The notes below the pieces were generated by a model. It was not told where the DNA came from. It worked only from the letters and a program-made list of their open reading frames with translations, and made no database searches. Positions 1 to 64,000 of a stretch of DNA of 64,000 nucleotides are shown one piece after another. A program made the translations under genes and the position numbers. Origin of the DNA: Paramarasmius palmivorus (taxonomy: Eukaryota; Basidiomycota; Agaricomycetes; Agaricales; Marasmiaceae); NCBI GenBank assembly GCA_037176845.1, contig JAYKXP010000091.1, positions 1-64,000 on the forward strand. Direction: 5' to 3'. Each line of letters opens with the position of its first letter. Positions within the stretch are counted from its first letter, which is position 1.

Positions 1-31
1 AAATTTATTTAAAGGAAAAAGGCCTCTACCA

Positions 32-184
32 TTAACCCCTAACCCCTAACCCCTAACCCCTAACCCCTAACCCCTAACCCCTAACCCCTAACCCCTAACC
101 CCTAACCCCTAACCCCTAACCCCTAACCCTAACCCCTAACCCCTAACCCCTAACCCTAACCCCCTAACCCCTAACCCCTAACCT
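32..184. repeat. Telomere repeat tract
   Basis: About 150 bp of CCCCTAA units with a few 6-nt CCCTAA variants, reading as the C-rich strand expected at the left end of a chromosome. The G-strand unit is TTAGGGG, one G longer than the common fungal TTAGGG. The tract does not begin at base 1: some 31 AT-rich non-telomeric bases come first. Confidence 0.97.
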
Positions 185-3100
185 ACATGGAATTACATCC
201 AAAACATGACATCAGAGCAATAGTCCGTTAGCAAACAAGACATTACATCTCTGAACAGTAAACCTCTGCCCATCATTCACTTCCAGCATGGTCTTAGCTC
301 CATTGAAATCGTTCAACAGGAATCAATCATATATAACAAACAGAACTCGCTTTTATCTCGTCTCGATATTTACAGCCAGATCTTGTCAATGTACAGCCTA
401 GTAGCACATGCTACCCACCAATCAAAACTGGTGCACTCTCAAGAGAACTAAGATTTATTCATGCAGGCTACACAAACTGTTCTTCGTCGTTCTTTCTTTA
501 TACTTGTGCACAGCTGAAAGTTGATAGAGACATCATGACATGACTCAAAGCTTGAGACTTGACACCTTGACAGAGAAAACGTAGGTAAGCACATAGTACC
601 TCTGCAAAGAAGTTCCACAGAGGCATTTCCTTGCAACTTGAGTTGTTCTTGAAAACATCAGCTCCACCTCAGAACCTTGATATTTGATCATCCTATACAA
701 CGTCACACTTGCACCTTCAAAATTCATAAACTTGAGTAGTCTTTCCATTATAAACTGATTTCAGAGCCTTAAACGTGTAGCCCATGAAAAAGTAACCACC
801 ACAGATAACAGTCTTCCTTAGAAAGACAGAGCAAGAAAAAAGGCACTTCACAACCCAAAGTTCAATGTCACACAAGAGTTCAGCATCATAGTCAAGGCCC
901 ATGATACCACATGCAGATGTCAGTCAGACCTAAAACCACTCTCAAGCATTAGCATGGGATAGGCATGACATGCAAGACAAGACATACCTATATACCTATA
1001 CGTTTATTGCCCTACGACTTCACTACCAGTCCTGTATAGAATCACTTCAGGGAGTGTATGCGTGTAAATGAGGGATCTCACCTTTCAGAACTATGTCAGC
1101 AGTGGATAGGTATTGACTCAAAACACCTACAAGGGCAAGCACAGCATGAGTAACACAGATCCATATGATGAATAACTCAAAGTCCCTTAAAGTCTTTGCT
1201 GCCTTCAACATATTTCCCGTTGTCAAGGTTGACCTCGATATCCATTCACAAACTCACTTCTGTTCTCAATGCTATGATAAGGCAAGTCAGCAAAAATTAT
1301 TGACACATCAACACGTGTACTTGCCTACTCCAGAGACAGAGCAGCAAAGCTAGCAAAGACCCAAGTCACAGGGGGCGACAATGGTAAGCATGTGTGAGAC
1401 AGCGGTGGCAATAAGGACATTGACGTTGATCATGGCGGCGATGAAGAGGATGGGCATTCACGTTGAAGGCATCAGCAAGGGAGTTGACATGGCCAGCGCC
1501 ACCTTTGGCGGGCTCAAGTGTGACAGTGCTGGCGTTGTTTGGGAAAGACGGTAGGAGCAAAGTGGGACCACTAGCAGCGAGGATACTGGATGGCAACGAC
1601 AAGCAGACAGTATTGATGATGATGATGGCATCAAAGCTTGACTGTCAGGTTGGGTGTCGATATTGACTTTGACGATGGCGTCGGCGCTGGCAAGCTCAAC
1701 CAGTAGCCAGTTGGCAGTGTTGGCAATGGAGAGGGAGGTTTGATAAGTAGCAGTGACGTTGAGGGGTCAGTGACGGCGAGCTTAAACACTGGCAACGGCG
1801 TTGAGCTAGCGTTGATGAGGGTGATGGTAAAGGGTTCGTCAGCAGTGGTGACCGTCAGCTAGACAAGATTGAGTACAGGGAAAGGGAGATGGTCGTCGTT
1901 TAGGAGAAAGAAGCAATCCGTGGAGTTTGAAAATCACAGGGAATAAATACATACCCAAAAATCCCACAGGGGCTGCCTCACCTGATTTTCGTGTTGGCAA
2001 CCCTTGAGGGAGCTCCAAACAACGTGGCTTGACCAATATCACTCTCACCGACTCTGGCATTTGGCCTTGGTCACACAGATGTATGTGGTCTCTTGTCCTC
2101 TTGCCTTCCACGGTATTCTCCTTTTTCTCGTATAAGGACTCAGTAGGCTCTTATACGACCATAGACCTCTTGTCACACCTTGCTTCCCGCTTTAGCCTAG
2201 TCATAACCTTTATAACTCGTGTTCATCTTCGTCACTGGTTGCAACCTAACCATAACTCGTCATGATAGCCCGTCGACTCGTCATAATAATCGCTAACAAG
2301 CCATGCCTGATTAACGACTTTACGACAGTTCACCGGGTGTTGTTACGAGTAATAGAGCAAGCCACCTCCATGACGACACCTCTATATCCAGGTGTCCCGG
2401 ATCTTGGGAGGTCCTTCCAGGGAACATAGGTCGTATCCAGTGTATGATCACCTGCCCATTGGTGTGATGCAACCCCGCTACAGACACATTCCAGAGTCAC
2501 CAATGCCTCCCAGTGTAGTGTCCTTCACACAGTCCACTGCGCCGTCTCATCATCCAACAATACGTCGGCAGATTGTTTCCTTCCATGCGAGAATCCTTAA
2601 ACACAATGCGCGATGAACAACAATGTTGCTTGCGCTCACCACATGTTCCCAGTGGATAGCTTCGATCACTCATACGCCAAGTTTTCCGCCATGTGTTCTT
2701 CAGAGAATTCATCTCAAGGAAGATAGGCGAGAAATCAGGTACTTTGTAACCTGTCTCTACTCTCAAGTTTAATAGAGTTCCGACCTCGCCTCAAAGCCCT
2801 ACGAATGCTCCCCGCATTCAACACTTCAACCTCAAAAGTTATTCATGTAGCTTGACAAAAGCCTCCAGACACATCTCGCAGCCTCATCATGCAGCAGCGG
2901 CAAAGATTCCATAGTTACTCCGTTTTCATCAAGAGGCACCACATAGTATAGGCATAATGGGTCTCAAATATCGATATCACTTCCCACAGCCACGATGAGC
3001 AAATAGTGCCACTCACACGTGGAGATCTCCTAATCCTTCTCCTCCTGAGCTTCCCGTCTTTGCATACACCGATAGAGAGCAACATCGATCAAAGGACAAT

Positions 3101-4026
3101 GTCGGTCCTTGTTTGAGTGAGGTTTCAAACCTTTCCAACAGACTCGACGAAAACAAACTGCTCAAGACAAAGGCACGGAATAAATTTCGACGTGGCTACA
3201 TCACCTGCAAATACCGGCCTTCTTTCACCCCTACAACAACAACCTCAAGTAAGTTCCACAGAGGCCCCGAAAACAAAGCTTGACGTCTATCCTGGCAGAA
3301 AGTCGAACTGAACTGTATGCAACACATATGCCCTTCGTGAGCTCCAAGGGATACCGATAGGACCAGAAGATGGCAACCATCGTCTCAATACCACTCAAAC
3401 CCAAGCCAAAAGACAACAAGAAGCTTGATGCTGGAGATGTGGGGTAAGTGTCACAAACCAAGCTCAAACAGCAAGCCTGACTACCTTCACTTCCGGTCCT
3501 CAGTATTAACTGCGCACACAAAGCTCCCATTCTTCTCGTCAATCCCTGACCTATGGGCTGCTCTGTTCCCTGTACACCGTTATTAGGGTTGAAGAGCTCG
3601 TTGTTCGAGACAGCAGACTCGGAACACATCCCGGAACCACTGTCAGTGACGACTCAACGCTTTCAGACACCTGCATAATGTCCATCCTGGTGTCAGAGTA
3701 CCCACCTCCTTGTTCACAGGGCTTTCATCCCTCGGACATCACCTGATTTTACTGACGAATGACAAACATAGGTCAAACACTCAAATCCTTGATGCGCAAT
3801 GCATGCATGCAGCGATAGACATTGTGCGGTGAGTGCTAGCAATGAAAAATGTGATGACGCCATCTGGATTGAACAAACTTCAACAAAGTACATAACACCA
3901 CCTGATAGTAGGGGTCGACCCATGCGGTTACTGGGTCCATTCAGTCACAGGTAGACTCGGCAACCCAAATGGGTCCTATATAAAATTTCAAACTTGAAAA
4001 TCCAATGGAATTTAATCATTTTCTTT

Positions 4027-4058
<32 letters not shown>

Positions 4059-5100
4059 TTGCATTCAAATTAGTAGATATAATCATATGCTATACGTTTA
4101 CAGTCAAACTTAGATACCTCTGAAATGTTTGATTTTGCAGAGTTTCTTAGGCCAGACCAACAGGTACCTAAATATGACATAGTCTGATCGGCCCAACCAC
4201 TACCCTCTCAACAACCAATTCAGCACTGGAAACGGTAGTGTTTAGCTGTAAATATTCTTATGTGCTCTGTTAAACATTTCCATAACACAATAAAGTAAGA
4301 TAGAAGTTTCCAAAAATAAAAGAAAAAAATACCAGGTCGGGTTCCAGTTTGGACCTGTACCCAACCCACCCGATCCGTTGGCATCCCTACCTGATAAGGA
4401 TAGCATAGTCCTACACGATCCAGCGTCTGAGATCTTTTTAGGGTTATACGAGTGAGTCACTGCCTTTCTCATGACAAACATGACTGATGAAATGAGAAAC
4501 AATCTTTGTTACAGGCTAATGCCACTCTCGTTACCACTGGATGGTATGTGATCTTTTGCCTGCCTCACTCGGTACCTCTTCTACTTGACTCAACGATGTA
4601 TGAGCCCCTGAGTTCCCCATATCTAAAGCTTTCTAAGCAGGCAGGGGCAACAAGTGGTGTCTACTCTCAACGTTATAGGAACATAGGGCACAACAGAATC
4701 AATTGGAATGTCTTAGTCACTCTGGAGGGCTAGTTTCCTGGCATGAGTTTCTCTGGCGCTTTCCATTCCAGCCTAGATAGACCTTTGCTAAAACACAAGA
4801 AGCACAGCGAAAATGTCCCCAGAAGAACTAGCCCTCCACAATGTGAACCGAGTTCATCAGTTCACGCTTCTTACATAAACAGTCATTCAAGAACACCCTC
4901 GCATACTGCTCAACAACAGACAGTGTTTTTCAGGCTCCATGGACCCTGAGCATTTCCTACATGTCCTCCTGAAGGACCCTGTAGTGAGCAATGACAAACA
5001 AAGCTTTATTATATCGATATCACAATTCCGTCCGCTTTTTTGGTCCATAAATCATCCCGAACAAACTTCCCCAACCTTGTAACTTGCTGGTTGTAACGCG
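185..5100. other. Subtelomeric stretch without convincing genes
   Basis: All open frames here are short (under about 135 codons), overlap each other on both strands and have no recognisable motif. It contains one 31 bp dyad at 2128, a T-rich run near 4022-4062, and a weakly repetitive GC-richer patch around 1380-1830. I see no RNA gene. Confidence 0.6.
2128..2158. promoter_or_regulatory. 31 bp dyad element, most telomere-proximal copy
   Basis: TCGTATAAG, 13 bp spacer, CTTATACGA: perfect 9 bp inverted arms. No gene is recognised beside it. Confidence 0.75.
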
Positions 5101-5103
5101 AAA

Positions 5104-5134
5104 ACGTATAAGACTTGCATGGAGGCTTATACGA
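5104..5134. promoter_or_regulatory. 31 bp dyad upstream of the decayed Ser/Pro-rich gene
   Basis: ACGTATAAG, 13 bp spacer, CTTATACGA. It ends 103 bp before the ATG at 5238, the same kind of placement as at the intact genes of the cluster. Confidence 0.7.
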
Positions 5135-5237
5135 AAAACTGTATCCCCAGGCCTATAGACAATAAGCCCCCATTCTGGTCAGGGTCGCTTTGTCTCTTGC
5201 CATGTTTGCCATTGTTTAGCATTGCACGCTTGACAGT

Positions 5238-7082
5238 ATGGAAGATCAAGCATCATCGTCCAGTAGTATCAATTCAAACCCAAATCGACTCGCTCTGGAA
5301 GGCGCCGGAAGCATCAGTACCCAAAGCACTTCCAGCAGAAGGTCATCAAGTACGTCGGCTCCGCAATCTTAGGACTTCAGGCACCCATTGCCGATGTGGA
5401 TTACCATCTCTCCTGTCACTCACACGACAGTGATGACTCACGTCCATCTGATGATCAACGGCATGCTTCGCGCAGTCCTTCACCTGGGCTCATCCGAGGA
5501 GTCCGAGACCAACAGGCTCCTCAATGACAAGGACGAGACGCAAACTCCTTAAGCAACGTCCTTGGAGCCAGACGTCATTGGCGTGTCAAGCAGGGAGGAG
5601 GAGGAGGAAGTACCGGCTAGTGATGATGAAGAAGGTTAGACACAAGGTGTGTCGCCACGAAATTCTCATGGGTGTCAAGATGCTGATGAGCCTTGTAAAG
5701 ACTCACGATATGGCAACGGTCCTCCAATCTCCTTTAGTTCGCGCCGTACAAATTATCTACAGCCATCGTTACCACCCAGTTACAATGACAAAGCCATACC
5801 AGAATCCCCCACTCTAACTCTCCAGTCTCCTCTCTTTATCCCATCATCGAGTCCGGTTTTCTCGAGACAACTCTCAGGAAGATTCAACCCCACGAAATCA
5901 CTCTTCTTTCGACCGGTCATCGTCGCCATCAGCATCTGAGGGAGACAGCCGCCATTCACCGTCGTTCACCCCACCCCACCAGTCCCCAGAGGAGAGAACC
6001 ACCAGCCCAGCCAGTCGTCGATCAGGGAAACCACCATGGTGAGCATCAATGAGCATGCCCAGGGTCGTTGTCCCCTGTTGTGGACAGCAGTGACAAGGAT
6101 GGCACGATAGTCAATGAAGTTGGAGAGAAGGGCGAATCAGGACAAGAAGCGTGCCTCAGGAGCGCTGACAGCGCTGGTGGTATCGCCTCATGCGACCAAA
6201 GAAACAGTTTACATGCAGACGGCATGGTAGATCCTCCCGGTTCCACACATTACGCAGCAGAATCGACTCTACTCCAAGAATTTGAATGGGCCAACTGTGA
6301 CAGGTCAATAACACCCGCTGGCAGCGACTACAGTGGTCCGTGTGATGACCAATACGAGTTACGCTATCCCAGTGAGGGTTCTGGCAGAGAGCATGAAGAG
6401 CATGGGAGAGTGTCCCCATTGCCAATGGTTTCCTGGAGACCGGCTTGGACAGTAATGCATCTTCTGCCCATGGCGATCGCCTCCAATACCTCACCACCGT
6501 CTTTCCCTGACCACGCCTCCATACCACCCGATTGTGGGACGTGATCAAAATTTCCAGCCTGTTTCATCGGAAGATGGAGAACTTGTTGATGATGCCTCTT
6601 TCCCTCATACATTCACATGCTTCAACACTGCTCCCCGGTCCCACAAACATTCAGATATACCAACTCCAAACGAGACACTCGAGGAAGGTGAACTTTGTGA
6701 ACGCCAGCCTCCTTCAAATATCAACTTGCCCTCTGCACCCAACACTCTGAGCCCTACTCCACCACCAAAACCGAAACCAAGCAAAAGCTTGTCGGTTCAG
6801 GTTACACCAATCACCACACCTGCACCACCATCTGCACCTTTGCTCGTATCGCTGTTGACGTCCATGAACGGTACCAGACCTATCCAAGGAATCACAAGAC
6901 TGAGACGAAAGCACAAACGAGCATGGAAATCGAATCTTGAGTCGGCCCCACCAGTGAGAAAACAGCGTGTTCAAGGAACCTTGCCACTTGCATCTGCACC
7001 TTCAGTGACCACCTCTTCGGTTGCAGGCCCATCAACGACTCTCTCTGGTTCATTCCCCTATAGAAACCTGTATCCTCTTTGA
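5238..7082 (+). pseudogene. Degenerate Ser/Pro-rich protein gene
   Basis: An ATG at 5238 opens a Ser-rich frame (MEDQASSSSS...) that stops after about 45 codons. Ser/Asp/Pro-rich coding-like segments then continue in changing frames: about 5391-5530, 5649-5939, 6068-6544 and 6534-7082. The last is the longest (182 codons), has no ATG at its start, and is Pro/Ser/Thr-rich with a PTPPPKPKPSKS-like stretch and a basic RLRRKHKRAW patch. Its reading frame is partly conserved in the second copy near 15.6 kb. I read this as a spliced or broken gene for a disordered protein. The function is unknown and the exon structure could not be closed. The sequence around 5285-5420 is homologous to part of the ~420 bp repeat unit further in, so the array may have been built from fragments of this gene. 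Confidence 0.4.
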
Positions 7083-7985
7083 GACCCCCCCTCCGGTCAC
7101 AGCTCCATGACCTCACGTCCCATCGAAAACCATTCCCGCCTTGGAGCCTCGTGTTCTGCATGAAAAAGATATCGCTGATTCAATAGTCATCGGGTGGGCG
7201 AATGACCTCCATGTTAAAAGCTATGTCTTTGATGAGTTCATGGCTTAACAAACGCAGGGCCAGAATGCCACCGTCTTGCCCGACGACATTGGGGCCTAGA
7301 AGCACACTCTCGTACCATCTCCCCTGCCATGGGATGCATGCACGCATCACACAGAAGGGGTTGCTCAACCACGGTATGCCAACACAGGTTGAGAGGCTGG
7401 TGGAAACGTTGTACAAGTACCGGAATAACACGGATTGGGGGATGGTGGTTCAGCAGAAGGTGGTCAGGCTTTTGGAATACTTCTGATAGAAGGTTCCGCC
7501 ATCCAGAGACAACAGTGAGGAGTCCAGTGGTGGTGGTGAAGATGAGGTAGATAATGAGCAACAAACATATTCCTTGTTTTGAGACACCTTTTACAGAGCC
7601 CTTTCTTCCTTGTCCCACCCATGGGCTACTCATCGTTTCTTGGTTCATTCAACATTTGTCGTGTTCTGATCTCAATCCTGGCTCATCATGTCCTTCATCC
7701 TTTTCCATTTCTATACAGACCATACCAAGATAGAGCACGAAACATGTATTACCAGTTGCCACAAAGACCTTGGAGATAAACTGTATTCATAGATTTCATC
7801 GCAGCGAGGAGACCTTGGCCTTGATGAGAATGGAAGTGCATGGGACAAAGTTGCCAAGCGCTTGGAGTGAAGCAGCACGTGGGGTATGAAGATGTCTGAC
7901 CAGCAACGTCCCAGGTGTCTGGCGGCCTGATTTGCGTCCCGGTAAAGATCCCAGGGACAACCAGAGGCTTGCTAAGAACAGGAAA
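6530..7985 (+). repeat. Segmental duplication, copy A
   Basis: About 1.45 kb that recurs at 15556-17100 with substitutions and small indels. Matching landmarks include the Pro-rich ORF, the GCCTCGTGTTCTGCATGAAA segment at about 7147 (the same sequence as the 91 bp minisatellite unit) and the stretch ending near the 'cttgctaagaacagg' site. The two copies bracket the repeat array. Confidence 0.85.
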
Positions 7986-8371
7986 CACTGTAGACATCCA
8001 TCCAATGCATTCTCTTGACCACCCGTTCCAGCATAGAGGACACTGTGATCTGACCTCCAGAAGATCTTCTGGGAGACAGGGCCTCCTGGAGGATGCAGTG
8101 ACCCGGCGACGACTGGTTCTGTCCCAGTGAGGCTTCCAACGGAGTCCAGAGAGGACAAAGAGCAATGCAGAGAGCACAGCCAGAGCCAGAGACAGAGCGA
8201 CAGGGAGAGAGAACCAAGAAGGAGAGAAAGAGAAAGATGTCATGTCGAGTGGGACGGTGGACAGCAGTCCCAACTCTCTCCCTCAGAGGCCAGGCCCTGC
8301 AGTGAAGGCCCACCTGGCTCCTCGTCCACCCTCCACCCTCCACCTGGCTCCTGCGTCGCCCTCCTTTTTCC

Positions 8372-8402
8372 TCGTATAAGGCCTCAGTGGGGTCTTACGC
8401 GA
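8372..8402. promoter_or_regulatory. 31 bp dyad inside the array unit (first of seven copies)
   Basis: TCGTATAAG, 13 bp, CTTACGCGA. Equivalent sites at 8861, 10072, 10911, 12961, 13527 and 15305 are part of the ~420 bp unit and were multiplied with it. The right arm is diverged from the perfect inverted repeat, but the 13 bp spacing is kept. Confidence 0.7.
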
Positions 8403-9276
8403 CTGTCCCATGGACAAGCCCATCGGCTCTGGAAGCCGCCAGCTGCATCAGCACCCAAAGCACTTCCAGCAGAAGGCCGTCAAGTATGCCTTGGAGCCTC
8501 GTGTTCTGCATGAAAAAGATATCACTGATTTAATAGTCATCCAACATCTTTCTTCCAGAGCAAGAAATAAATAAAAAAATAAAAATAAATGAAAAAATAA
8601 AAATAAGTAAAAGGCTGGCACAACTCCAGCACCTGTCCCCGATGTGAATACCATCTCTCCTGCCGTCACCCACCTGATGGCAGCAGAGACAGAGAGACAG
8701 AACCGAGAGGAAAAGAAAGAGAAAGACATCGGGTCGAGTGGGACGGTGGATGGCAGTCCCGACCTTCTCCCTCAGGGTCTAGGCCTCGCGATGAAGGCCC
8801 ACCTGGCTTGTCGTCTACCGTCCTCCCTCCACTGGCCCCCTGCGTCGCCCTCCTTTTTGCTCGTATAAGGCCTCAGTGGGGTCTTACGCGACTGTTCCAT
8901 GGCCAAGCCCATCGGCTCTGGAAGCCGCCAGCTGCATCAGCACCCAAAGCACTTCCAGCAGAAGGCCGTCAAGTATGTATGTCGGTTTCACAATCTAGCA
9001 GCAGGCCAGGCTAGGCCTCCTCTTATCTTCCCATCGCATAGAAAACCATTCCTGCCTTGAAGCCTCGTGCTCTGCATGAAAAAGATATTACTGATTCAAT
9101 AAAGTCTTCTAGCTTGTCAGAGACCTGGAATATGACGTTTGCTGACTTTGAGGGTGTAATCAGCAGGCATTTGCTCGCCCAAGCTGAAGTGAAAATATTA
9201 GTTGGTGCTTGTTTTGGGAATGGCATCACACTTACTGGTGGTAGCATCGTGCATCTAGAGGAAAGTTATTAATGCA

Positions 9277-9660
9277 CTAGAATGAACAGGACTCGAGAAG
9301 GGTGCCTACCATTTCAGTATCCTCTAGAGGTCCTACCTCGAACACGGGCTTTCTCTCGGCGGTGATTCGATTCACATCCAAAAGCTGGCATAGGTGTTTG
9401 GTGGTTTTCTTCAAATTGAGTCCAGTCAATACCATAGGAATCCCTTCCAGAATGGTTATGTTGGAGAATCTGTATCCTATCTCTGTCGTGTTGAATGGTT
9501 CAATTATATCCGATGCAACAAAAGAGTTTTCCGAGTATGTCGTGCCCTTGTCTTCTCCGTCGTTCCTGGAGTCTTCAGCCATTTCCTTGTCTTTGGAATC
9601 TATGCTCATCTCTGGTGGTGGGGGGATATCTACGTATTCTCTTTGGTAATACTCGGCCAT
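9277..9660 (-). CDS. Possible gene fragment of unknown function inside the array
   Basis: A 127-codon ATG-initiated frame (MAEYYQREYVDIPPPPE...) in an otherwise unique ~400 bp segment between repeat units. Composition looks protein-like: a Pro patch, an acidic Asp/Lys/Glu-rich stretch, then a more ordered end with IPMVLTGLNLKKT. No family recognised. It may be an exon or fragment captured when the array formed. The adjacent plus-strand frame at about 9057-9272 runs out of a diverged minisatellite unit and also looks partly coding-like. Confidence 0.35.
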   Translation of the reverse strand: MAEYYQREYVDIPPPPEMSIDSKDKEMAEDSRNDGEDKGTTYSENSFVASDIIEPFNTTEIGYRFSNITILEGIPMVLTGLNLKKTTKHLCQLLDVNRITAERKPVFEVGPLEDTEMVGTLLESCSF

Positions 9661-10269
9661 TCCAAATAGTCATCCAATATCTTTCTTCTCATCCCATCGA
9701 AAACCATTCCTGCCTTGGAGCCTCGTGTTCTGCATGAAAAAGATATCACTGATTTAATAGTCAACCAACATCTTTCTTTCAGAGCAAGAAATAAATAAAC
9801 AAATAAAAATAACTGAAAGGCTGCCACAATTCCAGCACCTGTTCCCGATGTGAATACCATCTCTCCTGTCGTCACTCACCTGATGGCAGCAGAGCAGAGA
9901 CAGAGAGACAAAACCAAGAAGAAGAGAAAGAGAAAGACATCGGGTCGAGTGGGACGGTGGATGGCAGTCCCGACCTTCTCCCTCAGGGTCTAGGCCTCGC
10001 GATGAAGGCCCACCTGGCTTGTCGTCTACCGTCCTCCCTCCACTGGCCCCCTGCGTCGCCCTCCTTTTTGCTCGTATAAGGCCTCAGTGGGGTCTTACGC
10101 GACTGTTCCATGGCCAAGCCCATCGGCTCTGGAAGCCGCCAGCTGCATCAGCGCCCAAAGCACTTCCAGCAGAAGGCCGTCAAGTATGTATGTCGGTTTC
10201 ACAATCTAGCAGCAGGCCAGGCTAGGCCTCCTCTTATCTTCCCATCGCATAGAAAACCATTCCTGCCTT

Positions 10270-10605
10270 GAAGCCTCGTGTTCTGCATGAAAAAGATATC
10301 ACTGATTTAATAGTCATCCAATATCTTTCTTCCCATCCCATCGAAAACTATTCCTGCCTTGGAGCCTCGTGTTCTGCATGAAAAAGATATCACTGATTTA
10401 ATAGTCATCCAATATCTTTCTTCCCATCCCATCGAAAACTATTCCTGCCTTGGAGCCTCGTGTTCTGCATGAAAAAGATATCACTGATTTAATAGTCATC
10501 CAATATCTTTCTTCCCATCCCATCGAAAACTATTCCTGCCTTGGAGCCTCGTGTTCTGCATGAAAAAGATATCACTGATTTAATAGTCATCCAACATCTT
10601 TCTTC
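10270..10605. repeat. 91 bp minisatellite, short run
   Basis: Successive copies of the GCCTCGTGTTCTGCATG start lie at 10273, 10364 and 10455, exactly 91 bp apart and nearly identical. The unit ends with CCCATCGAAAACTATTCCTG. Confidence 0.92.
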
Positions 10606-11026
10606 CAGAGCAAGAAATAAATAAAAAAATAAAAATAAATGAAAAAATAAAAATAAGTAAAAGGCTGGCACAACTCCAGCACCTGTCCCCGATGTGAATA
10701 CCATCTCTCCTGCCGTCACCCACCTGATGGCAGCAGAGACAGAGAGACAAAACCAAGAAGAAGAGAAAGAGAAAGACATCGGGTCGAGTGGGACGGTGGA
10801 TGGCAGTCCCGACCTTCTCCCTCAGGGTCTAGGCCTCGCGATGAAGGCCCACCTGGCTTGTCGTCTACCGTCCTCCCTCCACTGGCCCCCTGCGTCGCCC
10901 TCCTTTTTGCTCGTATAAGGCCTCAGTGGGGTCTTACGCGACTGTCCCATGGACAAGCCCATCGGCTCTGGAAGCCGCCAGCTGCATCAGCACCCAAAGC
11001 ACTTCCAGCAGAAGGCCGTCAAGTAT

Positions 11027-12675
11027 GCCTTGGAGCCTCGTGTTCTGCATGAAAAAGATATCACTGATTTAATAGTCATCCAATATCTTTCTTCCCATCC
11101 CATCGAAAACTATTCCTGCCTTGAGGCCTCCTGCCTTGAAGCCTCGTGTTCTGCATGAAAAAGATATCACTGATTTAATAGTCATCCAATATCTTTCTTC
11201 CCATCCCATCGAAAACTATTCCTGCCTTGGAGCCTCGTGTTCTGCATGAAAAAGATATCACTGATTTAATAGTCATCCAATATCTTTCTTCCCATCCCAT
11301 CGAAAACTATTCCTGCCTTGAGGCCTCCTGCCTTGAAGCCTCGTGTTCTGCATGAAAAAGATATCACTGATTTAATAGTCATCCAATATCTTTCTTCCCA
11401 TCCCATCGAAAACTATTCCTGCCTTGGAGCCTCGTGTTCTGCATGAAAAAGATATCACTGATTTAATAGTCATCCAATATCTTTCTTCCCATCCCATCGA
11501 AAACTATTCCTGCCTTGGAGCCTCGTGTTCTGCATGAAAAAGATATCACTGATTTAATAGTCATTCCAATATCTTTCTTCCCATCCCATCGAAAAACTAT
11601 TCCTGCCTTGAGCCACTCTTGAAGCCTCTTCCCATCCCATCGAAAACTATTCCTGCCTTGGAAGCTGTTCTGCATGAAAAAGATATCACTGATTTAATAG
11701 TCATCCAATATCTTTCTTCCCATCCCATCGAAAACTATTCCTGCCTTGGAGCCTCGTGTTCTGCATGAAAAAGATATCACTGATTTAATAGTCATCCAAT
11801 ATCTTTCTTCCCATCCCATCGAAAACTATTCCTGCCTTGGAGCCTCCGTGTTCTGCATGAAAAAGATATCACTGATTTAATAGTCATCCAATATCTTTCT
11901 TCCCATCCCATCGAAAACTATTCCTGCCTTGGAGCCTCGTGTTCTGCATGAAAAAGATATCACTGATTTAATAGTCATCCAATATCTTTCTTCCATCCCA
12001 TCGAAAACTATTCCTGCCTTGAGGCCTCCTGCCTTGAAGCCTCGTGTTCTGCATGAAAAAGATATCACTGATTTAATAGTCATCCAATATCTTTCTTCCC
12101 ATCCCATCGAAAACTATTCCTGCCTTGGAGCCTCGTGTTCTGCATGAAAAAGATATCACTGATTTAATAGTCATCCAATATCTTTCTTCCCATCCCATCG
12201 AAAACTATTCCTGCCTTGAGGCCTCCTGCCTTGAAGCCTCGTTTCTGCATGAAAAAGATATCACTGATTTAATAGTCATCCAATATCTTTCTTCCCATCC
12301 CATCGAAAACTATTCCTGCCTTGGAGCCTCGTGTTCTGCATGAAAAAGATATCACTGATTTAATAGTCATCCAATATCTTTCTTCCCATCCCATCGAAAA
12401 CTATTCCTGCCTTGAGGCCTCCTGCCTTGAAGCCTCGTGTTCTGCATGAAAAAGATATCACTGATTTAATAGTCATCCAATATCTTTCTTCCCATCCCAT
12501 CGAAAACTATTCCTGCCTTGGAGCCTCGTGTTCTGCATGAAAAAGATATCACTGATTTAATAGTCATCCAATATCTTTCTTCCCATCCCATCGAAAACTA
12601 TTCCTGCCTTGGAGCCTCGTGTTCTGCATGAAAAAGATATCACTGATTTAATAGTCAACCAACATCTTTCTTTCA
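11027..12675. repeat. 91 bp minisatellite, main run
   Basis: About 17 tandem copies of the 91 bp unit. Some carry an extra ~20 bp GAGGCCTCCTGCCTTGA segment before the unit junction, so two unit lengths alternate. Confidence 0.9.
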
Positions 12676-13629
12676 GAGCAAGAAATAAATAAACAAATAA
12701 AAATAACTGAAAGGCTGCCACAATTCCAGCACCTGTCCCCGATGTGAATACCATCTCTCCTGCCGTCACCCACCTGATGGCAGCAGAGACAGAGAGACAG
12801 AACCGAGAGGAAAAGAAAGAGAAAGACATCGGGTCGAGTGGGACGGTGGATGGCAGTCCCGACCTTCTCCCTCAGGGTCTAGGCCTCGCGATGAAGGCCC
12901 ACCTGGCTTGTCGTCTACCGTCCTCCCTCCACTGGCCCCCTGCGTCGCCCTCCTTTTTGCTCGTATAAGGCCTCAGTGGGGTCTTACGCGACTGTTCCAT
13001 GGCCAAGCCCATCGGCTCTGGAAGCCGCCAGCTGCATCAGCACCCAAAGCACTTCCAGCAGAAGGCCGTCAAGTATGTATGTCGGTTTCACAATCTAGCA
13101 GCAGGCCAGGCTAGGCCTCCTCTTATCTTCCCATCGCATAGAAAACCATTCCTGCCTTGAAGCCTCGTGTTCTGCATGAAAAAGATATCACTGATTTAAT
13201 AGTCATCCAACATCTTTCTTCCAGAGCAAGAAATAAATAAAAAAATAAAAATAAATGAAAAAATAAAAATAAGTAAAAGGCTGGCACAACTCCAGCACCT
13301 GTCCCCGATGTGAATACCATCTCTCCTGCCGTCACCCACCTGATGGCAGCAGAGACAGAGAGACAAAACCAAGAAGAAGAGAAAGAGAAAGACATCGGGT
13401 CGAGTGGGACGGTGGATGGCAGTCCCGACCTTCTCCCTCAGGGTCTAGGCCTCGCGATGAAGGCCCACCTGGCTTGTCGTCTACCGTCCTCCCTCCACTG
13501 GCCCCCTGCGTCGCCCTCCTTTTTGCTCGTATAAGGCCTCAGTGGGGTCTTACGCGACTGTCCCATGGACAAGCCCATCGGCTCTGGAAGCCGCCAGCTG
13601 CATCAGCACCCAAAGCACTTCCAGCAGAA

Positions 13630-14006
13630 GGCCGTCAAGTATGCCTTGGAGCCTCGTGTTCTGCATGAAAAAGATATCACTGATTTAATAGTCATCCAAT
13701 ATCTTTCTTCCCATCCCATCGAAAAATATTCCTGCCCTTGAGGCCTCCTGCCTTGAAGCCTCGTGTTCTGCATGAAAAAGATTTCACTGATTTAATAGTC
13801 ATCCAATATCTTTCTTCCCATTCCATCGAAAACTATTCCTAGCTCGTGTTCTGCATGAAAAGATCACTGATTTAATAGTCATCCAATATCTTTCTTCCCT
13901 TCCCATCGAAAACTATCCTGCCTTGAGGCCTCCTGCCTTGAAGCCTCGTGTTCTGGCATGAAAAAATAAAAAAAAAGAAAAAAAAAAAAAACAAAATAAA
14001 AAAAAA

Positions 14007-14041
<35 letters not shown>

Positions 14042-14122
14042 AAAAAAAAAAAAAAATAAAAATAAAAAAAAAAAAAATAAAAAATAAAAAAAAATAAAAA
14101 AAAAAAAAAAAAAAAAAAAAAA

Positions 14123-14163
<41 letters not shown>

Positions 14164-15005
14164 TATCACTGATTTAATTCATCCAATATCTTTCTTCCCA
14201 TCCCATCGAAAAACTATTCCTGCCTTGGAGCCTCGTGTTCTGCATGAAAAGATATCACTGATTTAATAGTCATCCAATATCTTTCTTCCCATCCCATCGA
14301 AAACAATTCCTGCCTTGAGGCAGCCTTGAAGCTCGTGTTCTGCATGAAAAAGATATCACTGATTTAATAGTCATCCAATATCTTTCTTCCCATTCCCATC
14401 GAAAACTATTCCTGCCTTGGAAGCCTCGTGTTCTGCATGAAAAAGATATCACTGATTTAATAGTCATCCAATATCTTTCTTCCCATCCCATCGAAAAACT
14501 ATTCCTGCCTTGGAGCCTCGTGTTCTGCATGAAAAAGATATCACTGATTTAATAGTCATCCAATATCTTTCTTCCCATCCCATCGAAAACTATTCCTGCC
14601 TTGAGGCCTCCTGCCTTGAAGCCTCGTGTTCTGCATGAAAAAGATATCACTGATTTAATAGTCATTCCAATATATCTTTCTTCCCATCCCATCGAAAAAA
14701 CTATTCCTGCCTTGGAGCCTCGTCTTGTTCTGCATGAAAAAGATATCACTGATTTAATAGTCAATCCAAATATCTTTCTCCCAACCCATCGAAAACTATT
14801 CCTGCCTTGAGGCCTCCTGCCTTGAAGCCTCGTGTTCTGCATGAAAAGATATCACTGATTTTAATAGTCATCCAATATCTTTCATTCTTCCCCTGGCCAT
14901 CTCCCATCGAAAGACATATATCCTTCCCAACCAATCGCCTTGGAGCCTTGAAGCGTGTTCTGCATGAAAAAGATATCACTGATTTAATAGTCAACCAACA
15001 TCTTT
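13630..15005. repeat. 91 bp minisatellite, degraded run with A-rich insert
   Basis: The same unit but with many 1-3 nt indels. It is interrupted at about 13962-14160 by some 200 bp of almost pure A with scattered T. The indel density is much higher than in the 11.0-12.6 kb run. Confidence 0.88.
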
Positions 15006-15555
15006 CTTTCAGAGCAAGAAATAAATAAACAAATAAAAATAACTGAAAGGCTGCCACAATTCCAGCACCTGTTCCGATGTGAATACCATCTCTTCCTGTC
15101 GTCACTCACCTGATGGCAGCAGAGCAGAGACAGAGAGGACAAAACCAAGAAGAAGAGAAAGAGAAAGACATCGGGTCGAGTGGGGGACGTGGATGGCAGT
15201 CACCGACCTTCTCCCTCAGGGTCTAGGCCTCGCGATGAAGGCCCACCTGGCTTGTCGTCTACCGTCCTCCCTCCACTGGCCCCCTGCGTCGCCCTCCTTT
15301 TTGCTCGTATAAGGCCTCAGTGGGGTCTTACGCGACTGTCCCATGGCCAAGCCCATCGGCTCTGGAAGCCGCCAGCTGCATCAGCACCCAAAGCACTTCC
15401 AGCAGAAGGCCGTCAAGTATGTATGTCGGTTTCACAATCTAGCAGCAGGCCAGGCTAGGCCTCCTCTGACTGGAGCCACATGGAAGCAGTGCAGTGGGCA
15501 GCACCCTTATCACAAACCCATCACGCAGTTACCTTAAAGCTCTCCTCCGCCAGAC

Positions 15556-17100
15556 CTTCCTGTGGAACGTGATGAAAATTCCCAGCCTATTTCATCGGAA
15601 GATGGAGAACTTGTTGATGCCTCTTTCCCTCGTACGTCCACATACTTCAACGCCGCTCCCCGGTCCCACAAACATTCAGATATGCCAACCCCAAATGAGA
15701 CACTCGAGGAAGGTGAACTTTGTGAACGCCAGCCTCCTTCAAATATCAACTTGCCCTCTGCACCCGACACTCTGAGCCCTACTCCACCACCAAAACCGAA
15801 ACCAAGCAAAAGCTTGTCGGTTCAGGTTACACCAATCACCACACCTGCACCACCATCTGCACCTTTGCTCGTATCGCTGTTGACGTCCATGAACGGTACC
15901 AGACCTATCCAAGGAATCACAAGACTGAGACGAAAGCACAAACGAGCATGGAAAATCGAATCTTGAGTCGGCCCCCACCAGTGAGAAAACAGCTGTGTTC
16001 AAGGAACCTTGCCACTTGCATCTGCACCTTCAGTGACCACCCTCTTCGGTTTGCAGGCCCATCAACGACTCTCTCTGTCATTCCCCTATAGAAACCTGTA
16101 TCCTCTTTGAGACCCCCCCTCCGGTCACAGCTCCATGACCTCACGACCCATCGAAAAACCATTCCCGCCTTGGAGCCTCGTGTTTCTGCATGAAAAAGAT
16201 ATCGCTGATTCAATAGTCATCGGTTAGTGGGCGAAATGACCTCCATGTTAAAAGCTATGTCTTTGATGAGTTCATGGCTTAACAAACGCAGGGCCAGAAT
16301 GCCACCGTCTTGCCCGACGACATTGGGGCCTAGAAGCACACTCTCGTACCATCTCTCTACGACCAGATGCGTGCTCGCATCACACAAAAGAGGTTGCTCC
16401 ACCACAGTATGCCAATGCAGGTTGAGGGGGAATGGTGATTCAGCAGATGGTGGTGGCGCTTTTGAAATACTTCTGGTAGAAGGTTCCAGAGACGACAGTG
16501 AGGTCATGGTATACATGGTGAGTGAAGAGGAGTCTAGTGGTGGTGAAGATGAGGTGGACTTAGGGTTAGGCAACGAACGTATTCCTCGTTTTGAGACACA
16601 TTTTACCTCCTGTTCTGTTTCTTGGCGCTTTTCCAGAGCCCTTTCTTCCTTGTCTCACCCATGGGCTACTTGTTGTTTCTTGGTTCATTCAAAATTCGTC
16701 GTGTTCTAATCTCAATTCTGGCTCATTATGTCCTTCATCCTTTTCTATACAGACCGTTCCAAGATAGAGCACGAAAGATGTATTACCAGTCACCACAAAG
16801 ACTTTGAAGATGAACTGTTTTTATAGCATTCATCACAGGGAGTAGACCTTGGCCTTGATGAGAATGGAAGTGCATGGGACAAAGATGCCAAGCTCTGGAA
16901 GTGGGGCATGTAGACCTACCAGTAGGCGACCCTCATCGCCCACAGCCCACGGCAGAGGCATTCAAACGTCTGGTCTCTCGGATGGCTCTGCAGCAGCGCT
17001 TCGTTCATCTGGTGTTCATCCAGTGGTCTCCAGCGTGTCTGGCAGCCTGACTTGCGTTGCTATAAAGATCTCAGCGTCAAGCAGAGTCTTGCTAGGGACC
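15556..17100 (+). repeat. Segmental duplication, copy B
   Basis: Second copy of the 6530-7985 segment, on the far side of the array and in the same orientation. It differs by substitutions, small indels and a missing ~100 bp near 16.4 kb. Confidence 0.85.
15562..15966 (+). pseudogene. Second copy of the Pro/Ser/Thr-rich ORF, truncated
   Basis: Reads the same Pro-rich protein as 6534-7082 for 134 codons. An extra A near 15953 then shifts the frame and ends it at once, whereas copy A continues for about 50 more codons. Function unknown; copy B is broken. Confidence 0.5.
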
Positions 17101-17290
17101 AAGCATCCACCCGTCCCCTCCCATCCCATCTCTAGAGCTGACCAAACATACACAAATAAACACAAGCACAGTCAAACTATTCAAGGCTTTAAATGTGACT
17201 GTCTGTCTCCCTTTCAACCACCTCCACCCACTTCACTGCCCTTCTTCATCTCTCTCTTCACACTTCTGCAGCAAAGGTAATGTCCCTGTC

Positions 17291-17321
17291 TCGTATAGCC
17301 ATTGCTCAGGTGCTTATACGT
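17291..17321. promoter_or_regulatory. 31 bp dyad upstream of the YLP-module gene at 17397
   Basis: TCGTATAGC, 13 bp, CTTATACGT. 75 bp lie between the dyad and the ATG, the same distance as at the next gene. Confidence 0.75.
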
Positions 17322-17396
17322 GCCAACCTTGCGCTTTGACCGTTTCCCTACCAAACCACCAACCTCCCTTTGTCTTGTCTTGTCCAGCAGGGTACA

Positions 17397-18157
17397 ATGA
17401 GCATCACCTCACCTTACGCTCCAACACAACCACTGCAGTGCCAGCTCAAACGTTTCCATCAAATGCCAATGACGTTGAAGGCCAGGATTCTTGCAGCTCC
17501 TGCCGGCCATCACTTTGCGTTTGAGCAGTTCATTTTCACACTGGGGCAGCCAAGCCGGGTCGGGGGATGGGTTCCAATGGAGCAGTATTTTCCTATCATC
17601 TATCTGTATGCGGCTCTCCCTCCCTCCTCTCCCCCCCCCTGATGCATATGCTGACAGCCGACTCCCCCTCTCCTTTATGGTGTCTTAGAGCAAGGTTCGG
17701 AAGCTTTGACAGAGTCGGACCACCGCTTCCTCCAGATGCCACAACAGCCCGATATCTGAGACACTTTTTCTACACCTTTGATCGTGCTCTCATTCGGCTG
17801 CGACAGCAGGTAGGCAATGTCACCTGGGCACTGTTAAACGTCGGAGACGTAGCGGCATCAGACGTTGTCGATGGAGATCACATCTTGAGCTTTGGACCGG
17901 GATTTACAGACTGGCCGGATGCTGTAGCAGCAATTGAGGCAGCAGAAGCAGAGGAAGAGCTGGAATGGGAAGAGCAGATGGAAAAGGAGGAAAGGGAGTG
18001 GGTTCAAGCCGAGTTGTTGACCGCTGAAACTCAGGATGACGATGGGGACGAGAACCAGGACTGTGACACGGAAGTTGACAACGGCCAAGGGGAAGAGGAG
18101 GAGGAAGAGAAGGACCAAGACTACGACAAAGAGAAGCCTTCTCTTTTCCTGAAGTGA
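17397..18157 (+). CDS. YLP-module protein 1 (unknown function), two exons
   Basis: Exons 17397-17605 and 17689-18157 with a GT-AG intron of 83 nt give 225 residues. Exon 1 ends in a segment with F-x-F-x-QFIF, then ten or so variable residues, then QYFPIIY at residues 63-69. A phase-2 intron follows the Tyr codon. Exon 2 opens with ARFGSFDRV and continues with Leu/Arg-rich helical-looking sequence (FDRALIRLRQQ). The C-terminal third is strongly acidic (Glu/Asp runs). The same layout recurs in seven other genes here. No signal peptide or membrane segment is seen. I know no named family with this pattern; a nuclear or nucleic-acid-associated role is only a guess from the acidic tail and the neighbouring helicase gene. 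Confidence 0.75.
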
Positions 18158-18392
18158 GGGTAATGGCTCAAGGCCAGCTGCCTCCTTGCAGCATGTACTG
18201 TCCTTCCATCGTTTCTCTTCGATCCTGATTCCTGGTATTCGAGACCTGTAGTAAAGGCAGTTATGTTCCCAGTTACAAGTGGTACAACAAGTGTTTCCAT
18301 CGACATGGTCGGCCGGACAAGAAGACATGGAGTCTCCAGGGCAATGTTCAGTCCATCTATGGCTCATCCAGGCCAAGACGATTGAAAGGAAC

Positions 18393-18423
18393 ACGTATAG
18401 GCCCTTCCAGTGTTCTTATACAA
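18393..18423. promoter_or_regulatory. 31 bp dyad downstream of YLP gene 1
   Basis: ACGTATAGG, 13 bp, CTTATACAA. Between genes 1 and 2, about 240 bp after the stop codon of gene 1. Confidence 0.6.
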
Positions 18424-18635
18424 GACAGAAACAAAGAAAAAAACAAAACAACACAAAACAAAACAAAAAAGAAAGGAAAAGAAAAGAAAAAAAAAAATAC
18501 AACCCGGAAAGTTGTTATATCTATCACGTGTATATAAAGCAGACCAAGTGCCATTCCCACGCTTTGCATCTTGGCTATTGACTGCCACCATCACTGCAAC
18601 CTGCCAGCCACCAACAGACCATCACAGATCTGAAG

Positions 18636-18718
18636 TCGTATAGCAAGCCAGCATAGTCTTATACGCAAGCCAGTCCAGTTAGTCCAGTCGTATAGCAGCA
18701 AAGAGAGGCCTTATACTA
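18636..18718. promoter_or_regulatory. Pair of 31 bp dyads upstream of the gene at 18794
   Basis: Two sites, 18636-18666 and 18688-18718, both with a 13 bp spacer (left arms TCGTATAGC). The second ends 75 bp before the ATG. Confidence 0.75.
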
Positions 18719-18793
18719 ACCAACTCTTGTCTCTGCCTGACCTGTAGTAGGCCTTGATTGTCACTTGTCACATCCCACTCCACAACAGCATCT

Positions 18794-19108
18794 ATGCCAT
18801 ACTACAACATTGGCAACGAGTCAGAAGATCCTCTCGAGTCTTTCTCGCCGGAGCACAAGGAAGTCATCCACGCTGCCCTCAAAAAGGAGACTGTCAGGCT
18901 CAGGGGCAAGATCAAGAATCTGCCCCGGACGTTGAAACGGCTCATTGAGATCGGGCGCTCTACCTTTGCATTCAAGACCTACATCTACATCATACGTAGG
19001 AGCAAATCCAGTGACCGCCACTACAACATGTGGGTCTACCTTCCGCTATGCTACCTGTGAGTCCAGACGCACAACAACACCCTGCATCATAGACCCCAAG
19101 TCTTCTTC

Positions 19109-19140
<32 letters not shown>

Positions 19141-19476
19141 TTCCATAGGGTGACGGTCACTGATTTACGCCCTCGTTGTTTTAGCCATGCTACTGGAAGC
19201 TTTAGAAGGGTTCACGACATGCAGTCAGAGCGGGACGACTTTTTGGAGTTCATGTCCTACATCGAGGTCCCTCACGCGGAGGCGAAACTGAAGCTGACGA
19301 CGGAAATGGGAGTAGAAGCCTGGTATTTTCTGGATATGCCAGACCAGCCAGAGCGAGCATGGCACTATGTGCTGGAGTATGAGGCTCAGGTCAAAGCGTT
19401 TAAGAGAGCACAGAAGAACAAGAACAAGAACAAGAACAAAGCAGAGGTGGAAGAGCAGAAAGTGGAAGAACACTAG
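18794..19476 (+). CDS. YLP-module protein 2 (unknown function), two exons
   Basis: Exon 1 18794-19056, intron 19057-19184, exon 2 19185-19476; 184 residues. Exon 1 encodes a Lys/Arg-rich helical stretch, then FAFKTYIYIIRR and WVYLPLCY ending at residue 87, followed by the conserved phase-2 intron. I chose the acceptor after 'gttgttttag' because it places HATGSFRRV exactly where paralogues have ARFGSFDRV; the earlier AG at 19147 is also in frame and would add 12 residues. Exon 2 has PHAEAKLKL and ends in a Lys/Asn-rich KNKNKNK segment rather than an acidic tail. The intron holds a (GT)n run. Function unknown. Confidence 0.72.
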
Positions 19477-19536
19477 GGAGCAAGGGCAGTGGGGTCAAAG
19501 GCTGTGAATGCCACTGATCACGGCAGCTGCAGTGGC

Positions 19537-19575
<39 letters not shown>

Positions 19576-22294
19576 AGAGAGAGGGAGGGAGAACAGAAAA
19601 AGCAAGGAAAAGAGTTAGGTCGTTTGTATGGACATATATGATGTATTCTTGTGGTGTTGTTTTCCGAAACTGCAGATGTATGTCACTTTGCTTTTTTTGT
19701 CTGTCTGTCTGTTTGTTTGTTTGGTTCTTCTTGTGTTTGTTTATCGATTGATCTGTTTGTTTGCTGCTGCTACCTGTTTCTCTTCGTGTCGACTAGCTTT
19801 CCTTGTACAGTGGCGATAGGTATGCATGAAATACAGGCCTCTTCAGGCAACATGCCCCCCTCTCAGTCATGCAACTAGTAGCTCCCTTGCCAGAAAGAGT
19901 TTCCACAGCAACAAGACAGCTGTTGAGCACAGGAGATTGGCATTTTCCTTTTGAACCACAGTTCATCTTTACTGTTCGCTATGAAAACAACAGAAGGAGA
20001 AAGGTAGTTCTGAGGCAGTCCCCACCACTTTGCTAGCTGCAAGTCAACAGGAAAACACAAAAGGATGAGTTGGCTGACGTTGACTCGTTATCAGAGCAAG
20101 GCCTAGGTCCTACAACCCCGTGGGGAGTGGGGCTCAAAAGAGACATCTGTGTTAACCGTTACCTGCACTGATACCTCTGCAACTACGCAACTGTGCTAGA
20201 GGCCGATACAAGGCCACAGCAGCAAATTGGTCTCTCGAGTTGGGAAGCTCTGAACATTCAAGACACGCCTGCTCAAGATCCTGTTCACTGATGGGACAGA
20301 GGCTATCAGAGCAGTAGCAATGTCTTTTACAGCCATGGCAGCGCTGAAGCAGAGGGTGGTGTGGACAAAGAAGAAGACTGATGACTGCAGAAAGATCCAA
20401 GGAATAGATGAGGCACGAGAGAGGAGAACTTGGATAAGCTTACTGGTTAGACATACATTCATTGGGTCTTGTTTATGACAAAGTCTGTGTCGTACTGGGA
20501 CTGAGCAGGTTGATTGCAGCTGCCGTACACTGGACGTATGCAGCTGACTGTCCCCTTTTTGCTTTGGGTCCTTGAGAGTCCTTGAGACAGCAGCCTTTGT
20601 CACGCCCAAAGTGAGCCGCTCCCTCAATTCAAAGTGCGCAGATTAGACCTACTGTCCACAAAGTCTGGCAGCTGTGGCACCTTGAAGTCGAACAAGACCG
20701 CTTGCCCCGTTGCCAACATTAAACCTTGTGGAGCGCAGAGTGACGACCTGCCCCACTTTCAGGACCTGACATGACACCAGTAACATCCTTGGAGATGTCC
20801 TCGACAACATCCATATCAATGCAGTGTTCGACACACTTCTCGAGTTCGATCGGAAGGGCACCTAGTCTGTGAAAGGGCTAGACATATAGCTCCCGAATTG
20901 ACCTTTACCCCCAAGCACGTGGCAAGGTCGGGGGGCTTCATGTCATCCCGATCGACATAGCTTAGATTCGAGAGATCGAGAAAGGATTCGTTTGTGCTGA
21001 TCGTGTACTCAAAGTCCTCAAGGTGCCAATGGCCAGCACATGGGATGTGTGCATACAGTCGCTTCGCAGGGACGAGGGTCATTCAGCAGTGCTGCCACAA
21101 CAACAGATGGGCTTTCAGTATGTTTTGCCGTCTTTGGCATCGCTCCTCTCCTCGTCACCGGTATAGTTGCGTGTGTATGGTTGGACCGATCTGGTGGCGG
21201 TTGCAGCGTTCCGATGGAGGGCAGGACCGGTTCCTTTCGAGTCTCGGTCGTTCCATTCCGTTCCTCTGCAGGCTCCCAACATATCAGTCCCAGTGGTCGC
21301 AGCAGATCCTGTGTGAGTGGTCGGTCTGTCACAGCCATAACCGGGTGTTGTTCCAGGTGTTTCACCGAGACGTTCGTGCAGGACCCTCCAGGGCTCCTGT
21401 GCAAGCATTGCACCCCACTCGCTCCAAACCGACATGCCTGAAAAGACCACATCACGAACCGGTCCAGGAACACGGGTCAGTTGCAATCGGAACCCCTCCT
21501 AACAACGTCCCCTCAGCCTTGAGTGAGGTAGCGGGGTTGTCTGTGTACAGCGGCATGCAGGTTCAAGCCGATATCGCGGCTTGGATGAGATGGATTATGG
21601 CTCGTCAGCACAGTCGTCCTCCTATGACTCTTATAGCATATCTGCAGGACATCCAAAAGAAGGAGAGGATTTCGGGACCCATCGGCACCCTGTCGATCTC
21701 GTGTCAAGTTGCCCTGGTAGGCCCTTGAGTAAGATGGGAGGGATGGTACCCAAGTAATCGCTGTAATGCCCATTCCTTGAATGTTTCCCATGCCCTGTCC
21801 AACTGCCCTCGGCTACGCTAGCAGAAACAAAAAAGAAGCTCTTGCCACTGTTCAAAGCCAATCATTCTTCTTGCTTGCGGTTGGGACAGGTGTCGGAACG
21901 CTTCTGCTTGGCAGGATCACATACAGTGAAGATGATGATGCCATCAGATAGGAGTGTTTGCTGAGGCCCTGAAGAAGTGACCCTTCGGCGTCAAGGAGAC
22001 ATGGAAGAAAGGAGGCTGAAGAGACGACTCGGAGAGAAAACGGCATGAGCACTATCTGCTGTCCAATTGGACTGGCTATTCAGGACCCATACTGGTTCCT
22101 CTATGACCATCATCGGCCAAAAGAGAGTAACGCGTCTGTCTGTATTCAAGAAAGGAGCAATGAAAGGGGGGGGGGGAAAAAAAAATAAATAAATAAAAAA
22201 AAAAAAGAGAGAACAAGAAGAAGAAGAAGAAGAAAAAGTAAAGTCTGGTGGTTACAGGCGCCAACAAGAGTGTGGTCTAATTTCAGAGTTTGCA
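19477..22294. other. Intergenic region with microsatellites and one long uncertain ORF
   Basis: Contains a (GA)n run at about 19540-19590, T/GT-rich sequence at 19690-19760 and purine-rich repeats at 22170-22240. A 244-codon plus-strand frame at 20994-21728 is treated separately. I see no other gene and no dyad here. Confidence 0.5.
20994..21728 (+). CDS. Uncertain long ORF
   Basis: A 244-codon open frame without a recognisable domain. The region is poor in stop codons in several frames on both strands, so openness alone is weak evidence. The last 27 codons match a segment at 27806-27886 with the same stop codon (shared pattern GPIG..SIS.Q..L.GP). The complementary strand of the same segments is equally similar (LKGL....RSTG.RW), so the coding strand cannot be settled. 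It could be the remnant of a repeated gene. Confidence 0.25.
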   Translation: MLIVYSKSSRCQWPAHGMCAYSRFAGTRVIQQCCHNNRWAFSMFCRLWHRSSPRHRYSCVCMVGPIWWRLQRSDGGQDRFLSSLGRSIPFLCRLPTYQSQWSQQILCEWSVCHSHNRVLFQVFHRDVRAGPSRAPVQALHPTRSKPTCLKRPHHEPVQEHGSVAIGTPPNNVPSALSEVAGLSVYSGMQVQADIAAWMRWIMARQHSRPPMTLIAYLQDIQKKERISGPIGTLSISCQVALVGP

Positions 22295-22853
22295 TCAAGC
22301 CTCTGCATCACTGTCAACTTGATCAGCTGCTGCTCCCTCTCCTCCTTCCATACCATCACTGACATCCTCGTCAACATCAACGCTCCACCTGTTGATCAGT
22401 TCCCAAGCTGACACGTTTTCGACATCCAGCGAATGCCACGAGGTGTGACCGATCTGCTGTCTCAGACGAGCGTTAGCTCCAGCAAAGTCATGGAACCTCC
22501 GGGATATATATCTGTCCAGGGTGCCACTATCCGGGATTGGAGGCCTAACTCGGTCATAGGTCCCAAACTTTACTCTGATGAAGGGAAACCTTAGCACTCC
22601 CAAAAGGGACCTTTATTCTCCGAATCCAGAAGCAACAGCACACGTACAGATAGCAAACTGGAAGGAACTGCATCACCAGAACGTCTTTCTTCTCTCTGCT
22701 TGTATAGCCAACCGTGAATATGAACTGCCGGAATGGAAAGTGCAAATCACTGGTGTCCAACAGGTCTTTCAGCACTGAAGGCAACAGTGTGGCCTTCCTG
22801 ACATCCTCCTTTTGTGGAGCTGCTGTGGCATGAAGGAAGGACAATGACGACAT
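22295..22853 (-). CDS. YLP-module protein 3 (unknown function), two exons
   Basis: On the minus strand exon 1 is 22853-22648 and exon 2 is 22574-22295, with a 73 nt intron; 161 residues. Exon 1 carries HFPFRQFIFTVGYTSR and QFLPVCY ending at residue 68; the intron is phase 2 after that Tyr. Exon 2 begins with VKFGTYDRV and has GANARLRQQIG, closely matching gene 1 (RALIRLRQQVG), and WELIN, shared with gene 5. The tail is acidic. Function unknown. Confidence 0.74.
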
Positions 22854-22919
22854 GATGCTGGTGTGTGTGTATGTGTGTGTGTGTCCCTGTCAGAGAGAGA
22901 GAGAGAGAAAAAGAGGGAA

Positions 22920-22950
22920 GCGTATAAGCGCCTTGACCTTTCCTATACGA
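22920..22950. promoter_or_regulatory. 31 bp dyad upstream of YLP gene 3
   Basis: GCGTATAAG, 13 bp, CCTATACGA; 66 bp before the minus-strand ATG at 22853. Confidence 0.72.
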
Positions 22951-23283
22951 CAGCCCCAACAGGGAGAGGAAGCCTTCACATGCATACATGCAACTTACCT
23001 TTCAGAGTGGTTGACAGTGGTGGATGGATGATTCGATGGATAGCAGTGGTAGTGGTGGTGGTGGTGGTGGTGGTTAGAACAGAAGAGAGACTCTATAGAA
23101 GGGCCTGCATATGTATATAATAGGGACCATGTACACACACATATACACACATACACACAGGCACACGCCTACATGCATGTGAAAAGCTACACTGGACTGT
23201 CCGTATCGTGCGTGAAAAGAGAAGTACAGATAGGGGACATGAAACACATCGAGCTATATAAAAGTGGCGTTCAAAACTCTGGG

Positions 23284-25156
23284 CTAGATTTCCTTGCCTT
23301 TGCCTTTGCCTTTGCCTTTGCCCTTGCCCTTGCCCTTGCCCTTGCCCTTGCCGCTGCTCTTGGCCTCTCTTGCCGCCTCCCATTCCCTCCACATCCTTGC
23401 TTCCCTTGCTTCCCTCATCTCTCTGGTCCTTTCATCTTGTTTGAAGCGATTCATGAACCTCCATGCGCTAGCCACTGCAGCGCCTGGCCTGTTGATGTCG
23501 TTGTAGGTTTCGGGTGTGACCACCTCCTGGAGTTTCTGGAGCGCTTTCTCCCTGGTGAGGAAGTGTTTCTCCATGAAGGACACGTATTGCTTGTAGTCCC
23601 CAGGTGTTGCCTTCTCCTTGTCGATCTTCATGACACGATCAAAACTACCTGTGTTATAACTTGAACAGACAAGCAGCCGTTTAGAGACAGTTTGCAAGGG
23701 CTTGAATGCGAAAAGCACTTACTAGTAGCACATTGGCAGGAACTGGTACATGTCCCAGCGGTCAGCGTGTGTCGGGCCTGTGTATTTGAGAACATAAAGG
23801 CTCTGACGGAAGGCTATGACAGACATGTCATAAGTGCGCAGAACTCCCCGCAGAACTCGGGGCAGGTTGGCCATGTAGCCATCAATGTGGTGGCTGGGAC
23901 GCGCCACAATGGCCTTGGGCTCAAAGTCCACCTCTGTTACTCCGTCCTCATCGACTACCGCCATGGCTTCCTGCTCTTGTTCTTGTTCTTGTTCCTGCTC
24001 TCGTCCATGCGCACTTCTATCCTTGCCTCCATTTGTGTCCTCACCATCCCATTCAATCTCTTCATCTGCCTCGCCTTCCTCGTCTTCCTCGTCTACATCA
24101 TCTGCCTCATCCTCCTCGTCTGCATCACCCGCCTCGTCCTCCTCATCCACATCACCTTCCTCGTCTTCCTCGTCCGCGTCGCCTTCCTCGTCCATGTCAC
24201 CGTCCTCGTCCACAACGCCTTCCTCGTCCATGTCACTGTCCTCGTCTACTACAACGCCGTCCTCGTCCATGTCGCCTTCCTCATCTACAACCGCCATCTC
24301 CACTGTCTCAGTCTCCCCGTCATCTGCACCGATGCCTGCATCGTCCTCCCTTTCTTCGTCACCTTCCTCAGCTTCATCGTCAATCATCATTGACACCGCA
24401 GCTGCCACCTCCTCCACCTCCTCCCTTTTCAGCATGGCGAGGTGCTTCTTCTTCCCCTTCTTCTTCTCCTTCTGTTGTTCTCCTTGCTCTTGCTCTTCCT
24501 GTGGTCCATGCCCTCTGGAAGCGTCTCCGCCACGCCTTTGCAACAGATACTCTGCCGCAGACAGAGGCACATCTGCCATCCCCACCAAGGCTTGCCAGTC
24601 TCTTAGTCCCCCTCGCTTCACTAGCTCGTCCTTTGCATCCTCGTAGGGTACCGATCTGGCTGCCAGGAACTCAAGCAGGTCCTTTCCTGGCTCGGCCAGC
24701 TCAGGTACGTCTGGCACATCGCGGTATATCTGGCTATGGAGAAGAAGAAGAAGAAGAAGAAGAAGAAGAAGAAGAAGAGGGGAAAACGATGCCACACGCG
24801 GGTTAGCTCTACTGTTCACTGGCCAGTCAGCAGAGCTGCCACGCTCACCAATAGCAGAAGGGAAGGAAGCTCCAGAGCTTGTACTGTCCAGCCCTGCTCC
24901 TGCTTCTCTCCATCACAAAAACATAGGCCTCGTGGCAGAAGGAGATCCGGGTCGTCGGACCGCCGTTCTCTCCTCCCCGCTCTGGGTCCTGTAATTCCTC
25001 CCTCAAGGCCAGAGGGATCTCGTCGACTGGGCCCCTGAAAAAGGTAGTATGCCTCTTGAGGACACTCTGGACCGCCATTTCCTTGGTTGGGCGTGGCTGA
25101 ATCGGGCCATTGGCACGTGCAGCAATGGAACTGTTGTTGTTGGGAAACTTGGGCAT
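23284..25156 (-). CDS. YLP-module protein 4, double module, three exons
   Basis: Exons 25156-24849, 24733-23723 and 23659-23284 join in frame to 564 residues. There are two copies of the YLP module. Exon 1 ends with SFLPFCY (residues 96-102). Exon 2 opens with the second half of module 1, runs through a very acidic Asp/Glu stretch and ends with QFLPMCY (to residue 439). Exon 3 begins YYNTGSFDRV and ends in GKGKGK repeats encoded by a (CTTGCC)n/(TTTGCC)n tract. Both introns are phase 2 directly after the Tyr codon, the first containing a (GAA)n run. This looks like fusion or tandem duplication of two single-module genes. Function unknown. Confidence 0.72.
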
Positions 25157-25192
25157 TATGGCTTGGAAGATCTAGACAATGGATGGAAGTTG

Positions 25193-25356
25193 TCGTATAA
25201 GCCATCTCTCCCCTCTTATACGATCCCAAGGACAGGAAAGAAGAAAAAAGGAGAAGAAGAAGAAGGCAGAGAGGAAAGCAAGTGAGGAAGAAAGTGAAAC
25301 AACCATACCTTGCTGGTTTAGTTCGTCGTATAAGACCTTGGTGTCTTGCTATACGA
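25193..25356. promoter_or_regulatory. Two 31 bp dyads upstream of YLP gene 4
   Basis: Sites 25193-25223 (perfect arms, TCGTATAAG/CTTATACGA) and 25326-25356 (TCGTATAAG/GCTATACGA), both with 13 bp spacers. The nearer one is 36 bp before the minus-strand ATG at 25156. Confidence 0.75.
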
Positions 25357-25705
25357 GTTGATGGTTGAGTTGAGTTGAGTGAGGGTTGGCAGTGTGCAGC
25401 AGCAGCAGCAGCAGCAGCAGTGGTGGTGGTGGTGGTGGTGGTTGAGGGTCAAGACAGGAGGCGTGGGATTTTGATCAGAGAGGTCCTATATAAAGGCTGC
25501 AATGCATCAAATCTACCATACACATGCAAACAAATAGATGGCAACGTTGTGTCGCCCATGTATGTGATTGGCAAGGACTCGTATCGAAACCCACAGAGCC
25601 GAGCCGTATGTGTCCACTCACAAGAAGAGGACAGTCCATCAATCGAACAGCAATGGCAGGAACAGATTGGGTCCCCCCCCCGAGTCTCTGTCTCTGAGCC
25701 CGTCT

Positions 25706-25736
25706 GCGTATAGGGACACAGCTGGTCCTTATACGT
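25706..25736. promoter_or_regulatory. Isolated 31 bp dyad
   Basis: GCGTATAGG, 13 bp, CTTATACGT. No gene is recognised on either side within about 350 bp. Confidence 0.65.
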
Positions 25737-25739
25737 CAA

Positions 25740-26118
25740 ACAGACGTCTGCCAGAGAGGCCTGAATTGGGACCGAAACAGAACAGAGTGGTGGCGTAGTC
25801 CCCAGTTTTTCCTTCCTGCCCCTGTTTATCGGCTTTCGTTGTCACCCATCCGTTCCGCTCAGACATGCCATGATCCAAGGTGAAGGGTTAGGCCCGTCAG
25901 ATCAAACGGTCCTCTCCGCAACGTGTCTTGATCGTCTCTGATATCCATTGCTGAACGTCATTGTTCCGCTTTGAAGCATCGATACGCTCGCCTTGCCCCA
26001 TTCTTTCAGGAGGGCATGTTTCTTCCCTCACTGTCCATTGATAGGACATATTTGCATTGTCTGCATCTGCATCTGCATCTGCGTCTATGTGCATGCGTGT
26101 ATATGCGTGCGTGCGTGC

Positions 26119-26161
<43 letters not shown>

Positions 26162-28284
26162 GAGCACGACAAGTAAAGGCTGGAACCACGACTGTTCTAG
26201 CATCTGAATGTTTATCCCCTAACCCTAACCGTGGGGGCGTTCCCCCCCCACACCCCCCCCTTTACATATCTCCCCAGCCCCTAACCCTTTTGGCAGGGGG
26301 TTCCACCCCCCCGCGCCCCCCTCTAACACCTAACCCCTAACCTAAGGAAAAGTGCTCCGCTTCGCTCTGCACTTCCCTCGGAGTGGGGGTGTGAGCATGG
26401 CACTGGCGAAACAGAGTAGTGGGCGTATCGCTCAAAGTTCTTCCTTGTTGTAACAGCCCTTTCTGGGAGTGACGGGGAAATGACGCCGTTGCCCCAGACA
26501 CCCTGGAACAGAACATTTGATAATCCGTCACAAGCAATACCCGTGCTTGTCGTGCACATGTCGACTGCTCTGCCTTCAGTTCTCCTTCTCTTGTCCACAT
26601 CGGCCGGAATCGCGCTCCATCTGAGGTCACTGCTGGTCACAGCGTCATGTCGCTCTCGCTGCAGTGCGTTCCGCCTGCTGTCATCTTCGAATCTAATGTC
26701 TGGCAGAGGTTCACATCTTCGATTCCTCGTCTGGTCAGTAGGCCATCTCGATCGAGGTAATGTCATGATCTTCTCGGTACTGGCTCCCAAGAACGTCACC
26801 AATGTTCATGAGACTCTCTTCAAGCTCAAGCCTCTGGATAAAGGAACCCCTCACCATTTGAAGCGGAACTTGCAGCGGGTTGTCATCGTTGTTGGGATGC
26901 GTTGTGATGAAGTGATACCCCACGTTGTACCTCCAAACCGCTTGAGAGCCCCAGATACAGTGGACGGATCGCCAGGGATGGGGCAGTGAGTAGGAGCGTT
27001 TGTGCAAGGTTCGTTTTCAGTGATCAAAAGTGCCCGCTCCGTGTCCTCGAGCTGATAGGGACATGATGGGATGGCGCGGTGGCTCCGGTATTGAGCCCAG
27101 CAAACTGTCGTCTCCTCCCTTGGCTAGGTGACTCGCTGCACATCCTTGTTCACGCATACGAGGTTGTCGGTATCTGCACCGATAAGAGTCATGGTGAGTA
27201 GCATCATGGTTCGAACACAATGTAACAAAATGCTTCTCCCATCGGCGTGTTGTACGTCGTCGTGACGCAGTGATGCGCCGCAGCCGTCTCGGAGCGGCAT
27301 CTGCTGACGCTCTGGAGGTGATCTCTGGTTTCTTCACCATTGCTTTGAGATCAGACAACATAGTCTGTCAGGTGAAGCACGTCATGCATGTGCAGTCAGA
27401 ATCGAAAGAGATCGCTCTGGCAGACATCGAACCGTACTGACAGATTGTATACAGAGAAAATCAGCATAGAATTAGATATAGCAATGAAATAAGTGTCCCT
27501 GATCGTCTGGACATGGTCTGGACATAGCTCCAGCACTACCTGAAGCTTTCCAAAAGCCCAAAGAGATTGTGGAACGGCAGTGTCCATATCAGATGCAACA
27601 AAGTGGCGTGAAGGACATTGATAGTTGACCAGAGATCAAAAAAGAAGATCTGGCATACCCAGGTGGATGCTCGAGCAAAAACAAGGTGGAAACCGCTTTC
27701 GAAAATAACAGTGGTCTTTGAGTAGATAGATGGGAGTAACTGTCGAAGCGTGAACGATAAGGGTATATATATATGTCACAGGAAGTGACGCTTTGGTAAC
27801 GTCCAAAGAAAGGCAGGAATTCTCGGCCCCATCGGTGTCCAGTCGATCTCATGGCAAGCCACGCTGACAGGCCCTTGAGCTGTCCCCGACAGCACAGCTG
27901 CAGTGGACCAGGGAGGGGCCCTTGTACAAGAAGATAGAGACAGGCAAGACCAACTGTCTCAGCCATAGAACAAGCGAAGGGTGAAGAGACGGAGATAGCA
28001 GAGAACGACAACATCAAAATTTTCTGCCTGATTTACAAGGCACGCCACGGTAGGTTATATCCTATAGAGTCATCGGTCGTATTCTCCATCTGCTCGAATC
28101 GACATCGGTCATGAACACCTTGCTCTATTCCAATTTCTTACTTTCACTTCACACACACACACGCACACATACACACACACACCTCTAGCCATTGCTATTC
28201 CCAACTAGAACCTTGGCCTTCCTTCATTGGTATCCGTATCTGCTCCACCTTCATTCGTTCCAACTGTATGTAACGTATGGATGG
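25740..28284. other. Intergenic region around the interstitial telomere block
   Basis: Holds a (GT)n run at about 26100-26158, the telomere-like block at 26213-26345, and only short conflicting open frames. A ~80 bp segment at 27806-27886 is homologous to 21651-21731. No convincing gene. Confidence 0.5.
26213..26345. repeat. Interstitial telomere-like sequence
   Basis: Contains CCCCTAACCCTAACC at the left, CCCCTAACCC in the middle and CACCTAACCCCTAACCTAA at the right, separated by C-rich low-complexity sequence with GGGGGCGTTCCCCCCC-type palindromic parts. The orientation is the same as in the terminal tract. Confidence 0.8.
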
Positions 28285-28870
28285 CTACAGGGTAACGTCA
28301 CTGTCATTTTCGGAATCTACTCCCGCTTTCTCCACTTCCACATCTGCATCCACTTCTTCCTCTTCCCCGTCAGCTTCAGCATTGGGTGAATTTATCAGTT
28401 CCCACGCGAGTGTGTCTCCGATATAGAGGCCTGCCCATGCTTCAAAACCAATCTTCCTCTGCAGCTTGGCATTTGCTCTAGCAAAGGAACAAAAAGAGCG
28501 GTGAATGTATGCAGCAGCAGTCCTAGAACCGATGCTGCCATGCTGCCCTACTAGCGGTCTGACACGGTCCCATGTGCCAAATCTAGCTCTATCAAAGGTC
28601 ATTTTCAATCTTTCCAATACCGTTCTTCCTCATCTCGACTTCAAACACTCACATGTAGCAGGCAGGAAGGTACTGCTCAATCTTGATTCGCCTTCTCATG
28701 CGGTCCACATATCCGATGATGAAGATAAAGTGCTCAAAGGCAAAATGACAGTTCACCTCTCCAACTAGCCCTCGCTTCAACTGGTTAGGGACGTTCTTGG
28801 CATGCCTCAGCTGTACTTTGGCAGGGGCAAGAGAACCTGATGCTAGACCGTTCCGTCGTCGAGGAGGCAT
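28285..28870 (-). CDS. YLP-module protein 5 (unknown function), two exons
   Basis: Exon 1 28870-28653, intron of 64 nt, exon 2 28588-28285; 173 residues. Basic N-terminus (MPPRRRNG), then CHFAFEHFIFIIGYVDR and QYLPACY ending at residue 72, followed by the phase-2 intron. Exon 2 starts IARFGTWDRVRP and contains ARANAKLQRKIG and AWELIN, placing it nearest to genes 1 and 3. Acidic C-terminal tail. It lacks a dyad upstream of the ATG. Function unknown. Confidence 0.74.
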
Positions 28871-29109
28871 CTCTCTGTCTATAGGAGGGGGGGAACCTCA
28901 AAGTCAGTACAAGAACCACCCCCCACACTCTCTGCTCACACCTACGTGTACAGTTCAAAGTGAGGCCAATGGGATGGTAGCAGTAGCAGCAGCAGCAGGA
29001 GAGATGTGAGTGTGAGTGAAGACAAGAGCCATCCTGTCAGAGCTCTTTAAAGGCTAATGTCATGCCACAAACCAAAACAAACACGATACAATAGATGTAA
29101 ATAAGCTTC

Positions 29110-29610
29110 TTAGTCAGAATCGATGTCAACTGCAGCACTGCCATGTCCATATAAAGCCTCAGCAACCAGATCCCAGGCAGGCACATCTTTGACCTCAACA
29201 TCCCATGCAAGCCCCCTGTCCAACCCAGCCAACAGCCTGTTCCGTGCAACTCGGAAACTGAGAAGGTGTCCATCCAAGAACGCCTCAGTCGCCAAACTAA
29301 AGTCTGCTAGGAGCGAAATGTTCTCATAGCTTCCATGACGTGTTCTGTGTGGTAGAGCCAGTTTTTCTCAGTAAAAGAGAGATGGATTTGAAAAACGATA
29401 GGAAGCAGACTGTCAGACTCACTCATACCGGATTGGCAGATACTGATGCATTGATATATGGGTGTGATGTCGGTTGGTATATTGGAAAACCACGATGAAC
29501 TGCCTGTGTGCAAAGTGTAGAGGGGCCATTCCCATTTCATCCTTTATTTGCTGTGGCACCTCACTGGCATCAAAGACCCATGCAGCAGATGGCAATATCG
29601 CAGATGGCAT
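29110..29610 (-). CDS. YLP-module protein 6 (unknown function), two exons
   Basis: Exon 1 29610-29423, intron of 78 nt, exon 2 29344-29110; 140 residues, the shortest member. Exon 1 has HFAHRQFIVVFQYTNR and QYLPIRY ending at residue 62 before the phase-2 intron. Exon 2 starts ETRHGSYENI and contains FLDGHLLSF..ARNRLL, the same core as FLNQRLLSF in gene 7 and FLDQKLLSF in gene 8, so genes 6-8 form a subgroup. No dyad is found upstream; a (TGG)n tract lies just before the ATG. Function unknown. Confidence 0.7.
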
Positions 29611-29817
29611 GGCACAGTGGTGGTGGTGGTGGTGGTGGTGGTATTCAGGTGGATGGAAGGGTGGGGAAAAGACATAATATCCTGGGTGTGTGTGTGCATG
29701 TGTGTGCATGTGTGTGCATGTATTTGTTTATGGACGTATGCAGTCAACAGAATAGCAGCCGTGCGTGTGACTTTGCATGCTATATACCCCCTTATCTGCT
29801 CTCTCCTGCCAGTCCAA

Positions 29818-30443
29818 TCAGTCGTCAAGCTCCATGTCTGTCTGCTGTTCTTCATCGTCATCGTCGTTCTCCCCTTCCCTCTGTTCTTGATCCCCTGCAC
29901 CTTGGCTACCGACGCTTTCAAAGTCAGCCTCCTCCAGCTCGCTGTATTGATAAGCCGACATGTCGGGAATGTCCATGTCTGTGCAGCAGAGTGGTGAGCC
30001 AAGAGATTGGAGCACCTGATCCTTTGCAACAGCAAATGACAGGAGTCTCTGATTCAAAAAGCTCTCTGCTGCCTCGTCGAAAAAGTCTTCGAAGCCCGAC
30101 TCTATCATATGGAAGTTTCCAAACTTGACACTATTCGGCAATCAAGATCAGTCAAGAACAGGACAGAGAGGGGATTTAGCCTTTGACTGAACAAACTCAA
30201 CTGGTAGCGCAAAGGGAGCCATTGCTCCAGAATCATCTCTGGATGCACTGCATTCCCACGGTAAAAGACCAGGATAAATTGCTTGTAAGTTATGTGACGG
30301 GTCACATCAGTGTCATCCCCCATGACGTCGAGCATGATGCTTTCGGGAGCAGCTGCAGGACTGAAATAAGACACGCTGCTTGGCTTCATCTCTGTGGGTG
30401 GTAGATATCCATGGATATGGTTTCCGTTTGAGAGAAAGGCCAT
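29818..30443 (-). CDS. YLP-module protein 7 (unknown function), two exons
   Basis: Exon 1 30443-30202, intron of 71 nt with a weaker GTTGAG donor, exon 2 30130-29818; 184 residues. Exon 1 has ITYKQFILVFYRGN and QWLPLRY ending at residue 80. Exon 2 begins HVKFGNFHMI and has FLNQRLLSFAVAKDQVL, then a Tyr/Asp/Glu-rich acidic tail. The phase-2 intron is at the family position. Function unknown. Confidence 0.72.
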
Positions 30444-30562
30444 GGTCTGAGAAAGAAAGAGCGTCATTCGAATCCCATGGAACACAAGGGCAGAGAGAGA
30501 GGTGAGACAGGCCGAAAGGAGACACCAGAAGAGGAGAGCAACAGCTGAGAACAACAGCCTTG

Positions 30563-30593
30563 TCGTATAACACTCTGAAGTACTGCTATACGA
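30563..30593. promoter_or_regulatory. 31 bp dyad upstream of YLP gene 7
   Basis: TCGTATAAC, 13 bp, GCTATACGA; 119 bp before the minus-strand ATG at 30443. Confidence 0.68.
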
Positions 30594-30741
30594 AGACTTA
30601 CATGTGAGTAGACCAGCAGCAGTAGTAATGTGGTGGTGGTGGTCAGAAAGAGAAGAGTTTTGCCTGGGAAACATTCAGGCTACATCTGTGTGTGTGTGTG
30701 TGTTTGTTTGTATGTGCGCGCATGTGCAAGAGCCTTTCCTT

Positions 30742-31457
30742 TTACATCGTACTTACTACCTCTACAAACTCCAGAGGCTTTATGTTGTTCCTTGTGCCAC
30801 GTCTGCGGTTTTTCAATGTCTGCTGAATCTTGGGCTTCTTTAGCCTCTGCCTCTCCCCTTCTTCCTCCTCCTCAAACTCCTCTATGGGATCGCACATGAA
30901 GACTCCATCGTTCTGCCATTGCCCAGAGTCCAATATCTTGACGACTCTGTCTTTGACCAACAACCAGTCCATAGGATCAAGGCACTTGTCCAGCCTACGT
31001 TCCTGCTGAGCCCAACGTGTGAGGACATGGCTGATGTGGTGCCAATTTGCAGTTGGTTGTGGCCAGTCAGCGCTGTTTGATGGAGAATGGCCATGAGGAG
31101 GAATAAGGAGGTCGAATGGGCAAACAAGCAGCAGCAGCCATGATGAGAAGAGAGCCTACACTTTAAAACAAGCCGTTCAGCGTACCTCTCATAGACCTCC
31201 TGTTGGCTCAGAGACAGCTTCCTCGTGTCTGTGTGCCATTTGAACTTTACCAGAGAGTTGTTCGGCAGCCCTTCAATGCTGCTACGTTCCAGCCAAAACC
31301 AGTTGGTCTCAAGAAACCCTTCATCATCTTCACCCCTCTGTTTCTGTTCGCCTCTTTTCTCCATGAGTCCGATAATAGATCCGTTGTATGGCTGATACAA
31401 GTGCCACTTTCTGCGCCTTTCCCATCTATACTGCGACTCTGCCTGAGCATACTGCAT
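30742..31457 (-). CDS. Unknown protein with Trp-rich helical region, two or more exons
   Basis: Exon 1 31457-31162 and exon 2 from 31072, joined in frame by an 89 nt intron, give about 208 residues if read to the stop at 30742. A consensus GTAAGT donor at 30756 suggests a further short exon, so the C-terminus is uncertain. Visible segments are WERRRKWHLYQPYNGS, LSLSQQEVYERYAERLVL, NWHHISHVLTRWAQQERR, DWLLVKDRVVKIL and an acidic EEFEEEEEGE stretch before a basic end. It does not show the YLP module. No family recognised; gene context is the only clue. Confidence 0.6.
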
Positions 31458-31511
31458 GAGGATGAGGATGAGGATGAGGAGAGAAGGGGAGATAGGAAGC
31501 TGGTCAAAGAC

Positions 31512-31542
31512 ACGTATAAGAGCCTTGAGACAGCCTATGCGA
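31512..31542. promoter_or_regulatory. 31 bp dyad upstream of the gene at 31457
   Basis: ACGTATAAG, 13 bp, CCTATGCGA; 54 bp before the minus-strand ATG. Confidence 0.68.
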
Positions 31543-31896
31543 TGCGGCAAAGGAAAAGGGAGACAAGACAGAATAAAAGTCAAACGAAAAAGCGAAAGAG
31601 AGATGGGATGAAAAAAACATACAGGTTTGCTGCCTTTTCCCTCTTGACACCAGATAGATGGTGGTGGTTAGGCCTTAAGCAGTTGTATGCTTTCCCACCC
31701 TCTCTTTTGATGTTTGTTTGTACATATTTGTATGCTGTTTGTTTGTCTGTTCCACCATATACATGCATATAGGACCACACCTGAAGCCAATATATAGTGG
31801 TCGATCACCAGAAGGCAACTCTGAAGAGCAGTGGGGCAAACTACAATTAACAAGGATAAGTGTATATATGTGGTCGAATGAGCTGTCTTGTTCAAA

Positions 31897-32002
31897 GGCC
31901 TCTTGGCTGAGTGGTTCACAGCATCCCGGTTAAGGTGGCTCTATCTTACATAACACACCATCAGCAAGAGGGTTCAAACCTCGCAGGTGTCAGACCTCTT
32001 TT
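31897..32002 (+). pseudogene. tRNA-like sequence (tRNA pseudogene or SINE head)
   Basis: A-box match TGGCTGAGTGG at 31904, B-box GGTTCAAACC at 31971 and a TTTT Pol III stop at 31999. An acceptor stem of GGCCTCT with AGGTGTC pairs 6 of 7 (two wobbles), and D and T stems partly form. No anticodon stem can be drawn, so it is not a working tRNA. It is followed directly by a run of about 24 A, which would fit a tRNA-derived SINE. Confidence 0.4.
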
Positions 32003-32053
32003 GAAAAAAAAAAAAAAAAAAAAAAAAAGGGCAGTTAAGTTCCACACATCCAT

Positions 32054-32203
32054 TCGTATAAGCAAAGGGCTATCTCTTATACGACCTTGCCCGAATGTGT
32101 AGGTGTGTAGGTTGATTGACGGATGGATTGGCCATTGAACACATGTAGGACTTTTGTGATCATCATACTATGTCGTATAAGACTGCACACAGGCCTTATA
32201 CGC
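32054..32203. promoter_or_regulatory. Two 31 bp dyads upstream of the gene at 32543
   Basis: Sites 32054-32084 (perfect arms) and 32173-32203 (TCGTATAAG/CTTATACGC), 13 bp spacers. The nearer ends about 340 bp before the ATG. Confidence 0.7.
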
Positions 32204-32239
32204 AATGTGCTGGACAGAAGCTCAAGAGACTCGGGATAT

Positions 32240-32306
32240 ATGCAGAGGCAGAGGCAGAGGCAGAGGCAGAGGCAGAGGCAGAGGCAGAGGCAGAGGCAGA
32301 GGCAGA
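32240..32306. repeat. GCAGAG hexanucleotide microsatellite
   Basis: About eleven tandem copies of the 6 bp unit, between the dyads and the gene at 32543. Confidence 0.95.
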
Positions 32307-32542
32307 GCATCAAAAAGAAATAAAATAAAATAAAAAATATAAATAAAAAAAAAAAAAAAGTGGAAAATAACACCGAACAAGGCGGGTTAAATGAATAAAC
32401 ATGCGCAACTACAAGCAAATAGCAATCAATAGCAATCATTGAATATATAAACCTGCCCATTCTCTTCTGCCCCTTTCACTGTAACCACCACCATCACCAC
32501 CACCACTGTCATCATTGCACCCTACACTTCCTTCATCTGACC

Positions 32543-33207
32543 ATGTCCTCCCTGCTGTTATACTACTTTGCCCCCTGCTTCGATGGTCCCCTTTGCGACT
32601 TCATAGAGGAGCAGCTCCAGTCAACAAGATACCGATTCATGGGCATGGATGGCCGAGTCTCTCTCCTTACACTGGAGTCCTTCAGAGGACAGTTCCATAT
32701 CACAGAGGAGATAATGGATCTGGAAAGGTGAGCAGCCCTAGCTCTTACACGTATAAGACACCACTGAATGCTTATACGGCCCTCTTTCCTCCTCCCTCCT
32801 CCCTCTCTCCATGCCTCGCCTCTTCCCTCCTCCATTACTTTGCTGCTGCCAGTGCTGCAGAAGATTATGTCGCACGATCTCCTGAGCTCGAGCAGGCCAT
32901 CCATGATAGAGAGGCCTTCTTCGAACTGCTCAACATCCTCTTTCTTCGCTGGCCTGATGTCAACACCAATGCCCGGAGCCACTTTACCTATCCCTATCCT
33001 GGTGAAGACTTTTTCCACCTGAACCTTGACGAAATGCAGACCGATGCTAGTCCCTACGTCCGTGTCTTGATGTCAGATGAAGAGCAGTTGGCATGGGACT
33101 GGAAGCATGAGGAATCTGCAGGGGAATATGATAAAGAAGACGACAGCGGTGACGAGGGACCACTTGGGGCATTTCGTCCTGATATCGGAACATCAGACGA
33201 AGACGGA

Positions 33208-33245
<38 letters not shown>

Positions 33246-33507
33246 AGATGAAGATGAAGATGAAGACGATGACAACGACGATGACAGCGACAACGACAAC
33301 GACAACGACAACAACGACGAAGATGAAGACGACGATGAAGACAAAGACAAAGACAAAGACAAAGACAACCTCGATAAAGTCAAAGTCGAGAACGGAGTCA
33401 AAGTTGAAGGAGACAGGATTGAAGGGCAAGATCAGGATGGTGGCAACGACAAGAAGAAAGGAAGAGATCGGGAAGCAGAGGTGGAAGAGAAGAGAGACAC
33501 AGAGTAA
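32543..33507 (+). CDS. Unknown acidic protein, two exons
   Basis: Exon 1 32543-32727, intron 32728-32852 (125 nt), exon 2 32853-33507; 279 residues. The first ~150 residues look folded (LLYYFAPCFDGPLCDFIEEQ; REAFFELLNILFLRWPDV). The rest is an extreme Asp run with Glu/Asn/Lys, encoded by GACGAC-type repeats, ending in a Lys/Glu-rich tail. A 31 bp dyad lies in the intron (32749-32779). Unlike the YLP genes the intron follows a Glu codon. Family not recognised. Confidence 0.62.
32749..32779. promoter_or_regulatory. 31 bp dyad within an intron
   Basis: ACGTATAAG, 13 bp, CTTATACGG, inside the intron of the gene at 32543. Confidence 0.72.
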
Positions 33508-34001
33508 AGACATGGGATAGAAAGCGACAGGTAAGTGACTCTCTAACAAAACAAACATGTGGAAACCCTTTCATGGACACCTAACGGCTGACGGTGTCCC
33601 CTCCTCCTCCTCCTCCTCCTCCTCCTCTCTCTCTCTCTCTCTCTTTTCCCTTTGTTTTTTCTTTTCTTTTCTTTTCTCTTTGTTCTTTTTTCCCCGCCCA
33701 GATAGATAGAGCCTGCCTGCGTCTCTCCCTCCTTTCCTTGATGCTGCTGCTGCTTGCTGTTATCGCCCTTGTATGTATTCTACATAGCTCTCTCTTGATT
33801 GCCGTGCTGTATAATATAGGCTGCCATGTGTCAGAGTGCACCACACCACTGATTATATATTCATGCATTGTTGCTCTGAATACAGCTCAAGTGCTTAGTA
33901 GAGACCCTTGAACTTGATCTGCTTGGAGGGCTGGATTGAAGATTCAATCAAATACTCGACTCTCGAGAACAATATATGTATATATGCAACAAACAAGCTG
34001 G
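33508..34001. other. Gap between convergent genes
   Basis: About 490 bp between the 3' ends of the acidic-protein gene and the helicase gene. It holds a pyrimidine-rich (CTC)n/(CT)n tract at about 33600-33645 and no gene. Confidence 0.6.
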
Positions 34002-37000
34002 TCAAGCTGCTTCAATCCGGTGTATAGATACATGAGTTTCGAAATACCACAACACAAGAAGAACAAAGTTTGTGATATATGCAGGCCGATCAGGCTCATC
34101 TGATGTGGGCTGTGGACTCAACCCTAACCAATCTTCAAACTCGGGCTGAAGGATTCCAAAGTGTTGGCGTGCTTCTTCGTGCAGCTTAGGATCCAACTTG
34201 ACCTTTAGTGCAAGAGCAGCCATGACGTCTTTATGTTCGCATAAAGAGGCACCTGAGCCTTCAAAAGTAGGATGCAGACGGTCTCCAGAGAGTTGAGGGA
34301 CATGACACCAGTAGCAGACACGGCCATATCGGAGAGTGACATCCTTTGGAATCCTGTATTTCAAACGCCGGCTGAACATCGTGACTTGATAGCTCTTGAC
34401 AGATGGACACTCAGTCAATGGATGATGTGTCGTTGGTCCCGTAGCCATACAATATGCACAAGTATTGGCCAGTGCAGTCAACATTTTGAGCATCCGATCC
34501 ATGACAATGCTGGTCGTGCTTTCACGTAATGCTTTTGCTCTTTCGAGGGATTTGACAGCACCCTGGAAAAGATACTCGTTGTTTGGCTCTCGGAGACGTC
34601 CTGCCACTACTGCTTCATTGAAGGCTCCAACAACGGTGAGTTGCTGTTCCTTTGGAATCCTGGAAGTGGACACCTTTGGCTTTTTCAGGCGGTTCCGCTC
34701 TATCTTGGTGCAGCTGCTGCAGATCTGAGCCGTCGGACCGCTGTCTGCACACAGCACACCATGGCCATCCATGAATTGTGTGAACTGGAAGCGAAGGCAC
34801 AGCACAGGGCTGCCCTTGACCAGCTGCTTAATCTTCCCGCTCCCTGCGAGGTCCAAAGGGCCACTACTCTTGCTCTGGAACGCTCTCGACCGCAACTCCG
34901 GTAGCATAACACACTTTGCTGGAGATCCATCTCTCCCTGCTCGGGCCATCTCTTGAAAGGTGTTGATCATGGCCATAGGCACCTTATAGTGAATCACGAG
35001 GCGGACTGCATGGTAGTCGTTTCCCGTGCCCACGGCAGATGTGCCGACCATAGTGGTATATACTCCCTCTATCCAGCTCTTGTATACTCCTGAGCGATCT
35101 GCTGTGGCTTCCTTGTTGCCGCTATAGAAAGGGCAGTTGAGCACCGTCGCCAGCTGGTTTCCATCCGCAATGGTGGGAGCGATGACCAATACTCTGTCTT
35201 CTGCGTCCATGGTCTCCTCTGCTCCTCTGACCAAATCTGCGACGCGCTGAGTCAGATCAGCCTCGGACCTCATGTCTTCCAGGATATATTCCAGCTCTGG
35301 GCGGTCAGTGCAAGACCGCAGGACGGCATAGGGCTCTATCATACCCAGCCCAGTCACTATCGATGGGACTGCATCCGGAGGAGCAGTGGCAGTGAGTGCA
35401 ATGATGGGAGCCGGGACACAGCGCACCTCGCTTGCATGCTTCAAACAGTCCCTGTAGTCGTTGTCTGTGAACACCAGATGGGCTTCATCATAAATGAACC
35501 GCCTGACAGGCTTGCGCATATGGAGCTCCTTCAACGCGTGATGGAAATCAGCTGTGACAGCGGCATCTGCACTGACCAGTAACAGGCTCGTCGCTGGGTC
35601 AATTTGCTGTCCCCTGGTGATGACTGTAGCGACTGTCGCCGCTGCTCTTCCTTCATTGCTCTCTCCTCCCTGCCATAGAGCGTATCTGATTCCATCTCGT
35701 TGATACTTGCGTTCATAGTCCTGCATCAAGGAGACAAGGGGCAAGACAACCACAGTGACCTCATACTTGCGGACGATTGAAGGGATAGTGCCTATCATGG
35801 ATTTGCCTGAGCCAGTGGCAGCCACGACGATCATGTCCATTCTTCCATCCATCGCCCCCAGTACTCCAAGCCTCTGGACGTCATTAGCCCATGTTGCATC
35901 TTCCTTGTGAAGCAGCTGCTTCAAGACCTTCTCTGCCAACGCCATGTCTGCCAAAGTAGGCGACGGAAACGGCGCCATTGCTGATTTTCCTGTCTGTGTC
36001 TCTGTTTCTGCCAACAACTGACGCGCAGCAGTGGCAGTGGGAGGCAGCAATGGCACTGCTGGCATCGACACCACTGGACGATGAGGAGCTGCTGATAGGC
36101 TTGACTGAGGCAGCGGTAAGCATGGCAGTGACGTGGGCACCAGCACGGTTGATGCTGCCACTTTCTGCTGCCGCTGCTGCTGAGGTTGAACATCCAGGGG
36201 AGGGAAAGCTGTCCCTAATAAATCCAAGAGTCAACCTGTGTATAAGAAAGAGCGTGGCCTCTCCACTGAATGAGTTTGTCCTTACCACAACAGTCATTGA
36301 CGTTGTCATCGTCTTCTGGTATCAAGATATAACCCTCCTCATCAAACTGACTATCCTGCGATGGCCCTTTTTGAGAAAGAAGAAAAGCAAAGAAAAAGAA
36401 GAAAAGAAGAGTCAGTGGGATACGCAAACATATATAGCTGTGTTTGTCACTGCTTACGCCATTCCTCTTCTTCGTTCTGCTCCCAACCGTATACCAGGCT
36501 TCTGAACCGTTTTGTTGGCCTTGAAACGGGTTCATATTCCTCCTCATCTTCCTCGTCTTCCTCGTCTTCCCAGTCATCTTCTTGTCCTCCCTCCTCCTCT
36601 TCCTCTTCCTCTTCCTCTTCCTCTTCCTCTTCCTCTTCCCACTCTCTATAGCTGTTACCATAGCCATTGCTATGGAACATGTCATTGCAGCCACCGTGGT
36701 CTGACTCATCTCCGTCCTCTTTGTTGTTGTTGTTGCCCTCACTGCTGCTATTGAATTTGAGGGGATAATGAGCCCTGTGATGGCTGGACATCCGCTTTGG
36801 TGACGATATTGGAGCTCGCTTCCGTTTTGTTGGAAGCATGCTGCTGCTGCTGGCAATTAGTCTGTCTTGGTCACCATCACTGTTGTCATCATAGGCCTTT
36901 GCAGAAGGACTCGCCAGAAGCTCTGCAGCTGCCTCTGGCGTCAGCTTCGCCAACATCTGCTTGATCTCCGGCATCATGAGCACATATATGTGCTTCGCGA

Positions 37001-40000
37001 TTTCCATGTATTCGTTCTGCTTTGCATCCTGCCGCTGTTTGTCTGGATCATTGAACACTCGAAGATGTCGGAGCCTGTCAAACTCTGAATGAACGGCGTC
37101 ACGATATGACAGCCCTAGTCCACTTGGCACCACTTTACACTTTATCTGCCATTTGACAGAGAGGTCACAGAACAAAGCTATCGCCAGGTCTGAATGCACG
37201 CCCAAGGCATCGAGACTGCGGGCATATACCCTTTGCTCCACTCGATCGCTGTGACCTGCCTGCTCAGCTGCCACCTCACGCAAGATCTCCTCCTCTGCAG
37301 CCTGCTCGTTGCTGTTCCTGTCCACATGCATGTGGCGGAAGGCGATGGCAACATGCCGGTAGGGATTCAGCGTAAGCTTTGACCCCAGAACTTCAAGGGT
37401 CAGATGGCCCAACATGTCCGACAGCTCCTCGCTAGTGAACGGTCGTCCTTGGTTGACGAACATGAGATAACGGTACGCTCTACGGACTTTGCTGTCACCG
37501 GGATAGCACTCTTTGGCCGCCAAACGAGCAAACGGCCGTGCGATTGCTTTGTTCTGCACTGACAAGTCTGTCGTGGCGCCATCTGCAGCATGAGGCAGCA
37601 GCTTGTCCAGGCCAGTGAGCGCTCCGTTCTTGTTGTACATCGTAGACAGTGCCAGATGGGGGGTAAGCATCGCCAAGTTCCGCTGTCTGGTCGGGGTGTT
37701 GACAGAGTTCATGGATACCGTCTCAGTGCCTCTGGGTGGCGACCCTGTAGGAATCGTTTGCCACGACAGCATTTCTTTGCCCTCGAACTGAGCATATCCG
37801 TGTAGCCATTGTCGAAGCGCTGTCTTGTTCCATATAGGCTTTCCCGTGGTGGTCTCTGTACCGATGACAAACCTCTTCCGTAGCTCTGGAGTATCCAGGA
37901 TGGCTCTGGCAAGAAGCTTCTCACTGCCTTCGAAGAACTTTGCGTTCCTTGGGTCGCTGATGAACGAATAACCTCCTTCTGTGTTTGTGAGATCGTCCAC
38001 TGTCTTTGCTGCGTTCCATTCGACCCGTAGCCCGGTTCCAAGCATCACGTCTCTCTCCCACTGATCGATGGTGCGCTCCTGTAGAACATGAAACATCTGA
38101 GACAGGCCTTTCAGTGTGACCTCACTGCCTCTGTAGAGCAATCTCCCAAAGTCTGGCTTGTCTGGCCATACGATCAGAGGAAGCTTCTCCTGTGCCATCG
38201 ATATGGCACTCAAGAGATGCTGAATGCTCCGTATGCTGTTGAAGGTGGTCTCATGCTTTTCCACAAAGTAGGGCTCCATTTCCATGCAAATGTCCATATA
38301 GTCCTTCTTTGTCCGCCTCTGGACATCGGTGATCTCTAGAAGGAAGACCAGACGGATCATGTACGTGATCTGTGCAAGAGTCGGGGTGATGTCTCCAGCT
38401 TCCCTAAAGCCACCCGACGAGTCCAGTTGACAGAAGATGACGCACAGAACAGTGGGATCCGACGTCGCTTGGGTCGAGGTGTCAGGCATCCACTTCTGTG
38501 TCCACAGGGAGACTAAAACCTCTTTCAGCTTTGTGATTAGGACCCGTTGCTCTCCTTTCTTCTTCTTTCTTTGCCTCTGCTCTCTCTGCAGCCGTCTCCT
38601 GGCAGCCAACCCTGTCTGTTCACGGCTAGCCTCCTCATCCTCTCCCTCTTCATTCCCACCGTCGCTCCCATCGTCTCCCTCGCTGTCGTCTCCCTTGCTG
38701 TCATCTCTCTCGCTGTCGTCTCCCTCATCGTCTCCCTCATCGTCATCGTCATCGTCATCTTCTGACTCTGAATAACAGTCTCCACTCCCACTTCCATGTG
38801 GTCTACATCCACCACGACGACGACGAAGATGACGACGGCTTCCTTGCTGTCCTCCAGAGCCGTCGCAGTGCTCTGCCTTTGCTAGCACCTCTTTAAGGCT
38901 GGCAAGTCTTTGCTGAACAGCATGTGGTAACTTTAACGGATAGATCCTGGCATAGTCACGAAGCAAAAAGCATATGAGGCGAACGACAGGCTGTCCATAT
39001 CGCTTCAATGTATCACCCTGTTGAAACGGCTTGAACGGAGTGTTGGAGATCTTTCTGAACAGCCAACAACCATAGCAGTGGCAGCACCAGTCAGCTATAG
39101 TCACGACCAAAGGAAAGACAGATTCCTTGGACTTACGTTCTGTCATTGTCTGCCGTGTTTAGCCTTTCTCTTACCAGCTCTGGGACCCGGAAAATGCACC
39201 TACTTGCTTTCAGCGCCATCATGTTGACCAAGTCACTGACACTGCGCAGACAGAGCTCATCAGCAGCCGTGGGATGACTAACTAGAGCCCGTAGCTCTGT
39301 CACGTTCCGTCCTTCTACTGCCCTGAGCCAACCGGAAGTAAGAAGCCAAGGTCGGATTTGTCGAGGGTCTTTGGAATATTCCATTGCCTCCAGTTCTTTG
39401 GCATCCTCTTCGTACAGCTCCTCGAACATAGCATCAACGATCTTGTCTGTTTCTGTAGCAGGCCTTCTATTTGCTGAAAGCAGAGATAACAGCAGAGGAG
39501 ACGCCGTCACCTCGAAAGCACCGTCACGGTCGGTAAAGCACTGGGCAGGAACAGTGGTACATCCTGCTTTCTTTGGAACACGTAGGGGAAGGTGGTATCT
39601 TTCATAGTGTTTGCGCAGGGAATCATGGGAAAGTGCGACCATAGATTGGGCTAGTGTCAACGAAGAGGAGGAGGAGGAGGAGGAGGATGTAGATGACGAC
39701 GAGGATGATGGAAGGGAAGGAGGAGACGAGGCACATTCCTCGCATTTGTATCCACACAAGATAGGAAGCCCTTCGAATGCTTGAACAACGGTCAAAGGCT
39801 TTTGGGGCACGATCGCTTTCCAGCTCTTCACGGCAGCATTGATCTGGACCTTGGACAGCCTTTCTGCCTTGTCAGGATGCTGTCGAGTCAAGTGTTCACA
39901 GACGTTCTTTGGTGACAGAACAGCGCAATGTTCAACACAGATCACTGCTCGAAGCCTTCTTTGAAATGCAATGTGAAATCTTCCAGTATATGGATGCTGT

Positions 40001-40022
40001 TCAATCTGAATAAACCGAATGA

Positions 40023-40065
<43 letters not shown>

Positions 40066-41048
40066 TAAGGAAAGAACAAGTAGAATAGACATACCTCCTT
40101 TGCTGATATTACCTCTGCCTTGCTCAAAGCTATAATCTCATCCAACGTTAGCTTCCTCTTCTCCTGCTTTCGGTGGAGTCCTTCCTCTTCCTCTTCCTCT
40201 TCCTCTTCCTCTTCCTCTTCCTCTTCCTCTTCCTCTTCCTCTTCCTCTTCCTCTTCCTCTTCCTCTTCCTCTTCCTCTTCCTCTTCCTCTTCCTCTTCCT
40301 CTTCCTCTTCTTCCTGCTCTGGTCTCCTCCTCTCCATACTTGCAGCCATACATATGTCTTCTTCTTCCTCTATATCTGTAGCCATGTCTATGTCTCCCTC
40401 TTCCCACATATCTGCAGCAGCCATATCGATGTCATCTCTCTCTTCCTCTGTATCCAAATGTGTATCCAAATCACCCATATGTGTATCATTGGTGATGCCG
40501 TTGTTGAAAGGAAGAAGAGGTGGGCAAAAAGCAGACGAGGAAGGACCATTAGTCAGGTCCTCCATCTAGACAGAAAATGAATGTCAACAATCGAGTCGGC
40601 CGGCCGGCACACATAGGCATCCTGTATGCATACGTACCTCAAAGTCGTCATTATAGTCGTTGACTGAATTATCTTCAGGAAAAGTACTATTACTTGTGGA
40701 TATAATAATGTCTTCCATCGGTGGCTATTTTCTTGATGGTCAGCATGAACGTATGAGCTATGTCTGTTCTCTTATATGCACCTCTGTAGCGCCATCGCTG
40801 GTGGTAGTGTTGGAGGGCAAGTAATTTACTTTGCCTGCATGTCTTTGAATCTTGTTGGGAGCAGTATAGGCATGTCCCGAGGGAGAGCTGGTGCAAAAGC
40901 AGATGAACTGTCCCTTAGCATTACGGACCACAGATATTTCTGTTCCATCTGCATATCTGACAGTTACACTGGACTGATGCTTTCTGTTACACGCCCGGCG
41001 TGCTGCAGCAGTCTCATGTCCTCTTCCACAATGCTTGCAGTCAGGCAT
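34002..41048 (-). CDS. Telomere-linked RecQ-like helicase with N-terminal zinc fingers, seven exons
   Basis: Seven exons join without a break: 41048-40782, 40724-40638, 40565-40095, 40005-39137, 39054-36458, 36366-36286 and 36214-34002, giving 2,194 residues. Exon 1 holds a Cys/His finger (C4, C7, C20, H24); its 57 nt intron carries a CTGAC branch site. A Glu run follows (about residues 190-250). Two C2H2-like fingers are next (C298-C302...H313-H318, and CEEC...HYERYH), as in fungal DUF3505/OrsD-type proteins, then the TPFKPFQQGDTLKRYGQ segment and a GSPPRGTE motif typical of that family. The helicase has ATGSGKS (1590-1596), DEAH (1700-1703), TATAP (1732-1736) and QEMARAGRDG (1878-1887), then a Cys-rich C-terminal region. 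Telomere-linked helicases sit near chromosome ends in many fungi and are thought to act in end maintenance or recombination; the activity here is inferred. It is transcribed towards the telomere. Zinc-finger and helicase assignments are firm, the central region less so. Confidence 0.88.
40749..40779. promoter_or_regulatory. Degenerate 31 bp dyad in helicase intron 1
   Basis: ACGTATGAG, 13 bp, CTTATATGC, filling more than half of the 57 nt first intron. Confidence 0.5.
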
Positions 41049-41199
41049 GATCTAGACAGAATGATTGGGGGAGGATTGATGATGATCACGATACAATGGT
41101 AGACAAGGGAGAGGAGCAGTCAGACAAGAGCAACAACAGCTGAAAAAAAGCCTGCAGCTACTCACCAGGACAGTGTGAAACTGTAGTAGTATAATGAGC

Positions 41200-41666
41200 A
41201 CAGACCAGGTTCTTGAACGCAAGATGAGAAGGGAGAGTGAGTGAGAGGAAGAGAGGGGTGTGTCTGTGTGTGACACAGTCGTATAAGGGCAGACCAGGTT
41301 CTTAAACGCAAGATGAGAAGAGAGAGTGAGTGAGAGGAAGAGAGGGGTATGTCTGTGTGTGACACAGTCGTATAAGGGCAGACCAGGTTCTTAAACGCAA
41401 GATGAGAAGAGAGAGTGAGTGAGAGGAAGAGAGGGGTGTGTCTGTGTGTGACACAGTCGTATAAGGGCAGACCAGGTTCCTAAACGCAAGGTGGTGAGAA
41501 GAGACTGAGTGAGAGTGTGTGGTGGCTGAGTGAGAGAGGAGGAGAGAGAGGTGTGTTGGTAGTGTCGTATAAGGGCAGACCCAGCTCTTAAACGCAAGGT
41601 GAGGGGAAAGTATGAGTATGAGTCTGGACTGAATGTCGTATAAGATATTAACAGAGCCTTTTACGC
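41200..41666. repeat. 89 bp tandem repeat with dyads, upstream of the helicase gene
   Basis: Units start their dyads at 41279, 41368, 41457 (89 bp apart) and, after an insertion, 41565; a fifth diverged dyad is at 41636. Each unit joins a (GTGAGTGAGAGG)-type purine stretch to TCGTATAAG-N13-CTTAAACGC. The nearest dyad ends up 230 bp from the helicase ATG. Confidence 0.88.
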
Positions 41667-42232
41667 ACTTGAGATCCAAAAAAGAAAAGGGACTGGCAGT
41701 AGTGGTGGTGGTGGGGGTGGTGGTGGTGGTAGTGCAGAAAGGAGAAAACTGGTTCCAGTGTATGGCCACTCAATTATATAGTGTCATGTGATTCAAAACA
41801 ATGCCAAACAAACAAGTCAAGCAGACACATGGAGAAATATACTGTTGCTCTATGAAAGAAGCACTTGAACCTGGAACTAGCAAGGATGTGCTTAGGACCT
41901 GTAAGACTGAGTTTGGAATCGGTGCAGCTTGTGAAAGAAAAGAAAGGGGAAAAAAGTGCCATTATTCCAGCACTTCTTCCAGTGAGGCAGAATAGTTCAG
42001 CTATTGGATTGTTGCACGAGAGTGTGCAAGCAGCATTGAAGTGATGAGTTTTTCAAGCATCGTTGGCAGCTGTCAAGGAAAGCTCCTGCCGAGACCACCT
42101 TCCTCATATGACTATATAGCTCAAGTTCCCATGTTACTCAAACACAAAGCTTGATTGTAAGACAAGCTGCACCGATTTCAAACTCAGTCATGCAGGCCCA
42201 AGAAGCACTGGTGTATGTTCATATATGGGAAT

Positions 42233-42754
42233 TTACCACTGATTTTCTCTGTTGACTCCACTAACCCAGTCGTTTCCATCGTTTCCATCGTTCTCCCAAT
42301 CGTCTCCATTGTTCTCCCAATCGTTTCCATCGTTCTCCCAATCGTTTCCATCGTTCTCCGAATCATTTCCATCGCTCTCCCAGCCAGCTCTGTCATTCGC
42401 CCAGCCAGCTCTGTCATTCGCCCAGCCAGCTCTGTCATTCGCCCAGCCATTTCCTTCATTCTCCCAGCTGGTGCTTTCATCCCACCTGTTTTCATCGTCC
42501 CAGCGAAACTCTGTCTCTTGCTCCCCTTCACTTCCTTCTTCTACTCCATCACGCCAAATAAAGTCAACGGCCGGCTCGTCTCTGACATCTACATCACAGA
42601 AACAGTTACCATACAGAGACTGACCGAGCTCTGTACAGGCTGTATCAAAAGAGAGAAGCTTTTGATCAAGGAAGGTTTGAGTTTCTGTGTCCATGTTCTG
42701 TTGCCAATAGCTGTTTACCACACTTAAATCGGGCCAGCGTGCTCTGTTTGTGAG

Positions 42755-42805
<51 letters not shown>

Positions 42806-43065
42806 AAGGGGGAGGAGAGGAGAGGAGAGTTTACTCACTTGTATCTTGGAGGAATATACTGTTCTATTTTTAGAGATTCAACGACGTCAACGTTCTGTGT
42901 TGGCGATATTGGTGGAGATGCTGAGAAGCAGAGAAAGAATTGATTGTAGGTGATGAGGCAGCTTCTTCCTGAAATCAGTTCCCATTCCAGATGTGCTCGG
43001 AGGTGTTGTGGAACATCTCCATAAGGAACGGTGAACGTTGCCGAAGGCTGGATAGAAGACGTCAT
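42233..43065 (-). CDS. YLP-module protein 8 (unknown function), two exons
   Basis: Exon 1 43065-42839, intron of 95 nt containing a (GA)n tract, exon 2 42743-42233; 245 residues. Exon 1 has CLITYNQFFLCFSASPP and QYIPPRY ending at residue 75, then the phase-2 intron. Exon 2 begins KARWPDLSVV and carries FLDQKLLSFDTACTEL, grouping it with genes 6 and 7. The C-terminus is a chain of short Trp-Glu/Ala-Asn-Asp repeats (WANDRAG, WENDGND), encoded by an imperfect minisatellite. Function unknown. Confidence 0.72.
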
Positions 43066-43094
43066 GTGGTGTAGGCTCGTCTGCTTTGCTGAAA

Positions 43095-43125
43095 GCGTAT
43101 AAGAAACTAGTACCCTCTTATACAT
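43095..43125. promoter_or_regulatory. 31 bp dyad upstream of YLP gene 8
   Basis: GCGTATAAG, 13 bp, CTTATACAT; only 29 bp before the minus-strand ATG at 43065. Confidence 0.72.
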
Positions 43126-43339
43126 GACAGAACTTGAAAGAGAGATTCTTGGACTGACTGACTCACCCTAATGGACAGCAGTAAGATGGTGTTGTGTTAG
43201 TTGGTGGTACAGATTCAAGAAGCTAAAAAGAAAGGAAAAACGAATAAAAAGGGAAAAAGGCCATTGCGCGTGTATGTGCATGTGTGTACGTGTATGTGAT
43301 GATGCTATGCATGTGCCATTCATATGTGAATAGCCTAGA

Positions 43340-43552
43340 CAAGACTCTGACAATCAGGGAGTGGGCATGAGTGTGAGGCCGTAGAGACGTATAAGAGAAC
43401 TGCTCAAGCTTATACGATCTCCTCCTCTTCCTCCTGCGCTCCTCCAAGACTCTGACAATCAGGGAGTGGGCATGAGTGTGAGGCCGTAGAGACGTATAAG
43501 AGAACTGCTCAAGCTTATACGATCTCCTCCTCTTCCTCCTGCGCTCCTCCGT
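43340..43552. repeat. 105 bp direct duplication containing a dyad
   Basis: Two nearly identical 105 bp copies. Each has ACGTATAAG-N13-CTTATACGA (43387-43417 and 43492-43522) followed by a CTCCTCTTCCTCCTGCGC tract. Confidence 0.9.
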
Positions 43553-44348
43553 TGTCCTGTTTCCCCCGCCCCCCGTAAAAGTACCCTCTTTAGCATTTCT
43601 TTCGGTTCGATAAACCCCTTCATGTGGTGATTCCTGAAATCCTCGAGCTCTTGGGCCTCTGATTTTCAAGCTGCTCAGCTCCCAATGAGCGCTCTTCCCC
43701 AAAGGTCCAGCCAGAACTTTCAGCTTCCAATCGGCAGACTCAAGCAAGAAGACTACATACAGGACAGAGCAAGCCGCTGCCAGATATAATTATGAACGTC
43801 GAGCTCGGTACATGTGCAAAACATATCCAACATCCCCGAGAGACCAGCATAGATAGACATGCCAAGGAGAAATGTAGAGTGCTAGGAAATGATTTTATCA
43901 TATCTACACTTCGATGGCTTACTGGTGAGTCGAATACCGAAATTCAAGTAGCTTGGATGGAGCTTGGGCACTGTCTGTGACTAGCAGGAGTCGCAATGCC
44001 CACCTAACAGTCTCGGTCTACAGTAGACCAGTTGCTGGAGGAATCTCGTCATCCACTCAACAGAGATCTCCAAGGGCCAAGCTCCTCTCTGTCCTTATGA
44101 ACTTGTGTGTGTGCAGGCAATGGCTCATGGGTACCTCTGAACGAGTGAGCGAGTTGACTTCTGTGGGAACATCATGCCATGCCCACAGCGTTCACTGCTG
44201 CAGGCGTTATTATTTCCTCCAAAGCTTGGGACAGAACGACGTCTCTAGTTCGTTGATGGCAGCAAATCTAGCTATTCATGGTCCTCACTCACTTGCTCTC
44301 ACACATATACGTGTCTTTTTCAGCTTCAACTCTGCTTCTCGCACTCCC
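43553..44348. other. No recognised gene
   Basis: About 800 bp with short, conflicting frames and no motif that I can name. Confidence 0.5.
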
Positions 44349-44720
44349 TGTTAGCAGCAATAATCCAAGCAAGTGGTAAAGCACCTAACACTTGATGCCA
44401 AATCAAGCAGACTGTGATCGACACCTAAGCAAATCAGCAAGGTCTAACTAAGGACAGCAGTTGGTGATCGAAAGACTTGTGAAGACCCTTGGGACTGGGT
44501 TCAGCAGTACTGATGCAAGACAACACGGCAAGAGACGATGATGATGTTCAGCAATGGATGGGTACACTTTATAATAGGCCAATGTTCAACGACAGCAGCA
44601 TAATACAGATATGTACTAATGTGCTAATGAATATACGACACCGAAACGACGGGACAACAGCAAGAAGCAAGTTAGGGTATGGATACGAGGTAGAATGATG
44701 ATGTGCGACAATGAATTCTG
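44349..44720 (+). mobile_element. Partial LTR, related to the solo LTR at 44958
   Basis: Begins with the same TGTTAGCAGCAATAATC end and is similar for about 350 bp, then diverges; no matching 3' end or target-site duplication is found. Probably an older, truncated solo LTR. Confidence 0.65.
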
Positions 44721-44957
44721 GACGACAACGGAGAGGCAGCCACCGACCATATAACACCCATGTGTCTCTTCTTGCTGCCATCAATCACTGACTGACACAG
44801 TGACACCTTTGTCTTATCTGCCAGAGGCCGTATCGGTTCTCTGTGCAAACCTATAATCAAAGGAGATGAGGCACTTTGTGAACGAGAGAGCAGGACAAGG
44901 AAGCGGGAGCATCGTCGTGTCATGGTGCAGTCAGTGACTCGTAGGAACGATAGGTCT

Positions 44958-45368
44958 TGTTAGCAGCAATAATCTAAGCGAGTGGTGAAGCGCCTGACAC
45001 TTGATGCCAAATCAAGCGGACCGTGATCAACGCCTAAGCGAATCAGCAAGGTCTAAGGACAGTGATTGGTGATCAAAAGACTTGTGAAGAGCCTTGGAAC
45101 TGGGTTTAGCAGTACTGGTGCAAGACAATAGCAAGAGACGATGATATTCAACAGTAGATATGTACAGTTTATATAGTCCGATGTTCAACAGCATAATACG
45201 GATATGTACTAATTAAGTTGCCACACCGAGGCAATGGAGTAACAGCAAGAAGCATGGAACCGTGTGGTCAGTGTATAGAACAATGATGAACAAATACGGA
45301 TATCAGAGATGAACGATGTAAAGTGCAGATGATCATGATGAACCATAAAAGGATAAATTATTCTAACA
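44958..45368 (+). mobile_element. Solo LTR of a retrotransposon, 411 bp
   Basis: Starts TGTTAG and ends CTAACA, a perfect 6 bp terminal inverted repeat of LTR type, and is flanked on both sides by GGTCT (44953-44957 and 45369-45373), a 5 bp target-site duplication. No internal retrotransposon coding sequence is nearby, so it is a solo LTR left by recombination. The family is not identified. Confidence 0.85.
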
Positions 45369-45373
45369 GGTCT

Positions 45374-46307
45374 TTGCCCTCAGAGGGATGCTTGGAGACA
45401 GGCATAGCACAGGTCGTATACAGGTCGGTTCGCTGCGGTTGTCTCGATTGCATATCGTGACTCGTATGTATTCTTGTCATACATATCTACTTTCATCGCT
45501 CGTACACACACACACTCCCTCGTGTCCTAGTAGTGGGGCTTGTAGCCGTTCGTTTGACTAGCATACTAGTCGATTTCCTGTAATCATCTGTTCCATCGCA
45601 TGGATCCTTTCACAATGTCGAACCCCATTTGCACGCTTCAGCATACATACTATTTCACTCATACACAACAAGCATTGTGTTTTTCTCATAAGCCAGGCCC
45701 CAACCTAGTCTCCATGTTCTTGCTTGTTCCCTTGGAGGCAATGATGATGAGCCCTAGCCTTGACGGCTCCCTCAAACATCTGTTCCATTCAAAGCGAGTT
45801 CCTGTCACTGCCCTGATTCATACATACTGTGGCCAACACCGCTGTGATTGCTGCTGTTGCCTGCCTACTTGACAGATACTCTACATCCCGGTATGACATG
45901 TCTTGTCACTCTCTTTGATGCCGACTGGACTCATCGATCATATGGCAGTAAGTAGCAGTGTTTCCATCTTTCCATCTCTGTTGTACATCCAGCTCCAGGC
46001 TCTGCTCATCAAACGCCGTGTTGATTCCTCCTTGTGAAGGGTTGGTTGGTTGACACCTGGACACGGGTCGTCTTCCAATGTGAACAGCAGAACACCACCA
46101 CTGGATTCAACCATATGCGTATAGCCCATCTCAAGGGTCTTATACGAGGTTGCGTCGTTATCCTTATCCTTATCACCCTTTTTATTACTCTATTTGCATC
46201 TGTTTTTTCTTGACCACCTATATATATCAGCCATGATCAAGTTCTCACGCTTTGCCTCTTGAACCTGAACTCTCACTATTGCAAGGTATGTGTTTTATTC
46301 TTTGGAT
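45374..46307. other. No recognised gene; one dyad
   Basis: Short unconvincing frames only. A 31 bp dyad GCGTATAGC-N13-CTTATACGA lies at 46117-46147. Confidence 0.5.
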
Positions 46308-46750
46308 TTATTGTTTCTTTTTCTTTCTTTCTCCTCTCTTTTGGCAAGGTCGTATAAGAGATTCAACCTCTCTTATACGTGCCAGCTGGCTAAACCTTTC
46401 TTTTTCTTTCTGTCTCCTCTCTTTTGGCAAGGTCGTATAAGAGATTCAACCTCTCTTATACGTGCCAGCTGGCTAAACCTTTCTTTTTCTTTCTTTCTCC
46501 TCTTCTTTGGCAAGGTCGTATAAGAGTGTCAACCTCTCTTATACGTGCCAGCTGTCTAAACCTTTCTTTTTCTTTCTTTCTCCTCTCTTTTGGCAAGGTC
46601 GTATAAGAGATTCAACCTCTCTTATACGTGCCAGCTGGCTAAACCTTTCTTTTTCTTTCTTTCTCCTCTTCTTTGGCAAGGTCGTATAAGAGAGTCAACC
46701 TCTCTTATACGTGCCAGCTGGCTAAACCTTTCTTTTTCTTTCTTTCTGGT
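46308..46750. repeat. 83 bp tandem repeat with dyads, upstream of the ParB-like gene
   Basis: Five copies of an 83 bp unit with dyads at 46350, 46433, 46516, 46599 and 46682. Each unit is a CTTTCTTTTTCTTTC pyrimidine tract, TTTGGCAAGG, then TCGTATAAG-N13-CTTATACGT and GCCAGCTGGCT. One unit has a two-base change in the spacer. The last dyad ends 172 bp before the ATG at 46885. Confidence 0.93.
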
Positions 46751-46884
46751 ATCATTGCAGTGGTGTCTTTACTGGATGGACATGCAAGGCTGACATGCAT
46801 GTATTATGATTAGTCTTACTTGGATTTTGAAACAGCAACAACAACTTTCCAAAACCAGCCCAACTTTGAACCACAAAACAGGAA

Positions 46885-47219
46885 ATGTCTGAAGAAAGAA
46901 GGTCGAGCTCCTTGAGTCCTCCTCCATCCAATCAAAGAGTGCTGCTAGAGCAGGTATGGGGCATGACTCTTCTGTTTTGTATAGTTTCCATCATAAGGCT
47001 CATATGGTCCTCTATTTCCTTCAGCAGCAACAACGACAAGAACAAGAAGAAGCTGCTGCTGCCACTGCTACTGGTGATGCTGATGCTGATGCTGCCAGTG
47101 AAAAGGTATGCACACTCCATTCACTTGACCTAGGCTTCTGAATGCTTATAATTTATCATCCTTAAACACTTTCAGATGGTAGACTCTACGAGCAGTACCA
47201 ATGGCAACAACAACAACAA

Positions 47220-47260
<41 letters not shown>

Positions 47261-47464
47261 ACAACAACAATGGCAATGGCAATACCAACAACAACCAAGA
47301 AGAGGAACATGACATGGTCATTGACGATGACAACAACAACAGCAACAACAACGGCAACACTGATGATAGCAACGGCAACGGCAATGGCAATGGCAATGGC
47401 AATGGCAGCAACGATGACCAAGACGACCAAGACGACATGGTCATTGATGATGAAAACGGCAATG

Positions 47465-47516
<52 letters not shown>

Positions 47517-50500
47517 CGGTGATGACACTGATGGTGCTGGCACTGACCATGGTGGTAGCATTGGACAGGACAGCGGCATGCAACACGTCATGGATGTTGA
47601 CGTGGACAATGGCTCCAGTGATGAATTTGACCATCATGGTAATGAGGAAGAGAAAGGCTGTTTTTCTCCGGTATGAAGTTTCCAGTGGGGATGCTTTTAG
47701 ATCTACTATAACTTGAACCAACAGGACTGGGACCTCAATAGTTTGGATTTTGAGGACGAGGGAGATAACAGTGACAGAGATGGTGCTGGTGCTGCACATG
47801 ACAGCGATGATGACGGAAGTGAGAAGGAGGAGAAGAACGGAAGCATGGCCTGTAGCAGTGGAGAGGAAAAAGAGAAAGTGGAGAAAGAAGAAGAAGGGGA
47901 TGGCGGAGGCGCTATTGATGTAGAGGAAATGGTAGAGGTAGGCAAAGGCGATAGTAATCCTACAAAGGCTGATTGAGTTCTGTAAGGCTTCAAAGAAGAA
48001 AGAAGAAAGGAAGAAGAAGAAGAAGCAGCAGCAGGTGGTGACGAGGAAGAGAAAGAGAACGGTAGGTTTGGTGTTCTGTATAAAGATGTCAAAAAGAAGG
48101 AGATGCTCAACAATATGTCTCTCTGTCCAGATACGGGACTCGGACTTGACGGACGGCGCTGAGGAAGTGGATTCAAACACGATAGCTGCACCCAAGATAG
48201 TTGTTGTGAGACAGCCGAAGCGTCCAAGGGCAGAGCCCAATATCCCCACCACCACCACCACTGCTGCTGCTGCTGCTGCTGGCAGTGGAGTTTTGAGCCC
48301 TCGTCCTCCCTCGTCTTCTGCTGGCGACGGTGGCAGAGTCACTGTGGGGCGCAAGACTCTACCTGCAGCAATCGCTGCCAGCTTGGGTGTGGTCGCCTCT
48401 TCCTCTCCTCCAGCTTCCACCAGTGGCAGCAGGCCAACGACAGGTGGAAAGAGGCCACCACCGCAGCTACCTACAGTGCCCTCGCCATCACCAGCAGGGG
48501 CACCGAGGCGTATCGGTGAAGGCAAGAAGAATCTGCCATTAGCGACACCACCACCACCACCACCACCACCAAGGCCACTCGCGTCTTCTTCGTCTTCGTC
48601 GTCTAGCAGACCCACGACTGGTGGTAAGACCATACTCCCTCCTACAGCAAAAGCGACCCCATCACCGCTCTCTTCTGCGTCATCCAGGAAGAATAAAAAG
48701 CTGATGGCAGAAGCCACGACCACCCCTCCTGCATCAGCCCTGAAAACGAAGAAGGGTGCTGTAGTAGATGCCAGCGGCAGCTTGCGCAAGGAAAGCCTTG
48801 TGAGAAGTGCTGTTGCTACATCGTCTTCTGCCTCTGGTTCTTCTCTGGCGAGGACGGGAGACAAAGGAAAAGGGAAGGCAAAGGCAGCGCCAAACCCAAA
48901 GGGAAGCACAGTGAGGGGCAGACCAACTGGCTTCAAGTCAAAGGAGTTCATCCACGACGACAGCAGCAGTGGAGAAGAGGAAAGCAGCAGTGGCAGCGGC
49001 AGCAGCAGCACTGAGGAGGAGGAGCTGGCACTTGACAACATGGGGACAGGTCGGAGGCGCCGCCTCAGCCGCTACAGGGACGATGACAAGGTCAGCAGTG
49101 GAGATGAGTACATTGGTAGTGATGACGACGGTGGCAGCATCAGCAGCGCGTCGGAGCAGCAGCAGAAGAAGACGAAGAAGCAGAAGCAGAAGCAGAAGCA
49201 GGACTCGAGAGCGGTGAAGGGAAAGGCAGCATCGACGCCCTCCACAAGCAGCACTGCCCGTGTCCGTGCACGGAACACAGACAACGGTGGTAAGAACTTT
49301 GGCCGGGTCCAAGCCCAAGTCCAACGGAAGAAGGCAAACGAGCAGGAGATAATAGAAGCAGCCGTGTCCGGCAACGTTGATGCCATGCCGATGGCAGTCG
49401 ACCCCGCCGGCCACACGTCCCTCAACCTTGCCCCGTTCCTGCTTGGGTATGGGCTCATACGACTGTCAGACATTGACATCAACCCAGCAATCACGACCTC
49501 GCGCTTTCAGAGGCCGATTCGAGAGAGCCATGCGTCTGACATCTCGAAATTGCCTTCTTACGACCCATGCAACCCCGAATTCGCTATCGACATCCAGATC
49601 CATCCAGACCTTCTGGACCGTTCGTCTCTCTTGGAGAGGCCACTGGACAACGCCAATGTCATGCCCTCTTCTTCATCATCATCAGCATCACCTGCTTATC
49701 CAATGGCTGTGTTCAAAACGGAAGGCGCTCCCAGCAGCACTGAATGGACTATGGAGGTCCTGGATGGCAACCATCGTCTCCGGGCGTTGCAAATCTACCA
49801 GGGCAGCCATTGGGAAGCATTGGATCTCCTCAGACAACGTAGAAGAGACAATAGTGGGAAGCTCTCGGAGGAAGACGCAGGACATCTGGCGAAGCTGACT
49901 GCAGAGATTCGTCAAAACAAGAGCGACATGATTCTTGTGAAGTTCTACGATTCTGGTAAGTGCCGACAACAAGGTCGTCTCTGATCACGTTCCTCACACT
50001 GACTGGGTCGGTTGGTTTCTAGCCGCTATCAACAGCAGCAGCCTAAGGTCCACCCTCATGCTCAGCCTCACAGCCAACGGACAAGTAAACCAAATGCGGG
50101 AGACCGCTAGAAACTTTAACACACTCAACCTCCACTACCTCAGGACAGCACAGAACGAGACTGACGCTGACAGGGCGCTGATGACGCTGGTGAATTTCGG
50201 CAAGGGGCAAGTGCTGGGCGTCCTCGCCCGATACTATGGCCCGGTCCTCAAGGCCTACGTCGCAATGACCCGGCATTGTGAGGAGAGTTTCAGGCACCAC
50301 GAGCTCTCCATGCCCTCCCTGGTCGCCATCCAGCAGTCCGGCGGAACCGTCTTTGATCACATCATGTTGGGGATGTGGAGGACCTTCCTTCTTGCATTTG
50401 AGGAAGGCTTGGACTTTGTGTCCCCTGAACAGGCGCAACAGTGGGCTGACAACCCAGACCTTCCAGAGGCCGAGGAGTGGCGCAAGGCTGCAGAGGAACA

Positions 50501-53043
50501 TCTCGCCGTCTACACCTTTGACACGGACATTCCCTCCCCGTTCCACAACCTCTACGACTGGCTAATAAGGTTCCTTCGACGGCTCCTTCAAGGCCCACCT
50601 CATCGACCAGTGGCACCTCTTTTTGAGGGATGACCAGGCATGGAGAACCCACTACACCACCTATGTGGAGGAAGCAATCGCCACCGTCCAAGCCAAATAC
50701 AAGGATGCCTTGAGTGACCGTGTCAAGGACAGGTCGCTACCGCCGCTTCTCTTCTCTGCAGATCAGATGAACAGAGTTCTCTGCCGCCTCCTCCACCTCC
50801 TCGTCGACACCGACCCACCTCTCATCCCGCTCCAGTACTCCCTCGTCCGGCCGTACTGGCCGGTTTTCAGCCCCAAAGCCCTGAGCTTCCTCCTTAGTGA
50901 GGTCCACCACTTACACAACACATGGCATATCGTAGCTGAGCTGCTCGTGCCTGGGTGGTATACTCTGCTGACCCTTCGCTCCACTGAGAAGGGCAGAGCC
51001 GCCGAAGCTGCTGCTGCTGCCAAAACTGCTGCCACCTCAACTTCAACTTCCAAGAACACTGGTGGCAAAGACAAGGGGAAAGACAAGGGGAAAGACAAGG
51101 GGAAAGACAAGGGGAAAGACAAAAAGACTAAAGCAGCAGCAGCAAAGAAGAGCAAGAAGGCAACTGCTGCCGCTGCTGCTGCTGCTGGTGCTGCCTCTTC
51201 ATCGAAAGGTATGGTTTCTCTCTCTCTCTCTCCTCTTACAACCACATTCTCATGCTTGGGCTTCCACCAGTGACTCTTCAAGACGTTGTCGGTGAGGACA
51301 ACCAGAACCAGAATGAACAGGAAGAGGACATCAACAAGGAGGACCAAGGCAACAACAACAATGATAATGACAACAACGACGACGACGATGAAGAGGTCAC
51401 CTTGGTCGTCGACAAGAACACAGGGCTTCTAACAAGAAAGGTCCACATCGACGTCGATGAGGATCCTCGTCCCTTCGGTGACTTCGGTGGCACCCCTGGC
51501 ACCAATCACCCTATCCCCTTCCATAACGCTACCTCGAGCATCCTGTGGTCCCTGCAGTACTTCTTCAACCGTCACCCTGACCTCACAACTGATCCCTGGA
51601 AACACAACAAGGACAGCTTTGCACATGAGCTCCAAGTGACAGCTCCCTTCTACGCCATCATTCACCTAATATTCGAGCAGAGAAGATACCTCATCATGAG
51701 GGACCCTGACTTTGCTCAGCTCCGCTTCGCAAAGAACCGGCAGCTGATTAGCAGAGGCCTCCAGCCAGCGCTCACTGCAGAGCTCAAGGCTTTGGGAGTA
51801 ACTGATGCAATGCATGCGTGGGTGGACGAAGCAACACGATCTGCAAGAAAGGACCTCGCTGAGAACCCACCACCACCTTCAGACCAGCAGGCTGACGACG
51901 ACAGCACCGGCGAGAACAACGTCACTGGCAGAACTGCCGGATACGTCCACTGGCAAAGGCCTCACCAGAGCCCAAGCAATGCCGTCCTCACCATCATCGA
52001 CCAAAAGATACGGCGATCAGGCAATGTCCACGCCTCTGACAAGCTCGTCAGCGTCTTCACCTCCATATTCACGACCATCATCGCTGCGAAGCCCCTATCG
52101 CTTCATTCACCTCAAGTCCCATTTGACTTCTGGCAACAACAAAAGAAGCAATGTTGTCTCCCTTGTCAGCAACGCATGGACGGACATGCGGAGGGTCCGA
52201 CAAATAAAAGACTTTGGTCTTGAGCCGGACAACCACGACTTCCTCCGAATAATATCAAAGATCCATGCCATCATACACGGATCAGATGGTCTGGACAGCT
52301 TTCCTGTCTGGACTGATGCCGTGGTCTCCTTCGAAGAAGTCCTTGAAGAGCACGGTATCAATCCAGAACTCGGCCAGGATGTCACAAACCAGAAGAAGCG
52401 TCATACCAACTACGCAGACACTGGCGATATTGACATAGACAGTGACGCCACCGGTAGCGACATGGATGTCGACGGAGAAGCCAAGAAGTTGAAGGCAAAG
52501 AAGAGGGAACACAAGGCTGCCACTGACTACGCAGAGGCAATGACAAAAGCCTATTTGAACGCAGAGATGTTCAGGCTGTTTAACAAAAGGGTGAAGGAGT
52601 TGAACAGCTGTGGAGGGCCAAAGGATGTCGGCGTCCCATACTATGCCAAGCCAAGTCCAAAGAGCAAAACTGTGAATACCAAATACGCGCCACCACCAAA
52701 GCTCTATGAAGTAGGGCTAGAGTTTCTAGACCATTGGCTTCATTCTTTTGTGACTGTTCGCTATCAACGGTTTGGTCTGAAGCCCGTCACCATCGCACCA
52801 AACACCAGACAGTGGACCCTCTTCAAAAGAAAGTTGTTCAAGAACCAGCCCAGCAGTTATCAAAAGCCAGTAACAGCTGATTACCTCAACGCCTTCCTTG
52901 AGCTTTCTCGTCCCCCTGTCACATGGCTCAAAGACACCCAGAAACCAGACGAAGCAAAATATTTAGATAAAATGGAAGAACTGCCTCAGGTGGCAGAGGC
53001 AATCAGGGTGGCAGATATGTATGATGATGAGGACCATGATTAG
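46885..53043 (+). CDS. Giant low-complexity protein with ParB/sulfiredoxin-like domain, eight exons, two frameshifts
   Basis: Exons 46885-46953, 47025-47105, 47176-47670, 47725-47937, 47996-48061, 48131-49955, 50023-51208 and 51271-53043. All junctions are GT-AG and keep frame, for about 1,901 residues. The N-terminal ~740 residues are disordered: Gln, a long Asn run, acidic and Lys runs, then Pro/Ser/Thr. A compact domain (about 745-910) opens LLGYGLIRLSDIDINP and contains EVLDGNHRLRAL with D853-G854-N855-H856-R857, the DGxHR signature of ParB/sulfiredoxin-like folds that bind or cleave nucleotides or nucleic acid. The C-terminal half is unfamiliar, with acidic and GKDKGKDK repeats. Reading through needs loss of one base near 50573 (a 58 nt intron with a poor donor is the alternative) and of one C in the CCCC run at 52093-52096. 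The coding quality on both sides is high, so these are either consensus errors or recent damage. Confidence 0.68.
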
Positions 53044-53313
53044 TGTATATCTGTCTACGTCTGTTATCGGTGCTGGGATCTCTACATACATATGTCTATT
53101 GATGTTGGCTGGTGCCATAGCTATATCTCATATTGATTTGAACATTGAACTGTATTTATAGAACAACCATTTGTGTAAATCTCTCGGATAATTCATCTTG
53201 ATGTTTTTTGTCCCTGAAAAGACCAGAAGGAAACAAATGTCAACAGACTCAAGACTTGAGTCTTTTACCAGAACAAAGAAATGTGACGGTCTGGACATCT
53301 GAAATGTCTTGTA

Positions 53314-53654
53314 CACGTATAGCACAGACTAGAAGGCTTATACGCAGCATAATATTGTCACAGGTCTTATGCATGTGTAGAATGGTTTAGAAGTCTGTAA
53401 ACATGGTATCGTTTGGAAAAATCCTCTAAAGAGTTTATATGTCATGTAAACTTTGCCAAAAAAAAGTGTTGTACACGTATAAGAAGGCTTGGAGGTCTTA
53501 AACGTGTTATAGAAGATACAAAGAGGTCAGAAATGTGTCATAACACTTTCAAATGCCTTGTACACGTATAAGAAGGCTTGGAGGGCTTAAACGTGACATG
53601 TAATGTTGTTCAGAAACCTCAACACGTATAAGGAAGTATAGAGGTCTTAAACGT
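53314..53654. promoter_or_regulatory. Four 31 bp dyads downstream of the ParB-like gene
   Basis: Sites 53314, 53474, 53564 and 53624, all ACGTAT-type left arms with 13 bp spacers; the last three have CTTAAACGT as right arm and related spacers. They sit between the ParB-like gene and the GGTATACC satellite and are the last dyads in the window. Confidence 0.75.
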
Positions 53655-53660
53655 CATGGC

Positions 53661-56600
53661 AACAATAACAGTGGTATACCCACCTCGGACAAGAGCACGT
53701 CATGTGGTATACCTGGTATACCACTGGTATACCCACCTCGGACAAGAGCACATGTCGGAGTATACCGGGTATACCTGCCTCGGACAAGAGCACGTCATGT
53801 GGTATACCCACCTCGGACAAGGACACATGTCGCGGTATACCAGGTATACCTACCTCGGACAAGGACACGTCATGCGGTATACCCGGGTATACCAGGTATA
53901 CCACTGGTATACCCACCTCGGGCAAGGACACATGTCGGGGTATACCAGGTATACCAGGTATACCACTGGTATACTCACCTCGGACAAGGGCACGTCATCG
54001 GGTATACCAGGTATACCTGCCTCGGACAAGGACACGTCATGCGGTATACCCGGGTATACCAGGTATACCACTGGTATACCCACCTCGGACAAGAGCACAT
54101 GTCGGGGTATACCAGGTATACCACTGGTATACCTGCCTCGGACAAGGACACGTCATGCGGTATACCCGGGTATACCAGGTATACCACTGGTATACCCACC
54201 TCGGACAAGAGCACATGTCGGGGTATACCAGGTATACCTGCCTCGGACAAGGACACGTCATGCGGTATACCCGGGTATACCAGGTATACCACTGGTATAC
54301 CCACCTCGGACAAGAGCACATGTCGGGGTATACCAGGTATACCAGGTATACCCACCTCGGACAAGAGCACATGTCGGGGTATACCAGGTATACCACTGGT
54401 ATACCTGCAGGTATACTCACCTCGACAAGGACACGTCATATACGGTAGGTATACCAGGTATACCACTGGTATACTCACCTCGGACAAGGGCACGTCATCG
54501 GGTATACCAGGTATACCTGCCTCAGACAAGGACACGTCATGCGGTATACCCGGGTATACCAGGTATACCACTGGTATACTCACTTCGGACAAGGGCACGT
54601 CATCGGGTATACCAGGTATACCTGCCTCGGACAAGGACACGTCATGCGGTATACCCGGGTATACCAGGTATACCACTGGTATACCCACCTCGGACAAGGA
54701 CACGTCATCAGGTATACCAGGTATACCACTGGTATACCCACCTCGGACAAGAGCACATGTCGGGGTATACCAGGTATACCACTGGTTTATCACCTCGGGG
54801 GCACGTCATCGGGTATACCACTGGTATACCCGGGTTTTACCAGCCTCTCACCTAGGACAAGGACACGTCATGCGGTATACCCACAAGGTATACCAGGTAT
54901 ACCACTGGTTTATACTCACCTCAAGGACACGTCATCAGGTATACCAGGTATACCACTGGTATACCACCCGGACAAGGAGCACGTCATGTCGGGGTTTACC
55001 AGGTATACCACTGGTATACGCCTCGGACAAGGGGCACGTCATGCGGTATACCGGGGTAGTATAACTCAGGACAAGTCATCAGGTATACCACCACTGGTAT
55101 ACCCACCTCGGACAAGAGCACAGTCGGGGTTGACCAGGTATACCATGGTAATACCTGCCTCGGACAAAGGTACGTCATGGCGGTATACCCGGGGTATACC
55201 AGGTATACCACTGGTAGACTCCACCTCGGACAAGGACACGTCAGGTTTATACCAGGTATTCAACCAGGTATACCTCCCTCGGACAAGAGGGACACGATGC
55301 GGTATACCCAGTATACCAGGTATACCACTGGTTATACCTCACCTCGGACAAGGGACACGTCATGCGGTATACCCGGGGTATACCAAGGACATATACCACC
55401 GTATACCACACGGGCTCGTCACATAACACTGGTATACTCACCTCGGACAAGGGCACGTCATCGGGTATTCCAGGTAATACCTGACCTCGGACAAGGACAC
55501 GTCATGCGGTAACCCGGGTATACCAGGTATACCACTGTGTATACCCACCACCACAACACACACACATTGTCGGGGGTATACCAGGTTACCTGCCTCGGAC
55601 AAGGACACGTCATGCGGTATAACCCGGGGTATACCAGGTTATACCACTTTGGTATACCCACCTTCGGACAAGACACATGTCGGGGGTATACCAGGTATAC
55701 CAGGTATACACCTCGGACAAGAGCACATGTCGGGGTAATACCAGGTATACCACTGGTATACCTGACTCAGTCGGACAATCACGGTATAACTGGTATACTC
55801 ACCTCGGACAAGGGCACGTCATCGGGTATACCAGGTATACCTGCCTCGGACAAGGACACGTCATGCGGTATACCCGGGTATACCAGGTATACCACTGGTA
55901 TACCCACCTCGGACAAGAGCACATGTCGGGGTATACCAGGTATACCAGGTATACCCACCTCGGACAAGAGCACATGTCGGGGTATACCAGGTATACCACT
56001 GGTATACCTGCCTCAGACAAGGACACGTCATCAGGTATACCACTGGTATACTCACCTCGGACAAGGGCACGTCATCGGGTATACCAGGTATACCTGCCTC
56101 GGACAAGGACACGTCATGCGGTATACCCGGGTATACCAGGTATACCACTGGTATACCCACCTCGGACAAGAACATTGTCGGGTTTATTCCATAGGTATAC
56201 CAGGTATACCCACCTCGGTCAAGAGCAACATGTCGGGGTATACAGGTATACCACTGGTATACTCACCTTCGGACAAGGGCCGTCATCGGGTTATACCGGC
56301 CTCAGTAACAAGGACACGTCGTGCGGTATACCCGGGTTTTTATACCAGGGTTACCACTGTATATCACTTCGGTATCCAACTCACTTCAGGACAAGGGACG
56401 TCATCGGGTATTCCAGGTATACCTGCCTCAGACAAGGGACTCGTCATGTGGTATATTCCCGGGTATACCCCAGGTTATACATGGTATACTCACCTCGGAC
56501 AAGTGACTCGTCATCCAGGTATACCACTGGTATACCCACCGCGTCTAAGTGCAAGAGCACATGTCGGGGTATACCAGGTATACCATGGTATACCTGCCTC

Positions 56601-57535
56601 GGACAAGGGACGTCATGCGGTATACCCGGGTATACAGGTATTACCACTGGTATAACCTCGGACGAAGGGCACCACTGGTATACCCATTCGACGTATACCA
56701 GTATACCAGGTATACCACTGACAACTCATGCGGGTATTACTACCCAGTATACCACACGTGTAACCACATAAGGTATACCAGGTATACCACTGGTTATAGC
56801 CCACCTCGGACAAGGTCACGTCATCGGGTATACCAGGTATACCACTTGTTACATACCCACCTCGAACAGAGAGCACGTCATTCGGGTATACCGGTATACC
56901 TGCCTCACAAGAGCACGTCATTGCGGTAAATTACCCATGTTATACCAGGTATACCACTGTTATACTCACTTCGTACAAGAGCACAGTCATCGTGTATACC
57001 CAGGTAACCTGCCCACGACAAAGGACACGTCAAGCGGTATACCTGGTATACCAGGTAAACCAATGAAATCCCACCTCGGACAAGAGCAACTCATCGGGTA
57101 ATACCAGGTATAATACCTGCCTCGACTAGAGCCACATTCGGGTATACCAGGTATACCTGCCTCGGACAAGAGCACGTCATGCGGTATACCCGGGTATACC
57201 AGGTATACCACTGGTATACCCACCTTGGACAAGGGCACGTCATCGGGTATACCAGGTATACCTGCCTCGGACAAGGACACGTCATGCGGTATACCCGGGT
57301 ATACCAGGTATACCACTGGTATACTCACCTCGGACAAGGACACGTCATGCGGTATACCCGGGTATACCAGGTATACCACTGGTATACCCACCTCGGACAA
57401 GAGCACATGTCGGGGTATACCAGGTATACCGGGTATACCTGCCTCGGACAAGGGCACGTCGCGCGGTATACCCAGGTACACCACTGGTATACCCGGGCGG
57501 TATACCTGGTATACCCGGTATACCCGGACAATGGC
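53661..57535. repeat. GGTATACC palindrome satellite
   Basis: About 3.9 kb in which the 8 bp palindrome GGTATACC occurs in groups with short fixed linkers (A, ACT, CGG), alternating with a ~25 bp CACCTCGGACAAG-GCACGTCAT or ACATGTCGG segment. Units of roughly 60-120 bp are arranged in higher-order repeats. From 54780 to 57120 the copies carry many 1-nt indels; both ends are clean. The long open frames on both strands (Tyr-Thr-Arg, Gly-Ile-Pro repeats) are by-products. Confidence 0.93.
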
Positions 57536-57787
57536 CACTGTCCGAGGAGGTATAGGGCAAGAGATGCACTGGCCTTGTCTTCTGACCACTGGGATTCCAT
57601 ACCCAGTCACGCATGTGCAAATCAATCATCTACCACAACTCTAGATCACTCCACTGGGCCAAGCTCCTCATACCCATCTGTCAGCTCTGCAATCTCTTTG
57701 CATCCGTCAGCCATTAACGAATTATATCCATTGTTTGTGGCTCCAAACGTGTCACAGTTTGGTGACACATCCCATCTGCAAGTACAT

Positions 57788-60700
57788 ATGGCAATAAACG
57801 GAGGACAGGGGCATACTATCTTCGGAGACCAGGAGAATAATGTGTACTATCAAACTGATGATCGCAATGATCGTACGTCTCTTTTTTCACTAGCTAATGA
57901 GGTAGCTCTGACAGACTTTGAAGCCATCAACGAGCTCTGGAAAGAGATAGCGAATGTCGGGGCACACCACGACTCTGGTGCTCGCTTTCCTCCTCCGCGA
58001 TGCCATGAAGGGACACGTACCAAAGTTCAGAGATCCATTCTTGATTGGGCCCAAAGCGACGATCCAAATAACGAGCCCTTGTGCTGGTTATCCGGTCCTG
58101 CTGGTGTGGGGAAATCGGCTATTGCACAAACTATTGCCGAGACAACCAACGAAGGAAGCCTCATCGCTAGCTTTTTCTTTTGGCGTGGCGATCCGCAACG
58201 AAACAACCCTTCAAAGTTGTTTCTTGTTATCGCTCATGGCTTAGCGCTCAGATATCCAGAGCTGCGACATTCTATCGGACAGGTTATCAAAGAAAAGCCA
58301 AGCATCCTAAAGGCCTCTGTTGATGTCCAGCTTCAGAAGCTGATCATCGAGCCATTATTCCAGTTCACCACCGTTGATCTGGACGGGCTAATTATTATTG
58401 ACGCACTTGACGAGTGCTCTGGGGAGAAAGAGCAGCGTCACGTGCTGTGCATGATTGAGTCCATTTTCTCCAAGATCCAGGGACGCCTTCCCCGCATTCT
58501 CTTATGCAGTAGACCTGAACCGGCTATCCAGGAGACACTCAGTACCCTGGATAAAGACCTTCATGTGCGCCGGCTTACCCTTGATGACAACTGGGAGTCA
58601 AGGCGGGACATTGAAAATTTCCTAACCACGGAGTTCACTCGAATACGAAACTGCGATCGATGCAAAAACTTGGATTTCCCGGTCCCTTGGCCCTCACCTT
58701 CGCAGATATGGAGTCTCAGTGGGAATGCCTGAGGGCAATTCATCTATGCCACCACTATCATCAGGTTCATAGATGATGGATTCTATAACCCATGTGAACA
58801 GCTCCAGAAGGTACTCGGTCAACAGAAGAATGACTCAGAGGATGGCAATTCACCATTTACCCCACTTGACGCTCTCTACCATCAAATCCTTTCCTCTTAT
58901 CCAAAAGCGAAACAAAAGCAGCTACGTGACGCTCTGGGCTTTCTGATGTACTTCCAATATCCAGAAGAGAGTAAAATGGTGCCAGATCTCATCACGATGG
59001 AAATTTTGTATGACCTACCTGCTGGTGGGGCAGAGCTGCTACTCCGCCGAGCACGCTCTCTCATCAAAGGAGTTGAGGACGGTGAACCTGAGATTATTCA
59101 CAAATCATTCCGCGATTACCTGGAAGACGAATCCCGCTCCCATGAATTTTTCATCGACAAAGAGGTCTACTCCGAGACCTTCTTTTTACGTCTCCAGCTT
59201 AACACCGTGATCAGGGAGGCGGACAGGGACCTCACTCGTATATCATCTGTATGTATTCTCTTTCATTATTGTTCGTCTTTGTTACTGACAGGAAACTAGG
59301 ATCAGAGGTATTGCAAGTGCATGATAGCCTTTACCAAGGAGGCATTTGCATACATATGGTCCACGCACAGGACTCATGAAACTTTCGACACGGCTGGAGT
59401 CTACGACTATGTGATCAAGCTATCACTTTTTTGCCAACGGCCTTTACCAGAGATGTTGCCAACCGACGATATATGCTACGAAGACGATAAGTCTAAGGAC
59501 GCTTTTATTCATGGTCTACTTTCTATGCATCTTGGGACAACGAAGAATGTGCTTCCTGTCTTCGCACGCTTGAGATTGCGTATCAGAAGGGAAGGAATGT
59601 CAAACAAGGATGTTTGCAAACTCGTTGATATACTTCAGACGTTGTGGATGACTGGATGGAAAGCAAAGGAAGCCTTCGAGTCATCTGACTTCCATGAGTT
59701 TCTAGATACGCACAAGGCGATAATCATCTCGGATCTTCGCGCTTTCGATCCGGAATCTGAAAACTATTGCAGTTGTTTGACTCCATACTGGGATTCTCCT
59801 GTGCATCTATGTGGTGGTCACTACATTATCTCTCCTATTGCTGTCCTCCTTATGTCAGGCTATGGTATCGAGGATTCATCCAAACTGTGGGATCTGTTTT
59901 TGACGCTCACATATTGGGAATATGGACTTAGGCATCTTTTCGACGATGGCGAATATCATTTAAAGAAGGTAGATTTTTTTCTGAATATATGAACAATGTG
60001 TAACTCATATAACCAGTTTAATATCATTGAGAAAGCTCTAATCTACAATCTCCTACGGGAATGGGACGAGTGGGGGGTTGATTTGTTCAGGTGGCTTTTG
60101 GTGGGATACGACTATCTTTGATATTGCACTGTGCAACACTGATACTTGTCTTAGTTGTCACCTATTCATCTTCCCGCAATGGGCAATGCATATCATACAC
60201 GGGTTCTCAAGCTCTATACACTCCTCCTAGATGATTTGGCTTTTGATGATAATGAGTACCTCACATCTGTTTTTCAAATTGCTACCCGCATATGGGGCGC
60301 AGAACCAGAACTCCTGGATCTTTTTACTCGCTGGTTCGAACTGTTCCGCGGGCGCGCAGAGTGGTTTCTGGAATGGCTTGAGGTAAGTAGCGAGTTTTAA
60401 TACCTCATTATGTCTTCAAGTCGCTGATATATCCTACCAGTCGTTCCCCGCGATCCATGCAAAGAAGAGCGGAGTTGCTATTGCAAAGTTCAATACATCA
60501 CAGCAGAGGTGGAAAGACCTGGAAGGTGCTAGGGAAGATTTGCGCGAGAAGCGAAAATCAACCGAAGAGGTCTCCGAGTTGTTGTTTGGAGAGCTAGCGC
60601 CCCAGGATCTGGACGCAAGTGACGTCCAAATCATGAAGGAAATTGTACGCGGGTCCAAGGTCTCCACCAAGCCCAGGTGCCGCAAGACATATTATGCACA

Positions 60701-60857
60701 GATATGGACAGGCACTCTGGCGAGCCTAAGACTGTATAATGGTTCATACTGTGTGTGGGATGATCAGCGGAGGCCTCTCTATGATTACATTGAGTGGATT
60801 GAGCCCTCCGACTGGTCCTATGAAACTGAGCCAAACTCGACGGTTGGCGCCATTTGA
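57788..60857 (+). pseudogene. NACHT P-loop (NLR-like) gene with an in-frame stop, five exons
   Basis: Exons 57788-59248, 59300-59968, 60017-60100, 60155-60382 and 60441-60857 join in frame to 952 codons, one of which is a TGA at 58730-58732. Start chosen at the ATG of MAINGGQGHTIFGDQ; the frame is open further upstream into the satellite, so an upstream exon is possible. NACHT features: WLSGPAGVGKSAIAQT (P-loop 103-110), FFFWRGDPQRNN, IIIDALDEC (Walker B, from residue 202) and RILLCSRPEP. The stop falls between WPSPSQIWSLSGNA and GQFIYATTIIRFI, which are contiguous in related proteins, so it is a nonsense change and not a missed intron. As it stands the product would be 314 residues with NTPase core only. 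Agaricomycete NACHT proteins are linked to non-self recognition; that role here is by family only. Confidence 0.78.
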
Positions 60858-61502
60858 TTTGTGAATACTTGTAGGGGTGTATTTAAAGTAAATCTACCAA
60901 CGTGGCATGCAAGCATTTACTCAAGAATTGATATCATGATACCAAGGTGTACTGTGTTGCGGGATTCTAAACACAAGCTTGCAAGTATAGAAAAAGTGTG
61001 CTTTGCAAGCTAAACACTTCATCATCACGCTTACCGACCACTCCGTGCCGGATACTCGGTCGTCTCAAGTGAGACGAAAGTAGATTGAGCGCAAACTCTG
61101 TTCAGCGAGTTTGAGAAGCAAGGAATCTTCTGCCAACAGCATCACGGTGTCGACCGGTTCTGTGATCGATGATGAACTTCTGTTTCCCGAGTTCGACAAT
61201 ACAAATGGATTCCGGTGATGGAATGAGTGAAAGAAGACGAAGAAGGTCATCGAGACAATAGAGTAACTGCACGGAACTTTGCGCGTATCTTTTTACCCAA
61301 GCCATCAGCAAACAGACGTCTGAAGATAAACCAACCCTTGTAAAAGGTAGATTACATCGAAAGATAACACTCATGGATATGGATATAGTTCCTTCTTCAT
61401 CCCATAGTCTCTACCCGTAACCGCTTAGGTCCAACTTATATCGCGCATCAATCACGATGTTGCTGCGGACGGGATATTCAAGCTGCGAAATCATCCCAGT
61501 CG

Positions 61503-61925
61503 TTAGACCCTGATGGTAACTATCCCCGGTTCTGTGCTATCATTGGGTGAATTTATTAGGTACGGGACTAGACATGGATAACCGTGTGCATTCATCTCAA
61601 GACTTTGAGGACTCGAGCGCCTAATAGCCCGAGAACATCGGAGTTTAGCGCCCAAGTCTGCAACGATACCACCTCTGAACCAAACACCATGCAGCGTTCT
61701 CTCCACCGTGAAAAAGGCGGTCCGGATAGATGAGACTATTTGGAAGGTATTCCGGTAGGTCCGAGGGTCGATATGTGGGCAACGTAGGGCGTTATCGACC
61801 GTTCCACGTATTGAGCATAGGAAGGTTCGCCATGCGATAGTGCAGGGAACTTCGTACAGGTCCAAAAGCGGCTCGAGGAGGTGATCAAGATTAAAGGTAT
61901 GTTGCTTTTGAACGCCATAACTCAT
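61503..61925 (-). CDS. Weak ORF candidate, 140 codons
   Basis: ATG-initiated frame (MSYGVQKQHTFN...) of plausible composition with DHLLEPLLDLYEVP and a Cys-containing middle; no family or neighbouring exon recognised. Could be chance. Confidence 0.25.
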   Translation of the reverse strand: MSYGVQKQHTFNLDHLLEPLLDLYEVPCTIAWRTFLCSIRGTVDNALRCPHIDPRTYRNTFQIVSSIRTAFFTVERTLHGVWFRGGIVADLGAKLRCSRAIRRSSPQSLEMNAHGYPCLVPYLINSPNDSTEPGIVTIRV

Positions 61926-62995
61926 GGCCAAGATCAGGTTTGTTGAACATTGTCCGAACGTTCAACCACAACATAAAGAAACATCGCCGAGCACTCGAAC
62001 CTAACCGGTCCTCTGGGATTTCCGATCATTCTGTCTCGTAGTGTGAGCTGCGGACGAAAAGAGAGCGATATGAAGGCGTTTGATAGTAGTCATAGGAATG
62101 ACCGGCTTCAGAACAAGAAGACCGTACAATTGTAGGTGCCTTTACGCAAAGCTGTTGCGCAAGGTCAGTATAGAACCAGATAGATTGAGCGGACAATGAG
62201 AGGCAGACCTTGGATCTAGGGTATCAGATATACAGTTCCTCACCTCCTCTCCTCGCGGCGCACGAATGATACAAAACTCCCCGTTATTCCTTTCATCCCA
62301 TGAACCGTGGAACACGTTCCCGCTGGACCATATGCAGCGCCGGAGGATTACATAGGTTTGATTCGGGATAACAAGCAGAGCGCGAAGCCGGAGGCTGGTG
62401 TAGCTCACACCCCAGGAGTAAGGGACGTCCAAAAGGGCATGCTGGGGTGTAGGATGACGCTTCGGGAGGGCAGTTGAGAGGGGTAGGTGGGGAGGAGGGT
62501 GGCCAGAGGTGAGTGAAAGCGGAAATTCGGGAAGGTTTCATCTGGAACGTGAAACTTTGCATTAGGGCTGTACCACGGGGTTGGGAGGTGGCGAAGAAGG
62601 GAATATATGATAGAAGGGATGAATGTGTTTGGAAAGGTTGACAGAGGTAAAGCTATGTCTATGCATGGGAAAGGGATGGGTGATGGGTCGGAGCTTGGGG
62701 AAATGGGGAAGCGTGGATCGATAGAGATGGCAGGTCGTAGACAAGATCGGATGGGCCCAGAAATCAGGACAAGGGAGCACTGACAAACAAAGGCGAGATA
62801 AAGCAAGATCTCGGTTCCAAAGTCTTGGTAGGAGAGTGATGATGTTAGGAAGGGGAGTGCGGTTGAACGCAGCTTGTGAACGTTAACGATTGCGAGGTTG
62901 TTGGTGTCAATATGGTGTGTCTTGAAGCTGTAACATAGTGGGTATCACGGAGTATTCAATGCGTACACTTGGCAGCTGAAGCGCTGAAGTTGGAG

Positions 62996-63259
62996 CTATT
63001 GAGGATTCAACGGGGTGAGCTGAAAAAAGACCGACATACCTTTAGCTCACATACAAGTCGTATAACCCTGACAACCTCGAGCTCTCAACCCATCCTACCA
63101 TCTTCTATTATCAATAGCCTTTCAAAACGAGCATATGGGCGTTGTAAACGCGGGCAGTATAGGCGGAAAACTGGTGTCGTTGGAGTTACGGTGTCGCATC
63201 CGGAGCGTAGAGAACTGCTGGCGACAAGCCTTCGTGAAGAGGATAACTTGAGGAGATAG
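62996..63259 (+). CDS. Weak ORF candidate, possibly a terminal exon
   Basis: An open frame without ATG at its beginning. It is basic and Ser/Thr-rich, with SLSKRAYGRCKRGQYRRK and a Glu/Arg-rich end. If real it needs an upstream exon that I cannot place. Confidence 0.2.
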   Translation, partial: LLRIQRGELKKDRHTFSSHTSRITLTTSSSQPILPSSIINSLSKRAYGRCKRGQYRRKTGVVGVTVSHPERRELLATSLREEDNLRR

Positions 63260-64000
63260 ACGTGGAGATGCCTATATTTCAGTTAGCCTGAGATTTGCAA
63301 GAGGGAATGGATAAAAGTTGCGAAACGGACCTTTGGATGAAGCGTCCAAAGTATGCCAGCTATTCTGGCCGTTCCAACCAGCCGTTAGCTATAGGAGTTG
63401 GTATATAGGCTACGAGCAGCATTTAGAGTCGATTGGTGTGTATGCTGAGGTGGAATATGGCCATGGCTGAGAAAGGTTGAGTTTTGTCGTCGTGGTTGAC
63501 GAGGAGGTCTTTATTTGTTCTTGCCAAACAGATCTGCTCGGATAACCGGGTATTATGTTACCGGAGGTTCTTGCTCAACAGTTCAAACAAACGCCGAGAA
63601 TGTGAATTCCCGCTACTGTGAATCGCTGCTGCCTCTGCAAGAGTACAGCGTAGAAAAATATTTGCTACGAACAAATTTGATGACACAAGGTGCGCGCTGG
63701 ATTGTTCCAACTTTGAACGCCTATTGATTGATTTCCGGCCGAGAGAAAGTTTGTTTCTCTTCCAAGCTCCCAAAGCGTATATACGCAGCCCATACTGTCG
63801 AATAAGGCAGAGCAAATTTCAAAATTTCATGCAAGCTTTTGTCAAGTCTTATATATCTTATATCCCGATATTCGCTCATTCCGCATGACTGGTCAGCATA
63901 CCATGGAACTGCGTTAATCGGTGTTGAGTTCCATGCCAAGTCTGCGAGTATGCGTTGCAATTCGACGCTGCGCTCCGAGTATTTGCCCAGAGATTCGACT

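Follow-up and report, generated by a model that had tools for sequence, protein, structure and literature searches.

A rigid 31-bp dyad, nearly private to one telomere-bearing segment of the Paramarasmius palmivorus genome, precedes most genes modelled there

The first ~54 kb of contig C91 of Paramarasmius palmivorus, a basidiomycete mushroom of the family Marasmiaceae, beside a chromosome end, carry 41 copies of a mirrored 31-bp site with a constant 13-bp spacer (Table 1), and this dyad lies shortly before the start codon of most genes that could be modelled in the segment, including members of an orphan family and a RecQ-like helicase gene. We consider it on balance probable that the dyads are operators of a regulon private to the segment, bound by a putative homodimeric protein that is predicted to be encoded within it. 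The window analyzed here is the 64,000-bp end of C91 (207,596 bp), from an assembly of 68.3 Mb in 393 contigs.

Results

Copies, spacing, and half-site

An earlier note on this DNA had listed 41 dyads by eye, and all 41 are present; 39 of the coordinates were exact, while 53314 and 53474 were one base off and become 53315 and 53475. Compared with the 18 arm letters, three copies have no mismatch, nine have one, 14 have two, 13 have three, and two have four. The spacer length is fixed, as had been claimed: a scan of spacers 0-40 allowing up to four mismatches gave 41 matches at spacer 13, and with three or fewer mismatches 39 matches have spacer 13 and one (spacer 23) falls at all other spacers combined. 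Matches with exactly four mismatches scatter over non-13 spacers, reaching nine at most (spacer 11), and five runs of a first-order Markov shuffle gave a single spacer-13 match in total, with four mismatches.

A symmetric 10-bp half-site matrix scored all 41 dyads at 20.4 bits or more and the next best place in the 64 kb at 6.2 bits. Its absolute scores are flattering, 25 of the dyads having served as the training set, and plain mismatch counts give the same contrast. Because the matrix splits the dyads from everything else in this way, no half-decayed copies are seen in the window. Lone half-sites with at most one mismatch occur five times outside the dyads, about the number expected by chance, which is an estimate rather than a computed value.

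The half-site consensus is WCGTATA[AG][GC]. By flank and spacer similarity, the 41 dyads fall into 25 groups, and CGTAT is found in the left arm of every group (25/25), with little information in flanks and spacer. The spacer had been described as unconstrained, which stands insofar as it is nearly uninformative across the 25 groups, but T never occurs at its first position or A at its last, so the half-site is put at ~10 bp. Half-site centers are 22 bp apart, or about two helical turns. The group count becomes 24 if the dyad at 5104 joins the repeat that begins at 8372, and 24 would seem the safer figure because homology to another contig, C38, puts 5104 and the 8372-type copies together. Dyads within one group are duplicates: seven in the long repeat, four in the 89-bp-type repeat, two in a 105-bp tandem, and five in an 83-bp tandem. 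Such copies do have spacer bases in common, unlike separate groups. The site itself is maintained, since 25 groups share the half-site while their flanks are unrelated. Repeats have multiplied the dyad unit ahead of three genes: P (five copies), the helicase gene (four), and J (two).

Other repeats were noted in the window. Arrays of a 91-bp tandem repeat occupy 10232-15008 and include a 201-bp A-rich stretch (13961-14161). A long and degenerate array at the segment's inner border (53665-57530), made up of palindromes of the GGTATACC type and CTCGGACAAG units, adjoins an NACHT/NPHP3-type STAND gene (57059-59299).

Table 1. Features of the dyad-bearing segment; positions are those of the window, and distances run from the nearest dyad to the ATG
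Feature	Position	Strand	Basis or remark
Telomere repeat (CCCCTAA)n, contig end	33..183	+	repeat and telomere searches
Dyad, perfect copy, no gene	2128..2158	.	pattern scan
Dyad in 1-kb block common to C38	5104..5134	.	C38 comparison
Seven dyads: 8372, 8861, 10072, 10911, 12961, 13527, 15305	8372..15335	.	one per repeat copy
Dyad before gene A	17291..17321	.	75 bp to ATG
Orphan family gene A, two main exons	17397..18154	+	gene model, profile search
Three dyads before gene B: 18393, 18636, 18688	18393..18718	.	75 bp to ATG
Orphan family gene B	18794..19476	+	gene model, profile search
Decayed family member K	19830..20288	+	profile E 1.7e-6 and 4.8e-5
Orphan family gene C	22295..22853	-	gene model, profile search
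Dyad before gene C	22920..22950	.	66 bp to ATG
Orphan family gene D, domain twice	23287..25153	-	profile search
Three dyads before gene D: 25193, 25326, 25706	25193..25736	.	39 bp to ATG
Orphan family gene E = public protein VNI00_014994	28285..28870	-	no dyad before
Orphan family gene F	29110..29610	-	gene model, profile search; no dyad before
Orphan family gene G = public protein VNI00_014995	29821..30443	-	profile search
Dyad before gene G	30563..30593	.	119 bp to ATG of public protein
Four dyads around uncertain gene I: 31512, 32054, 32173, 32749	31512..32779	.	
Gene I, less certain	ATG 32543, open frame 32485-33507	+	32749 inside frame
RecQ-like helicase gene, modelled 2086 aa	34002..40718	-	
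Six dyads before helicase gene: 40749, 41279, 41368, 41457, 41565, 41636	40749..41666	.	30 bp to ATG
89-bp-type repeat dyads	41279-41565		before helicase gene
Orphan family gene J, start analyst-chosen	42233..43065	-	modeller's ATG 43125 inside dyad
Three dyads before gene J: 43095, 43387, 43492	43095..43522	.	29 bp to ATG
Six dyads before gene P: 46117 and five in 83-bp tandem array	46117..46712	.	172 bp to ATG
Large gene P	46885..53043	+	start, outer exons inferred; modeller's longest frame from 47780
Four dyads, inner border of segment, no gene	53315..53654	.	

Distribution in the genome

A genome-wide search for the exact cores, CGTATAAG-N(8-18)-CTTATACG, returned 14 places, every one with spacer 13; 13 of these matches are in the present stretch and one is at C38:181647. 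With spacer 13 and up to three mismatches, 57 places were found in the whole genome versus 40 for a reversed-pattern control. They comprise 39 in C91, the C38 copy, and 17 others (matrix scores were computed for ten of them), a number that chance can account for. When at most two mismatches are allowed, all matches genome-wide lie within C91:2128-46712 except the single C38 copy.

Telomere-type TTAGGGG repeats occur on at least 16 contigs (that of C83 is internal, the contig running further). The dyad had been presented as a subtelomeric element, which these contigs do not support: among the at least 16 listed, only C91 has dyads at two or fewer mismatches, and the fifteen others listed have none. 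The dyad therefore marks one segment rather than subtelomeres in general. An exact TTAGGG-type run was found nowhere in the genome, and the repeat at this contig end and on at least 15 other contigs, TTAGGGG, is unlike the TTAGGG reported for Ganoderma.

The arms of the C38 dyad are identical to those of the 5104 copy (18/18), within a shared 1-kb block of ~72% identity in which 63 of 760 31-bp windows are better conserved than the dyad, so that the dyad is not the top stretch. This dyad is also upstream of a reading frame. About 100 bp separate it (L008:1501-1531) from a downstream TATA-like box and orphan frame, and the window copy is without that TATA stretch.

Genes of the segment

Gene modelling and profile searches delineated an orphan family of eight genes (A, B, C, D, E, F, G, and J) and a decayed ninth member, K. 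These are two-exon genes, with an exon 1 block HFAFxQFIF...QYLPxCY and an exon 2 block ending W..L.V.D..AW, and the proteins often have an acidic tail. The family is taken to be real because profiles built from hand-picked members matched exons outside the training set: D exon 1 (E 1e-7), G exon 2 (1.2e-7), and both exons of K. A search of 5.8 billion proteins, which requires common five-letter words and similar length, matched only E and G, both on C91. Within the genome itself, gene E as query gave nine rows; all six with an E-value <0.001 are in C91, and the sole row outside C91 has E 0.044. No known relative was found in Pfam, among PDB sequences, or by fold searches. The fold model of the family is fair (pLDDT 80, pTM 0.66), and this unmatched fold, as modelled, gives no apparent sign of DNA binding.

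The helicase gene matches the Pfam families DEAD (2e-14) and Helicase_C (8e-7), and a profile of its relatives matches BLM, WRN, and RECQ chains. Its OrsD-like zinc finger match is weak (E 0.032, below cut-off); relatives P0003 and P0004 match OrsD above cut-off and P0006 has no match. On C23, a related gene (L040:661-5130) encodes an OrsD zinc finger and, judged by eye, begins with a Ulp1-like protease part. The middle of the helicase protein (36458-39054) carries a tyrosine-recombinase-like set of residues, R, K, R, H, and Y, invariant in all five aligned sequences and common to relatives in Termitomyces, Arthromyces, and Coprinopsis. Pfam gave nothing above cut-off for this part in five members of A5. 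Its fold model is poor (pLDDT 56.9), integrase rows in the fold search had rmsd values of 8.1, 16.8, 10.3, and 6.3 and were tied with unrelated rows such as CNOT1 and Munc13, and a plain Foldseek search gave no match at E 0.001. A small cysteine-rich frame (40758-41048, minus strand) immediately precedes the helicase gene; it is possibly an upstream exon of that gene, and its end overlaps the dyad at 40749. Part of gene P (47942-49984) looks ParB-like by eye (DGNHR), for which Pfam gives no support.

Placement relative to start codons

The comparison with start codons used the ten modelled genes for which a start is defined (A, B, C, D, E, F, G, J, the helicase gene, and P), the starts of J and P having been chosen by the analyst rather than the gene modeller. 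Eight of the ten have a dyad no more than 200 bp before the ATG, at 29-172 bp; E and F, like the less certain genes I and K, have none within that distance, giving 8/12 when I and K are added. When all dyads were shifted circularly round the segment, 8/10 was reached in 4 of 7,658 shifts, with a mean of 1.22. Use of the modeller's own J and P starts gave 6/10, reached in 6 shifts; omitting both genes gave 6/8 (4 shifts), and counting each group as a single site gave 7/10 (4 shifts). Genes E and G, the only ones with starts backed by public proteins, give 1/2 (1,805 of 7,658 shifts), a comparison that has no power.

Modelled exons are touched by none of the 41 dyads, compared with 31% of random 31-mers, and for 0/25 groups P is about 1e-4, in a test covering the modelled exons of these genes. 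Beyond that set, the dyads at 32749 (gene I frame) and 40749 (the small cysteine-rich frame) overlap uncertain frames, and those at 43095 and 30563 lie where the J and G frames extend upstream. The dyads at 2128, 31512, and 53315-53654 (four), together with the seven 8372-type copies, are without a firm gene.

By eye, several genes appear to have the dyad in the leader, after a TATA-like box, and dyads of A, C, D, G, J, the helicase gene, and the P array look as though they might be situated in leader introns. A strict search assigned 2 of the 21 dyads linked to genes to candidate introns, which does not exceed the background of 5-10%; under a looser score, all ten analyst-chosen sites were above the background median.

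Discussion

Probable operators of a private regulon

The geometry of the dyad fits a site for a dimeric protein, as the earlier note had argued: the arms vary independently, they are two turns apart, and their spacing is fixed, although the binder is putative. Independent arm variation is also easier to reconcile with a symmetric DNA site for a protein than with an RNA hairpin, which the same note had judged less likely. A role of the dyads as RNA hairpins, whether in leaders or in leader introns, would agree with their position in leaders and is extremely improbable, since 193 of 225 arm cells pair with G-U counted versus a shuffle mean of 193.4; arm changes are thus uncompensated, and the simple form of the idea is contradicted.

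If the dyads are operators, a dimeric protein would occupy both half-sites in the leaders of the segment's genes and would set their transcription together. We predict that this protein is made by the same 54-kb segment. That is the most economical guess, because the genome offers almost no other strict target and a site private to one segment points to a binder encoded there. The effect would most likely be repression or autoregulation, given that in several genes the sites, by eye, appear to be in leaders downstream of a TATA-like box, and the repeated sites ahead of P, the helicase gene, and J, together with the leader sites, suggest strong occupancy. Candidate binders are the zinc-finger/helicase protein, protein P, and the orphan proteins.

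Comparison with known systems

The literature searches made here turned up no private dyad regulon of comparable kind; the precedent is of a more general sort. In Plasmodium, the dedicated protein PfSIP2 binds SPE2, a bipartite motif with nearly fixed spacing that lies before subtelomeric genes (PMC2829057). The dyad resembles SPE2 in being a two-part motif of near-fixed spacing at a chromosome end, before a gene family and often in arrays, whereas SPE2 of Plasmodium falciparum consists of two imperfect 6-bp repeats 4-5 bp apart, is found at many chromosome ends, and has an AP2 binder (PMC2829057). The dyad is an inverted repeat with a 13-bp spacer, its binder is putative, and it was found at one end only: its spacing is near-invariant in the manner of SPE2, but it occurs on one of at least 16 telomere-repeat contigs. 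SPE2/PfSIP2 is the nearest working parallel that we found, alike in the proposed way of working, with membership failing on sequence, symmetry, and many-end spread.

Gal4-type dimers of fungi bind CGG-N11-CCG, where a fixed spacer between inverted half-sites sets specificity. The dyad shares the inverted half-sites and fixed spacer but differs in its ~10-bp half-site, in having no terminal inverted CGG triplets, and in being private to one segment.

Helicase genes near fungal telomeres are known (PMC4812632, PMC10817607). The present segment is like such telomere-linked genes in its RecQ-like domain and its place at a telomere-bearing contig end, and unlike them in that the gene is 34 kb from the repeats, has a recombinase-like middle, and is preceded by dyads. 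For a Starship, a DUF3435 captain recombinase would be expected, and no Pfam match to DUF3435 was obtained in the 10 of 67 window ORFs scanned or in five members of A5.

Alternative functions

A broader proposal is that the 54-kb segment represents a mushroom selfish element of a new kind, carried at a telomere and uniting a recombinase-helicase fusion, an orphan family with its own fold, and a private dyad regulon with a self-encoded binder, switched as one unit, in which the sites may also serve the exchange of coding sequences behind constant leaders. Taken as a whole, this is rather unlikely.

Alternatively, the dyads may be recombination sites for the tyrosine-recombinase-like domain, with genes swapped or gained behind constant leaders in the style of integrons or shufflons. 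The core sites of tyrosine recombinases such as loxP and dif have inverted arms; the dyad is similar in this respect and in its center-to-center distance, and a recombinase-like domain is present in cis. Strand exchange by these enzymes normally needs identical crossover bases, however, and it counts against recombination that the central bases, in contrast to those of loxP and dif, differ between the 25 groups. The listed repeat boundaries, on inspection, are not at dyads, and the recombinase-like domain is itself without a Pfam match above cut-off, a good fold model, or a Foldseek match, which makes this function quite unlikely.

A partition or replication system that loads at the dyads and maintains the segment or the chromosome end could explain many sites in one segment and an unusual helicase in cis. 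Yet the dyads avoid modelled exons and are close to ATGs on the correct side, as maintenance sites need not be, and the telomere repeat of this end is of the same type as on other contigs; we regard a maintenance role as very unlikely. It is very unlikely too, perhaps slightly more so, that the dyads are very short mobile palindromes spread through the segment. Some copies do travel within larger repeats, but a mobile unit would carry its spacer along, whereas neither spacers nor flanks show relatedness from group to group, and the remaining genome has almost no strict copies.

Implications

It is unusual for a eukaryotic cis-regulatory site to be so long, so rigid, and restricted to one segment of the genome. 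The orphan family, the recombinase-like/helicase gene, and the privacy of the site to one segment go beyond what the earlier note had seen. If the dyads are indeed operators, the dyad segment suggests that a chromosome end may be equipped with a closed regulatory circuit of its own, alongside genes that showed no relatives elsewhere. It also bears on whether telomere-linked helicase segments are mobile elements, and the dyad, requiring one probe for one segment, provides a tractable handle on the origin and control of orphan families at chromosome ends.
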